Source: an uncultured Clostridia bacterium
GTDB lineage: Bacteria; Bacillota; Clostridia; Christensenellales; Borkfalkiaceae
Assembly (NCBI GenBank): GCA_947626575.1
Contig: CANQSR010000001.1
Coordinates: forward strand, 124,001-188,000
Reading direction: 5' to 3'
DNA: 64,000 nucleotides
Part shown: in pieces, positions 1-64,000 of the stretch
How positions within the stretch are numbered: position 1 is the stretch's first letter
How the letters are laid out: each line of letters starts with the position of its first letter
The notes under the pieces: model-generated
Seen by the model: the letters and a program-made list of their open reading frames with translations, nothing else
The model's database searches: none
Told to the model about the DNA's origin: nothing
Program-made: the position numbers and the translations under genes

Positions 1-3000
1 CGTTCGGGCGAGAGCGAATATCTCATCAACATGCAGCCCTGCCGTATGCGCGACATCGTGAAACTTCTTCACGGCGTGGGCATCGGCAAAGAGGGCTATT
101 CCATCATCGGGCAGGGCAAGGTCGCCCAGATCATGAACTCCAAGCCCGTGGAGCGGCGCGCCATCTTCGAGGAGGCGACGGGCGTCATCAAGTTCAAGAC
201 GCAGAAGGCCGAGATCGAGCGCAAGCTCGATGGTTCCCGCGATAACCTCACCGTGTTCATCCAGCGCATGGATGAGGCCGAGACACAACTCCGTCCCCTC
301 GAAAAACAGGCGGATACCGCCAAGAAATACCGCGAATATTCCGAACAGCTCAAATACGAGGAAGTCAACGCCTACCTCGTGCGGAGCGATAGCTTCGAGC
401 AGGAGACAAATTCCTATAAGGCCAAGATCGCCGAAGCGGAGAAGCTGCTCTCGGAGGTGGAGGCGCGCCTCGAAGCCCTCGACGGCGAGGAGGACGAGAG
501 CCGCGCGGGCGCGTACAGCGCGGATATCCGCCTCAAAGATATCAACGAGCGTCTGCGTCTCTTCGAAGTCGGCATCGAGCGCAAGAGCGGCGAAGTGCGC
601 GTGGTGCGCGAACGCCTCGAAGCCTGCCGTGACCGTCTCGGACAAGCCAAGGCGGAGATCGAGAGCGCGATGAAGCGTTCGGAGGAGATCGAGACCCTCG
701 TCGCGGGGAGCGGCAAGCGCAAGGAGGAGAGCGAAGCGCGGCTCAACGAGATCGCGGCCGAGTGCAAGGACCTCATGCGCAAGCTCGCCGAGGCAGACCT
801 CCGCATCTCTACATACGAAAAGATCTCCGATGAAAAGCGCGCCAGCCAGCTCTCCAACGCCGAGGACCTCGCTTCCGTGCGCGCCGAGGCGGGCAGTCTT
901 TCCGCCAAGCGCGATTTCACGCAGGACCGCATCGAAGAAGTCAAGGAAGCCATCAAGAAGGCGGAGGTCCGCCATGCGGAGTATGCCCGCCAGCTCACCG
1001 AGTGCCAGAAGCAGAAGGCGGTGTGCGAGGCCTTCCTCAACAACAAGGCAGACGAGGAGCGCGATCTGCAAATGGATATCTCCGACCTCATGCGTTCGGA
1101 GAAGAAGCTCTCCGAGGAGATCTCCGCCTGCAACACGGATATCGCAAGCCTCAAAAACCAGCTTGAAATGCTCGTCGGCCTCAAAAACCGCTTCGACGGT
1201 TACCGCGATTCCGTCAAGAAATTGCAGCTCGACGCCAAGCGCAACCCCGAAATCGGCAAGCGCATCGTGGGCGCCATTGCGGATATCGTCACCACCGAGA
1301 AGAAGTATGAGGTCGCCATCGAAACGGCATTCGGCGCCGCCATGCAGAACCTCGTCACCGAGACGCCCGACGACGCGCGTTTCCTCATCGAATATTTGAA
1401 GCGTACGGGCGGCGGCGTCGTCACCTTCCTGCCCGTCGAGGGTATGCGGCCGCGTCCCGATTCCCGCGAAGCCCAGCTCGCCCTCAAAGAGAGCGGCGCG
1501 CTCGGCCTTGCGAACGACCTCGTCCGCTATAATCCCTACTATTCCAACGTCATCAAAAATCTGTTGGGCAACACGCTCATCTGCGATACCATCGCCTCGG
1601 CGACCAACATCTCCAAGAAGTATCCGCGCGTATTCCGCATCGTCACCCTCGACGGCGATAACATCGCCACGAGCGGCGCCATGACGGGCGGTTCGCGCAA
1701 GCGGGATAGCGGCAACCTCCTCGCGGGGGAGCGCAATATCAAGGAGTGCGAGGATAACATCGCCCGCAAACAGGCCGCCCTCGCCAAGCTCAAACAGGCG
1801 CTCGCCTCCGCCACGGGAGAACTCGAAGAGGCCCGCACGGCATACGAGACCTTCCGCACCAAGGTGCAGGAGGAGACGGCCAACTTTGCCGCCCTCTCGC
1901 AGAAGGAGATCGCGCTCGCCGAACTCATCGCCGATGCGCAGGGCGACGCCGACCAATACAATACCCAGCTCATCCGCCTCACCCAGCAGGCTTCCGACCT
2001 CGAAGGCGAAGTGCTGACGGCAGCCGAGAGCGAAGAACTCTTGGGCAAGATCCGTGCCGAAGCGGCCGAAGAGGCGCAGGAGCGCGCCGCGCAGATCGAA
2101 AAACTCCGCAAGGAGCGCGACGGGCTTGCCGAAGCGTTGCATGCGCGCCGCGTCGAGGAGGCGACCATCACTTCCGCGCTCGCGGCAGAGGATGAGAACG
2201 TGCGCCGCCTGAAAGAGGAGAAGATCGACCTCACCGCCCGCATCGAGGAGAGAAAGGTCACCGTGCGCGATTCGGAGGACCACATCCGCGAACTCAAAGA
2301 AGAGGAGGAGCGCGTCGCGCTGACTGCCGAGGAGCAGGAGACGGTGGGCAAACTCCGTTCGGACTTGCGCAGTGTGGAAGAGCGCAAGCGCGTTCTCACC
2401 GAACGCCAGCAGAAGATCGCCGAGGAGAAGCGCGAACTGTTGGAGAAGCAGAACGACCTCACCGAGCAGAAGCACGAATCGGAGATCGCCATCAGCCGTT
2501 CGCAGACCATTCTCGATAACATGAAAGTGCGTCTCGAAGAGACGTACGGCCTCGACTATGACAGCGCGCAGGCCTTCCGCGATCCCGCTTACGACTTTGC
2601 GCAGTCGAACACGAACATCAACTCGTTGCGGCATAAGATCGCGGCGCTCGGCCCCGTCAACCAAAATGCGGAGGAGGATTACAACGCCCTGCTCGCGCGC
2701 TATAACGAGATGAAGACGCAGCGCGAGGATCTCGAAAAGGGCATCGACGACCTCTCGCAGGTCCTCTCCGATCTCAGAGCCACGATGCAGAAGCAGTTCG
2801 ACGACGGCTTCAACCAAATCAACCAGAACTTTACGCAGATCTTCAAGGAACTGTTCGGCGGCGGCAAGGCCGAGATGGAGCTCGACTTGGAGGACGGCGT
2901 AGACCCGCTCGAAGCGGGCGTGGAGATCGTGGCATGTCCTCCGGGCAAGAAGCTCTCGAAGATATCGCTGCTTTCGGGCGGCGAGCAGGCCTTCACGGCC

Positions 3001-3285
3001 ATCGCCATTCTCTTCGCCATCTTAAAGACGCATCCCATGCCGTTCTGTATTTTGGACGAGATCGAGGCCGCGCTCGACGAGGCCAACGTGGACCGCTTCG
3101 CGAAGTACTTGAAGAAGTTCTCGCGCGAGACGCAGTTCATCGTCATCACGCACAGAAAGCCCACGATGACGCAAGCCGATACGCTGTTCGGCGTCACGAT
3201 GGAGGAGAAGGGCGTCTCCAAGCTCGTCTCGGTGAAACTTTCGGAGGTGGAGGAGCGGCTCGGCGGAGACACGGTCATCGCTTAG
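1..3285 (+). CDS. smc: Chromosome segregation protein SMC (5' end outside window)
   Basis: SMC ATPase that forms a ring with ScpA/ScpB to condense and segregate the chromosome. The frame is open from base 1 and ends at TAG 3283-3285; the first Met at 31 is internal, because the Walker A head half (roughly the first 100 residues of a family protein near 1190 residues) lies upstream. Visible are the Q-loop segment (YSIIGQGKV), long heptad coiled coils rich in Glu/Lys/Arg, a Gly-containing hinge coded around 1170-1740, a second coiled coil, and the C-terminal head with signature LLSGGEQAFTAIAI and Walker B FCILDEIEAALDE (about 3050-3085). ftsY follows on the same strand, the usual Firmicutes order, but about 1 kb of repeat DNA separates them. 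Confidence 0.97.
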   Translation, partial: RSGESEYLINMQPCRMRDIVKLLHGVGIGKEGYSIIGQGKVAQIMNSKPVERRAIFEEATGVIKFKTQKAEIERKLDGSRDNLTVFIQRMDEAETQLRPLEKQADTAKKYREYSEQLKYEEVNAYLVRSDSFEQETNSYKAKIAEAEKLLSEVEARLEALDGEEDESRAGAYSADIRLKDINERLRLFEVGIERKSGEVRVVRERLEACRDRLGQAKAEIESAMKRSEEIETLVAGSGKRKEESEARLNEIAAECKDLMRKLAEADLRISTYEKISDEKRASQLSNAEDLASVRAEAGSLSAKRDFTQDRIEEVKEAIKKAEVRHAEYARQLTECQKQKAVCEAFLNNKADEERDLQMDISDLMRSEKKLSEEISACNTDIASLKNQLEMLVGLKNRFDGYRDSVKKLQLDAKRNPEIGKRIVGAIADIVTTEKKYEVAIETAFGAAMQNLVTETPDDARFLIEYLKRTGGGVVTFLPVEGMRPRPDSREAQLALKESGALGLANDLVRYNPYYSNVIKNLLGNTLICDTIASATNISKKYPRVFRIVTLDGDNIATSGAMTGGSRKRDSGNLLAGERNIKECEDNIARKQAALAKLKQALASATGELEEARTAYETFRTKVQEETANFAALSQKEIALAELIADAQGDADQYNTQLIRLTQQASDLEGEVLTAAESEELLGKIRAEAAEEAQERAAQIEKLRKERDGLAEALHARRVEEATITSALAAEDENVRRLKEEKIDLTARIEERKVTVRDSEDHIRELKEEEERVALTAEEQETVGKLRSDLRSVEERKRVLTERQQKIAEEKRELLEKQNDLTEQKHESEIAISRSQTILDNMKVRLEETYGLDYDSAQAFRDPAYDFAQSNTNINSLRHKIAALGPVNQNAEEDYNALLARYNEMKTQREDLEKGIDDLSQVLSDLRATMQKQFDDGFNQINQNFTQIFKELFGGGKAEMELDLEDGVDPLEAGVEIVACPPGKKLSKISLLSGGEQAFTAIAILFAILKTHPMPFCILDEIEAALDEANVDRFAKYLKKFSRETQFIVITHRKPTMTQADTLFGVTMEEKGVSKLVSVKLSEVEERLGGDTVIA

Positions 3286-3855
3286 GGGGAGTTGGACTTC
3301 GTTGGGGCGAACTGCGTATAGACTTCGCATAACTTCGTTGCGCTTACGTTTCCCTTGGTCACGTACGTCAAAGTACGCTCCCTGCGGGAAGCCGCGCGCT
3401 CCTCGTTCTGCTCGTCTCTCCGCAGTTGAGTTTGACAATTCGCGCCCTGCGGGCGCGCCCCTTCGGGGCTTTACATTCAAACTAATCCACCGCCTCCCCC
3501 CTTATACCTGAGGGGGGAGGGTAGGGTGGGGGGTGTACGCGCCTTGGGGCGCGCTTGCTGTCCCTCTTAGGGAAAGTGGCCGAATAGAATGAGGCCGAAA
3601 GGGTTTCGGACGTTCACGTCATTCCGTCCATTCTCGTTCCTAACGTCATTTTGTCCGACCGAGGCTTCTATTGTGGACTAAGGTCAACACGAGGAGCGAA
3701 GCGACGAAGTAGCGCAGTCGAGGAATCACCTTAATTTAATAATGTGACCCTTCGACAAGCTCAGGGTGACGAATTTAGTCCCCACTTCCCTTCCCCAGGG
3801 AAGGAGTAGGGCTTTCCAATCTCATGCGTGCAGCAGAACCACGCTTCTGCGGAAC

Positions 3856-3986
3856 GCCCTCAATTTGCCAGCTTGCGGCTTCTTGTTCGGCAAAGCGATT
3901 TTCGGGACCTAAAAGGATTTATGTAGGAGGAAGGTTCGCTCACGGAATTTCTTTTCGAGCATAGCGAGCAAAGAAATTCGTGAATA
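3856..3986 (+). repeat. 131 bp direct repeat, copy 1 (hairpin element upstream of ftsY)
   Basis: Nearly identical to 4145-4275, offset by 289 bases. It contains a GTAGGAGGAAGG Shine-Dalgarno-like stretch and an inverted repeat TCACGGAATTTCTTT (3940-3954) / AAAGAAATTCGTGA (3970-3983), with one bulged base. The same hairpin appears again at 12023-12064 before khpA. Confidence 0.9.
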
Positions 3987-4144
3987 ACTTACTTGCCTTA
4001 GGCGGAATTGACTTCCGCCGTGGGCGACCCAATTTGCAGAGCCCTGTCTGCTTCTTGTCCGATGGAACCTCCAATCGCTTGGGAAGAAATTTACGGAGCC
4101 ATTCCAATTCACTGCAAATAACCAAAACCACGCTTTTGGTTTTT

Positions 4145-4275
4145 GCCCTCAATTTGCCAGCTTGCGGCTTCTTGTTCGGCAAAGCGATTTTCGGGACCTA
4201 AAAGGATTTATGTAGGAGGAAGGTTCGCTCACGGAATTTCTTTTCGAGCATAGCGAGCAAAGAAATTCGTGAATA
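4145..4275 (+). repeat. 131 bp direct repeat, copy 2 (ftsY leader)
   Basis: Second copy of the element at 3856-3986, ending six bases before the ftsY ATG. Its inverted repeat (4229-4243 with 4259-4272) would fold in the ftsY leader just ahead of the start codon. The AGGAGG in this copy is about 60 bases upstream of the ATG, too far for normal initiation unless the hairpin brings it closer. Confidence 0.85.
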
Positions 4276-4281
4276 GCTTCT

Positions 4282-5177
<896 letters not shown>

Positions 5178-5178
<1 letters not shown>

Positions 5179-5678
5179 TGGCCGCAAAACAGCAAAAAAA
5201 GCGCGGGGGCGGCATGGCCTCCGTGCGTGATTTTTTGGGAAAATATAGACTTGGGGTGGACTTTTGGGCAGCCGGGCTGTTTGAGTTGCTCCTGTTGCCC
5301 AACTTCGTTTGGTGGTTCTATTCCCCCGCAAACGACGTGTTGCGCACGGCGCAGTCCGATGTGTTGGAGATCTTCGCGCACATCTTCGAAGCGTTCACGC
5401 TCCTCGTATTCATCTTGGTGGTGCGCAAAGAGCGTGGCCCGTTTTCCTTCTTCTCGCCGTATGCGGTATTCTGCCTATTGTCCGTCATCCTCTACTATGC
5501 GGCGTGGATCTTCTATTTTACGGCCTATGTGAACGCGGCCGTGTTGCTCTTCCTTGCCGTTCTGCCGTGTACGGCGATAGGGTGTCTGGCGGCACTAAGA
5601 AAAAATTACTTCGCGCTCCTGCCCCTTCTCGTATTCTTCTCCCTGCATCTTGCATGGACGTGCATACATTTTCTTTGA
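5178..5678 (+). CDS. Hypothetical membrane protein following ftsY
   Basis: 166 residues, family not recognised. The ATG overlaps the ftsY TGA by one base, so the two are probably translationally coupled. A basic, Lys/Gly-rich N-terminus is followed by about five hydrophobic segments rich in Leu, Phe and aromatic residues, with two short charged loops (for example RKERG near residue 85). No catalytic motif is visible. Its tight coupling to ftsY could suggest a membrane-insertion link, but that is inference only. Confidence 0.75.
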
Positions 5679-5695
5679 AATTTTGTTACAAACTC

Positions 5696-5724
5696 TTGAC
5701 AGATCGCCGTAGAATTTGTATAAT
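5696..5724 (+). promoter_or_regulatory. Sigma-A promoter for the 5755 gene
   Basis: Perfect TTGACA (5696-5701), a 17-base spacer and perfect TATAAT (5719-5724). It lies just past the stop of the preceding gene and drives the small membrane protein at 5755. Confidence 0.85.
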
Positions 5725-5754
5725 GGACTCGATAAAATCCTTTGGAGGTAAGTT

Positions 5755-6027
5755 ATGAACCGTTACGAGAAAGAAGAAATTTCCATGCTTCCCGCAAAGT
5801 ACCGCCCGCTCGGCGCGTGGTCTTATTTTGGATACTCCATCCTGTTTTCAATACCGATTGTTGCGATTATTTTTTCATTTATTGACTCCAACATCAACCG
5901 CCGCAGCTTTGCGCGCAGCTATGTTTGTGCATGGATCATCGCCATCGTGATCGTCGGCATCACCCTTGCGATCGTCATCGGCACCGTCGGGCTTGACGCG
6001 CTGATGAATTCTATGCAGCCGCAATAA
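5755..6027 (+). CDS. Small two-helix membrane protein
   Basis: 90 residues preceded by a clear TTGGAGGTAAG ribosome-binding site and its own consensus promoter, and closed by a terminator at 6048. Two hydrophobic helices (about residues 25-43 and 57-80) are separated by a short polar segment with Asn, Arg and Ser. Function unknown. The strong, isolated transcription unit argues for a real and perhaps highly expressed small protein. Confidence 0.8.
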   Translation: MNRYEKEEISMLPAKYRPLGAWSYFGYSILFSIPIVAIIFSFIDSNINRRSFARSYVCAWIIAIVIVGITLAIVIGTVGLDALMNSMQPQ

Positions 6028-6041
6028 GTAAACCGTCAAAA

Positions 6042-6085
6042 AAATTGACATCCGTCAAGCGAAACTGCTCGACGGATGTTTTTTT
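6042..6085 (+). terminator. Terminator, diverged copy 1 of the GACATCCGTCAAGC hairpin
   Basis: ACATCCGTC (6048-6056) pairs with GACGGATGT (6071-6079), followed by a run of T, ending the 5755 transcript. The same hairpin with a different loop recurs exactly at 7309 and 9166. Confidence 0.85.
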
Positions 6086-6115
6086 ATGAAGCAAACGGAA
6101 GGCAGGGATAGGGCG

Positions 6116-7201
6116 TTATACGGAACTCTGCAAAACGCGATCGTTGCCTTCTGCGAATAACGCCGAGAAATCTTTTTCGCCCGTTATCCGGTATGCGACG
6201 GTATTTTCGCCGCCCTCGATCATAAATTGGTCGGGGGATAAAATCAACAGATTTACCGCAGAACTCCGCAAATAGTAGCGCGGCGTACGCTCGATCAACC
6301 CGTCGTATACACAGAACTCAAATTCGCCCAAACCGTCGCAATCGCCGACTTTTACACGTTCCGCCGCGTATGTATAGATTTCGTATTCATCATATTTGGG
6401 AATATCATAAGTGATAAACGAATTGCAATCAACGTCGGAATACTGAAACGCATAATAGAAATTGTCAACGAATTTGAAGTAGCGATGATCGATGATCACA
6501 ATATTGTTTTCAACGGTAACGGAGTAGGTTTCATGGCTTGCAGTAGTAAAATCATATCTCACATAACCCCCGCCCTCGATTTGACCTTCCCGATCGCTGA
6601 TTTGCGCCAAAGGACGGAATAACAGGCGGTAAGTATTTTCGATGTCAACGCTGTTCGTCGAATAGGCAATATTTTTCAGCCTGCCGGGAGCGACGCCTAT
6701 AAACGACTGCTCATAACGGACCGCTGTAATATCTTCGACATGCAGCCCGCCGATCCACGAATAGAGGTCACTCAATGTGCCGTGATAGGGGAAATATTCG
6801 TCGGGGATTTCCGTGTCAAAGCTCCCCGCAAAGACGATCAAGTAATCATAAGTTGAAATATAAGGGTCGTTCTTTATCTTTTCCGGATCCTTTTCAAACG
6901 AAACGGTAAATACGGAACCGTCGTTTACGTCAAATTGAAAAATGATTGCGCCGTGGCCGATCTCTCTCTGCGGTTTTCCGATTTTGCGAATGACTTGGTC
7001 AAAACTCATACCCGCCGTAATTTCACGGCACTCTTCCAAGCTGGGCAGGTCGGTTTTATTCACGTCAAACCAAGTATCGATATCTTCCTTGTCTATCCCT
7101 TCTGCCGTAATATCATCGGGCGTTTCGGGGAAATTCGAACAGCCAACGCAAAGACAAAGCGCGATCGAAAGGATGGCAGAAAGCAATAAGATTTTCTTCA
7201 T
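6116..7201 (-). CDS. Putative lipoprotein, unknown function
   Basis: 361 residues with a lipoprotein signal: MKK, a hydrophobic core and lipobox LCVGC with the acylated Cys near residue 21. The mature part is acidic and aromatic-rich with no recognisable domain; a stretch near residues 60-100 (EITAGMSFDQVIRKIGKPQRE) resembles the helix-turn start of SmpA/BamE-like outer-layer lipoproteins, but this is only a resemblance. GGAGGG lies eight bases upstream of the ATG. The gene is visibly more AT-rich than its neighbours and interrupts the SRP gene order, which suggests acquisition by transfer. Confidence 0.8.
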   Translation of the reverse strand: MKKILLLSAILSIALCLCVGCSNFPETPDDITAEGIDKEDIDTWFDVNKTDLPSLEECREITAGMSFDQVIRKIGKPQREIGHGAIIFQFDVNDGSVFTVSFEKDPEKIKNDPYISTYDYLIVFAGSFDTEIPDEYFPYHGTLSDLYSWIGGLHVEDITAVRYEQSFIGVAPGRLKNIAYSTNSVDIENTYRLLFRPLAQISDREGQIEGGGYVRYDFTTASHETYSVTVENNIVIIDHRYFKFVDNFYYAFQYSDVDCNSFITYDIPKYDEYEIYTYAAERVKVGDCDGLGEFEFCVYDGLIERTPRYYLRSSAVNLLILSPDQFMIEGGENTVAYRITGEKDFSALFAEGNDRVLQSSV

Positions 7202-7265
7202 GATTCCCTCCTGTTTATATAACGTTTGAAACAGATAATTTTCTCACCCGTTTATGTAAATCATG

Positions 7266-7295
7266 AAAAAAGGCGTGTCCGATTGGGAACACGCC
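7266..7295 (-). terminator. Terminator for the 7361-8881 gene
   Basis: On the minus strand GGCGTGT (7289-7295 reversed) pairs with ACACGCC (7272-7278 reversed), followed by six T (A-run 7266-7271). Confidence 0.75.
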
Positions 7296-7308
7296 GAAAA
7301 CATCTCAC

Positions 7309-7351
7309 AAATTGACATCCGTCAAGCAAAAATGCTTGACGGATGTCTTTT
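7309..7351 (+). repeat. 43 bp direct repeat bounding accessory cassette (left copy)
   Basis: Identical over 43 bases to 9166-9208. It contains a 14 bp perfect stem, GACATCCGTCAAGC / GCTTGACGGATGTC, plus a T-run in the plus direction, so it looks like a terminator, but no plus-strand gene ends here. Together with the right copy it brackets the membrane protein / XRE pair. Confidence 0.9.
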
Positions 7352-7360
7352 CCTTTTGCT

Positions 7361-8881
7361 TCAATCGCGCATTATCGTTTTACCGCCGTCCTCGCTGTGT
7401 CCTACATAGGACCCGCTTGCGCTGTAAAAGTTTCTTCCGTCTTGGCTGTACACCGTCATCGAGGTACCCATGTCCGTGGTAAAGGTGTATTCTTTCGTTT
7501 CTATCGGTTTTCCCAAGATCCCTCTCACGAACGGATTGCCCAAGTCGCTTTCGATGTGCAAAAGCCACAGGATGAGGCCAAGGATAAAACAGATGAAGAG
7601 CAAAACCAACGCGATCACAAGGACAACGACAACCGCGGCGATGACGAGAGCGATGACAAAGGGCAACAGCAGAGTGGGGCCGAGGACGATGCCGACGGTT
7701 GCCATTGGCTTCGTATTTTCTCTGAGGAAATACGGGAAGATGAAGAACGTCGCGATTTGCGTGCAGATGAACGATGCAAGCAAAAGATAGACGAGGTAGC
7801 CGAGCGCCGGATTGTCCATCCAGCCTTCCAGATACATTTTCGCGCATTCAATGGAGGTGCAAATTACCATGAAGTCGCTCTGTGCGAAAGAGAGGGCGCC
7901 GAGCATCACAAGCAAAGCGGCATAGCCCTTGGGAAGTTTCAAGGGGTTGTGTATGCCGAGATAGACGAGGTATACGGGCATGAGCGAAAAGATGAGTTGG
8001 GGCAATATGTCTCCTGCGAACGAATACCGAATACTAACATGCCACAAGACCTCCGGAGTGAGGAAGCGCCAAAGGAAACTCCATGGCGTGAGGAAGAAGG
8101 AGGGAAGCCCGCCAAGAGATATCGGTAGTCTCGGCTCCATGAATTCCGGGTCGAGTTTGAAGACGTAGAGCCCTTCTTTGAAGATGTAGGTGAAATTGAG
8201 ACGGAAGTAAGTCGCTAAATACGCAATGAACGCCGCCGCAAACAGGCCCGTGAGGATAAGAAAGGCGGGAATTTTGGAGGCATGCTCATCGCACATGCGC
8301 GTGCGGATTTTTTTCATGCCCGCGCCGAGTTTTCGGCACGTTTTGTGCATTCTTTTGAAAATGCCGTCCTGTTTTTTTACGACGGGCTTGCCCCCGGACA
8401 GCGCGGCGCCCGCCGCATGCACCTGTTCGCTTTCCGAGGAAGCAGGGGCTTTTTGCGCTTCGGCGCGCTTGCTTGCGCCGTCTGCGGGCGTCTCGGCGGC
8501 AACGGCAGGGCGTTTTCTCGGAATGGCGGTCAGCATGAGGATGCCCCCGATCAGGGATAGGGACGTAATACCGAAACAGAACAGCGCCAAAAAACTCACA
8601 ACAGGTATGCCGAAAATCTCCTTGCGCCCGCCCTTTTTTCCATAGACGGCGAGGATGATGAGGGAGAGGGCGATCCCCGCCAACATGAGACCGAAGATCA
8701 AATTTCCTCTATTATCCCAAAGGACACCCCTAATCAAATCATAAGCCCAAAGTGGCCTATCCCACTCCACATGAAAGAGGCCCCAAAGCAGTATAAAGGC
8801 CGCAAGTGCTAAAATTCCCGTGGCGGCAATTATGCACAGCACAAAACCCGCCATCAACTGTTTCTTTCTGATCATACTCAC
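7361..8881 (-). CDS. Multi-pass membrane protein of unknown function, XRE-linked
   Basis: 506 residues. Three N-terminal hydrophobic helices are followed by a soluble segment rich in Ala, Glu and Lys (about residues 130-195), then about five more helices, including a long Val/Ile/Leu-only stretch near residues 400-440, and a polar tail with Gly-Ser-Tyr repeats. No family recognised. A GGAG ribosome-binding site precedes the ATG. It is transcribed divergently from a small XRE regulator and its consensus promoter overlaps a 25 bp palindrome, so repression by that regulator is likely. Confidence 0.8.
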   Translation of the reverse strand: MSMIRKKQLMAGFVLCIIAATGILALAAFILLWGLFHVEWDRPLWAYDLIRGVLWDNRGNLIFGLMLAGIALSLIILAVYGKKGGRKEIFGIPVVSFLALFCFGITSLSLIGGILMLTAIPRKRPAVAAETPADGASKRAEAQKAPASSESEQVHAAGAALSGGKPVVKKQDGIFKRMHKTCRKLGAGMKKIRTRMCDEHASKIPAFLILTGLFAAAFIAYLATYFRLNFTYIFKEGLYVFKLDPEFMEPRLPISLGGLPSFFLTPWSFLWRFLTPEVLWHVSIRYSFAGDILPQLIFSLMPVYLVYLGIHNPLKLPKGYAALLVMLGALSFAQSDFMVICTSIECAKMYLEGWMDNPALGYLVYLLLASFICTQIATFFIFPYFLRENTKPMATVGIVLGPTLLLPFVIALVIAAVVVVLVIALVLLFICFILGLILWLLHIESDLGNPFVRGILGKPIETKEYTFTTDMGTSMTVYSQDGRNFYSASGSYVGHSEDGGKTIMRD

Positions 8882-8924
8882 TCCTTTGCATAAGTTTCTC
8901 TATGTATCCCAAAACGGGATATTT

Positions 8925-8955
8925 TTATTATACCGATTCGGTATAATAATGTCAA
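8925..8955 (-). promoter_or_regulatory. Promoter plus palindromic operator between the 7361 gene and the XRE gene
   Basis: A perfect 12 bp-arm inverted repeat, TTATTATACCGA (8925-8936) and TCGGTATAATAA (8938-8949), centred on 8937. On the minus strand TTGACA (8950-8955), 17 bases and TATAAT (8927-8932) form a consensus promoter for the membrane protein. On the plus strand the other arm supplies TATAAT (8942-8947) for the XRE gene. A dimeric repressor bound here would cover both -10 boxes. Confidence 0.85.
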
Positions 8956-8965
8956 GAGAATTTCC

Positions 8966-9172
8966 ATGATAAGATTAAAAGAGTTGCGAAAAGAGAGGCA
9001 TATTTCTCAATTGAAGCTGGCGATGGACCTCGGCATGAACCAAAATTCCATTTCACGCTATGAGACGGGCGAGCATGAGGCAGATTACAAGACGCTCATC
9101 GCGCTCGCCGACTATTTCGACGTATCCATCGACTACTTGCTCGAAAGAACGGAAAATCCCATGAGAAATTGA
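8966..9172 (+). CDS. XRE-family transcriptional regulator
   Basis: 68 residues, essentially one Cro/C1-type helix-turn-helix domain (recognition segment MNQNSISRYETGEHEADYKT) with a short dimer tail. The stop codon lies inside the right copy of the 43 bp direct repeat. Its ATG is 18 bases after the palindromic -10 region, so it probably autoregulates and represses the divergent membrane protein. Confidence 0.9.
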   Translation: MIRLKELRKERHISQLKLAMDLGMNQNSISRYETGEHEADYKTLIALADYFDVSIDYLLERTENPMRN

Positions 9173-9208
9173 CATCCGTCAAGCAAAAATGCTTGACGGA
9201 TGTCTTTT
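9166..9208 (+). repeat. 43 bp direct repeat (right copy): terminator carrying the ylxM -35 box
   Basis: Identical to 7309-7351. It holds the XRE stop codon (TGA 9170-9172) in its left end, a 14 bp perfect hairpin followed by T5 that can end XRE transcription, and TTGACG in the right arm that serves as -35 of the next promoter. Confidence 0.9.
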
Positions 9209-9221
9209 TATCTGTTATAAT
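9193..9221 (+). promoter_or_regulatory. Promoter of ylxM-ffh
   Basis: TTGACG (9193-9198), a 17-base spacer and TATAAT (9216-9221). The -35 box is part of the terminator hairpin of the preceding repeat. Confidence 0.8.
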
Positions 9222-9258
9222 GAGGACTGTCAAGGGAAATTGTTTGACGGGAGGGCGT

Positions 9259-9672
9259 ATGTTCGCAACGGTGAAAGGCTCCGCGATGGGCGCAACGGAC
9301 GAACGGATGAGGTATCTCGGCCTTTGGGATGCCTACGGCCCCCTTCTTACCGACCTCCAACGGGAGATCTGCGAGCGGTATTTTCTCTGCGATCTTTCGC
9401 TTTCGGAGATCGCCGAAGAGAAGGGCGTCTCCAAGCAAGCCGTCTCGGATACCCTCAAAAAGAGCAGGGAACTGCTCGACCTCTATGAGGAAAAGTTGCA
9501 CGTCAAGAAGAATAACGACGAATATTCCCTCGCGGTCTCTTTTATGATGACGCGCGTCACGCGGGCGCTCGAAGAGTTCGCCCGCCTGCACCCCGAATTT
9601 TCCGAAGAGATGGCCTCGATCGCGGACATGGTATGCGTCGGCGAGGTCATAGATACCGGAAAGGAGGATTGA
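9259..9672 (+). CDS. ylxM: YlxM-family SRP-associated helix-turn-helix protein
   Basis: 137 residues from the ATG at 9259, which has GGGAGGG four bases upstream and follows the promoter at 9193; an upstream in-frame extension is ignored. The sigma-70 region 4-like HTH covers about residues 20-75 (LTDLQREICERYF, then SLSEIAEEKGVSKQAVSDTLK), the hallmark of the YlxM/p13 family that is encoded next to ffh and can modulate SRP GTPase activity in Gram-positive bacteria. The C-terminus is an Ala/Glu helix. It ends directly at the ffh ATG. It carries one CGGACATGGTA word (9623-9633). Confidence 0.9.
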   Translation: MFATVKGSAMGATDERMRYLGLWDAYGPLLTDLQREICERYFLCDLSLSEIAEEKGVSKQAVSDTLKKSRELLDLYEEKLHVKKNNDEYSLAVSFMMTRVTRALEEFARLHPEFSEEMASIADMVCVGEVIDTGKED

Positions 9673-10986
9673 ATGGCACTCTTTGATTCGCTCTCGGAGC
9701 GTCTCAACCACATCTTCTCCAAACTGACGAAGCGCGGGAAACTCACCGAGCTTGAAATAAGAACGGCCATGCGCGAGGTGCGCGTCGCCCTTTTGGAAGC
9801 GGACGTCAACCTGAAAGTCGTAAAAAACTTCATCGCCGAAGTCTCCGAAAAGGCCGTCGGCCAACAGGTATTGGGGAGCTTGAACCCCGCCCAGCAGGTC
9901 ATCAAGATCGTCAACGACGAACTCATCGCGCTGATGGGGTCCGGAAACGCCAAGCTCGAAGTTTCGCCCAAGCCGCCCACGGTCATCATGATGTGCGGCC
10001 TTCAAGGCGCGGGCAAGACGACGATGTGCGCCAAGCTCGCCGTGCAACTCAAAAAGCAGGGGAAGAAGCCCTTGCTCGTCGCGGGCGATATTTATAGGCC
10101 TGCCGCCATCGACCAGCTCAAAGTCGTGGGGGGCAAGGCGGGCGCCGAAGTGTTCGAACGGGGGACGCAGGACCCCGTCAAGACGGCGCGCGAAGCCGTC
10201 GAATATGCCAAAAAGATGGGGTTCGATACCGTCGTCATTGACACGGCGGGCCGCCTTCACATCGACGAAAAGCTCATGGAAGAGCTTGAAAACATCGCGA
10301 AGGCCGTGGAAGTCACCGAAATTTTGCTCACGGTGGACGCCATGACGGGGCAGGATGCGGTCAACGTCGCCGAGACCTTCAACGCGCGGCTCAACGTGAC
10401 GGGCGTCATCCTCACCAAGCTGGACGGCGATACGCGCGGCGGCGCGTGCCTCTCCATCAAGGCGGTGACGGGCAAGCCCATCAAGTTCATCGGCGTGGGC
10501 GAAAAGCTCACCGACCTCGAACCCTTCTATCCCGACCGTATGGCGAGCCGCATTTTGGGCATGGGTGACGTCTTGTCGCTCATTGAGCGCGCGCAGGAGG
10601 CCGTCACCGAACAGCAGGCGAAGGAGATGGAGCGCAAGATGCGCGAAAATTCCTTCACGCTCAGCGACTATCTGACGCAGTTCGAGACGCTCAAAAAGAT
10701 GGGCGGGGCGGGCGCGCTCATGAGTATGCTCCCCGGCGCGGGCAAGTTGAAGATCAAGGAGGGGGATATCGACGAGAAGCGCATCGAGCGCGTCCGTGCC
10801 ATCATCCTCTCCATGACCCCCAAGGAACGCGATAACCCGCAGATCATCAACTATTCGCGCAAGAAGCGCATTGCGCTCGGTTCGGGTACGACGTTGCAGG
10901 AAGTCAACCAGCTCTTGAAGCAGTTCGAGCAGACCAAACTTCTGATGAAACAGATGAAGGGCGGCAAGCGCAGATTGCCGTTCTGA
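9673..10986 (+). CDS. ffh: Signal recognition particle protein Ffh (SRP54)
   Basis: 437 residues. Binds signal sequences and 4.5S/6S RNA and delivers ribosomes to FtsY. The N domain is followed by a G domain with GLQGAGKTTMCAKLA, DIYRPAAIDQL, DTAGRLHI and TKLDGDTRGGA, then a Met-rich M domain (about residues 300-437) with TPKERDNP and a basic KQMKGGKRR tail. The ATG follows the ylxM TGA with no gap; the upstream AAAGGAGG lies within ylxM. Confidence 0.98.
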   Translation: MALFDSLSERLNHIFSKLTKRGKLTELEIRTAMREVRVALLEADVNLKVVKNFIAEVSEKAVGQQVLGSLNPAQQVIKIVNDELIALMGSGNAKLEVSPKPPTVIMMCGLQGAGKTTMCAKLAVQLKKQGKKPLLVAGDIYRPAAIDQLKVVGGKAGAEVFERGTQDPVKTAREAVEYAKKMGFDTVVIDTAGRLHIDEKLMEELENIAKAVEVTEILLTVDAMTGQDAVNVAETFNARLNVTGVILTKLDGDTRGGACLSIKAVTGKPIKFIGVGEKLTDLEPFYPDRMASRILGMGDVLSLIERAQEAVTEQQAKEMERKMRENSFTLSDYLTQFETLKKMGGAGALMSMLPGAGKLKIKEGDIDEKRIERVRAIILSMTPKERDNPQIINYSRKKRIALGSGTTLQEVNQLLKQFEQTKLLMKQMKGGKRRLPF

Positions 10987-11285
10987 GGGCTTCTCCCTCG
11001 GACATGGTACCCTCGGATGAGGTCAATGTCCACAGAAAAGTGAGGCTCTACCCTCTCCTTGGGGAGAGGGACTGAGGGAGTGGGGGTACATCCGTCACCC
11101 TGAGCTTGCAGAAGGGTCACCTTATTATAATAAGGAGATTCCTCACTTCGTTCGGAATGACGTTTAAGAGTTTCGGAAGTGACGTATAAAGGCTTCGGTC
11201 GGACGGAATGACGTAAAAACCCTTTCGGCCCTTCGGGCCACTTTCCCTAAAAGGGACAGCAAGAATTGTTCGTAAATATAAATTT
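10987..11285. repeat. Intergenic repeat block between ffh and rpsP
   Basis: No gene. It holds one CGGACATGGTA word (10999-11009), a CTCTCCTTGGGGAGAG module (11050-11090), an inverted copy of the CCCTGAGCTTG...AAGGGTCACC module (11095-11130), a GATTCCTCACTTCGTTCGG module (11138-11165), and an inverted copy of the AAAGGG...GGGACAGC module (11218-11268). Confidence 0.8.
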
Positions 11286-11308
11286 GCAATATTTAGGAGG
11301 TAACTATT

Positions 11309-11602
11309 ATGGTCAAAATGAGATTGGTGAGAATGGGCGATAAGAAGTCTCCCGTCTACCGCATCGTCGTCGTTGACGCGCGCAAAGCCGCAACGGGGGA
11401 ATACATCGAAAAGATCGGTTTTTACGATCCCAAGTCCAACCCCGTGACGCTCGAAGTGGACGTCGAGAAGGCGAAGGAATGGCTCGCGAAGGGCGTGCAG
11501 CCCACCGAAACGGTGAAGAGCCTTCTGGTAAAGACGGGCGCGCTCGAAAAGAGCGAGAAACTTTCCCCCGCCAAGACCAAGGGCAAGAGAAAGAAGAAGT
11601 GA
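11309..11602 (+). CDS. rpsP: 30S ribosomal protein S16
   Basis: 97 residues with the S16 N-terminus MVKMRLVRMGDKKSPVYRI and VVDARKAATGEYIEKIG(F)YDP motif, and a Lys-rich tail. TTTAGGAGGTAACT provides a strong ribosome-binding site. In most Firmicutes khpA, rimM and trmD follow; here khpA follows after a repeat block and rimM/trmD are not in the next 50 kb. Confidence 0.98.
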   Translation: MVKMRLVRMGDKKSPVYRIVVVDARKAATGEYIEKIGFYDPKSNPVTLEVDVEKAKEWLAKGVQPTETVKSLLVKTGALEKSEKLSPAKTKGKRKKK

Positions 11603-12022
11603 TTTTCGCGTGAGCGAATATCACCCCGCACCGTCCGCACGCCTTGGCGCCCCTTGTAGGGGAGCTGGCGAGGCCAACGGCCGAGACTGAGGGGTTGCGT
11701 TCCACGTCATTTCGAACCCCACAGGGGTGAGAAATCTCAAAAGGAGATTCCTCACTTCGTTCGGAATGACGTATAAGAGTTTCGGAATGACGAATAAAAG
11801 CCTCGTGCGGACGGAATGACTAAAAAACCCTTCCGATGCGCTCACTCACCGCAAAACGCCGCCCACGGCACACTGTGCTGATGTGCGAGAAGCGCGTTTT
11901 GCGACCTAAGAGGGACAGCAAGGGTTATTCTCGTCGCCCCTTGTAGGGGAGATGGCACCGAAGGTGACAGAGGGGTTTCGGGGCCTCCTCCGAGAAGGGA
12001 GTAGGCCAAGAGGCAAGTTCGC
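11603..12022. repeat. Intergenic repeat block between rpsP and khpA
   Basis: No gene. Contains a GCGCCCCTTGTAGGGG...GACTGAGGGG module (11645-11700), a GATTCCTCACTTCGTTCGG module (11740-11775), an inverted repeat module whose inner arm has expanded into a long CGCAAAACGC hairpin (11826-11925), and a second CCCCTTGTAGGGGAG module (11936-11980). Confidence 0.75.
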
Positions 12023-12064
12023 TCACGGAATTTCTTTCGTGCAAAAGCGCAAAGAAATTCGTGA
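12023..12064 (+). promoter_or_regulatory. Leader hairpin before khpA, third copy of the ftsY-type element
   Basis: TCACGGAATTTCTTT (12023-12037) pairs with AAAGAAATTCGTGA (12051-12064). The loop differs from the ftsY copies (CGTGCAAAAGCGC) while the stem is kept. It is followed directly by TTTAGGAGGAAA and the khpA start. Confidence 0.75.
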
Positions 12065-12085
12065 ATTATTTAGGAGGAAATCATC

Positions 12086-12325
12086 ATGTTGGATCTCATC
12101 AAGTATATCGTGGAACAGTTCGCCGACGAGCGAGAAGAGGTGGACTACAAGGTCGAGGAGACGGAGGACGCCATCAACGTCACGGTGCTTCTCGCCGATT
12201 ACGATATGGGCAAGGTCATCGGCAAACAGGGCAAGATCGCAAAGGCGCTCCGTACCCTCGTCCGCGCGGCCACGCCCAAAGACAGCAAGAAGTACAATAT
12301 CGAAATCAAAGAACGCGGAGCATAA
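12086..12325 (+). CDS. khpA: KH-domain RNA-binding protein KhpA (YlqC/YlxQ-region family)
   Basis: 79 residues. Single type-II KH domain with the GxxG loop IGKQGK (about residues 48-53), as in KhpA, which pairs with KhpB/Jag to bind RNA and influence cell division and elongation in Gram-positives. Strong AGGAGG upstream. Position after rpsP is the conserved one. KhpB is not in this window. Confidence 0.93.
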   Translation: MLDLIKYIVEQFADEREEVDYKVEETEDAINVTVLLADYDMGKVIGKQGKIAKALRTLVRAATPKDSKKYNIEIKERGA

Positions 12326-12365
12326 CGCGTTCTTTGGCGCAGACCCCACGGCTTCGGCCGCGATC

Positions 12366-12396
12366 CTCCCCCGTATTTTCACGGGGGAGTTTTTTA
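12366..12396 (+). terminator. Terminator after khpA
   Basis: CTCCCCCGT (12366-12374) pairs with ACGGGGGAG (12381-12389), followed by seven T. Confidence 0.9.
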
Positions 12397-12898
12397 TGGC
12401 CCCATTCCGCGGGTATCATATGGTGAACGGATTTACTCCACCCCCGCCTCCCCCCTTTAACCGAAGGGGGGAGGCGGGGCTTGCTGTCCCCGAAGGGGTT
12501 TGGGCGTTCACGTCATTTCGAGGAGCGCAGCGACGAGAAATCTTTAAGAACGAGATTCCTCCTCCCGTTAGTCGTCGGAATGACAGCGGACTTCGCCTGC
12601 GGCTCGTGACGCGTATTTACTCCCCACTCCCTGAATCCCCCTCCCCAAGGAGGGGGTAACATATGACGGGAATACATATGTATCTTCGGACATGGGTACC
12701 CCGTTTTGCGTCCGTATGCGGAAAAACACATATGCAGACATATGTCCCCGCGGGCAAATGTTTTCGGCGCGGTGGGGGAGCGGAAAGGCCGTAAAACAAA
12801 AAAGCCCGTAAATCAAGCCCGTAAAAGCGAAGAAGCCCGAAGATGAAATGTTCCGAAAAACCAAAATCCCGAAACGCGAAAAATGAAAGTCCATAAAG
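12397..12898. other. Gene-free interval between khpA and pgi
   Basis: Contains a CCTCCCCCC...GGGGGGAGG hairpin module (12446-12474), a partial GCTGTCCC...AAGGGG module (12480-12500), a GTCATTTCGAGGAGCG module (12510-12600), one CGGACATGGGTA word (12687-12698) set among three ACATATG words, and about 150 bases of purine-rich DNA with repeated AAAAGCCCG-like words. No open frame with coding character. Confidence 0.7.
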
Positions 12899-12930
12899 CA
12901 AAAAAAGCCCCGCGGCAGACGCCGCGGGGC
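12899..12930 (-). terminator. Terminator of pgi
   Basis: Ten-base perfect stem GCCCCGCGGC (12907-12916) / GCCGCGGGGC (12921-12930), with an A-run at 12899-12906 giving a T-tail on the minus strand. Confidence 0.9.
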
Positions 12931-12943
12931 AGATGCGTTTGAT

Positions 12944-14371
12944 TCAGATGATGTAGGCGGGGTCGGCCTCGGCCGCGTTCAGATCGCGCTTTTGCAGGTC
13001 GTAACCGGGCTTTCCGAGCAGGGCGAACGTCGCCTTCTTGCCCGCTTCCACGCCGGGCTGGTTATAGGTATCGATGTTGAACATCGCGCCCGCATAGGCC
13101 GTCTGCAATTCGAAGAGATACAGGAGCTGGCCGAGCGTGAACTCGTTGATTTCGGGCAGACAGATGGTATAATTCAATCTTCCCGCCTTGGTGAGCGCAT
13201 ACGCCGTGGCCTTGTTTTCCGCCTTGATGAGTTCCTCCATCGTGTGGCCGCCGAGGAAGGCGACGTCGGGGATGTTCTCGCACCCGTGCGGGATGGGCGT
13301 CTTTTCCTTATAACTGCCGACGGAGAGGAAGGTGACCACCTTATCGAAGGGGCCTTCGGTGTAGAGCTGGACCTGCGAGTGCTGGTCGGTGACGCCGAGC
13401 GCCTTGACGGGCGTCTGGCCGACGTGGCAGGCCTTGCCGTCGAGCGTCACGTTCTTGCCGAGCGATTCCGCCCACAGCTGGGCATACCAATCGGAGACAT
13501 ATTTGAGATTATCGGAGTAAGGCATCAGCACGCCGATGTTTTTGCCGTCCTGCATGGCGATATATTGCAAAGTCGCGCACATGAGGGCGGGATTTTTGCG
13601 CATATCAGGGGACTTGCACAGTTTATCCATGTAGGCCGCGCCCTTCAACAGCGACTTGATATCGATGCCGAGAACGGCCGCGGGAAGAAGGCCAACGGGA
13701 GAGAGTTCGGAAAATCTGCCGCCCACGCCGTCGGGAAGGACATAGCGCTTCACGCCGCCGAGTTCCTCGGAGATCTTGATGAGATTGCCGCGGCTCGCAT
13801 CCGTCGTAAAGATGACGTTTTCCTTGATATTGACGCCCGCCTTGGTGAGAAGGTCGGAGATGATGAGGTACTGCGCCATCGTCTCGCTCGTCGCGCCCGA
13901 CTTGGAGATGACGTTGAAGCACGTCTTGGTGACGTCGATCACGTCCAAGAGCTGTTTCATGCGGACGGGATCCACATTGTCCTCCACGAAGAATTTCGGG
14001 CCGCGCCGTTTGGACTTGGGAAGGTCGTTGTAGTGAAGGTGGCAGAGCGCGGTGTATGCCATGGCGGGGCCGAGCGCCGAGCCGCCGATGCCGAGTACAA
14101 CAAAATTATCGAACTTGCGCCGTATGAGTTTGGCCGTGGCGAGGATATCCGCGACGATCGCGCTTTGGTTGTAGGGAAGTTCCGTCCAACCCATGAAGAG
14201 TTCGTCCCTGCCGCGGTTCTCCGAAACATAGGCGTGTGCGGCGCGGGCGAGTTTCTTGTGCGAATCCAGCGTTTTTGCGGAAATACCCTTATCGCCGAGG
14301 TATTTATCGGTCATGTTCGTGTAGTCCACCGTGACGCGCAGTTCTTTGCGCAGGGATTCAGTCAGTTTCAT
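12944..14371 (-). CDS. pgi: Glucose-6-phosphate isomerase
   Basis: 475 residues. Interconverts glucose-6-phosphate and fructose-6-phosphate. Shows VLGIGGSALGPAM near residue 75, the PGI signature around GGRFSELSPVGLLPAAVLG, and catalytic-region WYAQLWAESLGK. The start at 14371 was chosen because GGAGG lies just upstream and a consensus promoter at 14400-14428 would otherwise lie inside the gene. Single-gene transcription unit with its own terminator. Confidence 0.97.
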   Translation of the reverse strand: MKLTESLRKELRVTVDYTNMTDKYLGDKGISAKTLDSHKKLARAAHAYVSENRGRDELFMGWTELPYNQSAIVADILATAKLIRRKFDNFVVLGIGGSALGPAMAYTALCHLHYNDLPKSKRRGPKFFVEDNVDPVRMKQLLDVIDVTKTCFNVISKSGATSETMAQYLIISDLLTKAGVNIKENVIFTTDASRGNLIKISEELGGVKRYVLPDGVGGRFSELSPVGLLPAAVLGIDIKSLLKGAAYMDKLCKSPDMRKNPALMCATLQYIAMQDGKNIGVLMPYSDNLKYVSDWYAQLWAESLGKNVTLDGKACHVGQTPVKALGVTDQHSQVQLYTEGPFDKVVTFLSVGSYKEKTPIPHGCENIPDVAFLGGHTMEELIKAENKATAYALTKAGRLNYTICLPEINEFTLGQLLYLFELQTAYAGAMFNIDTYNQPGVEAGKKATFALLGKPGYDLQKRDLNAAEADPAYII

Positions 14372-14399
14372 TGTGTTTCCTCCATTGGTTTTCCGTTTT

Positions 14400-14428
14400 A
14401 TTATACCACGCCGCCGCGCAAATGGCAA
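14400..14428 (-). promoter_or_regulatory. Promoter of pgi
   Basis: Minus strand TTGCCA (14423-14428), 17-base spacer, TATAAT (14400-14405). The 165 bases beyond it to 14593 hold no gene, only a short direct duplication of CTTTCGCACGTCTTTTCCG. Confidence 0.8.
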
Positions 14429-14593
14429 TAAGAGAACGCAAATTTCCCGAAATAATTTCCGATGCCGCCGCGGGCCGTTTTTCGGGAAGAATTTTCAAGG
14501 GAGATACGCACATTTTCGCACGCTGTTTCCGCTTTCGCACGTCTTTTCCGCTTTCGCACGTCTTTTCCGCTTGCAGGCCGCGCCGTCTTGCTT

Positions 14594-16153
14594 TCAGATC
14601 GCCTTTGCGGCCCTTTTCCGTTTACGGCGTGCCTCCCCATAGGGCGCTTTCTTTTTGCGCTTGGGGAACTTGATGAATTTTTCAAGGAAAGCCTTGAAGT
14701 CGAAGAGGTGCAGAAGGTGCAAAAGGAGCGCCTCCGCGGCCAGGATGAAGAGGATGCAGAGGGCAAGCGCGATGAGGTAGTCACAATAGATCATGACGAC
14801 GGATCGGATACCCATGCCCGCGATCGTGGCCGCGATAACCACCAACATCAGGCTGAAAAAGTATTTCCCGGAGCGGAGTTTCCCCGTCTTTTTGGCGAGG
14901 AGCGCGAGGGAGCAGACGGCCGAGACGGTGTAATCCGCGGCCTGCCCCACGAGCAGGGCCCCGCCGGAAAGATAGCGGGGGAGGACCCACACGCAGAGGA
15001 GCATGGAGGCGGCGCCGAGGAGGAAGAAGAGCAGGGTCTGCCGCTCGCATCCGATGGAATTGAGCAGGCTCGTCGAGATCATCGTCACGCTCATGGGGAT
15101 GAGGATGAGCGCGCTCTTTTCGATGAGGATGCCGCTCTCGGCGTTGGAATAGAGGAGAACGCCCACCCCTTCGCCGCAGACGGCGAGGAAGGGGATGAGC
15201 GCGCCCGCGATGAGCAGCGTTGCATTGAGCGCCTTTTTGACGAGTTCGGCGAGTTTTTCGCGGTCGCCCTTATAGTAGCACTCCGAAAGTTCGGGAACGA
15301 GGACGAGCGCAATGGAGCCGATGAGCGAGCAGGGGATGGTGAGAATGGGCATGACCATGCCGCCGACGACGCCGTATGCGCTCATGGCGCGCGCCGACGA
15401 CATGCCCGCCGCCATCAGCCGCATGGGGAAGATGACCGAGATGAGGGAACTTACGAGCGAGGAGGAAGTCCGCATGGCCGTGACGGGGAGCGAGGACTTC
15501 AAAAGCGGCTTGATCTCCCCGCGCGGCGGGGCGAGCCTTCCGCCCTTTTTCATGAAATAGAAGACCGCGATGGAGAAGGAGGAGAGATAGGAGATGAGAA
15601 CGGCCGCGGCCGCCTTGTTGACGTCGGCGATGCCCGCGTCCACGAAAAAGAAGAGCAAAACGCCGCACACGACCATCACGATCTCTTCGATGAGTTCGAT
15701 GAGGGAGTAAGCGAAGAACCGCTTATTGCCCCAGAAATTGCCGCGGATGACGGCGTAAACGGAGGTGAACGTGAGGCCGAAAATGAGGATGTAAAAGAGG
15801 TCGCCGCAACGGGGATCGGAGAAAATCTTGGTAAATGGGGTGCGGAAAATAAAGAGCAGAAGCGTGATCGCCGTCCCGCAGACTGCCGTGATGAGGATGG
15901 CGGCCGTCGTGGCGCGGTGTTCGCCTTCGGGGTAGCCGTGCGCGCGGTGCGCCGTGATGGCGCGGGAGAGCGTGATGGGCAGCCCTGAGGAGACAACGGT
16001 CAGAAAGACGGCAAACACCGAGAGGGAGACCTGATAGATGCCGAGGCCTTCGGGGCCCAACGTGCGGGAGAGGATGATGCGGTAGAGAAAGCCGAGCCCG
16101 TGTTCGAAGGCGGCAAATATCGTGACGATCGCGGCAGTCTTGTATAAGTTCAT
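14594..16153 (-). CDS. SpoVB-like polysaccharide/lipid flippase (MOP superfamily)
   Basis: 519 residues with about 14 hydrophobic helices and a basic C-terminal tail (KRKKKAPYGEARRKRKRAAK). The N-terminus (FLYRIILSRTLGPEGLGIYQ) is characteristic of the SpoVB/YtgP branch of oligosaccharidyl-lipid flippases. SpoVB is needed for spore cortex synthesis in Bacillus, but family members also serve vegetative envelope roles, so the exact substrate is uncertain. Next to a LysM gene and a conserved clostridial gene, which fits an envelope or spore neighbourhood. Confidence 0.88.
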   Translation of the reverse strand: MNLYKTAAIVTIFAAFEHGLGFLYRIILSRTLGPEGLGIYQVSLSVFAVFLTVVSSGLPITLSRAITAHRAHGYPEGEHRATTAAILITAVCGTAITLLLFIFRTPFTKIFSDPRCGDLFYILIFGLTFTSVYAVIRGNFWGNKRFFAYSLIELIEEIVMVVCGVLLFFFVDAGIADVNKAAAAVLISYLSSFSIAVFYFMKKGGRLAPPRGEIKPLLKSSLPVTAMRTSSSLVSSLISVIFPMRLMAAGMSSARAMSAYGVVGGMVMPILTIPCSLIGSIALVLVPELSECYYKGDREKLAELVKKALNATLLIAGALIPFLAVCGEGVGVLLYSNAESGILIEKSALILIPMSVTMISTSLLNSIGCERQTLLFFLLGAASMLLCVWVLPRYLSGGALLVGQAADYTVSAVCSLALLAKKTGKLRSGKYFFSLMLVVIAATIAGMGIRSVVMIYCDYLIALALCILFILAAEALLLHLLHLFDFKAFLEKFIKFPKRKKKAPYGEARRKRKRAAKAI

Positions 16154-16209
16154 GCAATATTGTATTCGGAGGTATCACATCTTTATGAGCGCACGCATAG
16201 GATAGAGTT

Positions 16210-16494
16210 ATGAAACTTTCTCTTGCCGTACCCGTCCTTTACCGCGTCAAGCGCGGCCAGAAGCTCGCAGATGTGGCCGCCGCTTTCGGCATACCCGCCC
16301 GCCTGATCGCCGAGAGAAACCGCCTGGCGGAGGAGATCGAGGCGGGGATGGTCATCGGGATCCCCCCGCGCGAGGGCAATCTATACGTCGTGCGCGGCGG
16401 GGAGAGCAAGAGCCTTCTTTGCGGCTCGCCCGCGCGGTTTGAAGAAAAGAACGGGACCAAATGCCTCTTTGTGGGGCAGTGCGTTCTGCTGTGA
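16210..16494 (+). CDS. LysM-domain protein
   Basis: 94 residues. A LysM domain spans about residues 10-55 (YRVKRGQKLADVAAAFGIPARLIAERNRL and INIGIPP-like end), followed by a second weak repeat beginning YVVRGGE. No signal peptide is visible, so it is probably cytosolic-side or spore-associated rather than exported. Divergent from the SpoVB-like gene 56 bases away. Ribosome-binding site is weak (AGGATAGAG). Confidence 0.8.
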   Translation: MKLSLAVPVLYRVKRGQKLADVAAAFGIPARLIAERNRLAEEIEAGMVIGIPPREGNLYVVRGGESKSLLCGSPARFEEKNGTKCLFVGQCVLL

Positions 16495-16514
16495 ACAAAT
16501 CGTGCGGCGCGGCG

Positions 16515-16523
16515 CATACGATA
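16515..16523 (+). promoter_or_regulatory. Possible sporulation-type -10 box
   Basis: CATACGATA, resembling the -10 of SigE/SigK promoters (CATANNNTA), 37 bases before the ATG of the next gene. No TATAAT/TTGACA pair is present. The -35 region is not clear, so this is tentative. Confidence 0.35.
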
Positions 16524-16559
16524 CAGTAAACCGATAAGGTTGTTTTACGGAGGTAACCA

Positions 16560-17213
16560 ATGTCATTCTTTTCCAATTTTTCATCGGACCACTGCCCCGG
16601 CACCATTTCGGGCAACCCGCTGAACGGGCTGTGCGAGAAGGTCTGCATCCAGGCGGAAAAGATCTTCGACGCAGGCATCATCCAGACGCGTCTCGATAGC
16701 TACAATGCCGTGCCTACATCCTTCGTCCCCGCAAATCCTACATATCCGCTCACGTTTGTCAGCGCGCGTTCCACGTCGTCCGTCGGAACTGTTTCGAACG
16801 TCAACGTCGAGCGGCAGGCGGAGGGTTGTTGCGCCCGCGTGCAGGCGACCGTTACCCTTCCCATCGAGATCGCATACGTGGACGCCAACGGCGTGGAAGG
16901 GGTGGCGACGAGCAACATCGTTCTCACCGAGGACGTCTTGATGTACGTTCCCAGCGCATCGGTGATGCCCTTCACGGTGACGTCGGTGGCGTCGTGCGTC
17001 TCGCCCGAAGGGACGTGGGATGCGGCCACGGGGACGTTTGTCATCAGCGCGTGCGTCACGTGTATCTTAAAGATCGCGATGCAGGTGGAACTGCTCGTTC
17101 CCAGCTATGGCTACTGCGCCATCCCGCCCGCACAGGAATATACGCAGGAGGTCTGCACGGGCTTCTTCGAACTGCCGCTCTATCCGCAGGGACGGGCATG
17201 CAGTAAGAAGTGA
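16560..17213 (+). CDS. Conserved clostridial protein, possible spore-surface component
   Basis: 217 residues. Recognised as a hypothetical protein type seen in Clostridia, with N-terminal LCEKVCIQAEKIFDAGI, then an acidic/Thr-rich beta-like body (YPLTFVSARSTSS, VTLPIEIAYVDANG, VLMYVPSASVMPFTV) and scattered Cys, including a CC pair, and a C-terminal VPSYGYCAIPP. No signal peptide or membrane helix. Good ribosome-binding site (ACGGAGGTAA). The SigK-like -10 and the SpoVB-like neighbour suggest a sporulation role; this is inference. Confidence 0.8.
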   Translation: MSFFSNFSSDHCPGTISGNPLNGLCEKVCIQAEKIFDAGIIQTRLDSYNAVPTSFVPANPTYPLTFVSARSTSSVGTVSNVNVERQAEGCCARVQATVTLPIEIAYVDANGVEGVATSNIVLTEDVLMYVPSASVMPFTVTSVASCVSPEGTWDAATGTFVISACVTCILKIAMQVELLVPSYGYCAIPPAQEYTQEVCTGFFELPLYPQGRACSKK

Positions 17214-17290
17214 GCGAAGCCTCCCCCAAGGGGGAGCGGATGCGGCATGGGGACCTCCCGTGCCGCGGAAATATCTCTGTGGATCGGAAA

Positions 17291-17312
17291 AACGGCCCTG
17301 CGGGGCCGTTTT
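17291..17312 (+). terminator. Terminator after the 16560 gene
   Basis: AACGGCCC (17291-17298), loop TGCG, GGGCCGTT (17303-17310), short T-tail. The 16560 stop is at 17213. Confidence 0.75.
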
Positions 17313-17367
17313 GCTTGCCGCCGCGGTGCATTTTTGTGAAAAAACCGTGATGACTTTGCCGCTCCGC

Positions 17368-17396
17368 TTGACATTTCCGCGCTGGCGCTCTATAAT
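17368..17396 (+). promoter_or_regulatory. Promoter of cysK
   Basis: Perfect TTGACA (17368-17373), 17 bases, perfect TATAAT (17391-17396). No T-box or riboswitch fold is seen in the short leader. Confidence 0.85.
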
Positions 17397-17427
17397 GATG
17401 GCGCCTTGAAGGGCGAAGGAGGCTATG

Positions 17428-18342
17428 ATGGCAAAATTCGGCGGCATTACGGAGGCGGTGGGCAACACGCCGCTCGTGGAACTCAGGCGGGTCGAGCAAG
17501 GTCTTGGGGCAAAGATCTTTGCGAAACTCGAATACTTCAATCCCGCGGGGAGCGTGAAGGATAGGATCGCGCTCGCCATGATCGAGGACGCCGAACGGGC
17601 GGGCATCTTGAAGGAAGGCGCAACCGTCATCGAGCCGACTTCGGGCAATACGGGCATCGGGATCGCGGCGATCGGCGTCGCCAAGGGGTACCATGTCGTG
17701 ATCGTCATGCCCGAAACGATGAGCGAGGAGCGCAGAAGGCTCATCAAGGCCTATGGCGCCGAGCTGGTGCTTACCGAGGGCGCGAAGGGCATGAAGGGCG
17801 CCATCGCGCGCGCGGAAGAATTGAAGAAGGAGCGCGGCGGCGTCATTTTGGGGCAGTTCACGAACCCTGCCAACCCCAAGGTGCATTACGAGACGACGGG
17901 TCCCGAAATCTGGAAGGATACGCAGGGCAAAGTGGATATCTTCGTGGCGGGCGTCGGCACGGGCGGAACGCTCACGGGCGCGGGGAAGTATCTGAAAGAA
18001 AAAAATCCCGCGATCTCGATCGTTGCGGTGGAACCTGCCTCTTCCCCCGTTCTCTCAGGGGGCGCGGCGGGGCCGCATAAGATACAGGGCATCGGCGCGG
18101 GATTCGTTCCCGAAGTTCTCGATACCAAGCTCTTCGGCGAGGTGATCGCCGTCAGGGATGAGGATGCCTTCGCGGCGGGCAGGGAGATCGGCAGAGAGGG
18201 CTTTCTCGCGGGGATCTCTTCGGGCGCGGCGCTGTGGGCGGCCAAACAGCTCGCAAAACGCCCCGAAAATGCGGGGAAGAACATCGTCGTCATCTTCCCC
18301 GACGGCGGAGACCGCTATCTCTCGACGGCGTTGTTTTCGTAA
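17428..18342 (+). CDS. cysK: Cysteine synthase A (O-acetylserine sulfhydrylase)
   Basis: 304 residues. PLP enzyme making cysteine from O-acetylserine and sulfide. The PLP lysine lies in [11 protein letters not shown] (about residue 43), the substrate loop is [12 protein letters not shown], and the phosphate-binding loop is [18 protein letters not shown] occurs at both 17425 and 17428; AAGGAGG at 17416-17422 favours 17428. Stand-alone unit with its own promoter and a bidirectional terminator. A near-match to the CGGACATGGTA word (TACCATGTCG, 17689) lies inside. Confidence 0.97.
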
Positions 18343-18356
18343 GACGATACCGCATG

Positions 18357-18388
18357 AAAAAAAGACAGCCGCGGCTGTCTTTTTTTCA
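18357..18388. terminator. Bidirectional terminator between cysK and rqcH
   Basis: Perfect palindrome GACAGCCGCGGCTGTC (18364-18379) flanked by an A-run and a T-run, serving converging cysK and rqcH. A degraded ACCCCTTCC...CCACCC repeat module follows at 18396-18465. Confidence 0.9.
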
Positions 18389-18479
18389 TAGGACACCCCT
18401 TCCGGCATTCGCTACGCTCATGCCACCCACCCCCCCAAGGGGTTGGCAAGGAGTGGGAAGTCTCTCTCTTTTTTCATAT

Positions 18480-20141
18480 TTATGACGGTTTTTCGCACCC
18501 CGTCTGTACATTTTGCGGAAAACCCGCCAGCGTCGTGAACGCGGAGTACGTCACAAACCCCGCCTTCGCGCCCTTGGGTTTTTTGACGAATTTGACGCGG
18601 CAACAGTCCACGGGGACGCGGTCGCCCCGCGAATCGGAATACTTCGCGCAGACGTCCGCGGCAAATTGCAAGACCTCTTCGGGAACGCTTTTCCCCTCCG
18701 TCTTGACGATGACGTGGCAGGAGTGGTAACGCTGTGCGTGCAGCCAGAGGTCGTCGGGGGAGGCGGTGCGGACGAGGCGGTCGTTTTGCAGGTTGTTGCG
18801 GCCGGCAAAGATGTGAAATCCGCCCGCGGTAAAGGTGCGGAAGGGGATCTCCGCCCGCTTTTTCGTGCGCTTTTGCGGCTCTTTGGCAAGGCCCGCGCCG
18901 ATGAGTTCCTCTTCGAGGGCGAGAAGGTCCTCCTCGCTCTCCGCGGAAGAGAGGGCGGCGGCAAGGCCGGAAAGATAGTCGAGTTCGGCGCGCGTCTCCG
19001 CCTCCTGCGGGCCGAGGATTTCCAGCGTGCGCTTCTGCTTGCGGTAGCGTTTGAAGTAACTCTGCGCGTTCTCGGACGGGGTGAGGCGGGCGTCCAACGA
19101 AATTCTGATGCGCGTGCCGTCGTACCAATTATCCAGCTCCGCGCCCTTCATGCCGCGCGAGAGCGCATAGAGATTGGCGGTGAGGACCTCCCCCTTGATG
19201 CGCAGTTGTTCGCAGTCCGCGCATTCTTTCTTCTTTTCGAGGATCTGCGCAAGCCGCTTTTCATGCTTTTTGGCCGCCGCAGATACGGCGGAGGCACATC
19301 TTTTCCGCATGCCTTCGAATTTTTTCGCCCTGCGCTTTTCCGCATAGAAATAGCTCTGCGCCTCCGAAAGGGTGGCAAACGGGCGGGCGCCTTCCACGGC
19401 GCGTGCGGAGAAATCCACGGGGATCCCGTCCCGCATGACCGCGCAGGGGCATACCATGTCCGAGAACAGGTACTCATAAACGTAGTCGGCGAGGTCGCCG
19501 CCGCGATAGTTTGCGGCGATCTGCTCGGCCGTGACGGGCGCAAGGCCCGCGATGCGCGTAAAGAGGAAGCGGCCGAGGTCGGCGGGCGGAGTTTGGAGAA
19601 GGTCGGCGAGCGCGGCACGGTCGGAAGGGTCTATCTTGCCCTCCTGCGGGGCGGGGAGCAGGTACTTCACGCCCGCGAAGATCATGCGCTTGCTGTTTGT
19701 ATCGAGGGAGGTCGTTTTGAGCGCGCCCAAAATGACGTCCTGCCCGTCGCACAGGATGAGGTTGGAGTACTTGCCCATGACTTCGAGGTACAGGCGGCGT
19801 TCGTCCGTCGCAAACTCCGTACTGCCGCGCATGGAGAAGCACAGGATGCGCTCGAAGCCGACGAGGCGCACGGATAAGATCTCCGCACCCTGAATGTGTT
19901 TGCGGAGCAACATGCAGAAATTGGGCGCGACGAGCGGCGCCTCGGCTTCGCTGTCATCGAAATAGGCGCCGCAGTCGGAGGCGTTGGTATCGAGCGCCAG
20001 CCTGCGGGTGCGCCTGCCCGTGTAGACGATGAGGTCTGCTTCGTCCTTATTCGGCTGGACGATCTTGTTGATGCGCGCGCCCCGCAGTGCGTCGTCGAGT
20101 TCGCGTGCGATATGGCGTAATGTAAAGGCGTCTTGCGGCAT
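18480..20141 (-). CDS. rqcH: Ribosome quality control protein RqcH (NFACT family)
   Basis: 553 residues. Binds stalled 50S-peptidyl-tRNA complexes and directs C-terminal alanine tailing; earlier annotated as fibronectin-binding protein. NFACT-N domain at the N-terminus (GARINKIVQPNKDEADLIVY), a middle helical/coiled-coil region about residues 260-430, and the NFACT-R domain with GRNNLQNDRLVR, DDLWLHAQ and a GAKAGFVTYS end. Starts at ATG 20141; an identified minus-strand promoter lies upstream. Contains one CGGACATGGTA word (19452-19462). Confidence 0.95.
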   Translation of the reverse strand: MPQDAFTLRHIARELDDALRGARINKIVQPNKDEADLIVYTGRRTRRLALDTNASDCGAYFDDSEAEAPLVAPNFCMLLRKHIQGAEILSVRLVGFERILCFSMRGSTEFATDERRLYLEVMGKYSNLILCDGQDVILGALKTTSLDTNSKRMIFAGVKYLLPAPQEGKIDPSDRAALADLLQTPPADLGRFLFTRIAGLAPVTAEQIAANYRGGDLADYVYEYLFSDMVCPCAVMRDGIPVDFSARAVEGARPFATLSEAQSYFYAEKRRAKKFEGMRKRCASAVSAAAKKHEKRLAQILEKKKECADCEQLRIKGEVLTANLYALSRGMKGAELDNWYDGTRIRISLDARLTPSENAQSYFKRYRKQKRTLEILGPQEAETRAELDYLSGLAAALSSAESEEDLLALEEELIGAGLAKEPQKRTKKRAEIPFRTFTAGGFHIFAGRNNLQNDRLVRTASPDDLWLHAQRYHSCHVIVKTEGKSVPEEVLQFAADVCAKYSDSRGDRVPVDCCRVKFVKKPKGAKAGFVTYSAFTTLAGFPQNVQTGCEKPS

Positions 20142-20196
20142 AAGTTCCCCGTCGGGGGACGGAGCGGTTTACAGATTCCCCGTCCGAATTTCTTCT

Positions 20197-20225
20197 ATTA
20201 TACCGTAAAAACCAAAAAATGTAAA
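20197..20225 (-). promoter_or_regulatory. Promoter of rqcH
   Basis: Minus strand TTTACA (20220-20225), 17-base spacer, TATAAT (20197-20202). Confidence 0.7.
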
Positions 20226-20234
20226 CAAAAACGC

Positions 20235-20263
20235 TTTCCTTTTCGCTTCCGATATGCTAAAAT
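20235..20263 (+). promoter_or_regulatory. Promoter of tig-clpP
   Basis: TTTCCT (20235-20240), 17-base spacer, TAAAAT (20258-20263), with a TGC extended -10 just before it. The -35 is weak. Confidence 0.5.
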
Positions 20264-20306
20264 ACAGAGTGAAATTCTATATAGGAACTTAAATTAGGAG
20301 CAAGAT

Positions 20307-21617
20307 ATGAAATACGAAATCGCAACTGCGGAAAAAAGCACCGTAAAGATCACCATGACCTTCGACGCCGAAGAGTGGGCGGCGGCCAATGACAAGGCAT
20401 ACCGCGAAAACCGCCATAAGTATGCCGTCAACGGCTTCCGCAAGGGCAAGGCGCCCAAGCACATTCTCGAACTCTATTACGGCAAGGGCCTCTTCTATGA
20501 AGATGCGCTCAACATCCTCCTCGGCGAGAATTACGACGGCATTCTCGACAAGGAACAGGAGAAGTATGACTTCGTCGGCAACGCGACGTTCGAGATCGGC
20601 GAGGGCTGCGACCTCGAAAAGGGCAACATCGTTCTCATCGCCAACGTTCCCGTCAAGCCCGACGTGCAAATCAGCGCCTATACGGGTATAAAAATCCCCC
20701 GCTTCGACTATACTGTTACGGACGCCGACGTCGACCGCGAGATCGACGCCGCCCGCGAGCGCATCGCCTCCGATGTGGAAGTAAAAGACCGCCCCGCGGC
20801 CTTGAAGGATACCGTGACCATCGACTTCGTCGGCACAATAGACGGCAAGGAGTTCGAAGGCGGCACGGCGGAAGGGTATGACCTCAGGCTGGGTGCGGGG
20901 CAGTTCATCCCCGGCTTCGAGGACGGCGTCGTCGGCATGAACATCGGCGAGACGAGAGATATCGGCGTCACCTTCCCCGAAGATTACCAGGCCGAAGAAC
21001 TCAAAGGCAAGCCCGCCGTATTCAAGGTCACCCTGCATAAGATCATGGGGAAGGATATCCCCGCCTTCGACGACGAATTTGCCAAGAAGATGGGTTCGGA
21101 CGACGCGGAGGCCTACAAGGCCAAGGTGCGCGAACGCCTCGAAAGGAACGCGAAGAACCGTTCCCGCAACGAGACGGAAAATTCCATCATCGAAGAGATC
21201 TCCAAGAATGCGACGGCGGAGATCCCCGATGCGATGATCGAGCGCGAAGAGGAGATGTCCATGCAAAGATTGGAATATAACCTCATGCAGCAGGGCATCA
21301 AGCTCGACGACTATCTGCAATACGTCCGCTCGACGCGCGAGGAATACAAGAAGAGCTTCGCGGACGACGCAAGAAAGGCCGTTTTGAGCCAGCTCATCGT
21401 CGAGAAGATCATCGCCCTCGAAAAGATCGGGGCGGGCGAGGAAGAAGTGGAGGCGAAGATCGCCGAACAGGCCTCTTCCGTCGGCAAGGAGCCGGAAGAA
21501 TACAAAAAGACGATGGACCCCCGCCAGAGGCAGTATATCGAGAGCGATATCAAAGTCACCAAGCTCTTCGAGTTCCTCATGGCAAACAACGAAATGATCA
21601 CGGAGGCAAACGCATGA
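20307..21617 (+). CDS. tig: Trigger factor (ribosome-associated chaperone and prolyl isomerase)
   Basis: 436 residues. The N-terminal ribosome-binding domain has the signature [10 protein letters not shown] (about residue 42). The FKBP-type PPIase domain shows [19 protein letters not shown] and [16 protein letters not shown]. The C-terminal helical arms are rich in Glu and Arg. AGGAG lies eight bases before the ATG. Its TGA overlaps the clpP ATG by four bases (ATGA), so tig and clpP are translationally coupled. Confidence 0.97.
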
Positions 21618-22207
21618 TCGGCAACTATTACAGCATCCCTTACGTTGTGGAACGTACTTCCGGCGGCGAGCGGTCATACGACCTCTATTCCCGCCTTTTG
21701 GAGGACCGCATCATCTTTCTTTCGGGCGAAGTGGACGACACCATGGCAAACGCCATCGTGGCCCAGCTCATCTTCCTCGAAGCCAAGGACCCCTCCAAGG
21801 ACATCAGCCTGTATATCAACAGCCCCGGCGGTTCGGTCTCCGCGGGCATGGCCATTTACGATACGATGAACTATATCAAGTGCGACGTCTCCACCATCTG
21901 CATCGGCATGGCGGCCTCGATGGGTGCGTTCCTGCTCTCTTCGGGGACGAAGGGCAAGCGTTTTGCCTTGAAGAACAGCGAGATCATGATCCACCAGCCT
22001 CTCGGCGGCGCGCAGGGGCAGGCGAGCGATATCAAGATACAGGCCGAGCATATCCTCAAAATCAAGGATAAGATGACGAGGATCCTCGCCGAGAACACGG
22101 GCAAGCCCTATGAGATCGTTGCGCGCGATACCGACCGCGATAACTATCTTTCCGCCGACGAAGCCATGGCATACGGCCTCATCGACCGCGTCTACGTCAA
22201 GCGGTAA
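21614..22207 (+). CDS. clpP: ATP-dependent Clp protease proteolytic subunit
   Basis: 197 residues. Tetradecameric serine peptidase serving ClpX and ClpC. Catalytic Ser in [14 protein letters not shown] and His in IMIHQPLGG, Asp in the [11 protein letters not shown] segment. Starts within the tig stop codon. Three tandem ten-base AGCGGTAAC-like words (22199-22228) begin at its stop codon; their significance is unknown. Confidence 0.98.
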
Positions 22208-22304
22208 CGAGCGGTAACAAGCGGTAAAGATATCCCCGTAAGGGGTTTACATCCCCCGTTTTTCCGACCCCATATGCGCAAAACGGGAATTTATAAGGAG
22301 TCAT

Positions 22305-23537
22305 ATGGCATCAAAATACGAACAGCATTGTTCCTTTTGCGGAAAGGAGAAGAGCAAGACCAAAAAACTAATCACGGGTCCGGACGGCGTCGCGATCTGC
22401 GACGAGTGCGTGGAGCTTTGCCGCGACATGATGGAGAAGGCTCCCGCGCAGAACGTGGAGAAGGTCGAGCTGAAAAAGCCCGCCGAGATCAAGGAGGAGC
22501 TGGACCAATATATCATCGGGCAGGATAAGGCAAAGCGCGTCCTCTCGGTCGCCGTCTATAACCACTATAAGCGCATCAACGCGCTCGCGGACGGCAAGGG
22601 GGGTGACGACGTGGAGATCGAAAAGAGCAACATCCTGCTGTTGGGTCCCACGGGCAGCGGCAAGACGTTGCTCGCGCGCACGCTTGCCAAGATCTTGAAC
22701 GTACCCTTTGCCACGAGCGACGCGACGACGCTCACCGAAGCGGGGTACGTCGGCGAGGACGTCGAAAACATCCTTTTGAAGCTCATCCAGAACGCCGATT
22801 ACGATATCGAGCGCGCCCAGCGCGGCATCATTTATATCGATGAGATCGATAAGATCGCGCGCAAGGGGGAGAACGTCTCCATCACGCGCGACGTTTCGGG
22901 CGAAGGTGTGCAGCAGGCGCTTTTGAAGATCATCGAAAGCACGGTGGCCAACGTCCCCCCGCAGGGCGGAAGGAAGCACCCGCAGCAGGACTGCATGCAC
23001 ATCGATACGACGAACATTCTCTTCATCTGCGGCGGCGCCTTTGTGGGTCTCGATAAGATCGTGGGGGCGCGCAAGGATGATTCCGGCCTCGGCTTCGGCG
23101 GCAAGGTAAAACTCGGCGAGAATGAAGTGGATTATGCCCTTCTCGACGACGTCAAGCCGCAAGATCTCACCAAATTCGGGCTTATTCCGGAGTTTGTGGG
23201 GCGTATTCCCATTGTGGTCGCCTTGCAGGCGCTCGATGAAGATGCGCTCGTAAACATTCTCACCCAACCCAAGAACGCCATTATCAAGCAATATCAAAAG
23301 CTGGTGGGGTTCGACGGCGTCAAGCTGACGGTGGAGGATGCGGCGGTGCGCGAGATCGCAGGCACGGCGATCCGTCTCAAAACGGGCGCGCGGGGCCTTC
23401 GCACCATCATCGAGGGCATCATGACGGACATCATGTACGATATTCCCTCGGAGCAGAACGTGGAGGAAGTCATCATCACGCGGGAATGCGTTGTTGGCGG
23501 CGCGAAGCCCAAGATCGTATATAAAAAGAGCGCATAA
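22305..23537 (+). CDS. clpX: ATP-dependent Clp protease ATPase subunit ClpX
   Basis: 410 residues. Unfoldase of ClpXP. N-terminal C4 zinc finger (CSFCGK and CDECVELC), Walker A GPTGSGKT, Walker [13 protein letters not shown], pore loop in the [10 protein letters not shown] region, sensor and arginine-finger motifs in the C-terminal part ([10 protein letters not shown]). ATAAGGAGT lies just before the ATG. About 100 bases separate it from clpP, with a weak CCCCGTAAGGGG hairpin. Confidence 0.98.
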
Positions 23538-23603
23538 TGCGCCGAAGCCGAAAGCAGAATAAAGTAAAAGCAGTATAAGGATTATAAGAAGTATAAGGTT
23601 CAT

Positions 23604-23669
23604 ATTATTACTAAGTACCGTAAAAATTATTACTAAGTACCGTAAAAATTATTACTAAGTACCGCAAAA
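23604..23669 (+). repeat. Three tandem 22 bp repeats after clpX
   Basis: Three consecutive copies of a unit containing ATTATTACTAAGTACCG, at 23604-23625, 23626-23647 and 23648-23669, then a decayed fourth (AGTACCATAAAAA). They lie between the clpX stop and its terminator, so they are transcribed with clpX. Confidence 0.9.
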
Positions 23670-23686
23670 AGTGAGTACCATAAAAA

Positions 23687-23706
23687 GCGCCGCACGGCGC
23701 TTTTTT
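23687..23706 (+). terminator. Terminator of clpX
   Basis: GCGCCG (23687-23692), two-base loop, CGGCGC (23695-23700), followed by six T. Confidence 0.85.
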
Positions 23707-24359
23707 CTTTTGCACGGGGAAGCCCAAGCGCCTCCTTGGGGAGGAGCTGTCACGCGTGAGCGTGACTGAGGTGGGGGTGAAGACCTGCCCCCTTTTAAGG
23801 GGGCGGGTGGCGCGGCTTTGCCGCGTCAGGTGGGGGTGGCAACACACCCCCTACCTGTCCGCAGAGCGGACATCCTCCCCCCTCAGGTATAAGGGGGGAG
23901 GTAGAGCCGCCTCCCCCTGTTTCGAAGAAATGGGGGGAGGGTAGGGTGGGGGGAAGCCTTGCTGTCCCTTTTAGGGAAAGTACCCTGAGCGGAGCGAAGG
24001 GGGAAAGGGTTTCGGACGTTAACGTCATTCCAAACGCTCCCCATACGTCATTTCGTCCGACCGAGGCTTCTATTTATTATCGAAGGTCGCCACGAGCGCG
24101 TAGCGCGAAGTAACGCAGTGAGAAATCTCGACGTTTGAGATTTCTCGTCGCTTCGCTCCTCGAAATGACGTGGAAGGGACTTGCCCCCCCACCACCGCCC
24201 TGCGGGCGGAGCCTCCCCCCGCGGGGGGAGGCCTTCGCGCCCTCGCCTTGTGTTCCCCCCTTTCCCCTCAAAATGACAAAAAATTTCTTCAAATGCAGGG
24301 CGGATGGACGTTTGAAGATGTCAAATGACGGAATTTTTTAACATTTTTTCATAAACCTA
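23707..24359. repeat. Intergenic repeat block after clpX
   Basis: No gene. Modules in order: GGGGAGGAGCTGTCACGCG (23735-23780), CCTGCCCCCTTTTAAGGGGG...GTCAGGTGGGGG (23783-23838), an inverted CTCCCCCC hairpin (23873-23903), a second hairpin with G-rich tail (23910-23953), GCTGTCCC...AAAGGG (23958-24012), GTCATTCC/ACCGAGGCTTCTA modules (24020-24120), and GAGATTTCTCGTCGCTTCG (24135-24180). The order matches the block after smc. Confidence 0.8.
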
Positions 24360-24389
24360 TTGACAAAAATACGGGGGGGGGTGTATAAT
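24360..24389 (+). promoter_or_regulatory. Promoter of the large repeat lipoprotein
   Basis: TTGACA (24360-24365), 18-base spacer containing a run of nine or more G, TATAAT (24384-24389). It leaves a leader of about 300 bases before the ATG at 24698. The G-run in the spacer is a possible slippage site that would change -35/-10 spacing. Confidence 0.75.
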
Positions 24390-24519
24390 GGCCCCGAAGC
24401 GTGAAAGTATCGCTGTAAATCTGCCCCAAAGCAGGAATGCCGAAACAGAAATGCCAAGCAGGAAGCCGAAGCAGGAATGCCGAAGCGGGAAGCGCATTGC
24501 GAAATCTGCGCCGCGCAGG

Positions 24520-24603
24520 AAGAAAGTCTGCCAAAGCAGGAAAAAAGTCTGCCAGAGCAGGAAAAAAATCTGCCAAAGCAGGAAAAAAATCTGCCAAAGC
24601 AGG
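24520..24603 (+). repeat. Tandem 21 bp repeats in the lipoprotein leader
   Basis: Four units around the core TCTGCCAAAGCAGG, at 24520-24540, 24541-24561, 24562-24582 and 24583-24603, with degenerate AGCAGGAATGCCGAA-like units upstream from about 24430. All three forward frames are open across the array because the unit is a multiple of three without stops; one reading is a basic AKAGKKS repeat in frame with the lipoprotein. No good ribosome-binding site precedes the in-frame ATG at 24437. Confidence 0.85.
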
Positions 24604-24697
24604 GAAAAAGTCGTGCGGAGCGGAAGAAGCGTTGCAAAATCTGTGCGGAGCGGATGAACGGCGGGAAATTGCGCAAAACTATTTTTGGAGGGAAAAC

Positions 24698-27600
24698 ATG
24701 AGAAAGCACATTATCCGTGTTCTGATCGTGATGTTTGCCGCTTGCCTCGGTTTGGCCGTGTTCGCAGGCTGCACCAACGAGGGTGAAAAGCAGACCTACA
24801 CCGTCAGTTATGCGGCAGGCGGCGGCACGGGGACTGCTCCGTCCGCGGAGAAGTATGAGGAGGGAGCCACGTTCAAGGTCAAGGCAAATCCCTTCACATA
24901 CGAGGGCCACACCTTCAAGACGTGGAACGACGGCACGAAGGACGTCGCGGCAGGTTCGGACTATACCATGCCCGCGAAGAACGTCACGTTCACGGCCAAA
25001 TGGGAAGATAATTCGGCAGAACAAGTCACAGTGACTTTCAGCCTCGGCGATTATAAAGAGGGGACCGCTCCCCAGGCTCAAAAAGTGAAGAAGGGCGGAG
25101 ACGTCACCCTTCCCACGCCTCCCACTTGGGAAGGCCACACCTTCTTGGGCTGGAAGATCGGCGACGACGCCGCGCTCAAACAGGCCGGCTTGAAGGTCGC
25201 CGTCAATGCCGATGTCACCGCCACCGCGCAGTGGGAACTTGCGAAAGAGCAGGTCACCGTGTCCTTTGATCTCGGCGGCGTGCCTCCTCTCAATGAAGCA
25301 AAGCCAGAGACCGCATGGGCGACCCCCGAAGCGGTAAAGACCAACAAGGATGAGGAATACACGCTTCCCTTTGCTCCCGCTTGGTGGGCAGGGCATATGT
25401 TTGCCGGCTGGAAAGTCGACGACGGCGCCGTGAAGAAGGCAGGCGAGAAGATCACGCCCTCCGCGAACGTCAAGCTCACCGCGCAGTGGAAAGAAGAACA
25501 AAGCATCACGGGCGCAATGCTCGATGTGGACAATGACGCCGTGTACGTCGTTATTTCCGGGAAATACGAAGGCTATACCGATGCCGCGATGCTGGATGCG
25601 TTTGAAAACTGCAACCAGAGAGTGTTGAGTATCAGCGTCTGCTTGAACCATGACCCTTGGGATTATTTGGAACCCGATATTCAGTTCGAAGCCGAGGACG
25701 GCATTTACACCGCGACGATCGATGTTACCGGCTTGGAGAAAGATGGGTACTTCATTTGCGAGTGCAGAAATGGCTATGGCAATGTGAAATCCGTCACCCG
25801 CGATCAATCTGAGACGCTTAACAATGTGAAGTATCAACTTAGCGGTAGCGTCGGAAGCGATTTGACGCTCACTATCAGCGATGCAAGCAAGGTGACAGAG
25901 TTTACCGATATCACACTTGTGCAGGAAAGCGATAAAATTTATCTCGTTTACAGCGGTACGTTTGCAGGCTACACCGAAACGGAATTCAAGGCGTATCTTG
26001 AAGATGAGGCAACCTTTACCTTCTATGGCAATGGCGGTGCGAAGGGCCAAAAACCCGCTTCGAGAGTTGCCACCGTTTCCGGTGACACATGGACGATCAA
26101 ATTCGATGTCACCGACATGCCGGATGATATCGAGTATGCGCTCTGCTGGAAGGATTTCCCCGGCGCTTCTCCCGACCTTACGCATCCCAAGACGGATTCG
26201 ACCGATATCGTCTTAAAGCAAGGAATCAAAAAATATACGATGCTTGCGCACGCATATGGCGGATATGTTCGTTTGAAGATCGAAACGGAAAAGGGGACCC
26301 ATGCAGTTACCGGAATAGATCTTGCATTGGATGAGACAGCGCAGAAAGTTTACCTTACTCTCTCCGGGACTTTCGACCAATACACCGAAGCCGAATTCAA
26401 AGATCTCTTCACAGGCACTAATAAGCTGTATGTCCATTTTTGGGATTCGGCCGCAGGTTCCGAAACGCCCGCGAGCGTTGAGGTGACGGTTGACGGAAAG
26501 AATTGGACGGCAAAATGCGACGTCACCAATCTGAAAGATGGCGAGCTCCGTAATATTCTCTGCGACGGTGAATTGCACGTGGATACGATCGTGGATAAAA
26601 CGGTCGTACTTGGCGAAAGAGTGTTTGTTCTTCAAAAGTCAAACGGCTATGGCCACGCAGGACTCAGAGTTGGGGCGAAATTCGCAAGACCTTCTTCTGC
26701 TTGGCTTGAACTCACTCCCGATAAGGGCAACGGCACAGATGAAAACTTCGGAACCGAAATCGACAGAGCATTCTTTGTGATCTCCGGTAAATATTTTAGT
26801 GAAGTCTCCGAAGCAGATGCCAAGACTTTCTTCTCGAAAGATAAGTATCCCTTTGAATTTGGCTCCTATAACAGCACCAAGGACCGCATCAGAAGGATCT
26901 CGATCGATACCGAAGCGCACACCTACACGGTGAAGTTCGATGTCACGTGGCTTCCCGCCGGTGAACATTTCTGCCGCTTCAATGATAAGGGCGGCGACGG
27001 CGACCTCAAACTCAGCAATGCGGCTTGTAAGGATAACACCGTGAAGTCGGTCGGTAGCACATATACGCTCACCAACTATAACGGGAAGGAAGATCATTGG
27101 GGTTGCATCGTTCTGAAAGTTGAGCGCAACTATGCCGTCTCGGAAGTCAAGCTCGAAGATGCGGAAGGCACGCCTACCCTCGTCGTCAACGGCACCTTTG
27201 AAAGTGACAAATTTACGAAAGAGGATATCAAAAAGTTCCTTGAAGACGAAGATGTCCGCTCGATGTGCGTTGACTTCTATGAAGGCGGTTGGAAAAAGAT
27301 GACGACCGTCGTTACCACCGAAGAGGGCAAATTCACCGTAAAAGTTGCGCTCTCCGATGTGGCGAATGCAACGTACCAAGTCTGCATCGATTGCTCCGGT
27401 TACGGCGGAATAAAGCTCGAACCGTCTGACCCGCTCACCGCGGGCGGAAAGCTCTTCACGTTTGCGAAGAACGGCGACGGGGAAATCACCCTCACCGTTG
27501 CAGATGCACCCGTTGAAAAGACCTACGAAGTGAGCAGCGCGAAAGTTGAAGAGGCAGAAGGAAAGATCAACCTCGTCTTGACGGGTACCTATGCGGGTTA

Positions 27601-28372
27601 TTCCGACGAAGATATCAAAGCTCTCTTGACCGATATTTATTACGATATTCAACACAATGACAACCTCGACCATATGGGTTGGGACCGTCACAATAAGTTT
27701 GCGAGAACGGTTGCGGCGCAAGACGGCACGTGGACTTTGACGCTTGACATCACGCTCCTCGGCGCGGGTTCCTATGCGATCCACTTCGATTCGACGGACG
27801 GCGTCGGCGGCACGAATGACAACACCAAGTATTGCGAACCCACGGACGCCACCGTGAACGGTAAACAGTTCGAGATAGGCACCAAGACGTTTAAGTTCGT
27901 CTTTGTGAAAGACAGCGGCAAGGCGGAAGAGTTCTGGGGTAGCCTCGGCATGATCGTGACGGATACGGCTCCTGCCTCTAAGACGATCACGTTCACGAAG
28001 GCGCAACTCACCGAAGAGGACGGTAAAGTCTACCTCGTTCTCACTGCAACGATCGAGAACTTCACCGAAGCCGATCTCAAAACGATGATCTATGTTGGCG
28101 AACACGCCGACCAAGGACAGATGCTTTGGGAACCGATCGTGACCGTTGACGGGAATAACGTGACAATCAAATTCGACTTCACGGGCGCTGTAAACGGTTG
28201 GTGGTGGGGCCACTACATCGTCAACTATGGTGCGTCGAACCAGCTGAATTGCGTCCTTGAAGAAAAGACGATCACGAAGGACGGCAAGACCTATCAACTC
28301 AAACACAACGATGGTATTGACGCGGGTGCGAATGAACAAATCATCGTTATTGTGGATGACGTCAAGGCCTAA
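24698..28372 (+). CDS. Large surface lipoprotein with InlB-type repeats and seven related modules
   Basis: 1224 residues. Lipoprotein signal MRKHIIRVLIVMFAAC with the acylated Cys at residue 25 (VFAGC). Residues about 33-265 are three InlB B-repeats (Listeria-Bacteroides type), each ending like YEGHTFKTW...NVTFTAKW. Residues about 270-1224 are seven homologous modules of 129-150 residues, each with a VYLVLSGTF-like strand, an EGYTEAEFKAYL-like helix, a WTIKFDVT-like strand and a closing beta segment. The start is set by TTGGAGGG 5 bases before the ATG. No membrane helix beyond the signal, no LPXTG. Likely an anchored adhesin or ligand binder; no catalytic motif seen. Later modules have somewhat lower GC than the core genes. 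Confidence 0.88.
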   Translation: MRKHIIRVLIVMFAACLGLAVFAGCTNEGEKQTYTVSYAAGGGTGTAPSAEKYEEGATFKVKANPFTYEGHTFKTWNDGTKDVAAGSDYTMPAKNVTFTAKWEDNSAEQVTVTFSLGDYKEGTAPQAQKVKKGGDVTLPTPPTWEGHTFLGWKIGDDAALKQAGLKVAVNADVTATAQWELAKEQVTVSFDLGGVPPLNEAKPETAWATPEAVKTNKDEEYTLPFAPAWWAGHMFAGWKVDDGAVKKAGEKITPSANVKLTAQWKEEQSITGAMLDVDNDAVYVVISGKYEGYTDAAMLDAFENCNQRVLSISVCLNHDPWDYLEPDIQFEAEDGIYTATIDVTGLEKDGYFICECRNGYGNVKSVTRDQSETLNNVKYQLSGSVGSDLTLTISDASKVTEFTDITLVQESDKIYLVYSGTFAGYTETEFKAYLEDEATFTFYGNGGAKGQKPASRVATVSGDTWTIKFDVTDMPDDIEYALCWKDFPGASPDLTHPKTDSTDIVLKQGIKKYTMLAHAYGGYVRLKIETEKGTHAVTGIDLALDETAQKVYLTLSGTFDQYTEAEFKDLFTGTNKLYVHFWDSAAGSETPASVEVTVDGKNWTAKCDVTNLKDGELRNILCDGELHVDTIVDKTVVLGERVFVLQKSNGYGHAGLRVGAKFARPSSAWLELTPDKGNGTDENFGTEIDRAFFVISGKYFSEVSEADAKTFFSKDKYPFEFGSYNSTKDRIRRISIDTEAHTYTVKFDVTWLPAGEHFCRFNDKGGDGDLKLSNAACKDNTVKSVGSTYTLTNYNGKEDHWGCIVLKVERNYAVSEVKLEDAEGTPTLVVNGTFESDKFTKEDIKKFLEDEDVRSMCVDFYEGGWKKMTTVVTTEEGKFTVKVALSDVANATYQVCIDCSGYGGIKLEPSDPLTAGGKLFTFAKNGDGEITLTVADAPVEKTYEVSSAKVEEAEGKINLVLTGTYAGYSDEDIKALLTDIYYDIQHNDNLDHMGWDRHNKFARTVAAQDGTWTLTLDITLLGAGSYAIHFDSTDGVGGTNDNTKYCEPTDATVNGKQFEIGTKTFKFVFVKDSGKAEEFWGSLGMIVTDTAPASKTITFTKAQLTEEDGKVYLVLTATIENFTEADLKTMIYVGEHADQGQMLWEPIVTVDGNNVTIKFDFTGAVNGWWWGHYIVNYGASNQLNCVLEEKTITKDGKTYQLKHNDGIDAGANEQIIVIVDDVKA

Positions 28373-28416
28373 CGCCGAATAAGAAGTCTGATGTATGCGC
28401 GTAACGCGCATGAACG

Positions 28417-28451
28417 AAAAAAATCTCACGGTTCGCCGTGAGATTTTTTTT
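28417..28451 (+). terminator. Terminator of the large lipoprotein
   Basis: ATCTCACGG (28423-28431), TTCG tetraloop, CCGTGAGAT (28436-28444), then T8; A-rich on the left. Confidence 0.92.
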
Positions 28452-29640
28452 GCCTTCCCCCCAAGAAAAGGCCCTCCTCTTGCTGTCCCTTTTAGGGAAA
28501 GTGGCGCGCGGTCTTGCGCGCCGAAAGGGTTTCAAAACCCCTCTGTCACTCGCAAGCTCGTGACATCTCCCCTCAAAGGGGCGACGAGACCTGCCCCCTT
28601 TTAAGGGGGCGGGTGGCGCGGCTTTGCCGCGTCAGGTGGGGGCGCAATTTTAATAGTTCCCCTCATCAGTCACCTTCGGTGACAGCTTCCCCCCAAAGGG
28701 GGAAGCCCTCCGCCTCCCCCCTTATACCTGAGGGGGGAGGGTAGGGTAGGGGGTGGTTTTGCACCCTTGGCGCCCCCTTGAGGGGGAGCTGACCCGCGTC
28801 TTTTACGGGTCTGAGGGGGTGGCGTTCCGTTTATATGACACCCCTTCCGTCACCTTCGGTGACACCCACCCCTCAAGGGGTGGGCAAGGCCTGCTGTCCC
28901 GCTTCCGTCATTCCGACGACCGCGGCTCCTTTTACGTCATTCCGAACGAAGTGAGGAATCTCGTCCTTTGACCTGCTTAGAGATTTCTCGTCGCTCCGCT
29001 CCTACTTCGCCTGCGGCTCGTGACGCGCTTAGATTACAATAGAAGCCTCGCGCGGTCGAAATGACGTGGTAGGGGGCGCGACCCTGCCCCCCACCACCGC
29101 CCTTCGGGCAGAGCCTCCCCCCGAAGGGGGTAGGCCTTTCCGAGGCTCCTTTTACGTCATTCCGAGCGGAGCGCGGAGCGCGAAGTCGAGGAATCACCTT
29201 ATTATAATAATGTGACCCTTCGGCAAGCTCAGGGTGACGGATTTACCCCCCACTCCCTCAATCCCCCTCCCTAAGGAGGGGGTAAGGGGCGACGAGAGCC
29301 TCCCCCCTTATACCTGAGGGGGGAGGGTAGGGTAGGGGGTGGCCTTGCTGTCCTTTTTAGGGAAAGTGGCGCGCGGTCTTGCGCGCCGAAAGGGTTTCCC
29401 CTCATACCGACCCCGTACGCAGTGAGCGGGGAGTGTATCCTGAGCGAATACGTATCATGGAACCAAATCGTTAAAGATTCACTCGGCCCTTACAGGGCCT
29501 CGGAATGAGGATAAAGGGTTTCAAAACCCCTCTGTCACTCGCAAGCTCGTGACATCTCCCCTCAAAGGGGCGACGAGAGCCTCCCCCCTTATACCTGAGG
29601 GGGGAGGGTAGGGGGTGGGCCTTCTCATCGAAAAAACGGA
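28452..29640. repeat. 1.2 kb intergenic block of modular repeats
   Basis: The densest repeat block; no gene. Contains GCTGTCCC...GCCGAAAGGG modules (28480-28533 and 29344-29397), CCCCTCTGTCACTCGCAAGC modules (28537-28580 and 29526-29578), CCTGCCCCCTTTTAAGGGGG (28590-28642), hairpins with G-rich tails (28709-28750, 29298-29340, 29580-29616), GCGCCCCCTTGAGGGGGAGC...CCACCCCTCAAGGGG (28757-28890), GTCATTCCGAACGAAGTGAG modules (28905-29065, 29150-29200), TGACCCTTCGGCAAGCTC (29210-29240), and a CATACCGACCCCG...GGCCTCGGAATGAGG module (29402-29512) shared with 45672-45784. Confidence 0.85.
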
Positions 29641-29692
29641 ATTTTTGTGCAACCTATACAAATTGTAACGCTTTCTTCGTGCGCTTTTTCTA

Positions 29693-29721
29693 TTGCCTTT
29701 CTTGCGGAAATTGTGTAAAAT
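29693..29721 (+). promoter_or_regulatory. Promoter of the orphan ABC ATPase
   Basis: TTGCCT (29693-29698), 17 bases, TAAAAT (29716-29721). TTGCCT is used as -35 in several units of this window (also 43217, 49985, 52423). Confidence 0.6.
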
Positions 29722-29749
29722 ATTGACATAAAGTTTTTGGAGGAAAGTT

Positions 29750-31159
29750 ATGTCCGGTTTGTTACTCAAAAACATCAACAAAGTTTATCCCGGCGGGAAC
29801 CAGGCAGTGTTTGATTTCTGCCTCGAAATCCGGGATAAGGAATTCATGGTCTTTGTCGGCCCCTCCGGCTGCGGTAAGTCTACCACCCTCCGCATGATCG
29901 CCGGCCTCGAAGAGATCTCTTCGGGCGAACTCTATATTGATGGCAAACTCGTCAACGACGTCGTCCCCAAAGATAGAGATATCGCCATGGTGTTCCAGAA
30001 CTATGCGCTCTATCCGCACATGTCCGTCTATGACAACATGGCCTTCGGTCTTAAACTCCGCAAGGTCCCCAAGGAAGTCATCGACCGCGACGTCAAGGCG
30101 GCCGCCGAGATCCTCGGCATCACCGATTACCTCTCCCGTAAACCCAAGGCCCTTTCGGGCGGCCAACGCCAGCGTGTTGCGCTCGGCCGTACCATCGTCC
30201 GTAAGCCCAAGGTATTCCTTCTCGATGAGCCGCTCTCCAACTTGGATGCTAAGCTCCGTGCGCAGATGCGTACCGAGATCAGTAAGCTCCACGTCCGCCT
30301 TGGGACGACGTTCATCTACGTCACCCACGACCAGATCGAGGCTATGACGATGGGGACCCGTATCGTTGTCATGAAGGATGGCTTCATGCAACAGGTGGAT
30401 ACCCCTCAGAACCTTTACGATTATCCCATCAACCTCTTCGTCGCGGGCTTCATCGGCACGCCTCAGATGAACTTCTTCAAGAAGTCCCACATCACCGAAG
30501 AGGACGGCAAGGTCTATATCAACTTCGTCGGCGGGAACAAGATCCTTCTGCCCGAAACCGTCGTTGCCAAGATCAAGAACCTCGATGACTACAAGAACAC
30601 GGGCAAGGAAGTCACGCTCGGCGTCCGTCCTGAGGATATCCATGAGGACCAGCGCTTCATCGAGACCTCTCCTGAGACCGTCGTCAAGGCGAAGATCGAA
30701 GTCATCGAAAAACTCGGCGCCGAGATGCAGATCTACTGCGATGTAGATTATCAGAGCGAAAAGACGACCATCGTCGACGCGGCCGCGCAGATGGTTGCGA
30801 AGATCTCCTCCCGTGCGAGCGTTGAGCTTGGCTCCGTCGTCGAGCTTGCCTTCGATGCACGCCACATCCACCTCTTCGATGGCTTCACCGAAGCTACCAT
30901 GCTGGAACGTGACGAACACTATGAGGTCATCCCCGAAAATGCGGAAGGCGCGGCGTTCGTACCTCCTACACCGCAGGAGATGCAGGCTCAGATCGATGCC
31001 GCCCGCGTTGTCACCAAGGAGATGAAGAAGCAGGCCAAGCACGATGCGAAGATGGAAGCAAAGCGCAAGGCGCAGGAAGCCGAAGCCGCCGTTCAGGAAG
31101 AACACAAGGAAGAGGAACCCGCCGAAGAGCCGAAGGAAGAAGAACCCAAGGAAGAATAA
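29750..31159 (+). CDS. Sugar-type ABC transporter ATPase (MsmX/UgpC-like) with charged C-terminal tail
   Basis: 469 residues. Walker A GPSGCGKST (about residues 37-45), Q-loop VFQNYALYPHM, signature LSGGQRQR, Walker B VFLLDEPLSNLDAKLR and switch His in YVTHDQ. The TOBE/OB regulatory domain follows (about residues 235-375). This fits the CUT1 family, whose proteins are about 370 residues; here a tail of about 90 residues continues, first Ala/Lys/Met helical and then Glu/Pro/Lys repeats (EEPAEEPKEEEPKEE). No permease or binding protein is near, as with MsmX-type shared ATPases. Strong promoter, TTGGAGGAAAG site and terminator. Confidence 0.93.
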   Translation: MSGLLLKNINKVYPGGNQAVFDFCLEIRDKEFMVFVGPSGCGKSTTLRMIAGLEEISSGELYIDGKLVNDVVPKDRDIAMVFQNYALYPHMSVYDNMAFGLKLRKVPKEVIDRDVKAAAEILGITDYLSRKPKALSGGQRQRVALGRTIVRKPKVFLLDEPLSNLDAKLRAQMRTEISKLHVRLGTTFIYVTHDQIEAMTMGTRIVVMKDGFMQQVDTPQNLYDYPINLFVAGFIGTPQMNFFKKSHITEEDGKVYINFVGGNKILLPETVVAKIKNLDDYKNTGKEVTLGVRPEDIHEDQRFIETSPETVVKAKIEVIEKLGAEMQIYCDVDYQSEKTTIVDAAAQMVAKISSRASVELGSVVELAFDARHIHLFDGFTEATMLERDEHYEVIPENAEGAAFVPPTPQEMQAQIDAARVVTKEMKKQAKHDAKMEAKRKAQEAEAAVQEEHKEEEPAEEPKEEEPKEE

Positions 31160-31171
31160 CAAGTAAAACCA

Positions 31172-31203
31172 AAGAGCGCTTGCATTCGCAAGCGCTCTTT
31201 TCT
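31172..31203 (+). terminator. Terminator of the ABC ATPase gene
   Basis: AAGAGCGCTTGC (31172-31183), ATTC loop, GCAAGCGCTCTT (31188-31199), T-tail. Confidence 0.92.
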
Positions 31204-31735
31204 ATGCGCGGGGGCGACGAGACCTGCCCCTACTTGTGGGGGCGGGTGGCGCGGCTTTGCCGCGTCAGGTGGGGGTGATGAAGCCCTACCCCCAATGGGG
31301 GGAGGGTGGCACGAGCAAGGCGAGTGACGGATGGGGGGCTTCGTATTCCGACGACCGAGGTTTCTATACGTCATTCCGAACGAAGTGAGGAATCTCGTTC
31401 TTAGAGATTTCTCACCCCTGCTGGGTTCGAAATGACGCGCGGGAGCGCGGAGCGCGCAGTTGAGGAATCACCTTATTATAATAATGTGACCCTTCGGCAA
31501 GCTCAGGGTGACGGAATTATCCCCACTCCCTCAATCCCCCTCCCCAAGGAGGGGGTAGCCTTGCCCACCCCTTTGAGGGGTGGGTGTCACCGAAGGTGAC
31601 GGAAGGGGTGTCATATAAATAGAATGCCCCCCTGCCTGTCACGGCGGAGCCGTGACGTCCTCCCCCCCTCAGGTATAAGGGGGGAGGCGGTGTCTTCCCA
31701 AGGGTAGGGGGTGACGGAATGAGGGCGGAAAGGGG
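31204..31735. repeat. Intergenic repeat block before the permease gene
   Basis: No gene. CCTGCCCCTACTTGTGGGGG...GTCAGGTGGGGG (31220-31278), a GTCATTCCGAACGAAGTGAG/GAGATTTCTCACCCC module (31370-31437), TTATTATAATAATGTGACCC...GGGTGACGG (31470-31514), an inverted ACCCCTTTGAGGGGTGGG/GGTGTCAC module (31565-31620) and an inverted CCCCCC hairpin (31661-31690). Confidence 0.8.
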
Positions 31736-31776
31736 CCATGGGGCGGATAAGAAACGCAAGCCGTTCGTGAAATCCC

Positions 31777-31805
31777 TTGACAAAACCCGCAAAAAGGGAT
31801 ATCAT
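31777..31805 (+). promoter_or_regulatory. Promoter of the permease-phosphatase pair
   Basis: TTGACA (31777-31782), 17 bases, TATCAT (31800-31805). This fixes the downstream gene start at the GTG of 31839 rather than an earlier in-frame ATG. Confidence 0.75.
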
Positions 31806-31838
31806 GATAAGGAAATTCAAAAAGGAGGGGAATCTGCC

Positions 31839-32840
31839 GTGTGGGACGTCGTTTTAGATGCGCTGATTGATACGTTAAAGCTCTTTCCCTTCCTCTTTGT
31901 TCTCTATATCCTCATCGAGGTCATGGAACACAACACGGGCGTGGGGCGTCCCCGCCGCGCCCTCAGCGGTAAGCTCGCCCCCCTCATCGGCGCCGCGCTC
32001 GGCATCGTACCCATGTGCGGCTTCTCCGTGATGGCCGCCAAACTCTATAAACACCGCCATATCACGCTCGGCACCCTGCTCGCCGTGTTCATCACCACGA
32101 GCGACGAGGGCCTCATCGTTTTGCTCTTCTCCGGGCTGGATATCGTCTCCAAGCTCATCGCCGTCGCCGCTTTGGTCGGCATACGCTTTGCAATGGGCGT
32201 CGCGCTCGCCTATCTCTTCGATGCCGTCATCCGCAAAAAACCTCTTCCCATTCCCGAACATGACCACGAAGAGGGGTACCATGTCCGCGATGCGGCCTCA
32301 GAAAACGTCGATCGGCACCACAATCACGGCCATGACGAAGGCGACGAGGAACATGCGCACGGCCACGGCCATGACGACGACGGGGAACACGCGCACGGCG
32401 ACTGCGCCTGCGACGAACTTTCCCCCTGCGAGCATAAGCATAAAAGCAACCTTTCGCTCTATCTCGTCTCGCCGCTTCTGCATGCGCTTCAAGTTGCGGC
32501 CTTCGTGCTGCTCGTCAACCTCGCCTTCGGGCTGCTCATCTATTGGATCGGCGAGGCGCGCTTTGTGGGCTTCATGCAGGGTTCGGCCTATTGGGTCCAG
32601 CCGCTCGTATGCGCGCTCATCGGCGCCATTCCCAACTGCGCCTCTTCGGTGGTGCTTGCGGAGGCGTATGCGTTGGGCGGCATCGGTTTCGGGGGACTGC
32701 TCGCGGGGCTGACCGTCAATGCGGGGCTGGGGTATCTCATCCTGCTGGAAAAAAAGCAAGGCCTCGCCATCGCGGGCGGGATGCTCGTTTTGGGCATCGC
32801 CGCGGGCTATGCCGCCTGCGCCGTGATGCTTCTCATATAG
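31839..32840 (+). CDS. Putative metal/metalloid permease with His-rich loop (ArsP_2-like)
   Basis: 333 residues from a GTG with AGGAGGGG eight bases upstream. About nine to ten hydrophobic helices in two halves, each with a small-residue motif: GIVPMCGFSVMAA in the first half and GAIPNCASSVVLAEAY in the second, which suggests an internal duplication. Between them (about residues 148-215) is a cytosolic or external loop packed with His, Asp, Glu and a CACDE pair. The layout matches the putative 10-TM heavy-metal exporter family (ArsP_2/DUF2899). Metal identity cannot be told. A CGGACATGGTA word lies antisense in the loop (32277-32287). Confidence 0.82.
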   Translation: MWDVVLDALIDTLKLFPFLFVLYILIEVMEHNTGVGRPRRALSGKLAPLIGAALGIVPMCGFSVMAAKLYKHRHITLGTLLAVFITTSDEGLIVLLFSGLDIVSKLIAVAALVGIRFAMGVALAYLFDAVIRKKPLPIPEHDHEEGYHVRDAASENVDRHHNHGHDEGDEEHAHGHGHDDDGEHAHGDCACDELSPCEHKHKSNLSLYLVSPLLHALQVAAFVLLVNLAFGLLIYWIGEARFVGFMQGSAYWVQPLVCALIGAIPNCASSVVLAEAYALGGIGFGGLLAGLTVNAGLGYLILLEKKQGLAIAGGMLVLGIAAGYAACAVMLLI

Positions 32841-32849
32841 GAGGCCGCC

Positions 32850-33635
32850 GTGGACGCAAGGACGTTGCTTGAAGAGACAGATCTCTTTTTGCTCGATTTG
32901 GACGGGACGGTCTACCTCGGCGAGACGCCCATCGGCGGTATGCAGACCACCCTTGCGCGGCTCCGTTCGATGGGGAAGCGGCTCGTCTTTCTCACCAACA
33001 ATTCCTCCAAGACGGAGGCGGAATACCGCGAAAAACTCGCACGTATCGGCCTTCTCGATGCGCGCGACGGGGTATATACTTCGGGCATGGCTACCGCCGA
33101 ATACCTCATGCGGCGGGAGAGGGGCAAGCGCGTGTATCTCGTGGCGACGGACGCCGTCAAGGCGGAATTTGCCGCTTACGGCGTGCCGCTCGATGACGTC
33201 CGCCCCCAGCTTTGCGTCCTCGCATACGATACCGGCCTCACGTTTTCCAAACTGCGCAAGCTCGACGCGTTTTTGCGCGCGGGCCTTCCGTTTATTGCGA
33301 CGCACCCCGATGCCGTCTGCCCGACGCCGGACGGCTCCATGCCCGATGTGGGGAGTTTTTTGGCCCTGCTCAGGGCGTCGTCGGGAAGGGACCCCGATCT
33401 CATCGTGGGCAAGCCATATACGGGGATGGGGGATGCGCTCGCCGAACGGTACGGCATCCCCAAGGCGCGCATGTGTATGGCGGGCGACCGTATGCACACG
33501 GATATCCGCTTTGCAAACCGCAACGGGATGCACGCCGTTCTCGTGCTTTCGGGGGAGACGACGCGGGAGAGCATGAAGAATTTCCCCGATGCGCCCGATC
33601 TGGTGCTTCCCGACCTCAACGCGATTTTTGCTTGA
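32850..33635 (+). CDS. HAD-superfamily phosphatase, NagD/Araf type
   Basis: 261 residues, GTG start with ATAGGAGG six bases upstream, nine bases after the permease stop, so co-transcribed. HAD motifs: DLDGTVYLGETPI (I), LTNNSS (II), a Lys in KPYTGMGDALAERYG (III) and AGDRMHTDI (IV). The C2-type cap follows motif II. Family members dephosphorylate sugar phosphates, nucleotides or nitrophenylphosphate; substrate unknown. Confidence 0.92.
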   Translation: MDARTLLEETDLFLLDLDGTVYLGETPIGGMQTTLARLRSMGKRLVFLTNNSSKTEAEYREKLARIGLLDARDGVYTSGMATAEYLMRRERGKRVYLVATDAVKAEFAAYGVPLDDVRPQLCVLAYDTGLTFSKLRKLDAFLRAGLPFIATHPDAVCPTPDGSMPDVGSFLALLRASSGRDPDLIVGKPYTGMGDALAERYGIPKARMCMAGDRMHTDIRFANRNGMHAVLVLSGETTRESMKNFPDAPDLVLPDLNAIFA

Positions 33636-33651
33636 TTTTTCGGAAAATTGT

Positions 33652-33679
33652 TTGAACGCCGCCCGCCGGGCGGTATAAA
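33652..33679 (+). promoter_or_regulatory. Promoter of the sigma-factor operon with GC palindrome in the spacer
   Basis: TTGAAC (33652-33657), 16-base spacer, TATAAA (33674-33679). The spacer is a palindrome CCGCCCG / CGGGCGG (33659-33673), which could be an operator or the end of the previous transcript. Confidence 0.6.
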
Positions 33680-33717
33680 AAATAAAGAAGCGCGTATTGC
33701 GCGCGACGGAGGTTACC

Positions 33718-34017
33718 ATGCAGGAGATGACCCTACTTTCCCGCGAACCGCTGTGCTTCGGGCTTGCGGGCGAGATCGATGCGGGCAACTGCGATGAATT
33801 TTACGGCGAGGTGCTGAAAAGCTATCGGAGCGGAGACCTCGTGTTCGAGTGCGCCAAACTCGAATTTATCGATTCGACGATGCTCGGAACGCTCGTCAAA
33901 CTGCGCAAGACGGTCGCGGAGCAGGGCGGAAGCCTGATCCTCCGCCATTTGCAGCCGCGCCTCAAAAAGCTCTTCGTCATCTGTGCGCTCGACAAAGTGA
34001 TGGAGATAGAGGAATGA
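33718..34017 (+). CDS. STAS-domain anti-sigma-factor antagonist (SpoIIAA/RsbV-like)
   Basis: 99 residues from the ATG at 33718 (GGAGG five bases upstream). A STAS fold: LAGEIDAGNCDEFYGEVL, VFECAKLEFIDSTMLGTLVKL with the predicted phosphorylatable Ser in the DST motif (about residue 59), and a C-terminal helix LKKLFVICALDKVMEIEE. In SpoIIAA/RsbV systems, the unphosphorylated form binds the anti-sigma kinase and frees the sigma factor. The stop overlaps the next ATG by four bases (ATGA). Confidence 0.9.
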   Translation: MQEMTLLSREPLCFGLAGEIDAGNCDEFYGEVLKSYRSGDLVFECAKLEFIDSTMLGTLVKLRKTVAEQGGSLILRHLQPRLKKLFVICALDKVMEIEE

Positions 34018-34370
34018 AGGATCTCATGCAATTACAGCTCCCGCTGGGGGGCGATATCATGACGACGGTGCGGCTTACGACGGGCGGCATCTGTTCGCTC
34101 GCGGGCATGGACCTCGATTCGAGCGAGGATTGCAAGGTGTGCGTCACGGAGAGCCTGCTTCTGTTATTGCATGCGGGGTATGCCCGTGCGGCCGTCCGCT
34201 TTTTCGATGGAGAAGATGGTCTTCGCATCGAGATCGCGGGCATGGGTACCGCCGCCGACGCCGTTTCCGCGCCCGAAGATGAAATTTCCGAGGCGCTTCT
34301 CGGCGCGCTGGCCGCGCGCGTGAGCTTTGAAAAGCGCGAACGTCTCACGGGCGTTATCATTGAATTTTGA
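34014..34370 (+). CDS. Degenerate HATPase-like protein (possible anti-sigma factor)
   Basis: 118 residues. By position this should be the SpoIIAB/RsbW-type anti-sigma kinase. The N-terminal half resembles that fold (VRLTTGGICSLAGMDLDSSED, then CVTESLLLLLHAGYARAAVRF), where normal members have EACTNAV with the Mg-binding Asn. Here the Asn is absent, and no clear DxGxG or GxGL nucleotide boxes are seen. It may bind partners without ATP hydrolysis, or have diverged from the family. Overlaps STAS upstream by four bases; two bases separate it from the sigma start. Confidence 0.6.
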   Translation: MKDLMQLQLPLGGDIMTTVRLTTGGICSLAGMDLDSSEDCKVCVTESLLLLLHAGYARAAVRFFDGEDGLRIEIAGMGTAADAVSAPEDEISEALLGALAARVSFEKRERLTGVIIEF

Positions 34371-34372
34371 GC

Positions 34373-35104
34373 ATGGACGAGGCAGAACTTTTTACAACTT
34401 ATGCCGCGACCCATGACCTTGCGCTCCGCAACAAGATCGTTGAGCGCTATCTCTACATTGCGGAAATGCTCGCAAAAAAGTTCGTGGGGCGGGGCGTCGA
34501 ATACGACGACCTCTATCAGGTCGCCTCTTTGGCGCTCATCAAGGGCGTGGAGCGGTTCGACCCGTCGCAGGGGGTGAAATTTTCCACCTTCATCACGCCC
34601 ACGATCACGGGCGAGATCAAGAATTATTTCCGCGACCATTCCCGCCTCGTGCATCTTCCCCGCCGCGTCAACGAGTTGAAACTCGGCATCCGAAAGGCCG
34701 CCGAGGAATTGGCGATGGAGACGGGCAAACAGCCGGGTGCGCGGGAGATCGCGTCGCGGCTGGGCGTGAGTGAAGAAGAAGTCGTCAGCATCGCCGAGGC
34801 GGGGGCCGTGGTCTCGCTCGATAGCCCTGCGCCTGAGAGTGAGCGGGGCGGGGACTTCCACGAACTCGTTGCCGCCGCGGATGACGGCGAGATCGAGGTG
34901 ATGGAACAGCGCGACGTCTTGGAGTCGGCCATGAAGGGCCTTCGTCCCTGCGAACGCTCGGTCATCGAGTACCGCTATTTGGAGGGTCTCTCGCAGACGG
35001 AGACGGCGCGGCGGTTGGGCGTATCGCAGATGTACGTCTCGCGTCTCGAACGCAAAGTGCTTGGCAAATTGCGCGAAAACTTGAAAAAGGGGATGGCGGA
35101 ATGA
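34373..35104 (+). CDS. Sigma factor of the SigB/SigF/SigG family
   Basis: 243 residues. Region 2 (LRNKIVERYLYIAEMLAKKF, YDDLYQVASLALIKGVERFDPSQGVKFSTF) and -10 recognition TPTITGEIKNYFRDHS; region 3 (RRVNELKLGIRKAAEELAMETG); region 4 HTH (LRPCERSVIEYRYLEGLSQTETARRLGVSQMYVSRLERK). Domain pattern matches SigF/SigB-type factors that need partner-switching control. ATG 34373 is preferred; TTG 34367 is possible. It ends in ATGA overlap with the next gene. Whether it is the sporulation SigF or a stress factor cannot be decided. Confidence 0.92.
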   Translation: MDEAELFTTYAATHDLALRNKIVERYLYIAEMLAKKFVGRGVEYDDLYQVASLALIKGVERFDPSQGVKFSTFITPTITGEIKNYFRDHSRLVHLPRRVNELKLGIRKAAEELAMETGKQPGAREIASRLGVSEEEVVSIAEAGAVVSLDSPAPESERGGDFHELVAAADDGEIEVMEQRDVLESAMKGLRPCERSVIEYRYLEGLSQTETARRLGVSQMYVSRLERKVLGKLRENLKKGMAE

Positions 35105-35445
35105 CGGTGGAAAGTCATGCGGCGGCCCTGCAAGCCGTTGCGGAAATGTGCAGAGCGCTCAAAGGCCTCCCGGAAGGCGTCGTGTTCGATTGCAAATTGG
35201 TCGCCTCCGAACTCTTGAACAACGCCATCAAATACGGCGGCGGGTACGCGCGGTTCAGTTTTGCCCAAACGGGGGGACAGGTCCGCATTGCCGTGCGCGG
35301 CGCGCTTCCCTTCGAGCCGCCCAAAACGTGCGTGATGCCTTCGCCCTCCGCGGAGAGCGGGCGCGGGCTGTGCCTCGTCGACGCCGTCGCCCTCAAACGG
35401 GAATATTCCGAGGAAGAGGGGATCATCGTATTTGTGGGGCTATAA
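35101..35445 (+). CDS. HATPase-domain anti-sigma-type serine kinase (RsbW/SpoIIAB-like)
   Basis: 114 residues. GHKL ATPase fold with the N-box VASELLNNAIKYGGG (Asn present) and G2-type SGRGLCLVDAVAL, and no DxGxG box clearly visible. It starts within the sigma stop codon. In Bacillus sigB and spoIIA operons the kinase precedes the sigma gene; here the better-preserved ATPase follows it, with a second degenerate one before. Confidence 0.85.
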   Translation: MTVESHAAALQAVAEMCRALKGLPEGVVFDCKLVASELLNNAIKYGGGYARFSFAQTGGQVRIAVRGALPFEPPKTCVMPSPSAESGRGLCLVDAVALKREYSEEEGIIVFVGL

Positions 35446-35548
35446 ATTTTTTGAATATCGGTAAAAATGCAAATCCGATCATAGAGGGTGAAATTACATT
35501 CACGGCTTATGATTACTGTTTGGCGACAACGGAGTTTGCGTTTTTCAT

Positions 35549-35576
35549 GCGCTGACTTCGGTTGGCGCAGTTTTTT
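35549..35576 (+). terminator. Probable terminator of the sigma operon
   Basis: GCGCTGAC...GTTGGCGC with TTCG loop, then six T. About 100 bases of gene-free DNA separate it from the last operon stop. Confidence 0.6.
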
Positions 35577-35612
35577 ATATTTGGGGGAAATGCAATGCGG
35601 GAAAAACTTTCC

Positions 35613-35643
35613 GAAAAAGGGGCGCGGCAAACTTGCCGCGCCC
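35613..35643 (-). terminator. Terminator of the 35659 XRE gene
   Basis: GGGCGCGGCAA (35620-35630), AC, TTGCCGCGCCC (35633-35643), with an A-run on the left that becomes a T-tail on the minus strand. Confidence 0.85.
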
Positions 35644-35658
35644 GCCTGAAACGCATGG

Positions 35659-35973
35659 CTACACCATCGACTTCATCAAAGCAAGCATACGCTTTTGCTG
35701 TTCACGGCTCAAACGGTTCCAGACGGAAAGGAGTTCCTTGTTTTCGGATATGTCATTTTCATCCATAAGAAAATGGATGAGGTCTGTCCCCAAGGCAGAG
35801 CAAAGGGCATCCAACACGGAGAGCGTCGGCGAAGAACCCCGTTCGCGCCAATGGTAGAGCGCCATAGCGGATATTCCCGCTTCCTGCGCAAGACCGTTTA
35901 TAGACAGCCCTTTTTCTTTCCGCATGGCGTCTATCTTATCGTATAGGGCTTTGCTGTCATAGATGTCTATCAT
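35659..35973 (-). CDS. XRE-family transcriptional regulator
   Basis: 104 residues. HTH about residues 10-65 (INGLAQEAGISAMALYHWRERGSSPTLSVLDALCSALGTDLIHFL) followed by a C-terminal helix with SREQQKRMLALMK. TATAAT on the minus strand at 35995-36000 (35 bases upstream) with a weak -35. AAGGG ribosome-binding site. Confidence 0.9.
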   Translation of the reverse strand: MIDIYDSKALYDKIDAMRKEKGLSINGLAQEAGISAMALYHWRERGSSPTLSVLDALCSALGTDLIHFLMDENDISENKELLSVWNRLSREQQKRMLALMKSMV

Positions 35974-36045
35974 AAATTTTACCCTTCCGATTTTATTATA
36001 TAGACAACAGGTGAAAAAATTCCAACCAAATGGGAAATTTAAGCT

Positions 36046-36084
36046 AACCCATGGGTTGATTTATGATAAAAAGTAGGTTATAAT
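36046..36084 (+). promoter_or_regulatory. Orphan promoter with overlapping palindrome
   Basis: TTGATT (36056-36061), 17 bases, TATAAT (36079-36084). A perfect 12 bp palindrome AACCCATGGGTT (36046-36057) touches the -35. No coding gene follows; see the candidate RNA. Confidence 0.6.
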
Positions 36085-36090
36085 ATTCTT

Positions 36091-36165
36091 ATAATCCACC
36101 TCAGAGGGGATCCTTCCGTTTGAATGCAGAGGGCGGGCGCGGCAGATTGCCGCGCCCGCCCTTTA
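36091..36165 (+). ncRNA. Candidate small RNA, about 75 nt
   Basis: Defined by the promoter at 36056 and a very strong hairpin AGGGCGGGCGCGGCA (36130-36144) / TGCCGCGCCCGCCCT (36148-36162) with a weak T-tail. The 5' half has CCTCAGAGGGGATCC. No start codon with a ribosome-binding site is present. Tentative; it could also be a leader left from a lost gene. Confidence 0.35.
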
Positions 36166-36458
36166 TGCTTAAAAGAAACCACGCGATAATCGCGTGGTTC
36201 AAGAGGCTATGGCCGATGACAAAAACTTGCTGTCCCATAGTGGGGAAGTGGTGTGCGTCCTTATGCGCCGAAAGGGGCGTCATTTCGAGCGGAGCGTAGC
36301 GGAGTCGAGAAATCTCAAAATAAGGTAGAGATGTCTCGACTGCGCTCGACATGACGAATTTAAGGTAGATGTCTCGACTGCGCTCGACATGACGATAAGG
36401 TAGATGTCTCGACTGCGCTCGACATGACGGATTTAAGGTAGATGTCTTGACTATGCGA
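36166..36458. repeat. Hairpin and tandem repeats before the Pro-rich membrane protein terminator
   Basis: A 10 bp hairpin AACCACGCGA/TCGCGTGGTT (36177-36199), a GCTGTCCC...GCCGAAAGGGG module (36226-36275), a GTCATTTCGAGCGGAGCG module (36278-36320), and about four tandem units of 35-40 bases with the core CTCGACTGCGCTCGACATGA (36321-36450). Confidence 0.8.
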
Positions 36459-36487
36459 CAAAAAAAGAAGCCCTGTGCGGGCTTCTT
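36459..36487 (-). terminator. Terminator of the 36503 gene
   Basis: AAGAAGCCC (36465-36473), TGTGC, GGGCTTCTT (36479-36487), with six A at 36459-36464 giving the minus-strand T-tail. Confidence 0.85.
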
Positions 36488-36502
36488 TCTTATGTACGCA
36501 GA

Positions 36503-38716
36503 TTATTTGTTCGCGTAGTTATAGATCTTGGAGAGCAGGCCGGTGGAAATGTATTTGCGGAACTTGCCCAGCGCACCGAAGATCTTGCCGAAGAATTCGC
36601 TGTTGTCCTCGCCGATCTTGTAGACGGGAAGCCCGAAGTCGCCCTTCATGTGGTTGATGAACAGGGTGTGGAACTCCGTCTTTTCTTCGTCCGTCAGACT
36701 TTCGAAGAAGGAATCGTAATTCCCGCTATACACCGTCTTGGACTGCGGCGCGGGTTCTTCCGCGGGCTTTTCGGGTTTCTCCTCCTCCGCGGCGGTATCC
36801 TCTCCGCGGGCCGCTGCAAGCAGACTGCGCACGAAATCGCTCAGTTCCTCTTCATTGACGGTCGCAGGTTGGGGCTGGGGCGCGGGTTCGGCCTTGGGCT
36901 GTTCCTCTGCGGCGGGCTGAGGCTCAGGCTGAGGCTGGGGCTGGGGCGCGGGTTCCTCCGCGACGGGTTCGGGCTTGGGTTCCTCTTCGGGCGCGGGTTC
37001 GGGTTCAGGCTTGGGCTGTTCCTCCGCGGCGGGCTGAGGCTGAGGTTGGGGCTGGGGGGCGGGTTGCGGCTGAGGCGGCACCTGCACGATCACAACGGGA
37101 GGCGTTGCGGGCGCCTGTTGCAACACGATGGGCATCCCCTGCTGTTGCGGCTGCTGGCGATAGGGAGGAGCAGGACGCATGGGCTGTTGCATTCCCATAC
37201 CCATATTCATCCCCATATTCATGCCCATTCCCATTCCCTGTCCCATCGGCATGGGCATCGGCATGGGCATCGGCATAGGCATCGGCATGGGCATCGGCTG
37301 GGGCGCCGGTTGCGGCGCGGGAGCGGGTGCGGGCTGCGGTGCGGAAGGCTGAGGATAGGGTACCGGGAACGGCATGGGTTGTACGATAGGCTGCACGATG
37401 GGCTGCTGCGGCTGTTGTTGCTGCTGCGGCGGATAGGGCGGATAAGGCGGGTACGGCGGATAAGGCGGATAGGACTGAGGCTGTGCGGGCGCGGGAGCCT
37501 GTGCCGGCGCCTGTGAGGCGGCGGGTGCGACCCCGGCGGGCGCTTCGGGCGGAAGCCTGTAATCCGCTTCGGGCCTGCTCCTCTCTTCGAGGGGCGCGTT
37601 GATATCATACACCGCGAAGCCGTCGTTTTCCTCATCGTACTCACGGTCGAACTTATCCTTTCTCACATCCACCGCGATGGAGTGCGCATTGCGGTCGCGG
37701 CGGCGCTTGGTGACGAGAAGCGAATTGAAGATCCCGAACAGGAAGGCAAGAAGGCTTGCCGCAAGCAGGAGGATATTGGTATAGAGCGTGAGGCGGTCAC
37801 CCGTAAAGAGGGTCCATCTGCCGCCCGTGAGATCGGGTTTGCAGATGAATACCAGATTGAACGCGATGACGACGGCGAGCTGGATCCCGTAACGCACGGC
37901 GTCGAAGGGATAGAAACGCTTGGCGTTGAGGCGGAATACGCTCAGCACGAGGTTGAAGGCGATGATGCCCATGAGCGCAAGGACGGCTATGGCAAGCACC
38001 TTATCGGAATGATAGAGCGCCCCGATGCCCGACACGATGTAGTCGTTGAACAGCGTTCCCTTGATGCAGAGCGCAACGGCCGCGGCCGACGTCAAAATGA
38101 CGGTCAGCACATTGAAGATGCCGACTGCCTTTCTGCGGCAAAGGGTGACGATGAGCAAAATGACGAGCGTGCCGCCGCCGACGATCAGCGTGGGGATATC
38201 GATGCTGAACGTCACTTTCCCGAACAGGGAGATGGTGGGAAGTACCGCGCCCGCGCCGTAATAGATTACGGAGATGAGGATCCAAAGATAGGAGAGCGCA
38301 ACGAGGTATCCCGAAACCATGGCGCAATTTCTCGCGGCCTTGCCGCGCGTGATGCACGAAGCGATTCCGAGGACGAGGGACATGACGACCGCGACCGCGA
38401 GGAACAGGACCTGCGCAAGGCCGAGGACGGTATGCACCGCATTGCCGAGGGACCCGAACACAAGCCCGCCGGTAAAGAAGTACTTCAACATCTCATAGAG
38501 ATAACCGAACAGCGATCCCGTGACGAAGGCGGCCCCGCCGAGAGGCATGTCCGCCCCATAGGGATAGAGAACGGCGTCGCTGTGAAGGAAGAAGCTGACG
38601 TATTTCCCTAAGTACCCAAGGAAGAGCCCGGCGACCGCAAGCAGGAAAAAGACGACCGCGAGGACGCGATATCTGATTGTGGGGACCGAGCCGGCTGTGT
38701 AAACAGTTTTGCTCAT
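36503..38716 (-). CDS. Membrane protein with long Pro/Gln/Met-rich region and conserved C-terminal domain
   Basis: 737 residues. About nine hydrophobic helices in residues 15-350, then a linker of about 300 residues of extreme composition: PYPP repeats, poly-Gln, PM and GMGMNM dipeptide runs, and alternating PQPEP/AEEQPKPE repeats. The last 75 residues look folded (YDSFFESLTDEEKTEFHTLF, then YKIGEDNSEFFGKIFGALGKFRKYI). Family not recognised. It has a perfect sigma-A promoter and a GGAGG site, so it is likely abundant. The tail is probably cytosolic because a KRRRDR motif follows the last helix. Confidence 0.82.
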   Translation of the reverse strand: MSKTVYTAGSVPTIRYRVLAVVFFLLAVAGLFLGYLGKYVSFFLHSDAVLYPYGADMPLGGAAFVTGSLFGYLYEMLKYFFTGGLVFGSLGNAVHTVLGLAQVLFLAVAVVMSLVLGIASCITRGKAARNCAMVSGYLVALSYLWILISVIYYGAGAVLPTISLFGKVTFSIDIPTLIVGGGTLVILLIVTLCRRKAVGIFNVLTVILTSAAAVALCIKGTLFNDYIVSGIGALYHSDKVLAIAVLALMGIIAFNLVLSVFRLNAKRFYPFDAVRYGIQLAVVIAFNLVFICKPDLTGGRWTLFTGDRLTLYTNILLLAASLLAFLFGIFNSLLVTKRRRDRNAHSIAVDVRKDKFDREYDEENDGFAVYDINAPLEERSRPEADYRLPPEAPAGVAPAASQAPAQAPAPAQPQSYPPYPPYPPYPPYPPQQQQQPQQPIVQPIVQPMPFPVPYPQPSAPQPAPAPAPQPAPQPMPMPMPMPMPMPMPMPMGQGMGMGMNMGMNMGMGMQQPMRPAPPYRQQPQQQGMPIVLQQAPATPPVVIVQVPPQPQPAPQPQPQPQPAAEEQPKPEPEPAPEEEPKPEPVAEEPAPQPQPQPEPQPAAEEQPKAEPAPQPQPATVNEEELSDFVRSLLAAARGEDTAAEEEKPEKPAEEPAPQSKTVYSGNYDSFFESLTDEEKTEFHTLFINHMKGDFGLPVYKIGEDNSEFFGKIFGALGKFRKYISTGLLSKIYNYANK

Positions 38717-38758
38717 AAAAAACCTCCGTTTTCATTGAGAACTATGGTAACATAGCTT

Positions 38759-38787
38759 ATTATAGCATGGAAATATAATTATGTCAA
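38759..38787 (-). promoter_or_regulatory. Promoter of the 36503 gene
   Basis: Minus strand TTGACA (38782-38787), 17 bases, TATAAT (38759-38764). Confidence 0.88.
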
Positions 38788-38880
38788 TAACTCAATCAAA
38801 AAATCAGAGAATTCTTTCCCGCTTTTTTCATGGAAATTTGCGGAAAGGCGGCCGCTTGCCCAAAGAATTTGCAAACCTGC

Positions 38881-38909
38881 TTGCAATTTTTCCCATCCCG
38901 TGCTATACT
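38881..38909 (+). promoter_or_regulatory. Promoter of the PucR-type regulator
   Basis: TTGCAA (38881-38886), 17 bases, TATACT (38904-38909). Confidence 0.7.
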
Positions 38910-38946
38910 TTTTCCGTGACCCCGTATTACGGGGGAGGGAGCGCAA

Positions 38947-39903
38947 ATGGAAGTTCATGCCGAACTCGAAGCCCTGCTCGGCGAGATCGCCGAAAAGACG
39001 GGCGTGGAAATTTACCTTACGCCGCGCGGGGGCGCGGAGACGCAGTTTACCCTGCAAGCGGACGGCCGCACCGTGGAGGCATATCTTGCGGGCGAGGGCG
39101 AAGCCGCCGAACAGAGCGCGCGCCTTGCCGCCTACCTCTTCTCCGTGCGTGCGCGCGAGCCGTATGCCGACCGCCGCGACGAATTGCGGGCCGTCCTCAC
39201 GGGCGAGGGCGGCGCATGGCGCCTTCTCCGCTATATGTCCAAATACCGCGTGCGGGACGGCGCATGTTTTGCGGCGGAGGTCGTCGTGGACAAGCTCGCC
39301 GAGGAGGCGCTCGCCCACATCTCCCTGCTCATCGAGGAGGGGCGGGATGCCGCCCTGTTCACGGGCGAAAAGCGCATCGCCGTCGTGAAATTCGCCGAAG
39401 AAGAGCAGTCTGCCTACGAATTCGGCGTGTTCCTCGCACAGTCGCTCTATGAGGAGCTGGGCTTGAAGGCAAGCGTGGGGGTAGGGTGCGAGATGAAGTC
39501 CTTCCGCGAGATTGGCTTCTCCTATTCGCAGGCCGCTTCCGCCATACGCATGAGCGACCTCTTCCGCAGCGAAGGCTCCGTGCATTCCTACCGGGAGTAT
39601 CTGCTCGTCCGCCTGCTCGAAGATGTGCCGCGGCCCCGTCTCAAAGAGTATCTCGGACAGTTCCGCGTGGAGGGGGCGGCGGAGATCTTCGGGGATGCCG
39701 AGATGACGTCGACGGCAGAAGCGTTTCTCGGAAGCAGTCTGAACATCGCCGAGACCAGCCGCAACCTCTTTCTGCACCGCAACACGCTCGCTTACCGCCT
39801 CGATAAGATCGAGCGGGCGACGGGCCTCAACATCAGAAAGTTTTCCGACGCGGTGACCTTCCGCGTCATCACCATTCTCTATAAATTGCTGGAAATGGCG
39901 TAA
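38947..39903 (+). CDS. PucR/CdaR-type helix-turn-helix regulator
   Basis: 318 residues. The C-terminal HTH (about residues 255-310) matches the PucR family: SSLNIAETSRNLFLHRNTLAYRLDKIERATGLNIRKF. The first 60 residues resemble a small sensor region, and the middle resembles the GGDEF-like central domain of CdaR regulators (VGVGCEMKSFREIGFSYSQAASAIRM). GGGGGAGGG precedes the ATG. Ligand and targets unknown; an S41 protease gene follows after 18 bases. Confidence 0.9.
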   Translation: MEVHAELEALLGEIAEKTGVEIYLTPRGGAETQFTLQADGRTVEAYLAGEGEAAEQSARLAAYLFSVRAREPYADRRDELRAVLTGEGGAWRLLRYMSKYRVRDGACFAAEVVVDKLAEEALAHISLLIEEGRDAALFTGEKRIAVVKFAEEEQSAYEFGVFLAQSLYEELGLKASVGVGCEMKSFREIGFSYSQAASAIRMSDLFRSEGSVHSYREYLLVRLLEDVPRPRLKEYLGQFRVEGAAEIFGDAEMTSTAEAFLGSSLNIAETSRNLFLHRNTLAYRLDKIERATGLNIRKFSDAVTFRVITILYKLLEMA

Positions 39904-39921
39904 AACGCCAAAAGGAGTTCT

Positions 39922-41226
39922 ATGAAAAGGGACAACTCGCTATCCGCGGCGCCCAAGGAAGATGCGCCGCGCACGAAAGAGAAAGGCAGAAGGGCTTTGG
40001 CTGTAATATGCTGTTTGCTCGCGGCCCTTCTCTTTTTTACTATTGGCTGGTTCGGCCACTACCTTTCGCTCGGCGGCCGCGTGCGCAGTCTGCTGTGGGC
40101 GGTGGATACGGCAGAGCAAAACTTCTTGGGCGGCGTCACCGAGGAGGAACTCTTCGAAAAGTTCTTCGGCGATCTCGCCCTCGACCCCTACTCGGAGTAC
40201 TATACGCGCGAGGAATACGAGGCCGTATATTCCCGCCATGAGGGGAAACGCGCCGATTACGGCTTCAACTTCTTTGCGGCGGGAGAGGATCTGCACATCG
40301 CCCGCATCACGGGCAACTCGCCCGCCGACCGCGCGGGCATCGAGGGGGGCATGTATGTTCTCGCCTTCGGCGCGGATGCGGACCATTTGCAGACGGGCGG
40401 CTATGACGACTTCCGCACGCTGCTCAACTCCTCCGCCGAGGTGACCGTGCGTTGCGGCTTCGATGAGGGCGGCTCGGACGCCGCGCTCTATACGCTTACG
40501 CGTCCGCAGACGCCGTACCGCGCCGCCTCCTGCCTCTACCGTGACGGCGAGGGCGCCCTGCGCTTCGTCGGGGACGGCAAGGCTTCCGCAGGTGCGCTCG
40601 AAGGCATCCCCGCGGATACCGCGTACCTGCGCATCGACGAATTTTACGGCACGGCGGCCGAGGAGACGGCCGCGGCGCTTGCCGCCATGAAGGCGCGCGG
40701 GAAGAAAAATCTTATCCTCGATCTGCGCAACAACGGCGGCGGCTACCTCTCCGTCTTTCAGAAGATCGCGGCGTGCTTTCTGCGGGATGCCGCCGAAGAG
40801 AGGCCCGTCGTGGCCGTTTCACGCGAAAAGAGCGGGCGGGAGACCGTATGGCGCGCGCCCGCAAACAGGTTTTCGGAGTTTTTCGGAGATGACGCGAAGA
40901 TCTATGTGCTTGCCAACGAGAACACCGCCTCGGCCTCGGAGTGCCTCATCGGTGCGCTCGTCGCCTACAACGCCGTCCCTTACGGGCATATCTATCTGCG
41001 CGCGGAGACGGGGAGAACGTACGGCAAGGGCATCATGCAGTCGACCTATTCCGATGCGGCGGGCAACCGCCTGAAACTCACCAACGCGCAGATGTATTGG
41101 CCCGACGGGGTCACGACCATCCACGGGCGGGGCGTGACTTTGGCGGACGGCGCCGTCGCCGTGGAGGCATCCGTCTATCCTGCGGCGCAGGATGAATTTC
41201 TCCGCGCGGTCTATGCGGATATTTAA
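39922..41226 (+). CDS. S41-family carboxy-terminal processing protease with PDZ domain
   Basis: 434 residues. One N-terminal transmembrane segment (about residues 27-48, ICCLLAALLFFTIGWFGHYL), so the catalytic part is outside. PDZ domain about residues 105-195. Peptidase core: ILDLRNNGGGYLSVFQKI, nucleophile Ser in ENTASASECLIGALV and general-base Lys in RTYGKGIMQST. Probably in one unit with the PucR-type gene. CtpA/B relatives process envelope or sporulation proteins; target unknown. Confidence 0.93.
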   Translation: MKRDNSLSAAPKEDAPRTKEKGRRALAVICCLLAALLFFTIGWFGHYLSLGGRVRSLLWAVDTAEQNFLGGVTEEELFEKFFGDLALDPYSEYYTREEYEAVYSRHEGKRADYGFNFFAAGEDLHIARITGNSPADRAGIEGGMYVLAFGADADHLQTGGYDDFRTLLNSSAEVTVRCGFDEGGSDAALYTLTRPQTPYRAASCLYRDGEGALRFVGDGKASAGALEGIPADTAYLRIDEFYGTAAEETAAALAAMKARGKKNLILDLRNNGGGYLSVFQKIAACFLRDAAEERPVVAVSREKSGRETVWRAPANRFSEFFGDDAKIYVLANENTASASECLIGALVAYNAVPYGHIYLRAETGRTYGKGIMQSTYSDAAGNRLKLTNAQMYWPDGVTTIHGRGVTLADGAVAVEASVYPAAQDEFLRAVYADI

Positions 41227-41480
41227 CGGATCCCGCCGAGAAATTTCGCGAGAAGATCTGTTCCGCCGGCCCCCTCATCGGGCCGGTTTTCTTTTGCCTC
41301 GGAAGGCCTTTCGTCGCTTTTCGAAGGCTTTGTTTCGGACATGGTAGCCCCGTTTTCCGCGAGCGCTTGAATGAGTTCGCGGTTTTCGCGGTAAAAATCG
41401 AGGGCGGAACGGAGCTTTTGTTTGAATTCGTCGTCGCCGCCCGCATAGGCGAGTAAAAATAAGAGCGCGAAAGTTTCCAT
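41223..41480 (-). CDS. Small hypothetical protein
   Basis: 85 residues, converging with the S41 gene with a four-base overlap of stops. Hydrophobic METFALLFLLAYA start, a helix DEFKQKLRSALDFYRENRELIQALAENG, and an acidic, Lys/Ser-rich tail ending TDLLAKFLGG. Family not recognised. GGATGGGG before the ATG. A CGGACATGGTA word lies antisense in it (41336-41346). Confidence 0.6.
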   Translation of the reverse strand: METFALLFLLAYAGGDDEFKQKLRSALDFYRENRELIQALAENGATMSETKPSKSDERPSEAKENRPDEGAGGTDLLAKFLGGIR

Positions 41481-41485
41481 ATCCC

Positions 41486-41528
41486 CATCCTATGCCGCAA
41501 GCAAAAAACGATGTTCGGGCATAGGATG
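41486..41528. promoter_or_regulatory. 11 bp inverted repeat between divergent small genes
   Basis: CATCCTATGCC (41486-41496) and GGCATAGGATG (41518-41528), perfect arms 21 bases apart, symmetric between the 41480 and 41544 starts. Could be an operator or a symmetric leader for both mRNAs. No TTGACA/TATAAT is clear here. Confidence 0.6.
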
Positions 41529-41543
41529 TAAAAAGAGGTGACT

Positions 41544-41807
41544 ATGGACGATTTTGCAAGTTACACGCCCAAGAAAAAGACGGATGAGGAATGGTTGAAG
41601 GAGGCGGACGGCCTTTTGAAAGAATACGGCGGCCGCAGTGAAGGGGAGATCCTCGGTGCGATCTACCGCCGCGCCGTGGAAGGCAAGCGGGACGGCACCC
41701 TCACCAACGACCAGATCGACGCCTTCTATGCGCAGTTTGCGCCCATGCTCGACGGCTTCAAGCGCAGAAAGCTCAAAAAGATCGTGGAAGATCTCAAACG
41801 CATGTGA
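41544..41807 (+). CDS. Small hypothetical protein, helical
   Basis: 87 residues from the ATG with AAGAGGTG just upstream. Entirely charged and helical (DEEWLKEADGLLKEYGGRSEGEILGAIYRRAVEGKRDG, then LDGFKRRKLKKIVEDLKRM). No known domain. Divergent from the 41480 small gene; convergent with the desulfurase (stop codons three bases apart). Confidence 0.75.
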   Translation: MDDFASYTPKKKTDEEWLKEADGLLKEYGGRSEGEILGAIYRRAVEGKRDGTLTNDQIDAFYAQFAPMLDGFKRRKLKKIVEDLKRM

Positions 41808-41810
41808 CCT

Positions 41811-42929
41811 TTACAGCTGTCTGAGCGCGGCGAGCAGGGCGTTGGCTTCCCGCATCCCCTGAAAGGGGGAAAAGGAGGCGCGCACCAGCCCGTCGGGGAA
41901 AGTGCCGAGCGCGCGGTGGACGAGGGGCGCACAATGCAGTCCCCCGCGGACGGCGATGTCGAAGCGTTCGGAAAGCAGGCCCGCGGCCTCTTCCGAATCG
42001 TATTTCGGATGGCGGAACGCGGCGATGCCGCACATGTTGGGCTTAAAATAGGGGATGCACCCCGCGGAAGGCAGTTTTTCCGCCAAATATGCGGTGACCG
42101 AGAGCAGGCGTTCGGCGTCGTCCGCGCGGCGCGCCTTCACGAGCAGGGCGCCCTCGAAGAGCGAACAGATCGCAGGGTACGAGAGCGTCCCCGCTTCGAG
42201 GCGGTCGGGGTAGAAGGCGGGCATATCGGGACTGAAGCTCTCGCTGCCCGTCCCCCCGAAGAGAACGGGGTCGGGGTCGAAGCGTTCGGAAAAGAGGAGC
42301 GCCGCCGCGCCCTGTATCGCGTGCAGGCCCTTATGCCCCGCGACGGCAAGCGCGTCGATGCCCGCCTCCTTCATACGGAGCGGAATGTGGCCCGCGCCCT
42401 GTGCGCCGTCGGCAAGCAGAAATACTTTTTCGGGCAACTTTTCCCGGATGGCTTTGAGATCGGGCGCATAGCCCGTGACGTTGGAGGCCGCCGTGACGGC
42501 GACGAGTTTGGTCCGCTCCGTCACAAAGGAGGCCACCATGTCCGCGTCGATGCCTCCGTTTTCATCGGGCGGCACAACGTCGTAGCTCACGTTTTTCGTC
42601 TTTTTCAGATGTTCCAGCGGCCGCAGAACGGAGTTGTGTTCCAAACAGGTGCATACGGCGTGGTCGCCCTCTTTGAGGATGCCGAGGATGGCATAGTTGA
42701 GCGCCTCCGTACAGCTCCGCGTGAATACGACGCGCTCGTAACCATAGCCGTCAAAGAGGTTTGAGAGAAGGTTGCGGCACGCAAGCACGTGTTCGCTCTG
42801 GGCAATGGAGAGGCGGTGGCCGCTCCGCCCCGGATTTGCGCACGCCTTCATGGCGGCAAGCACGGCGCTCTGCACGGCCGCGGGCTTAAAACCGCCTGTG
42901 GCGGCGTTGTCGAGATAGATCATAGGCAT
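41811..42929 (-). CDS. Class V aminotransferase, cysteine desulfurase type
   Basis: 372 residues. PLP enzyme of the NifS/SufS group. PLP Lys in AVAGHKGLHAIQG (about residue 196). The catalytic-Cys loop RGGLHCAPLVHRALGT (about residue 333) is of the SufS/selenocysteine-lyase type rather than IscS. Divergent DUF3343 gene 49 bases away, the usual partner of such desulfurases, supports sulfur or selenium trafficking. GGAGAATG precedes the ATG. Confidence 0.92.
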   Translation of the reverse strand: MPMIYLDNAATGGFKPAAVQSAVLAAMKACANPGRSGHRLSIAQSEHVLACRNLLSNLFDGYGYERVVFTRSCTEALNYAILGILKEGDHAVCTCLEHNSVLRPLEHLKKTKNVSYDVVPPDENGGIDADMVASFVTERTKLVAVTAASNVTGYAPDLKAIREKLPEKVFLLADGAQGAGHIPLRMKEAGIDALAVAGHKGLHAIQGAAALLFSERFDPDPVLFGGTGSESFSPDMPAFYPDRLEAGTLSYPAICSLFEGALLVKARRADDAERLLSVTAYLAEKLPSAGCIPYFKPNMCGIAAFRHPKYDSEEAAGLLSERFDIAVRGGLHCAPLVHRALGTFPDGLVRASFSPFQGMREANALLAALRQL

Positions 42930-42946
42930 TCTCCACGGATTTTTTA

Positions 42947-42955
42947 TGCTATAAT
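42947..42955 (+). promoter_or_regulatory. Extended -10 promoter of the DUF3343 gene
   Basis: TGC directly followed by TATAAT (42950-42955). No good -35, as is common for extended -10 promoters. Confidence 0.6.
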
Positions 42956-42978
42956 ATACGAAGGCAGGTCGAAATTAT

Positions 42979-43212
42979 ATGACGATACTCGCTGTATTTC
43001 GTTCGCGTGCGCAGTCGCTCGATTATCTTTCCGCGTTGAAGGCGGCGGGGGTCTCCGCGCAGGCCGTCTCCACGCCCAAGGAGGCGGGGGTCGGGTGCGG
43101 CGTCTCGGTAAAATTCGATGAGCGCGCGCTGTTCCGCGCGAAGGCCGTGCTTGCAAAGCGGCCGTATTCCTCGTTTTCGGGATTTTTAAGGCAGGGCGGC
43201 GGGTTTTTGTAA
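42979..43212 (+). CDS. DUF3343 (putative Se/S carrier-like) protein
   Basis: 77 residues. Short alpha/beta fold beginning MTILAVFRSRAQSLDYLSALK, with the family motif STPKEAGVGCGVSVKF containing one Cys. DUF3343 proteins are commonly encoded with cysteine desulfurases and are proposed to carry sulfur or selenium. No clear ribosome-binding site (CAGGTCG). Confidence 0.85.
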   Translation: MTILAVFRSRAQSLDYLSALKAAGVSAQAVSTPKEAGVGCGVSVKFDERALFRAKAVLAKRPYSSFSGFLRQGGGFL

Positions 43213-43216
43213 ACGC

Positions 43217-43245
43217 TTGCCTTTTCCCTGAGACCGTGGTATAAT
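43217..43245 (+). promoter_or_regulatory. Promoter of nth, leaderless arrangement
   Basis: TTGCCT (43217-43222), 17 bases, TATAAT (43240-43245). Only six bases separate the -10 from the nth ATG, so transcription would start at the ATG. Confidence 0.75.
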
Positions 43246-43251
43246 GGCCGC

Positions 43252-43893
43252 ATGGATAAGTGCAGTATGATCTTGGACGAGCTGGAAAGGTTGTACCCCG
43301 ATGCGCGTCCCGCCCTCATTTTCCGTACCCCATATGAGCTTTTGGTCGCCGTCATCCTCTCGGCGCAGTGTACGGATGAGCGCGTCAACAAAGTCACGAA
43401 GGTGCTGTTCGAGAAGTATGATACGCCCTCCGCCATGGTGCGGCTCAGCCGGGAGGAACTCGAAAAATACATCTATTCCTGCGGGTTTTACCGCAACAAG
43501 GCCGCGCACATCCTCTCTGCCTCGCGCGATATTTTGGAGAAATTCCATGGCGAGGTCCCGCCGACGCTCGAAGAACTGAGAACGCTTGCGGGCGTGGGCA
43601 GAAAGACGGCCAACGTCGTCTATGCGGTCGCCTTCGGCGGCAACGCCATCGCCGTGGATACGCACGTGTTCCGCGTCTCCAACCGTTTGGGGCTGGCGGC
43701 GGGGAAGACGCCCGAAGCCGTCGAGGAGGGGCTGATGAAAGTCATCCCAGAAGAGATGTGGTCGAGGGCGCACCATCTTCTCATCTGGCACGGGAGAAGG
43801 GTGTGCCACTCGCAGAGACCCGATTGCGAAAATTGTACGCTCAAATCGCTGTGTACGTATTATGAAGACAACAAACGGGGCGCCCATGTCTGA
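43252..43893 (+). CDS. nth: Endonuclease III (DNA glycosylase/AP lyase)
   Basis: 213 residues. Removes oxidised pyrimidines. Helix-hairpin-helix LRTLAGVGRKTANVV with the catalytic Lys in GRKTAN and Asp in AVDTHVFRV, and the C-terminal 4Fe-4S loop CHSQRPDCENCTLKSLC. The N-terminus matches the family from the ATG at 43252, yet there is no Shine-Dalgarno and the -10 box ends at 43245, so the mRNA is probably leaderless. Confidence 0.96.
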   Translation: MDKCSMILDELERLYPDARPALIFRTPYELLVAVILSAQCTDERVNKVTKVLFEKYDTPSAMVRLSREELEKYIYSCGFYRNKAAHILSASRDILEKFHGEVPPTLEELRTLAGVGRKTANVVYAVAFGGNAIAVDTHVFRVSNRLGLAAGKTPEAVEEGLMKVIPEEMWSRAHHLLIWHGRRVCHSQRPDCENCTLKSLCTYYEDNKRGAHV

Positions 43894-43923
43894 GGGAAGG
43901 CCTTCGGAAAAGCGCGTATAAAA

Positions 43924-43957
43924 ACCTCCCGCGTGGGCCAAAACCAACGCAGGAGGT
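43924..43957 (+). promoter_or_regulatory. Inverted repeat covering the ribosome-binding site of the coat gene pair
   Basis: ACCTCC (43924-43929) and GCGT (43931-43934) can pair with ACGC (43947-43950) and GGAGGT (43952-43957), hiding the Shine-Dalgarno of the 43964 gene. Whether the left arm is transcribed is unknown, since a TATAAA at 43917 would start transcripts close to it. Confidence 0.5.
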
Positions 43958-43963
43958 ATTTTT

Positions 43964-44158
43964 ATGACCAATCTGACCGCAAAAGATTTGGATGTGCTGA
44001 CGCACGTTCTCACGGGAGAGGAAATGGCATGCAAGAAGGCGCGCATCTATGCCAACACGCTCACCGACGCGGCGCTCGCCGAGACGATGAACGAGATCGC
44101 GATGCAACACGAACAGCGCTTCGAAGCGCTCTTCAAGTTATTGGGAGGGAAGGGATGA
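43964..44158 (+). CDS. Small helical protein upstream of CotF-like coat protein
   Basis: 64 residues, AGGAGGT site upstream. Ferritin-like helical pattern (LDVLTHVLTGEEMACKKARIYANTL and EIAMQHEQRFEALFKLLG), similar to small spore coat/CotF-related proteins of Clostridia. ATGA overlap with the next gene. Likely spore or stress associated, by context. Confidence 0.8.
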   Translation: MTNLTAKDLDVLTHVLTGEEMACKKARIYANTLTDAALAETMNEIAMQHEQRFEALFKLLGGKG

Positions 44159-44457
44159 AACAATCGAGAAAGGATATCATGCTCTCGGAAAAAGACGCGC
44201 TTCAAGACATGCTCGACGTGGAAAAGCTGCTCATGAGCTACTATTCCATGGCGCTCACGGAGGGCAGTTCGGCGGCCTTCCGCAAGGAAATTCTGAAAAA
44301 TTATTCGGCGCACGAAAAGACGCAGTTCTCCATCTTCGAGCAGATGCTTTCGCGCGGGTACTATGAAGTCCAGCCCGCGCCCAAGATGATGATCGACCAG
44401 AACGCGGAGAAGTTTTCCAAGGCCAAGAAGCAGATGGCTTCGGCGAGCGGGCAGTGA
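44155..44457 (+). CDS. CotF-family spore coat protein
   Basis: 100 residues. Matches the CotF pattern: KDIMLSEKDALQDMLDVEKLLMSYYSMALTE and a second helix SAHEKTQFSIFEQMLSRGYYEVQPA. Acid-rich, no signal. Starts in the stop of the preceding gene. With the SpoVB-like gene and the sigma operon it is one of the better signs of sporulation in this organism. Confidence 0.88.
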   Translation: MKQSRKDIMLSEKDALQDMLDVEKLLMSYYSMALTEGSSAAFRKEILKNYSAHEKTQFSIFEQMLSRGYYEVQPAPKMMIDQNAEKFSKAKKQMASASGQ

Positions 44458-44504
44458 CGCATGGGATTCCCCCGTGCGGCGCATACTGTCCTTGGGGGGA
44501 CAGT

Positions 44505-44612
44505 ATGAAAAAAAAGAAAACCGATTACGCGCACAACCCGCACTATTGCATGATCATGCCGGATAGCGAGGAGCGCGACGACGAGGACATCGCCTCCACG
44601 GGCCAATCGTAA
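44505..44612 (+). CDS. 35-residue small protein
   Basis: Encodes MKKKKTDYAHNPHYCMIMPD followed by an acidic end and TAA, immediately before a strong terminator. A GGGGGG lies seven bases upstream. TACTGTCC (44484-44491) and GGACAGTA (44498-44505) form a perfect inverted repeat that overlaps the start codon. CATACTGTC (44482-44490) resembles a sporulation-type -10. No family recognised; coding is plausible but not proven. Confidence 0.5.
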   Translation: MKKKKTDYAHNPHYCMIMPDSEERDDEDIASTGQS

Positions 44613-44614
44613 AA

Positions 44615-44639
44615 AACTTCCCTTCGGGGAAGTTTTTTT
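44615..44639 (+). terminator. Terminator with TTCG loop
   Basis: AACTTCCC (44615-44622), TTCG, GGGAAGTT (44627-44634), T7. Confidence 0.92.
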
Positions 44640-44681
44640 CGCGTGGATGGCACAAATGCGAAATTTTCCATAAAATGGACT

Positions 44682-45350
44682 ATGAAACTTTCGGAATGCG
44701 CCGTCTCGGCGCTCTTTGACTTGCACCGCACGGCGGCGGGGGAGTATCTCGCGGGGTTCGAGTACCCGTGGGAGGCGCTCGCAGGGCTGAAAAATTTTTT
44801 GGAAAATTACGATTTCGGCGACGGCTTCGCGGACATGGGTGGGGGGATTTTCGTCCACCGCACGGCAAGGGTCGCGCCGACGGCCGTCCTTTTCGGCCCC
44901 TGCGTCATCGGGGAGGGGAGCGAGATACGCGCGGGCGCGTTCGTGCGCGGGAGCGTTCTCGTAGGCAAAAATTGCGTCGTGGGCAATTCCGCCGAGCTGA
45001 AAAATTGCATCCTGTTCGACGGCGTGCAGACGCCGCATTATAATTACGTCGGTGATAGCATTTTGGGCCGTTCGGCCCACCTCGGCGCGGGGGCGGTGAC
45101 CTCCAATCTGCGCGCGGACCGCGGGCGCGTTTTTATCAGGGCGGACGACGGAAATATAGACACGGGGTCGAGAAAATGCGGGGCATTTTTGGGTGACGGC
45201 GCGGAAGTGGGGTGCAACGCCGTGCTTTGTCCGGGGACGGTCATCGGCCGCAACACGGCGGTCTATCCGCTCACCCTCTGCCGCGGCTGTTATCCCGCCA
45301 ACAGCATCGTGAAGCACACTTCCGTTGTTGTCCCCCGCAACGAGCGTTAA
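44682..45350 (+). CDS. Left-handed beta-helix protein, sugar nucleotidyltransferase-like
   Basis: 222 residues from the ATG at 44682. Hexapeptide repeats fill the middle (VHRTARVAPTAVLFGPCVIG, then IRAGAFVRGSVLVGKNCVVG and VGCNAVLCPGTVIGRNTAVY). There is no N-terminal nucleotidyltransferase domain, so it is like the C-terminal half of GlmU. Many such proteins are acyl or sugar-1-phosphate transferases; substrate unknown. A TAAAAT five bases before the ATG and no Shine-Dalgarno suggest another leaderless mRNA, though the -35 is weak. Confidence 0.8.
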   Translation: MKLSECAVSALFDLHRTAAGEYLAGFEYPWEALAGLKNFLENYDFGDGFADMGGGIFVHRTARVAPTAVLFGPCVIGEGSEIRAGAFVRGSVLVGKNCVVGNSAELKNCILFDGVQTPHYNYVGDSILGRSAHLGAGAVTSNLRADRGRVFIRADDGNIDTGSRKCGAFLGDGAEVGCNAVLCPGTVIGRNTAVYPLTLCRGCYPANSIVKHTSVVVPRNER

Positions 45351-46158
45351 TATGTCTCCGCCGTTGGGGACGCCAGACCTGCCCCCCTTTCCAAGGGGGC
45401 GGGTGGCGCGGCTTTGCCGCGTCAGGTGGGGGTGACCCCTTGCTGTCCCTTTTAGGGAAAGTGGCGCGAAGCGCCGAAAGGGTTTTTTGGAAGCGCCTCC
45501 CTGGGGAGGAGCTGTCACGCGTGAGCGTGACTGAGATGGGGCGTTCTATTCGTCATTCCGTCCGACCGAGGTTTCCATACGTCATTCCGAACGAAGTGAG
45601 GAATCTCGTTTCTTTGAGATTTCTCACCCCTACGGGGTTCGAAATGACACGAAGCGCCGAAAGGGTTTCGCCCCTCATACCGACCCCGAACGCAGTGAGT
45701 GGGGAGTGTATCCTGAGCGAGCGGGTATCATGAAAGCAATTCGATAAAGATTCACTCGGCCCTTACAGGGCCTCGGAATGAGGAACCCGCCCCCTCAGTT
45801 CCTCAAAGGCGCGCCAAAAATTTAGAAGCCTCCCCCCTTATACATGAGGGGTCGCAAAACGCGCTTCTCGCGGAAAGCACAGTGTGCTTTTTGCGGCGTT
45901 TTGCGGTGAGTGAGCGCATTCGCCGCGCGAACGGTGACCGTCCGACCGAGGCTTCTATTATAAACTAAGGTCGCCACGAGCCGAAGGCGAAGTAACGCGG
46001 GGTTCTACCCGCGTGAGACAGACGTCGCGGCTCTGCCGTGACAGGTGGGGGGAGGCAATGCAGGTATGATTGGAGAGAACCCCCTACCCTACCCTCCCCC
46101 CTTTTGCATGGCAAAAGGGGGGAGGCGGGGCCGCCGCGCATGTTTGAGTAGGGGACAA
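45351..46158. repeat. 0.8 kb intergenic repeat block
   Basis: No gene. CCTGCCCCCCTTTCCAAGGG...GTCAGGTGGGGG (45378-45436), GCTGTCCC...GGCGCGAAGCGCCGAAAGGG (45442-45490), GGGGAGGAGCTGTCACGCG (45499-45540), GTCATTCCGAACGAAGTGAG/GAGATTTCTCACCCC (45575-45650), CATACCGACCCCG...GGCCTCGGAATGAGG (45672-45784), a truncated CTCCCCCC hairpin (45828-45850), a CGCAAAACGCGC hairpin (45855-45915), CCGACCGAGGCTTCTATTA (45942-45960), and an inverted CCCTACCCTCCCCCC hairpin (46083-46130). Confidence 0.8.
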
Positions 46159-46160
46159 TG

Positions 46161-46202
46161 GCAAAACGCCCCCGCATCCCAAGGGATGCGGGGGCGTTTT
46201 GC
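46161..46202 (-). terminator. Terminator of the LRR lipoprotein
   Basis: Perfect 20 bp stem with a two-base loop (46161-46180 with 46183-46202), flanked by AAAACGC and GCGTTTTGC. The longest perfect terminator in the window. Confidence 0.88.
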
Positions 46203-46219
46203 ATAGACGTATCCGTAAA

Positions 46220-47854
46220 TCAGGCGTTTTCTTTCTTCCAAATCACAATTTCGCCCGTTTCATCGTCATAGTGCCACCAATTTTCGCTCTCCTGCCACTT
46301 CGCCTCATCGGGTTCTCCCCCGGAGAAATAATACCGCGTGGCGTTGGTCAGTTTGTTATTGAGGTCGCCAATCAGAATATTGTTCCATGTTTCGGCCGTT
46401 CCCTTATAGTAGACATTTTTCAGTTCGAAACAACGCACGAACGCAAAATTTCCAATCGAGGTAACGCCGCTCCCGATCGTCACGCTTTCAAGCCTGCCAC
46501 ATTCATAGAACGCCCACTCTCCGATTGAGGTCACGCTATCGAGAATTGTAATACTTGTCAGCCCGCTACAACCCCAGAATGCACCGCTTCCGATCGAGGT
46601 GACGCCGTTTCTGATCGTCACACTTTCAAGCTCGCTACAATCATAGAACATCAATTCATAAATTTCGTAATCACTTCCATTTGGATTTTTTTCAGGAAGA
46701 ACCAACTGCGTTTCATCTCCGTTATATCCTAAGAGATAGCAGTCTTTTCCCTCTTCATAAAAGATAAATCCTTCACTTGTGACTGTTTGAAAACCTTTTT
46801 CCTGTCCTGTATAAACATGCTTTGCAAATTCTGCCACACCACCGTATTCATGTGTCCCCGGCTCTAACGGTAGTTTGGAATAATTCCAGACTTCAATAAG
46901 TTTAGGGCAAGACGAAAAAGCCCCGCCTTTGATTGAGGTCACGCCGCTTCCGATCGTTACGCTTGTCAGCCCGCTACAACCATAGAATGCATGTCCCCCA
47001 ATTGAGGTCACGTCGCTTCCGATCGTGACGCTTGTTAGCCCCCTGCAATTATAGAAAGCAGCGGGTTTGATTTCTTTGATGTCGGCGGGGATTTCAAGTT
47101 TTTTGATTTCTACATCGTTTAAATAGAGATGATGCGCATAAGCGAGCGGGTTGGAGCAAGGGTCGTTTGCAAAATCAATCTTACACCACGCCGAAAGATC
47201 GGTAATATTTACTCTCGTCAGCCTGCCACATTCATAGAATGCCCGCTCTCCGATCGAGGTCACGCCGCTTCCGATCGTTACACTCGTCAGTCCGCTACAA
47301 CCATAGAACGCCTCATCTCCGATTGAGGTCACGCTGTCGGGAATTTCAATACTCGTCAGCCCGGTACTACCATAGAACGCAGAATTACCAATTGAGGTCA
47401 CGCTCTTGCTTTGGTAGCCATATGGGATGACGAGCGCAAGCGTTTCAACAGTATCTAAGGCTGTGCCGATACCCGTCACGGTATAGGTATCCGTTTCCGC
47501 ATCCAATTGGTATTCAAGCCCCTCCGTAAATTCCCATTTTTCACCGCAACCGGAACATACATTTTCCACGGTATATGTATGGACGTGCGCGGGGGGATCG
47601 CCGCCTTCCTCTCCTTGACTGCCGCCTGGGCTTTCTTGACTGCCCTGGCTTCCGCCTTGACTGCCGCCTGGGCCCTCCTGACTGCCCTGGCTTCCGCCTT
47701 GACTGCCGCCTGGGCCTTCTTGACCGCCTTGGCTTCCGCCTTGTTCGATTTCTTGCCCGCCGGTTCCGCCATTTCCGCCGCAGGCCGCGAGGGCGAGGCA
47801 CAGGCATAGGGCGGCCAGCATCGCAAGGAGCATGACCGAAATCTTCTTTTTCAT
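46220..47854 (-). CDS. Lipoprotein with BspA-type leucine-rich repeats
   Basis: 544 residues. Lipoprotein signal with the Cys in ALAACGG (about residue 25). Then a low-complexity linker with three repeats of EGPGGSQGGSQGSQ type (about residues 33-80), then Cys-containing HTYTVENVCSGCGEKWEF. The rest is LRR_5/BspA repeats (TSIGDEAFYGCSGLTSVTIGSGV, about ten copies) interrupted by a loop near residues 300-370. Likely a surface adhesin. Start set by AAAGGAGG before 47854; a longer frame reading upstream is rejected. Perfect promoter with an operator in the spacer, facing a divergent XRE gene. Confidence 0.92.
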   Translation of the reverse strand: MKKKISVMLLAMLAALCLCLALAACGGNGGTGGQEIEQGGSQGGQEGPGGSQGGSQGSQEGPGGSQGGSQGSQESPGGSQGEEGGDPPAHVHTYTVENVCSGCGEKWEFTEGLEYQLDAETDTYTVTGIGTALDTVETLALVIPYGYQSKSVTSIGNSAFYGSTGLTSIEIPDSVTSIGDEAFYGCSGLTSVTIGSGVTSIGERAFYECGRLTRVNITDLSAWCKIDFANDPCSNPLAYAHHLYLNDVEIKKLEIPADIKEIKPAAFYNCRGLTSVTIGSDVTSIGGHAFYGCSGLTSVTIGSGVTSIKGGAFSSCPKLIEVWNYSKLPLEPGTHEYGGVAEFAKHVYTGQEKGFQTVTSEGFIFYEEGKDCYLLGYNGDETQLVLPEKNPNGSDYEIYELMFYDCSELESVTIRNGVTSIGSGAFWGCSGLTSITILDSVTSIGEWAFYECGRLESVTIGSGVTSIGNFAFVRCFELKNVYYKGTAETWNNILIGDLNNKLTNATRYYFSGGEPDEAKWQESENWWHYDDETGEIVIWKKENA

Positions 47855-47881
47855 AAAAACCTCCTTTGTGTTTATAATGAT

Positions 47882-47932
47882 ATTATAGTCATATTTATGA
47901 CTATTGTCAACTATATGACCGCATTTTATAAT
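47882..47932. promoter_or_regulatory. Overlapping divergent promoters with palindromic operator
   Basis: Minus strand: TTGACA (47905-47910), 17 bases, TATAAT (47882-47887) for the LRR lipoprotein. Plus strand: TTGTCA (47904-47909), 17 bases, TATAAT (47927-47932) for the XRE gene. The -35 boxes share bases. A perfect palindrome TAGTCATA / TATGACTA (47886-47903) fills the minus spacer; TATGAC recurs at 47914-47919. Confidence 0.85.
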
Positions 47933-47938
47933 GACTTT

Positions 47939-48139
47939 ATGATAAGTTATCGGCCATTTTGGGAAACACTCAAACGGAAGAAGATATCCACGTACGCCCT
48001 CATTCAAAAATACGGCATCAGCAGTGCAACGATCGACCGTATGAAAAAGGGCAACGGCATCAGCACGGCCAAGATCGACGATCTCTGCAAGATCCTCGAT
48101 TGCCGCGTGGAAGATATTATCGCTTTTGAAAAAGAATAA
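47939..48139 (+). CDS. XRE-family regulator, leaderless
   Basis: 66 residues from ATG 47939, six bases after the -10 box, with no Shine-Dalgarno. HTH: FWETLKRKKISTYALIQKYGISSATIDRMKKG, with KIDDLCKILDCRVEDIIAFEK at the end. A farther upstream in-frame ATG (47897) would sit inside the promoter and is rejected. Likely represses the LRR lipoprotein and itself. Confidence 0.88.
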   Translation: MISYRPFWETLKRKKISTYALIQKYGISSATIDRMKKGNGISTAKIDDLCKILDCRVEDIIAFEKE

Positions 48140-48367
48140 GCGGACGGCTGAGGCCGTCCGCTTGCGTTTTATAGGGGTTCCTTTCGGACATGGTAGGGGG
48201 AAAGATGTTTTGCCTCATGGCTGACAGAAGCGGTGCATTTTCATAGCACCCCTCATCCGTCACCTTCGGTGACAGCTTCCCCCCAAGGGGAGAAGCCTTG
48301 GCCAAAGCGCCCGTCACTCGCGTTGCTCGCGCCACCCACCCCTCAAGTGGTGGGTACATAAAAACAC
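48140..48367. repeat. Short repeat block between XRE genes
   Basis: GCGGACGGCTGAGGCCGTCCGC hairpin (48140-48161), one CGGACATGGTA word (48185-48195), a CATCCGTCACCTTCGGTGAC module with CCCCCCAAGGGG (48249-48300), and a CCACCCCTCAAGTGGTGGG module (48335-48358). Confidence 0.75.
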
Positions 48368-48415
48368 TTGACATCGTGGGCTATATATGATACAATTTGT
48401 CTAAATATAGTCCAC
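48368..48415 (+). promoter_or_regulatory. Promoter with flanking inverted repeat
   Basis: TTGACA (48368-48373), 17 bases, TACAAT (48391-48396). GTGGGCTATAT (48376-48386) and ATATAGTCCAC (48405-48415) form an inverted repeat with one mismatch that surrounds the -10, as expected for autoregulation by the XRE gene that follows. Confidence 0.75.
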
Positions 48416-48460
48416 GGGGACCAAGTGTGTCGAACGTCATCATTTGATGCGGAGAGGAAA

Positions 48461-48700
48461 ATGGATACTTATACCGCTGTCAAGGAACGGCTCTTCGGGT
48501 TGATCGGGGAGAAAAAGATCTCAGTCCACGCGTTGGCGATCGCTTCTTCCGTTCCGCCTTCCACGATCAAAAACATTCTCTATGGAAAAAGCAAAAACCC
48601 CGGAATCGTCACGTTGAAAATGCTCTGCGACGGACTCGGCGTTACGCTTTCCGAATTTTTCGATACAGACGTGTTCCGCAATTTGGATGAAGAGCTTTGA
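48461..48700 (+). CDS. XRE-family transcriptional regulator
   Basis: 79 residues with GGAGAGG upstream. HTH: GLIGEKKISVHALAIASSVPPSTIKNILYGKSKNPGIVTL. Short C-terminal EFFDTDVFRNLDEEL. Similar in layout to the other XRE proteins here, each beside a palindrome. Target unknown. Confidence 0.9.
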   Translation: MDTYTAVKERLFGLIGEKKISVHALAIASSVPPSTIKNILYGKSKNPGIVTLKMLCDGLGVTLSEFFDTDVFRNLDEEL

Positions 48701-48728
48701 ACAACATAATTTTTGCGTATAAATACAA

Positions 48729-48761
48729 GACGCCGCCGACGGCAAAGCCGTCGGCGGCGTC
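48729..48761. terminator. Terminator-like hairpin between XRE gene and ychF
   Basis: 15 bp perfect stem, GACGCCGCCGACGGC (48729-48743) / GCCGTCGGCGGCGTC (48747-48761). T-tails are weak on both sides, so it may serve both converging genes or be structural. Confidence 0.65.
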
Positions 48762-48787
48762 ATCAATCATAAATTAACAGGGCCGCA

Positions 48788-49888
48788 TCAGACGTTGAAG
48801 CGGAAGAGGACGACGTCGCCGTCCTTCATCACATAGTCCTTGCCCTCCGAGCGCACCTTGCCCTTCTCGCGCGCGCCCGTAAGCCCGCCGCATTCGAGGA
48901 GTGTCTCGTAGTCCACGACCTCCGCGCGGATGAAGCCCTTTTCAAAGTCGGTGTGGATCTTGCCCGCGGCCTGCGGCGCCTTGGTCCCCTTCACGATGGT
49001 CCACGCGCGCGTCTCTTTCTCCCCCGCGGTGAGGTAGGAGATGAGGCCGAGGAGCGAATACGAAGCCTTGATCAGCTTATCGAGACCGCTCTCTTTGAGA
49101 CCGAATTCTTCCAAAAACAGCGCCTTGTCCTCCTCCGAGAGTTCGGCGAGTTCGGCCTCTGTCTTGGCGCAGACGACGATGGTCTCCGCGCCGTGGCCCG
49201 CGGCATAATCTTTTACCGCTTGTACAAGGGGCAAAGCCTCTTCGGGGGTACCCATGTCCGCCTCGGAGATGTTTGCGCAGTAGATAACGGGCTTTGCGGA
49301 GAGCAGAAAAAGATTATCGAGAAGCGCCTTTTCTTCCTCATTTACGGCAAGTGACGAGGCGGGTTTTTCCTCTTCGAGATGATGATAGAGCTTTTCGAGG
49401 AAGGCAAACTCTGCGGCGGCGGCCTTGTCCGCCCCGCCGCGCGCCGCGTTACGGATGCGGTCCTGCCGCTTCTCCACGGCTTCGAGGTCGGCAAGGATGA
49501 GTTCCAAATTGATGGTCGTGATGTCGCGCACGGGGTCCACCGTGTTTTCGACGTGCGTCACGTTGGCGTCCTCGAAACAGCGGACGACGTGGACGATGGC
49601 ATCCACCTCGCGGATGTGGGAGAGAAACTTGTTGCCGAGGCCCTCGCCGCGGCTCGCGCCCTTAACGAGGCCCGCGATATCCACAAATTCCACGACGGCG
49701 GGTGTCACTTTCTTGCTCGCATAGAGGGCGGCGAGCTTGGTGAGCCGCTCATCGGGGACGGCCACGATGCCCACGTTGGGTTCAATGGTGCAGAACGGGT
49801 AATTTGCCGCCTCGGCGCCCGCATGGGTGATGGCGTTGAACAGCGTGGATTTGCCGACGTTGGGAAGGCCCACGACTCCTAATTTCAT
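48788..49888 (-). CDS. ychF: Redox-regulated ATPase/GTPase YchF (OLA1 family)
   Basis: 366 residues. P-loop [15 protein letters not shown] at the N-terminus, [20 protein letters not shown] (G3 region), coiled coil [13 protein letters not shown], and a C-terminal TGS domain (DVVLFRFNV end). Binds ribosomes and responds to oxidative stress in other bacteria. Start at 49888 chosen by the GGAG site and the family N-terminus. One CGGACATGGGTA word (49249-49260). Confidence 0.97.
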
Positions 49889-49984
49889 GGCATACTCCTT
49901 TTCCCGCCGCGTGCGCGCGGGATGGCATGGCATAATTTCTTTCCTCATTATACAACTTTTTTCCGCAAACATCAAGCCTTTCGG

Positions 49985-50013
49985 TTGCCTGTTTTGCCAA
50001 TTTGTGGTAGAAT
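49985..50013 (+). promoter_or_regulatory. Promoter of argS
   Basis: TTGCCT (49985-49990), 17 bases, TAGAAT (50008-50013). Confidence 0.65.
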
Positions 50014-50041
50014 ACTTTGCGAAATCCACAAGGAGTTTACC

Positions 50042-51733
50042 ATGGAATACAGATCTTACATCGCGGCGCGCCTGCCCTCCATGGGTATGACGGAGGAAGA
50101 ACTCGCCTCCGCCATCGCCGTTCCGCCCGATACTTCCCTCGGCGATTACGCCCTGCCCTGCTTCAAATTCGCCAAAATTTTGAGAAAGCCTCCCGTCAAG
50201 ATCGCGGAGGAACTCGCGGCGGCGTATCCCACCGACGACGTCATCCCCGAAGTCAGCGCAGTCAACGGCTATCTCAACTTCCGCGTCGGAAAGAAGGGCC
50301 TCGCCGAAGAGACGTTGGAGGCCATCTCAAAACTGCGCGGCGACTATGGGACCTCGGACATGGGTAGGGGCAAAACCGTCTGCATCGACTATTCTTCGGT
50401 GAATATCGCCAAGCCCTTCCATATCGGCCACCTCTCCACGACGGTACTCGGCGGCAGCCTTTACCGCATCTTCAAGGCGCTCGGCTACCGCGTCGTCGGC
50501 ATCAACCACCTCGGCGATTACGGCACGCAGTTCGGGAAACTCATCTCCGCGTATAAGCATTGGGGCGACCGCGAAGCGGTGGAAAGGGGCGGCATCCACG
50601 CCATCAACGACCTCTATGTGCGCTTCAACAACGAGGCCACGGAGGAGATGGAAGCCGAGGCGCGCGAATATTTCCGCCTCATCGAGAGCGGCGATCTGGA
50701 GGCGAACGAACTGTTTGAGTGGTTCAAGTCGCTCACGATGGCCTATGTGCAGAAGATATACGACCGCCTGCACATCACGTTCGATAGCTATGCGGGCGAA
50801 CGCTTCTACATCGATAAAATGCAACCTGTCATCGATGAACTCCGCCAAAAGGGGCTTCTCACCGAGAGCCAGGGGGCGCAGGTAGTGGACCTTGCACCGT
50901 ACGGCATGCCGCCCTTCATCGTTCTCCGTTCGGACGGCGCGTCCCTCTATGCCACGCGCGATCTCGCCGCCGCGTTCTACCGCAAAAAGACTTACGATTT
51001 TGACAAGTGTCTGTACGTCGTGGCCTACCAGCAAAATCTGCACTTCCAACAGCTCTTCAAGGTCATCGAACTCATGGGCGAACCGTGGGCGAAGGACCTC
51101 GTGCATGTCGCGTACGGCATGGTCAGCCTTGAAGACGGGGCCATGTCCACGCGGAAGGGCAAGGTGGTCTGGTTGGAGGACGTTCTGAGCCGTTGCGTGG
51201 AGAAGGCGGCCGCCGTTCTCGAAGAGAAGAACCCGCATTTGGAAGGCAAGGCGGAAGTCGCCGAGAAGGTGGGCGTCGGGGCCGTCGTATTCGGCGCGCT
51301 CTATAACAATAAGATCAAGGATATCGTCTTTTCCTATGACAAGGCGCTCAACTTCGACGGCGAGACGAGCGTGTATGTGCAATACACATGCGCCCGTGCG
51401 CGCTCCGTGCTTGCGAAGGCCGAAGAGAGCGGGATCGCATACGAGAAGGCCGCGGTCTGCGACCTCTGCCCCGCAGAATTCGAACTCGTGAAGGCGCTCG
51501 CCGAGTTCCCCGAAACCGTCAAAACGGCCGCCGCGACCTATGAATCTTCCGCCGTCGCGCGGTATGCCGTCTCCACGGCGCAGAAGTTCAATAAATTCTA
51601 TATTGATTGCAAAGTCATGCAGGCCAATTCGGACATGGTACGGGCATTTCGCCTCAGATTGACCGACGCGGCGCTCGTGACGCTCACCAACGCGCTCTCG
51701 CTTTTGGGGATCGGCGTACCCGATAAAATGTGA
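50042..51733 (+). CDS. argS: Arginyl-tRNA synthetase
   Basis: 563 residues from the ATG after CAAGGAGTTTACC. Class I synthetase: HIGH motif KPFHIGHLSTTVLG, KMSK-type signature MSTRKGKVVWLED, N-terminal Add-1 domain and C-terminal DALR-type domain with a KFNKFYIDCKVM region. Two motif words lie inside (50355-50366 and 51630-51640). The next gene starts at TGATG overlap. Confidence 0.97.
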   Translation: MEYRSYIAARLPSMGMTEEELASAIAVPPDTSLGDYALPCFKFAKILRKPPVKIAEELAAAYPTDDVIPEVSAVNGYLNFRVGKKGLAEETLEAISKLRGDYGTSDMGRGKTVCIDYSSVNIAKPFHIGHLSTTVLGGSLYRIFKALGYRVVGINHLGDYGTQFGKLISAYKHWGDREAVERGGIHAINDLYVRFNNEATEEMEAEAREYFRLIESGDLEANELFEWFKSLTMAYVQKIYDRLHITFDSYAGERFYIDKMQPVIDELRQKGLLTESQGAQVVDLAPYGMPPFIVLRSDGASLYATRDLAAAFYRKKTYDFDKCLYVVAYQQNLHFQQLFKVIELMGEPWAKDLVHVAYGMVSLEDGAMSTRKGKVVWLEDVLSRCVEKAAAVLEEKNPHLEGKAEVAEKVGVGAVVFGALYNNKIKDIVFSYDKALNFDGETSVYVQYTCARARSVLAKAEESGIAYEKAAVCDLCPAEFELVKALAEFPETVKTAAATYESSAVARYAVSTAQKFNKFYIDCKVMQANSDMVRAFRLRLTDAALVTLTNALSLLGIGVPDKM

Positions 51734-52371
51734 TGGGCGCGGTATTTTTCGATCTCGACGGCACATTGCTCGATACCGTACCCGATATCCGCGCCGCGCT
51801 CAATCTTGCCCTTGCGGAATGCGGCGGGGAGCCTGTGAGCTATGAGCAGACGGTGGCTTATGTGGGCAACGGGGCGAGAAAACTCGTGGAGCGCGCGGCG
51901 CCGCATGCGGACCACGGGCGGCTTTTGGAGCTGTTCGCAAAGTACTACAACGCCTCGGAGAACGAACTCACCCGCCCCTATGCGGGTATGCGGGAACTCT
52001 TGGAAAAGCTGCGGGCGCGGGGCGTGAAGCTGGCCGTCGTTACCAACAAATTGCAAATCTCCACCGAGCGGCTGATGGCGCGCTTCTACCCCGGAATTTT
52101 CGATTTCATCGGCGGAGACGACGGGTCCTTCCCGTGTAAACCCGACCCCTCGCTCACGCGCTATGCCGCGCTCTCCCTCCGCGTCCCCCTGCGGCAAAGC
52201 ATCTTTGTGGGAGACGGCGAAACCGACGTTGCAACAGCCCTCAATGCGGACATGGTACCCATCTCGGTGCTGTGGGGGTATCGCAGGCGTGAAGTTTTGG
52301 AGGCGGCGGGGGCGAAGCGTTTCGCGCGCAATCCCCAAGAACTTGGGGAGCTGTTGGAAAAGCTATTATAA
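51733..52371 (+). CDS. HAD-family phosphatase (phosphoglycolate phosphatase-like)
   Basis: 212 residues. HAD motif I FFDLDGTLLDTVPDI, cap domain to about residue 100, motif II VTNKLQIS, motif III KPDPSLTRYA and motif IV FVGDGETDVATA. Gph-like. ATG overlaps the argS stop (TGATG), so it is translated with argS. One motif word (52247-52257). Confidence 0.9.
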   Translation: MGAVFFDLDGTLLDTVPDIRAALNLALAECGGEPVSYEQTVAYVGNGARKLVERAAPHADHGRLLELFAKYYNASENELTRPYAGMRELLEKLRARGVKLAVVTNKLQISTERLMARFYPGIFDFIGGDDGSFPCKPDPSLTRYAALSLRVPLRQSIFVGDGETDVATALNADMVPISVLWGYRRREVLEAAGAKRFARNPQELGELLEKLL

Positions 52372-52422
52372 CGGCGCGGCGTCCGTATCCCAAAAAAACG
52401 GCGGAAAATTTTTGTAAAGCCG

Positions 52423-52451
52423 TTGCCTTCCGCGCTTGGGCGTGGTATAAT
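52423..52451 (+). promoter_or_regulatory. Promoter of reverse rubrerythrin
   Basis: TTGCCT (52423-52428), 17 bases, TATAAT (52446-52451). Confidence 0.75.
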
Positions 52452-52483
52452 AAGGATAAGATTTCTTAGGAGGAGAAAACAAT

Positions 52484-53008
52484 ATGAAGAGATGTGCTGT
52501 CTGCGGTGAGATCGTTCCCGACGATTGCGAAGTTTGCCCTGTCTGCAAGGCAAGAAAGTTTGAACCCATCGAGGAGAAGGCGTTTGCCTGCGAGCATCAT
52601 GTTGGCGACGGGGTCGTCGAGGACAAGGAAGTGATGGACGGCCTGCGCGCCAACTTCAACGGCGAATGCTGTGAAGTGGGCATGTATCTTGCGATGGCGC
52701 GCGTTGCGGAGCGCGAGGGGTATCCCGAAATCGCCGAGGCTTACAAGCGGTATGCCTATGAGGAAGCCGACCATGCGAGCAAGTTTGCCGAACTCTTGGG
52801 CGAAGTCGTCACCGATTCCACCAAGAAGAACCTCGAACTGCGTGCGGCGGCCGAGGCGGGTGCATGCGAAGGAAAGCTGATGCTTGCCAAGCGCGCAAAG
52901 CAGCTCGGCTATGACGCCATCCACGATACCGTTCACGAGATGGCCAAGGACGAGGCGCGCCACGGCGCGGGCTTCAAGGGTCTTTTGAAGCGTTACTTCG
53001 GCAAATAA
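52484..53008 (+). CDS. Reverse rubrerythrin
   Basis: 174 residues. N-terminal rubredoxin-type Fe(SCys)4 knot ([14 protein letters not shown]...CPVCKARKF), then a ferritin-like diiron domain with [32 protein letters not shown] and DEARHGAGF. The order, rubredoxin first, is that of reverse rubrerythrins of anaerobes, which reduce H2O2/O2. TTAGGAGGAG site. Confidence 0.95.
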
Positions 53009-53028
53009 GTTTTACATAAGATCGCAAA

Positions 53029-53066
53029 AAACGTGGGGACAGGTTCACCTGTCCCCACGTTTTTTC
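53029..53066 (+). terminator. Terminator of reverse rubrerythrin
   Basis: ACGTGGGGACAGGT (53031-53044), TC, ACCTGTCCCCACGT (53047-53060), T6 tail with matching A-run. Confidence 0.92.
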
Positions 53067-53084
53067 TTACGAAATCCGAGAAAA

Positions 53085-53520
53085 AGTCGCCTCCCCCCAT
53101 TTCACAGAAATGGGGGGAGGGTAGGGTAGGGGGAAGCCTTGCTGTCCCTGAAAGGGAAAGTGGCCGAATGCAATGAGGCCGAAAGGGTTTTTTATGTCAT
53201 TCCGAGCGACCGAGGCTTCTACTCGTCATTCCGAGCGTAGTCGAGGAATCACCTTATTATAATAATGTGACCCTTCGGCAAGCTCAGGGTGACGGATTTA
53301 CCCCCCATCACCGCCCTGCGGGCAGAGCCTCCCCCCATTTCACAGAAATGGGGGGAGGGTAGGGTAGGGGGAAGCCTCCTTGGCGCCCCCTTGAGGGGGA
53401 GCTGGCGAGGCCGTAGGCCGAGACTGAGGGGGTGGCATTCCAAATTGTATGACACCCCTTCCGTCACTCGTGTTGCTCGTGCCACCCACCCCTCAAGGGG
53501 TGGGCAAGGGAGACGGGCGT
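53085..53520. repeat. Intergenic repeat block after reverse rubrerythrin
   Basis: No gene. CCCCCCATTTC...GAAATGGGGGG hairpin with G-rich tail (53091-53132), GCTGTCCC...GGCCGAATGCAATGAGGCC GAAAGGG (53142-53190), GTCATTCCGAGC module (53200-53250), TTATTATAATAATGTGACCC...GGGTGACGG (53256-53293), a second identical hairpin (53327-53370), and a GCGCCCCCTTGAGGGGGAGC...CCACCCCTCAAGGGGTGGG module (53383-53512), nearly identical to 56045-56176. Confidence 0.85.
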
Positions 53521-53522
53521 TG

Positions 53523-55724
53523 TCAAGCCAAGGCGGCGATGAGGATGAACACGGCGGCGAGAAGCGCAAGGAGGATGGCGGCGATCACACTGTGGTTTAC
53601 CGTCCAAAGGACAAATTTGTTCGGTAGGATACAGGCGCGTCCCTGCGCATAGCACAAACACTCATAGCGATAGGTATCCTGCTCGCGGACCGCCTGCTTG
53701 GCGTAAATATATTCTGTGCGTTGCGCATGATATTCTCTGAGCGCCGAAGGCTTCTTATAATAGAGAAATTCCAACTGTGCGTATTGTTTCAGCAATACAA
53801 TGTTCCAGATGAGCGGCAGCAACAGGACCAATGTCAAACCCAATGCGACCCACCACATAGGATCCGTCCAAAGGGAATTGGATTCGTGGCTGACATCGAA
53901 AAGATATCCCGTCAGAATTATGTCCGTGAGCGCCAATGCAAAAAAGATGCAGGAAAGGACGATTTTTGTGACAGTCCAACCTTTTTTGATGTCGCAGTGT
54001 TCTTTCCCGAAACGCGAACGCAGCGAAGCGATGAGGAAGATCAAAGTGAGTGGCACAGAGAGTATTAAATAACCGGCAAAACTACTTGAAAAATTAAGTG
54101 CCGCATTTGCCAACGCTTTATAACTATAAGGCAGACTCCCTATACTACTCACAAGGCTGCCATTTTCGGACGCAACGACTGTGAGACAGACGGCCAGCAC
54201 GGCAAAGAGCAGCGGCGAGGAGACGAGTAGCAGTTTGCGGACTTTGCATAAGCATTTCCCGAATTCATCATATTGCGGTTTTTCGGGCTTGGGCGGCCGC
54301 GGCTTTTGAACGGGCGGGGTGTATTTTGCATGCCAATTTTTGACCCGCCTCTGCTGTGCGGCGATCTCGGCGGCGACGCCGGCATTGTTTTGGAGAAGTT
54401 TTTGAAGAAGCGATCCCAAAATCGGCAGAACGAGGCTGAAAACGGAGAGCGCGAGCGGGGCCGCAACGGATGCGCCCGCCTGTAATTCGTTTGCGTTCAC
54501 CTGCCCCACGAAGATGCTTGCCGTGATGAGCAACGCGAGCGAAAGAGACGCCGAGAGAACGGTGAACACGGTGTTGACGCGCGCGGACGCCTTCACCGCG
54601 AATTTTTCATGCAGCCATGCCGCGGAGAACAGCGTCATGATGATCGCAAGCGAGATGAGCGTCAGGGAGAGGTTCCTCGCCGCCGCGCCGTCCATGAGCG
54701 GCGAGGCGCTTTGGTCCTTGACGAGCGCATAGACGGAGCCGCAATCCATGACCCCCGGAAGGCTTGCCGTCGGCGCGATGTAAAAAAGGAACAGCAATAG
54801 CGAGAATGCCGCGAAGAATACGGCGGGGAGACGGGAAAGCCCGCGATAGAAAGCTACGGGGAAATTTTTTGGAAGTCCCGCATATGCGGCGGGTTTGAGA
54901 TATCCGATGTGCGCGGGCATCACGCGCACTGCCGCGATCGTGGCGGCCTCCAACACGAGATAGATGACGGAGAACGAGAGGATGAGTTCGATCGCCGCGC
55001 CTGCCTTCACCAATCCAAGCCCTTCGTCGAATTTCGCGATCTCGGCAATGACGATGGAGGAGAAGATGAGTAAAATGAGCCAAAGCGCACCGCCGATGAG
55101 GTCGCACAAGAAATAATATTTCTTGTTCCTGCCCTCCGCGATCGCCCAGAATAGGCCGAAAACGGACATGACGACGGCAATGATGAGGAGCGAGATCATC
55201 GCCCATTGCAGTTGGGCAGGAGAATCCACGGTGATATCGAGGCCTCCGCCGTCACCGCCGAAACTTCCGCCGATGCCGCCGCCGAAACTTCCGCCGATAC
55301 CGCCGCCCAAGCCGCCGCCCAAGCCGCCGCCCAAGGACAATGTGATGCCTTTGAGACATTGGTAGACGTTGCCGAAGCTCATGGGTGGTTCTCCGAGAAT
55401 GGAAGGGGTGATCGCCACGGGCGCGAGGTAGAAGAGAAAGAGTGAAAGGGATAGAATAAGGAAGAGCAGGGCGGGGAGCCGCGGCAAGATAGAATAGAGC
55501 TTCTTGACGGTTGCATTTCCCTGCGCCTTGCTCTTGGCGGCGGGAGAGGCCGCGGAAGAGGCCGCGGCCGTGAAGGCATAGCCGCAGTGATTGCAGAACT
55601 TCGCGCCCCCCGATATCGTTGCGCCGCATTTGGGACAGGTTTTTTCCTCCTGCCATTGCAAACCGCAGTTGGGGCAGAAATTGCCCTCATACTCCGTTCC
55701 GCAGGAGGGGCATTGGTGTTTCAT
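53523..55724 (-). CDS. Zinc-ribbon multi-pass membrane protein
   Basis: 733 residues. Two N-terminal zinc ribbons (CPSCGTEYEGNFCPNCG and CPKCGATISGGAKFCNHCG) on the cytosolic side. About fourteen hydrophobic helices follow, in three blocks of similar spacing, suggesting triplication. A Gly-rich loop (about residues 130-165) has LGGG/IGGS/FGGG repeats. A Pro-rich basic segment (KPRPPKPEKPQYDEFGKC) lies near residue 485. Family not recognised; zinc-ribbon plus DUF-type membrane proteins like this are common in gut Clostridia. GGAGGAAAAACC precedes the ATG. Confidence 0.85.
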   Translation of the reverse strand: MKHQCPSCGTEYEGNFCPNCGLQWQEEKTCPKCGATISGGAKFCNHCGYAFTAAASSAASPAAKSKAQGNATVKKLYSILPRLPALLFLILSLSLFLFYLAPVAITPSILGEPPMSFGNVYQCLKGITLSLGGGLGGGLGGGIGGSFGGGIGGSFGGDGGGLDITVDSPAQLQWAMISLLIIAVVMSVFGLFWAIAEGRNKKYYFLCDLIGGALWLILLIFSSIVIAEIAKFDEGLGLVKAGAAIELILSFSVIYLVLEAATIAAVRVMPAHIGYLKPAAYAGLPKNFPVAFYRGLSRLPAVFFAAFSLLLFLFYIAPTASLPGVMDCGSVYALVKDQSASPLMDGAAARNLSLTLISLAIIMTLFSAAWLHEKFAVKASARVNTVFTVLSASLSLALLITASIFVGQVNANELQAGASVAAPLALSVFSLVLPILGSLLQKLLQNNAGVAAEIAAQQRRVKNWHAKYTPPVQKPRPPKPEKPQYDEFGKCLCKVRKLLLVSSPLLFAVLAVCLTVVASENGSLVSSIGSLPYSYKALANAALNFSSSFAGYLILSVPLTLIFLIASLRSRFGKEHCDIKKGWTVTKIVLSCIFFALALTDIILTGYLFDVSHESNSLWTDPMWWVALGLTLVLLLPLIWNIVLLKQYAQLEFLYYKKPSALREYHAQRTEYIYAKQAVREQDTYRYECLCYAQGRACILPNKFVLWTVNHSVIAAILLALLAAVFILIAALA

Positions 55725-55775
55725 GGTTTTTCCTCCGTGAATTTATTTACGGGCCTTCAAAGGGCAAAAAATAAG

Positions 55776-55901
55776 GACGCCCCCAACGAGGGCGCCCGCA
55801 TGAGAGTACCCTCATTGCTGCGACACAATTCCCGAAATAGCATATTGGAAAAAGGATACACCGATGCCAATGTATCTTGCTATTTCTAATATGGAATTGT
55901 G
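55776..55901. other. Hairpin-rich interval upstream of the zinc-ribbon gene
   Basis: GGACGCCCCC...GGGCG stem (55778-55796) and a longer imperfect inverted repeat: CACAATTCC (55824-55832), AAATAGCA (55835-55842), ATACA (55856-55860) pair with TGTAT (55871-55875), TGCTATTT (55878-55885) and GGAATTGTG (55893-55901). No gene, no promoter seen. Confidence 0.5.
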
Positions 55902-55989
55902 CCGCGAAAATATTCTACCATAACTGCGGCGAAATTGCAAGTCCGCGGCGAAATATTTTCCATCCGCAGGGAATTTTCTTGTTGGGGGG

Positions 55990-56640
55990 CATAGCCGCCT
56001 CCCCCCATTCCTGCGAATGGGGGGAGGGTAGGGTAGGGGGAAAGCCTCGGCGCCCCCTTGAGGGGGAGCTGGCGAGGCCGTAGGCCGAGACTGAGGGGGT
56101 GGCATTCCAAATTGTATGACACCCCTTCCGTCACTCGCGTTGCTCGTGCCACCCACCCCTCAAGGGGTGGGCAAGGGAATATTACACAATACTTGGTCGC
56201 AATAGGATTCTTCGCGGATGGGCAGTTCGTTGAAAGTCATGCCCGTTCGGCTCAGAATGACGGAAGGGGGCGGGCCTTGCTGTCCCCAACACGTCATCCT
56301 GACCGCAGGGAAGGATCCCAATGAACGAAGTCCGTTTGCACAACACTTGGTCGTAATAGGATTCTTCGCGGATGGGCAGTTCGTTGAAAGGCAAGCCGCT
56401 TCGGCTCAGAATGACGTGGTAGGGGTGCGGGCGACGAGAATGCACCCCCTTCCTGTCACGGCTACGCCGTGACGTCCGTCTCACGCGGGTAGAACCCCGC
56501 GTTCGGTCAGCGTTCGCGCTACAAATGCGCTCACTCACCGCAAAACGCCGCCCACAGCACACCGTGCTGATGTGCGAGAAATGCGTTTTGCGCCCCCTCT
56601 GGTAAAAGGGGGGAGGTAAGGGTGGGTAGCCAAGGGGGCC
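55990..56640. repeat. Intergenic repeat block before the XRE-membrane fusion gene
   Basis: CCCCCCATTC...GAATGGGGGG hairpin with G-rich tail (55997-56040), a GCGCCCCCTTGAGGGGGAGC...CCACCCCTCAAGGGGTGGG module (56045-56176), two copies of an 80 bp unit with CTTGGTCG and TTCTTCGCGGATGGGCAGTT (56184-56263 and 56338-56416), a CCTGTCACGGC/GCCGTGACG hairpin (56450-56475), a CGCAAAACGCCGCCC module (56535-56590), and a CCCCCTCTGGTAAAAGGGGGG remnant (56594-56615). No gene. Confidence 0.8.
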
Positions 56641-56841
56641 TGTATACAAAAAATAGGCCCGGCATGCGAACATGCGGGCCTATCATTGGGAGAGTGAAGG
56701 GGCGGCTGGGTCCGCCCGACTTCACCCTAAATTCTATCACGCCCCGCCTCGGAGCGCAACCTACTTTTGCGAAAGCCGCCTCTCCTATTGCGAAATCGGC
56801 GGGTAGAGTGGAAAACTTTCTCTCTACTCACGGTAGAAACG

Positions 56842-56870
56842 TTGACAAGCCCCCCAAAAAGCGGTATAAT
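56842..56870 (+). promoter_or_regulatory. Promoter of XRE-membrane fusion gene, leaderless arrangement
   Basis: Perfect TTGACA (56842-56847), 17 bases, perfect TATAAT (56865-56870), six bases before the ATG. A hairpin-rich CGGGCCTATC...GGGCGGCTGGG segment precedes it. Confidence 0.85.
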
Positions 56871-56876
56871 GGGGCC

Positions 56877-57491
56877 ATGGAAGAAGAAAATCTCGCCCGC
56901 ATCATCGGCACCAACATCATGCGCCTCCGTAAACTTACGAATATGACGCAACTCGAACTCGCCGATAAACTTGGGTATTCCGATAAGTCCGTTTCCAAAT
57001 GGGAACAGGGGAACGGCATCCCCGACGTGCGCACGCTCTTGCAGATCGCAGAGTGCTTCAACGTCAACCTCGACGACCTCGTGCGCGAACATTCGGAAAA
57101 ACCCGTCATGCCCAAAAAGACGCGTGGTTTGCGCCGCCTCATCATCATTTTGCTCTCGGTGGGGCTGTGCTGGCTGGTGGCCGTCGTCTGTTTCGTCCTC
57201 GGCGGCATCATCTCCCCCGGCCTCAGCTACCTGTGGCTCGCCTTTGTGTATGCCGTACCCGCATCCGCCATCGTCATCCTCGTTTTCAGCTGTATCTGGC
57301 GGTATAAGCTCTACCGTATCCTCAGCCTCTCCGTCCTCATCTGGACGGTACTCGCTTGCATCTACCTCACAGTCGTTGCCGCACACGGAGACCATCCCAC
57401 GCTTTGGCTGATTTTCCTCATCGGGATCCCGCTCCAACTCCTCGCCCTGTTCTTCTTCGTCTGGTGGAAGAGGGCGGGGACGGACAAATGA
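56877..57491 (+). CDS. XRE helix-turn-helix protein with C-terminal membrane domain
   Basis: 204 residues. N-terminal Cro/C1 HTH (about residues 10-65: NIMRLRKLTNMTQLELADKLGYSDKSVSKWEQGNG), a linker, then four hydrophobic helices (about residues 88-200). This is the common clostridial HTH-plus-membrane design, where the membrane part may sense the envelope. Leaderless start as described. The next two genes follow on the same strand. Confidence 0.9.
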   Translation: MEEENLARIIGTNIMRLRKLTNMTQLELADKLGYSDKSVSKWEQGNGIPDVRTLLQIAECFNVNLDDLVREHSEKPVMPKKTRGLRRLIIILLSVGLCWLVAVVCFVLGGIISPGLSYLWLAFVYAVPASAIVILVFSCIWRYKLYRILSLSVLIWTVLACIYLTVVAAHGDHPTLWLIFLIGIPLQLLALFFFVWWKRAGTDK

Positions 57492-57539
57492 CCTCAGCGG
57501 CGCATAGTTTTGCGGCCACTGACATGAAACGGAGGCACC

Positions 57540-58610
57540 ATGTCCGAAAAGTACCCCTTTGATACGTCTATTCCGACCTCTTCGGAAGAACAACAAAAGC
57601 GCGCCCGCGCCCTTGCCATCGTCAATACGTTTGCGGGGGCAAGCGCGTTTGCGCTCGCCATTTTCGCTATTTTGGCGCTCGTCGGCATCGTCGTGATCCT
57701 CTTCGTCTATGAATTCGGGAAGATGGATCTTAGGCTCTTTGTCATCCTGCTCGGCTCCTTTGCGGGCGGAACGGTCGCCTTCGCGCTCGCGGCCTTCTTT
57801 CTCATGCGCCTTTCGGGGCGGATCGAGAAGCGTCGGCTGGATTTTCTCGAACGGTGCGATTCCCCTGAGAGCTTCTTTGTGGGCGAAGGGACGCTCGCGA
57901 CCTTCACCCCGTCGGGCATTCTTCTTCATGCGGAAAAGGGTCCCTCCGTCGAGGTGCCTTATCGCGATATCCGCTTCTTTTCCATCTGTTCGCGCAAGCG
58001 TGCGCGGGAGGAAGGGGAGTGGTCGGTCGTGATCGAAGTTCCCGCGTCCTACCTCGCAAAAGATAAGATGGGTGCGGGAAAATCGGCGGCGCTCATCCAA
58101 ACGGAGGCGAAACCGCGCCTTGCGGAAGCCATCGCCGCGCACGGCCTCACGCTGCTCGGCGAACAACGCCCCGAAGGCCCGTTGCCCAAGAAACGCTTCA
58201 CGGCCAAAAGGATGTTCTTCCTGCCCGACGCCAAACTCAAACGGCGCGCCGTCTTTCTCTGTGCGGGGGGCGCAGTCCTCGCCGTCGCGGGCATCGGCGT
58301 CGCCTTTTGGGAGATCTGGGCGGGCGTCATCCTCTGTTTCTTCGGGCTTTTGCTGTTGGCCCGCAGTATTTTCAGCCTCGTGCGTTCGCGGGGCGTCCTC
58401 GCGTTTTACGAAGAGGGCATCTATTGGACGGCGGCGGGCCGTACGGATAGCTTATTCCTCAAATGGGAGGAGATCGAAAGCCTTTCCCGCGGCGAGCGCG
58501 AGGGCTTAGGCCTCATCGCCGCCAAATGCGCATACGGGGAATACCATTTCCCCTGCCCGCGCGGCGCATGGGAATTTTTGCAGGAAACTTTTCCCGGAAA
58601 GCTCCGCTGA
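57540..58610 (+). CDS. Hypothetical membrane protein
   Basis: 356 residues. Two helices near residues 25-75 and two near 235-280, separated by a soluble beta-rich domain (FFVGEGTLATFTPSGILLHAEKG...VPYRDIRFFSI) that is repeated after the second helix pair (VLAFYEEGIYWTAAGRTDSLFLKWEEIESLS), a PH-like or DUF-type fold repeated twice. No clear name. A near-match to the motif word (CACCATGTCCG, 57537) overlaps the start. Confidence 0.75.
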   Translation: MSEKYPFDTSIPTSSEEQQKRARALAIVNTFAGASAFALAIFAILALVGIVVILFVYEFGKMDLRLFVILLGSFAGGTVAFALAAFFLMRLSGRIEKRRLDFLERCDSPESFFVGEGTLATFTPSGILLHAEKGPSVEVPYRDIRFFSICSRKRAREEGEWSVVIEVPASYLAKDKMGAGKSAALIQTEAKPRLAEAIAAHGLTLLGEQRPEGPLPKKRFTAKRMFFLPDAKLKRRAVFLCAGGAVLAVAGIGVAFWEIWAGVILCFFGLLLLARSIFSLVRSRGVLAFYEEGIYWTAAGRTDSLFLKWEEIESLSRGEREGLGLIAAKCAYGEYHFPCPRGAWEFLQETFPGKLR

Positions 58611-58640
58611 ACCATACGGCTCAGGCGGACGGAGGCAGAC

Positions 58641-59129
58641 ATGCGTTGCAATGTATGCGGAAGCGACAGCGCAAAAATTTATAAGCGTACGGCAGACGGA
58701 CGGGAGATCACGCTCACCGTCTGTCCTGCATGTTATCGCAAACTCTATCCCGATGACGGCGCGGGAGATTTTTTCACGTCCTTCATGGGGCGGGCGAAGG
58801 GCAGTAAGGCCTGCGAAGGCTGCGGCACGACGCTCGAAGAGTTCCGCCACACTGGCCTCGTGGGGTGCGCCTACTGTTATACGGCCTTCCGCGAACAGCT
58901 GCTCCCCACCATCCGCTATGTGCAGGGGCGGCTCCAACACGAGGGGAAGGCGCCGAGCGGCGCCGCCGACGAAAATTACGATACCGTCCGCGAACTCGTC
59001 CACGAGCAGGAAGCGCTGAGGAGCGGTCTGAAAGCCGCGGAGCGGGAAGGGGACGCCGTGCGCGTGAAGGAACTCCGCGCGCGGCTCGACGCGGTAAACC
59101 GCCGCCTTTACGGCGGGGAGGGGACTTGA
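58641..59129 (+). CDS. mcsA: Protein-arginine kinase activator McsA (UVR-motif protein)
   Basis: 162 residues. Two CxxC zinc-binding pairs in the N-half (CNVCGSD, CPACYRKL, CEGCGTT, CAYCYTAF) and a C-terminal UvrB/UvrC-type helix (NRRLYGGEG, preceded by ELRARLDAV). Activates McsB kinase. The ACGGAGGCAG site precedes the ATG. The TGA overlaps the mcsB ATG by one base. Confidence 0.93.
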   Translation: MRCNVCGSDSAKIYKRTADGREITLTVCPACYRKLYPDDGAGDFFTSFMGRAKGSKACEGCGTTLEEFRHTGLVGCAYCYTAFREQLLPTIRYVQGRLQHEGKAPSGAADENYDTVRELVHEQEALRSGLKAAEREGDAVRVKELRARLDAVNRRLYGGEGT

Positions 59130-60172
59130 TGCAACAGGCCGATTATGAGAGCGTAGCCGTTTCCACCCGCATACGGCTCGCGCGCAACTTTCAGGATTAT
59201 CCCTTTCCGGGGCGGCTCATCAAGGATACCCATGCCCAAGAGCAGGCCAGCGAGATCATCCGTCTCATCGCGGCGGAACTCACGAGCATGGAGGATTTCG
59301 AACTCTTCGAGATGGCGGATATCCCCGATGAAACCGCTGCCTTCCTCACCGAGCGGTATCTCATTTCCCGCGATCTCATGCGGCACCGCGCCATCTCGGC
59401 GGCGCTCATCTCCCTCGATGAAAACATCTCCGTCATGATCAACGAGGAGGACCACGTCCGCGAGCAGTACTTCATGAAGGGCTTCGATCTGCCGCGCGCA
59501 TACGAGCGCATCTCCGGCATCGACGACATCATTTCCGATTCCATTCCCTTTGCATACGATAAAGAGTTGGGATATCTCACGGCCTGCCCTTCCAACCTCG
59601 GCACGGGGCTTCGCGCCTCCGTGATGCTCTTTTTGCCCGCCCTTGCGCGGCGCGGACTCATGAAAAAGCTCATCTCCACGCTCACCCGCCTCGGACTTGC
59701 GGTGCGCGGCGTGTTCGGCGAGGGGAGCGGCGCGGACGGCGACCTCTTTCAGGTCAGCAACGAAGTCACGCTCGGCCTCTCCGAGGAGGAAGTCCTCTTC
59801 GGCGTCGGGCAGGCGGTGAGCGTCATCGTGGAGGCGGAACTTTTGGAGCGCGAACGCATGATGGCCGAGGAGGGCATGGCCCTCAAAGACAGGCTACGCC
59901 GTTCGCTGGGCATCCTGCTCAGCTGTTCGCTCCTCGGCCAGCAAGAGCTTACCCGCCGCATCGCGGACTTGAAGCTCGGCGTGGCGCTCGGCTTCTTCGG
60001 GACGGAAGCGGGGGAGGATACCCGCCTTAGGACGCTCGACGCGCTCGCCGTGGATCTGCGCCCCGCCAGCATGGACCGCCTCGCAAAGCGCAAGCTCACC
60101 GAGGAAGAGGGGCTTGTTTTCCGCGCCAACTATGTGCGCAAGAACGTCGGCGCCATGCACCTGATCCTGTAA
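59129..60172 (+). CDS. mcsB: Protein arginine kinase McsB
   Basis: 347 residues. Phosphagen-kinase fold; phosphorylates arginines to mark proteins for ClpCP. N-terminal VAVSTRIRLARNFQDYPF, phosphate-binding SLDENISVMINEEDHVR, LTACPSNLGTGLRASVMLFLPAL and EVTLGLSEEE. Starts in the mcsA stop. A GC hairpin (60184-60206) separates it from clpC. Confidence 0.97.
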   Translation: MQQADYESVAVSTRIRLARNFQDYPFPGRLIKDTHAQEQASEIIRLIAAELTSMEDFELFEMADIPDETAAFLTERYLISRDLMRHRAISAALISLDENISVMINEEDHVREQYFMKGFDLPRAYERISGIDDIISDSIPFAYDKELGYLTACPSNLGTGLRASVMLFLPALARRGLMKKLISTLTRLGLAVRGVFGEGSGADGDLFQVSNEVTLGLSEEEVLFGVGQAVSVIVEAELLERERMMAEEGMALKDRLRRSLGILLSCSLLGQQELTRRIADLKLGVALGFFGTEAGEDTRLRTLDALAVDLRPASMDRLAKRKLTEEEGLVFRANYVRKNVGAMHLIL

Positions 60173-60236
60173 AAACGTTTTTACGCCCTGCGGCTTTTAT
60201 TGCAGGGCGGCGGCCCAAGGGCCTTTGGGAGAAGAT

Positions 60237-62705
60237 ATGGATACATCGAAGTTTTCCGAACATCTCGAACAGGTGGTGTTGGTCGCCGAAGAGGCGGCCA
60301 AACGCTATCAGACGACCTATATCGGCAGTGAACACATCGTTCTCGGCATGCTCATCGTGAGCGATTGCACGGCGGGGAAGCTGCTCGCGGAGGCGGGGGC
60401 CTCCATCGAAAAATATACCGAGGCCTTCAAGCGCACCGTCCGCCATGATACGCCCGTCTACGGCTATACGCCGCGCACCAAGAAGATGTTCGACCGCGCC
60501 CTCGAACTCGCCCTGCAAGGCGGGGATTTCCACGCGCTCGTCGGCACCGAACACATGTTGCTCGCCGTCACCATGCTCGATGAATGCCTCGCCGTCTCCA
60601 TTCTGCGCAGTATCGGCGTGGACGTGGAGGAACTCGAAAAGCGGCTGAGCGACTTTGTAAGCACGGATGACGACGACATGAAATTTCAGGCCCCGCCCCG
60701 CCCCGCGGCGAGCTTTCTTCCCTTCCGCCAGATCAGTCCCCAGCCCGAAACAGATGAGAGCGCGGCGTACATGAAGTACGGGACGGACCTCACCAAACTT
60801 GCGCGCGAGGGGAAGTTAGACCCCGTCATCGGCAGACACAAGGAGATCGAGAAGGTCATCCAGATCCTCTCCCGCCGCACCAAAAACAACCCCGTCCTCA
60901 TCGGCGAACCCGGCGTGGGCAAGAGCGCGGTCATCGAAGGGCTTGCGCGGGCCATCGTTGCGGGGGAAGTCCCCGAACTTCTCATCGGCAAGAAAGTCTT
61001 TTCCCTCAACCTCTCCGAACTGCTCGCGGGCGCGAAATACCGCGGCGACTTCGAGGAACGCCTCAAAGTCGTGACGGACGCCATCATGAAGGATAAGTCC
61101 ATCATTCTCTTTATCGACGAGATCCACATGATCGTCGGCGCGGGGTCCTCCACGGACAACAACATGGACGCCGCCAACATCTTGAAACCCATGCTCGCCC
61201 GCGGCGAATTGCAGACGGTGGGCGCGACGACGACGGAGGAATACCGCAAATTCATCGAAAAGGACGCCGCCCTCGAACGCAGGTTTACGCCCGTCGTGGT
61301 CGAACAGCCGAGCGTGGAGGATGCCATCGTCATCTTGCAGGGCCTCAAAGATAAATACGAGGCCCACCACAACGTGGTCATCACCGACGCCGCCATCGAG
61401 GCGGCCGTGCGCCTCTCCGACCGCTATGTCACCGACCGCTTTTTGCCCGATAAGGCCATCGACCTCATCGACGAAGCGGCCTCGCGCGTGCGGCTGAATT
61501 CCTATAACGGCCCCGCGGAACTGCGCGAATTAGACGATAAGATCGCCCGTCTTGCGGCAGACCGTTCGCGCGCCGCGCGATGGGAGGACTTCGTGCGCGC
61601 GGCCAATCTCTCCAAACAGATCGCCGAACTCGGCAAGAAGCGCGACGCCCTGCGCGAGGAATGGGAGCGCGCGCGCAACAATACGCACCTCTCCATCGGG
61701 ACGGAGGAGATCGCCGAGATCGTCAGCGATTGGACGGGCGTCCCCGTCTCCAAACTCACCGAGGAGGAGAGCGCGCGGCTCATGACGCTCGAACAGGACC
61801 TTCACCGCCGCATCGTGGGGCAGAACGACGCCGTCTCCGCCGTCGCGCGCGCCATCCGCAGGGCGCGTTCGGGTCTCTCGGACCCCAACCGTCCCATCGG
61901 CTCGTTCATCTTTGTGGGTCCCACGGGCGTGGGCAAGACGGACCTCGCCAAGGCGCTTGCCGAGTGTATGTTCGGCGATGAGCGCATGATGATCCGCCTC
62001 GATATGTCCGAATTTATGGAGAAGGGGTCGGTCACGAAGATCATTGGCGCGCCGCCCGGATACGTCGGTTTCGACGATACGCAGGGCTGCCTTACCGAGC
62101 GCGTCAGGAGAAAGCCCTATTCGGTGGTCCTCTTCGATGAGATCGAGAAGGCGCACCCCGACGTTTTCAACATACTCTTGCAGATCCTCGACGACGGACG
62201 GCTCTCGGATAGCCGCGGGCGGGTCGTCTCCTTCAAGAATACCGTCATCATCCTCACCTCCAACACGGGGGCGCACGAAGTGAAGGATACCGCGCTCGGC
62301 TTCGGCGCAAAGGACGGCGCCGACCGCCACGAGGAAATGAAGGAGCAGATCGAAGAGGCGCTCAAAAAGCAATTCAAACCCGAATTTTTGAACCGCATCG
62401 ACGAGATCGTCGTCTTTCACAAGCTCTCCAAGGACGAGGCGGCGCAAATTTGCGGCCGCATTTTGGACGGCCTTTCCTCGCGGCTGAAAGAGCGCGGCGT
62501 GACGTTGCACGTCACGGCGCTCGCCAAGGAACGGCTCGTGGAGGAGGGCTATAACGAGGAGATGGGCGCGCGCCCCTTGAAGCGGACGGTCCAGCGGCTC
62601 ATCGAGGACAGACTCTCCGAGGAACTTCTCCAACATCACATCACCGAAGCGGCTTCCGTCTTTGTGGACTATGACGGGGAAAAGTTCGTCTTTCGTTTGG
62701 AATGA
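60237..62705 (+). CDS. clpC: ATP-dependent Clp protease ATPase subunit ClpC
   Basis: 822 residues. HSP100 unfoldase. Clp_N domain about residues 1-140, first AAA with GEPGVGKSAVIEGLA and Walker B IILFIDEIHM, UVR coiled-coil middle (RELDDKIARL to WERARN), second AAA with GPTGVGKTDLAKAL and VVLFDEIEKAHPD, ClpP-contact IGF/LGF loop region and D2-small domain. Start ATG 60237 with GGGAG five bases upstream; TTG 60225 is rejected. In most Firmicutes ctsR starts this operon; no ctsR is seen here. Confidence 0.98.
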   Translation: MDTSKFSEHLEQVVLVAEEAAKRYQTTYIGSEHIVLGMLIVSDCTAGKLLAEAGASIEKYTEAFKRTVRHDTPVYGYTPRTKKMFDRALELALQGGDFHALVGTEHMLLAVTMLDECLAVSILRSIGVDVEELEKRLSDFVSTDDDDMKFQAPPRPAASFLPFRQISPQPETDESAAYMKYGTDLTKLAREGKLDPVIGRHKEIEKVIQILSRRTKNNPVLIGEPGVGKSAVIEGLARAIVAGEVPELLIGKKVFSLNLSELLAGAKYRGDFEERLKVVTDAIMKDKSIILFIDEIHMIVGAGSSTDNNMDAANILKPMLARGELQTVGATTTEEYRKFIEKDAALERRFTPVVVEQPSVEDAIVILQGLKDKYEAHHNVVITDAAIEAAVRLSDRYVTDRFLPDKAIDLIDEAASRVRLNSYNGPAELRELDDKIARLAADRSRAARWEDFVRAANLSKQIAELGKKRDALREEWERARNNTHLSIGTEEIAEIVSDWTGVPVSKLTEEESARLMTLEQDLHRRIVGQNDAVSAVARAIRRARSGLSDPNRPIGSFIFVGPTGVGKTDLAKALAECMFGDERMMIRLDMSEFMEKGSVTKIIGAPPGYVGFDDTQGCLTERVRRKPYSVVLFDEIEKAHPDVFNILLQILDDGRLSDSRGRVVSFKNTVIILTSNTGAHEVKDTALGFGAKDGADRHEEMKEQIEEALKKQFKPEFLNRIDEIVVFHKLSKDEAAQICGRILDGLSSRLKERGVTLHVTALAKERLVEEGYNEEMGARPLKRTVQRLIEDRLSEELLQHHITEAASVFVDYDGEKFVFRLE

Positions 62706-62730
62706 CCGCGCTAAAACGCGCGCATAGAGA

Positions 62731-62773
62731 AAGCCTCCCGCGGCGCACATTGTGCGCCGCGGGAGGCTTTTTG
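62731..62773 (+). terminator. Terminator of the mcsA-mcsB-clpC operon
   Basis: 19 bp perfect stem, 62731-62749 with 62751-62769 (AAGCCTCCCGCG...CGCGGGAGGCTT), one-base loop, T5. Confidence 0.93.
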
Positions 62774-62831
62774 AATGCTCTCTTTCGGACATGGTATGCC
62801 CGTTTTGTGTGAATAAGCCCTTGGACGGGCG

Positions 62832-63500
62832 CTACGTGGTGAGATCCCAACCGATGGGCGCAATGCCGTGGGCCTCCAAATACGCGTTGGCCTTGGAGAA
62901 GTGGCGGCAGCCGAAAAACCCGTTGTAGGCCGAGAGCGGCGAGGGGTGCGCGCATTCGAGGATGAGGTGCTTGCTTGCGTCGATGAGCGGCTTTTTTCTG
63001 CGCGCGTTGCCGCCCCACAGCAGGAACACGAGGTGCTGTTTTTCCCGCGAAAGAAGCTCGATGACGGAATCCGTGAACCAGCTCCACCCGCAGTTCGCGT
63101 GCGAATTTGCCTGATGCGCGCGCACCGAAAGCGCCGTGTTCAAAAGCAATACGCCCTCGTTTGCCCACTTCGTGAGGTCGCCCGACCTGGGCGGGTCGTA
63201 ACCCAAATCATCTTTCAGCTCTTTCAGCATGTTGACGAGCGACGGCGGCATGGGCACGCCTTCGGGTACGGAAAAGCACAGCCCGTGCGCCTGTCCGGGT
63301 TCGTGGTAGGGGTCCTGTCCGAGCAACACGGCCTTCACCTTTGCAAACGGCGTATAGCGGAAGCAGTTGTAGAGGTCGTACATATTTGGATATACGGTGC
63401 AGTGGGAGTACTCATATTTGAGAAACTCCCTGATTTTCAGATAGCGCGCATCGGTAAAGAGCGGCCGCAGGACTTCGTTCCAATCGCCTAAATCTATCAT
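62832..63500 (-). CDS. ung: Uracil-DNA glycosylase (family 1)
   Basis: 222 residues. Catalytic GQDPYHEPGQAHGLCFSV (Asp in the water-activating loop) and the Leu-loop HPSPLSAYNGFFGC with its His. Removes uracil from DNA. Starts at ATG 63500 with an AAGGAG site. A motif word (62786-62796) lies 36 bases beyond its stop. Confidence 0.98.
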   Translation of the reverse strand: MIDLGDWNEVLRPLFTDARYLKIREFLKYEYSHCTVYPNMYDLYNCFRYTPFAKVKAVLLGQDPYHEPGQAHGLCFSVPEGVPMPPSLVNMLKELKDDLGYDPPRSGDLTKWANEGVLLLNTALSVRAHQANSHANCGWSWFTDSVIELLSREKQHLVFLLWGGNARRKKPLIDASKHLILECAHPSPLSAYNGFFGCRHFSKANAYLEAHGIAPIGWDLTT

Positions 63501-63559
63501 GTGACTCCTTACGCGGCCTCAGGCGGACCGCTTGCAGGCTGTTTGTTCTTCCTTCACGG

Positions 63560-64000
63560 TCACGCTTCGAGAGAAGCGAAGATTTCGGGAAGATGCGCCC
63601 TCAATCCGAGAAGGGCGCGCTTGGTGTTCTTTTTGAATTGCTCGGTCGTCGAGCCTGAGCCGTACACATCCGAGATGGCCTTGACGGAGCAGAAGGGGAC
63701 GCCCGCATACTTGCATACCTGCGCGATCGCGCCCGCCTCCATCTCGCGGATGTCACAGCCGAGGCCGAGGAGCAGGGCGTGGTCTGCGGGCGAATCGTCG
63801 AAGCGGTCGCCCGTGCCGAGCGTGCGGCGGGGAAGATCGAGGCCCTTCGGACAGAAGAGGGGCAAAAAGTTCTCCTCCTCGCCGGGGAGCGTCCCCACCT
63901 CTTTTCCCGTGAGCTGGACGAGGTCGAAATCGTATTGCACGGCCTTTTCGATGAGATATACTTCGCCCACTTCGGTGTTTTGCGTTTTTAACCCGCCCGC
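63560..64000 (-). CDS. mtnN: 5'-methylthioadenosine/S-adenosylhomocysteine nucleosidase (partial)
   Basis: Open to the window edge at 64000; the upstream part reads GGLKTQNTEVGEVYLIEKA in the same frame, so no internal start is needed. Contains GTGDRFDDSPAD, the catalytic-region REMEAGAIAQVCKYAGVPF (Glu) and KAISDVYGSG (Asp), typical of the MtnN/Pfs family that recycles MTA and SAH. About one third of the protein lies outside the window. Confidence 0.88.
   Translation of the reverse strand, partial: AGGLKTQNTEVGEVYLIEKAVQYDFDLVQLTGKEVGTLPGEEENFLPLFCPKGLDLPRRTLGTGDRFDDSPADHALLLGLGCDIREMEAGAIAQVCKYAGVPFCSVKAISDVYGSGSTTEQFKKNTKRALLGLRAHLPEIFASLEA

Follow-up and report, generated by a model that had tools for sequence, protein, structure and literature searches.

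A long, imperfect DNA signal abundant in some genomes of one Clostridia genus resembles an uptake sequence

Introduction

Uptake words are tied to two proteobacterial families in the available text of the studies that describe them (PMC3630211, PMC1939737, PMC7811141, PMC13020248). There, uptake sequences are named for Neisseria or Neisseriaceae and for Pasteurellaceae only (PMC13020248, PMC1852404), and the requirement for such a sequence is called unique to Neisseria and Pasteurellaceae (PMC3630211). According to the accessible portions of the sources, the DUS of Neisseriaceae is continuous, up to about 13 nt long (PMC12616744), and is read by the minor pilin ComP (PMC12061091), and the USS of Pasteurellaceae is built as a core plus tracts with a total length of up to 32 nt (PMC12616744). 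A screen of Veillonella parvula, as far as its accessible text goes, found no word of at least 10 bp with 100 copies (PMC5397411). An uptake word in Clostridia is unreported in the titles and abstract openings of the open-licence PMC literature on uptake in Firmicutes/Bacillota, and those on Borkfalkia competence and Coproplasma transformation likewise name no such word.

Here we describe an element of about 45 bp that recurs through the genome of an uncultured Clostridia bacterium (assembly GCA_947626575.1, hereafter G000; 1,896,687 bases in 35 contigs). The analysis started from the window, by which we mean the whole stretch of 64,000 nucleotides at positions 124,001 to 188,000 of contig CANQSR010000001.1, forward strand. 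Like the USS, which has dialects, the element combines a 9-nt non-palindromic core with less conserved, discontinuous A/T-rich stretches and occurs in many copies, on both strands, within and outside genes. Unlike the USS, it has another core, resides in another phylum (Bacillota, Clostridia), adds an upstream T-rich patch and a GTC at +23 to +25, is known here from sequence alone, and in most of the bearers examined is found where pilus machinery was not. With the DUS it shares the over-representation of a word, DUS dialects being lineage-specific in the part of the source available (PMC3630211), and differs in being about 45 bp long and discontinuous, in showing no excess of inverted neighbours, whereas close inverted pairs of the Neisseria DUS are in excess at terminators, and in the lack of a pilin signal in most bearers examined. 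From MITE and REP elements it is set apart by the finding of no gap of element size at aligned orthologous sites. HIP1 of cyanobacteria is also a highly iterated word spread through coding DNA, yet HIP1 is a short palindrome and the element is long and asymmetric. Chi and KOPS likewise are genomic words read by DNA-processing machines; they are short and polar along the replichore, whereas the information of the element spans about 45 bp and shows no polarity. In Haemophilus and Neisseria the density of uptake words is above that of this element.

Results

The initial annotation of the window reported nine copies of CGGACATGGTA and four of CGGACATGGGTA, well above chance. All 13 lie at the positions and on the strands it gave, against dinucleotide-shuffle means of 0.04 and 0.01, and the 9-mer common to both words, CGGACATGG, has 16 copies in the window where shuffles lead one to expect 0.64. 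The four near-matches it listed are real as well: those at 42536, 44830 and 57538 are CGGACATGG with a different tail, and on the minus strand at 17689 stands CGACATGGTAC. For a 464-kb sample, not the whole genome, 0.76 copies of CGGACATGGTA are predicted by an order-5 Markov model, and 42 are observed. The whole assembly holds 316 CGGACATGG, 151 forward and 165 reverse, and 13 copies of the reversed word (6 and 7). The observation is confirmed, and is larger than first stated.

The signal is longer than an 11-base word: CGGACATGG forms the core of a sequence that extends over about 45 bp and is imperfect and non-palindromic. In a profile built from 154 distinct aligned copies of G000 (minus contig C2) and of its close relative G101, information extends from about -18 to +25, counted from the C of the core, and the layout is a T-rich patch upstream, the core, CnC, an A/T tract and GTC. 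Position by position, the T-rich patch occupies -18 to -15, purines stand at -13 and -11, A at -12 and T at -7; two pyrimidines and then G or T border the core before, and T or G and then A or T after; downstream follow C/G at +13, C at +15, A/T at +17 to +19 and GTC at +23 to +25. Conservation is at the level of the DNA, not of the protein. Intergenic (40), sense (53) and antisense (61) copies yield similar profiles, and GTC occupies its fixed tail place in 19, 22 and 23 of them respectively, as compared with 1 of 200, 5 of 265 and 8 of 305 nearby controls of the same codon phase. When 7-mers with at least 14 coding copies were ranked blindly by flank information, the word not being supplied beforehand, GACATGG with its complement came first of 6473 in 133 kb of G000 coding DNA. 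In the rich genomes G103 (90 kb coding) and G060 (63 kb coding) the word was not at the top of the same ranking, and intragenic repeats or other words led. A matrix retrained on G000 and G101 (23.7 bits; threshold set at 8 sites per Mb in order-3 resamplings) admits variant cores: among 268 matrix sites, 135 have CGGACATGG, 31 CGGGCATGG, 10 TGGACATGG and 9 CAGACATGG.

Could codon usage, or a single protein motif (S-D-M-V/G), generate the word? The initial annotation had noted one frame for all sense copies, and such an explanation draws on the same fact. The frame preference stands, in that 35 of 44 sense copies of the 8-mer GGACATGG share a frame (464 kb of G000). Antisense copies number 38, nearly equal to sense, and 34 of them share one frame, other than the sense frame; a further 20 of the 102 copies are intergenic (464 kb, contig C2 included in both counts). 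The tail and flanks are alike in all three classes, and word-poor genomes spell the same residues by other codons. The protein-motif and codon explanation is refuted by this antisense, intergenic and codon-level evidence, and we regard it as next to impossible. The frame preference of GGACATGG, sense and antisense, would fit an avoidance of costly residues.

The sixteen elements of the window with an exact core are given here as 45-bp spans with their cores. On the plus strand, both word and matrix mark 9605..9649 (core 9623-9631), two sites in argS at 50337..50381 (core 50355-50363) and 51612..51656 (core 51630-51638), and four intergenic elements at 10981..11025 (core 10999-11007), 12669..12713 (core 12687-12695, tail ACCCCGTTTTGCGTC), 48167..48211 (core 48185-48193) and 62768..62812 (core 62786-62794, tail TGCCCGTTTTGTGTG). 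The top-scoring copy of the window, with a matrix score of 39.3, is also intergenic and on the plus strand, at 41318..41362 (core 41336-41344). Minus-strand elements marked by word and matrix lie at 19436..19480 (core 19454-19462), where the word is retained in the G060 orthologue, at 32261..32305 (core 32279-32287), antisense by the simple gene caller, and at 57520..57564 (core 57538-57546); a GGGTA form on the same strand, at 7450..7494 (core CGGACATGG at 7468-7476), has a matrix score of 26.5. Word, matrix and Pfam together place four more in genes: one for a class V aminotransferase (42518..42562, core 42536-42544, minus strand; retained in G101 and G103), a hexapeptide-repeat gene (44812..44856, core 44830-44838, plus strand; retained in G101), ychF (49234..49278, core 49252-49260, minus strand; ORF 48788-50029, minus strand) and a HAD hydrolase gene (52229..52273, core 52247-52255, plus strand), at whose site G101, G103 and G105 have one-base variants. 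The ychF word is retained in G101, G103 and G105, in an orthologue comparison that used the overlapping plus-strand ORF.

Variant-core elements of the window are marked by the matrix only. Those on the minus strand lie at 4535..4579 (score 28.5), 14794..14838 (26.7), 24948..24992 (25.2) and 43866..43910 (33.3), with two weak ones at 47812..47856 (16.0) and 59212..59256 (14.4, the threshold being 12.7); those on the plus strand lie at 10538..10582 (23.9), 33064..33108 (18.9) and 34219..34263 (18.5). The gene context of the 13 copies first reported is close to that described, except that five of them (10999, 12687, 41336, 48185 and 62786) and not four are intergenic by the simple gene caller. 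The caller is crude and is wrong for site 49252 at least, which it had called antisense and which is sense, because Pfam sets YchF on the minus strand.

Placement in the genome is random and unoriented. Over 384 kb of G000 the matrix marks 141 sites, of which 58 are sense, 58 antisense and 25 intergenic, and the same DNA is 77% coding and 23% intergenic, so that the sites are not biased to intergenic DNA. Neighbouring sites are oriented ++ in 33 cases, -- in 31, -+ in 31 and +- in 29, with no excess of inverted pairs (-+ or +-), and the nearest two of the 141 sites are 39 bp apart. Fifty-nine sites run with and 52 against the locally G-rich strand (p = 0.57), and the coefficient of variation of spacing, 0.89, is indistinguishable from the 0.97 (sd 0.08) of random placement. 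These counts therefore show no polarity, no inverted-neighbour excess and no intergenic preference. Polarity and even spacing, neither of which is seen among these sites, were rejected. The suggestion of the initial annotation that the word is a segregation signal is likewise not supported for a polar signal, since orientation does not track GC skew. A word linked to methylation, which that annotation also suggested, or to restriction, or a polar segregation signal of the KOPS/SRS kind, is very unlikely given this lack of polarity and the non-palindromic form of the word; we know of no methylation site as long as the element.

Abundance does not depend on the genomes used for training. The matrix finds 367 sites per Mb in G000 and 332 in G101, its two training genomes; in samples from four other genomes, not fetched around any known site, the figures are 338 per Mb in G103 (80 kb), 350 in G060 (80 kb), 300 in G105 (80 kb) and 465 in G119 (236 kb), versus 12, 17, 0 and 10 in resampled sequence. 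The word-poor genomes G102 and G113 (200 kb each) have 35 and 15 per Mb versus 7 and 5 resampled. Within the genus, 13 of 61 genomes have at least 10 copies of CGGACATGGNTA. We counted the extended pattern RGACATGGK-N13-GTC across 297 genomes belonging to the order, 10 of them in the genus, where the counts per genome are 138 (G000), 174, 129, 64, 60, 18, 14, 4, 0 and 0; the 287 outside the genus have 0-4 copies, against a chance estimate of about 1 and 0-10 for the reversed control. Among these 297, the extended pattern is abundant in some genomes of one genus only, and presence is lineage-specific.

This genus is probably Coproplasma-like, Coproplasma being assigned to Clostridia by NCBI. 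A scan for arginyl-tRNA synthetase returned 80 loci at 57-87% identity, whose more distant named relatives are Candidatus Coproplasma, Scatosoma and Borkfalkia. The seven nearest loci come from uncultured Clostridia MAGs labelled 'Lapin', which we take as rabbit gut.

Core preference has changed in one distant lineage. In 236 kb of G119, from sheep colon, CAGACATGG outnumbers CGGACATGG by 24 to 16, as compared with 9 to 86 over the 384 kb from G000 (p = 2e-9); the shift resembles a dialect, and the lower GC of G119 (0.50) may account for part of it. No second, distinct dialect appeared in the word-poor genomes searched, in 80-kb samples that are possibly too small, and the search returned intragenic repeats, codon bias and intergenic repeats. 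Bare counts of CGGACATGG overstate some lineages, and intermediate genomes are therefore uncertain: the genomes of L099, L105 and L089 have 37, 56 and 64 copies, yet 1 matrix site in 45 kb. Likewise, the 17-kb argS locus of G137 yielded 6 matrix sites, as against 4 in a separate 80 kb, the densities of short argS loci being inflated because the loci were fetched around a word-bearing gene. The reversed-word control reaches 18 per genome in one count set and 10 in another. A viral scan with a very strict pattern gave no match, which says little because even G000 has a single occurrence of that pattern in 384 kb.

The argS gene illustrates how the element varies among relatives. Site 50355 codes Ser-Asp-Met-Gly in the window genome, and 11 of the 44 relatives listed spell it TCG GAC ATG GGT, element-rich ones included (L073, L075, L076, L077, L078, L079, L083, L084, L087, L091 and L109); L092, L096 and L100 have identical residues spelled TCC GAC/GAT ATG GGC, and L074 has Ser-Thr-Leu-Gly. 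Site 51630 is common to L077 only among the same 44. An apparent argS frameshift in four relatives proved to be an artefact of the ORF being run upstream of the true start near 50045, and the frames are intact. In a single-protein tree of ArgRS the richest genomes (166-193 CGGACATGG per Mb) group together, and the word-poor L074/G102 (15 per Mb) is sister of the window genome plus L073 (support 0.80), this clade being nested in a group with L075 and L076 (support 0.84). The nesting of a word-poor genome among rich ones in this one tree suggests that the element was lost in the L074/G102 lineage.

At orthologous sites, the word is retained in 7 of 12 cases in G101, 6 of 11 in G103 and 4 of 8 in G105, where the behaviour of all 9-mers of equal phase in these alignments predicts 1.96, 1.57 and 0.97 (p = 0.001, 0.002 and 0.01). 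The word-poor G102 and G113 retain 0 of 13 and 0 of 17, zeros that are not below background because only 1.45 and 1.70 are expected. Aligned sites differ by substitution and not by insertion. Over the 18 nt inspected at each site, 3 of the 13 G102 comparisons contain a gap, of 3-6 nt; eleven other genomes show none, and nothing of 45 bp is seen. This bears on the possibility that the copies are remains of mobile elements or interspersed repeats (MITE, REP, BOX). The repeat families that do exist in G000, and a one-codon gap near argS site 51630 in many poor relatives, would be in keeping with such an origin, but an element-size gap is missing at orthologous sites, information is diffuse and its profile alike in sense, antisense and intergenic copies, and the intergenic share (25 of 141) is not above that of the DNA itself. 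We hold a repeat origin to be extremely unlikely.

Residues under cores match those of poor relatives in 30 of 75 and 36 of 99 cases, as compared with 7584 of 10895 and 10387 of 14632 (70% and 71%) in the rest of the genes, a comparison that is biased because the sites were picked by word presence in G000; against rich relatives, 50 of 60 and 35 of 48 match, which is normal. Both residues and retention bear on the main rival of the reading we favour, namely that the element is bound by a protein of nucleoid organisation, repair or replication, which bends some 45 bp of DNA, and that direct selection keeps each copy, with no exchange. Orthologue retention above background is what it would predict, a profile of A/T patch, core and A/T patch suits a wrapped or bent site, and no pilus was found in most of the rich genomes examined. 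Against it stand the random spacing and the lack of positional, strand or intergenic preference, the restriction of frequent CGGACATGGNTA to just those 13 of 61 genus genomes and of the extended pattern to 0-4 copies in the 287 others, and the residue differences from word-poor kin, which by that biased test would be costly if each site were under selection. Such a structural site is, in our estimate, somewhat unlikely.

We also looked for genes of DNA uptake. ComEC is present in 57 of 61 genus genomes, including 36 of 36 of good quality, and in G000 comEC adjoins the gene of DNA polymerase III delta; DprA has a match in all 20 picked genomes, 16 of them above the cut-off. Both are equally common in poor genomes and therefore give no account of the difference between rich and poor. 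The ComEA model gave no match above the cut-off; of its 17 best matches, 16 are HhH matches inside frames of 682-775 aa, which are probably Tex. We searched these 20 genomes, 14 of them with many word copies, for the pilus ATPase, the pilin signal and the prepilin peptidase. None of the three is over the cut-off in the host G000. All three occur in 2 of the 14 many-copy genomes (G104 and G060) and also in the poor genomes G102, G113, G114 and G108; the other 14 genomes (12 many-copy ones plus G110 and G125) have no pilus part above the cut-off, bar a 25-bit ATPase in G106, and most of them have weak ATPase matches only. Completeness figures among the pilus-scanned genomes exist for G000 (97%) and G060 only. 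Across the 61 genus genomes a type IV pilus (T4P) is found in 2 of 13 rich and 11 of 48 poor ones (p = 0.72), where rich means at least 10 CGGACATGGNTA per genome. A pilus was counted for twelve genomes whose matches exceed 420 bits and for G036, where the match is split in two; three matches that look Tad-like, at 336-356 bits, were excluded. The type IV pilus as engine of the spread of the word was rejected, as the two are uncorrelated. From the pilus scans it follows that the reader is not a standard competence pilus in most bearers examined.

Of the 20 genomes, 19 have AddA-like matches, which lie in open frames of 1090-1210 aa and are all under the family cut-off. They lend something to the idea that AddAB or a relative reads the word, as a Chi-like or otherwise recombination-tuning signal, while processing DNA ends; so does the frequency of the exact word, about once per 6 kb, which is within the frequency range of Chi. 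Known Chi sites, however, are 5-8 nt long and read as a short single strand, whereas information here spans about 45 bp without bias to GC skew, and AddA-like proteins are equally common in word-poor genomes. A Chi-like role is quite unlikely.

Discussion

How could a long word come to fill some genomes of a genus and not others? To our knowledge, hundreds of long, asymmetric, unoriented words within genes, kept or lost by lineage, are otherwise a property of uptake sequences only, and biased DNA exchange is therefore the reading we favour. Tentatively, and as a real possibility, we propose an uptake-sequence-like word that has accumulated through sequence-biased DNA exchange, that is, by molecular drive. 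A protein would recognise the core with its flanking A/T tracts as a double-stranded signal of about 45 bp, a step that may be part of DNA capture or import, and ComEC, DprA and presumably RecA would carry out the remaining steps. Element-bearing DNA would be preferentially exchanged between cells and then recombined into the chromosome, so that the bias of exchange, rather than selection on each site, would drive the spread. In most of the bearers examined, the reading machine would be something other than a standard type IV pilus.

The initial annotation had likened the word to those of DNA uptake, and its interpretation is borne out in part. Two outcomes that it named as refuting, a frequency no higher than a composition model predicts (here the Markov model of the 464-kb sample) and confinement to one protein motif, did not occur. 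A core joined to tracts, equal use of both strands, copies inside coding DNA, the core shift of one lineage and a gain and loss confined to clades agree with the likeness to uptake words; what weakens this reading is that the searches turned up no pilus genes in most of the element-rich genomes examined. Judged from its sequence features, the element may work like a DUS or USS, which we keep distinct from saying that it is one, and such a status is unproven given the result of the pilus searches. It is possible, if rather doubtful, that Bacillota have here a self-recognition word for uptake or exchange that became USS-like by independent evolution, with a reader that is not a type IV pilus, and that was gained, shifted and lost within one genus.

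If sequence-biased exchange is indeed at work, this would be a third independent case of an uptake word, in gut Clostridia without a pilus, and biased exchange would have evolved again with another machine; self-directed gene exchange would then mould uncultured gut bacteria. Alternatively, some other process would be able to fill genomes with long words. In either case, the rich, intermediate and word-free species of one genus are natural replicates for a search for the reader by gene content.

Materials and Methods

The data are MAG assemblies, with one quarter of G000 in full, a matrix from two genomes, one gene tree and small samples for several relatives. Some handles denote one genome (G034 is G103, G002 is G106, G030 is G107, G038 is G108, among others), and because of this the 61-genome and 40-genome sets overlap.

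G000 contains genuine interspersed repeat families. A 100-kb sample of its contig C2 lacks most of the repeat words that are common in the rest of the assembly, and the contig has 6 CGGACATGG in 195 kb, which suggests that C2 is mis-binned; because of this suspicion, these 100 kb were left out of the profile, matrix, placement and orthologue work. Against mis-binning, the tetranucleotide profile of C2 is near that of C1 (0.086), C4 also is without some repeat words, and the reported contamination of the host assembly is 0.59%. C2 is still element-bearing, with 14 sites or 140 per Mb versus 3 per Mb resampled, and with C2 included G000 has 155 matrix sites in 484 kb.

Repeat families of the host genome

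Words that are repeated in the window and on other contigs of its host genome include GGGACAGCAAG, GAAACCCTTTCGG, TCGGAATGAC, CGAGGCTTCTA, AGATTCCTCAC and GGAGGGTAGGG. These several words resemble families of REP-like or terminator-like repeats. The words of this set are rare in or missing from the samples of the related genomes G034, G060 and G102; TCGGAATGAC is frequent in the related genome G113 as well.

On C2, a 195-kb contig of the host assembly, CGGACATGG is scarce (5 copies in the 100 kb sampled, L014-L018), and most of the repeat words frequent on the other host contigs are missing from the same samples. C2 may be a contig from a different species, although the tetranucleotide profiles of C2 and of contig C1 are close.

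Repeats and pilus genes in related genomes

In 80 kb of G045 (L053-L056), GTTTGAGAG, CAAGGCTCTCA, CCAATAGGTAG and TAGTAAAAC are among the words with 13-14 copies each, as a CRISPR array or another array of repeats would give. Locus L091 of G119 holds a strong local repeat that contains GACGGGAGCT and CTACGACGGG, present in 10 and 14 copies, respectively, in 21 kb. We find that in G102, a word-poor genome, GGGGGACGTAT occurs 10 times in 222 kb (L074, L153-L162), 38 times the order-5 expectation, and is not included among the top coding words of that genome. Type IV pilus genes are patchily distributed among G104, G060, G102, G113, G114 and G108, with 12 pilin signals in G104 and 10 in G102.
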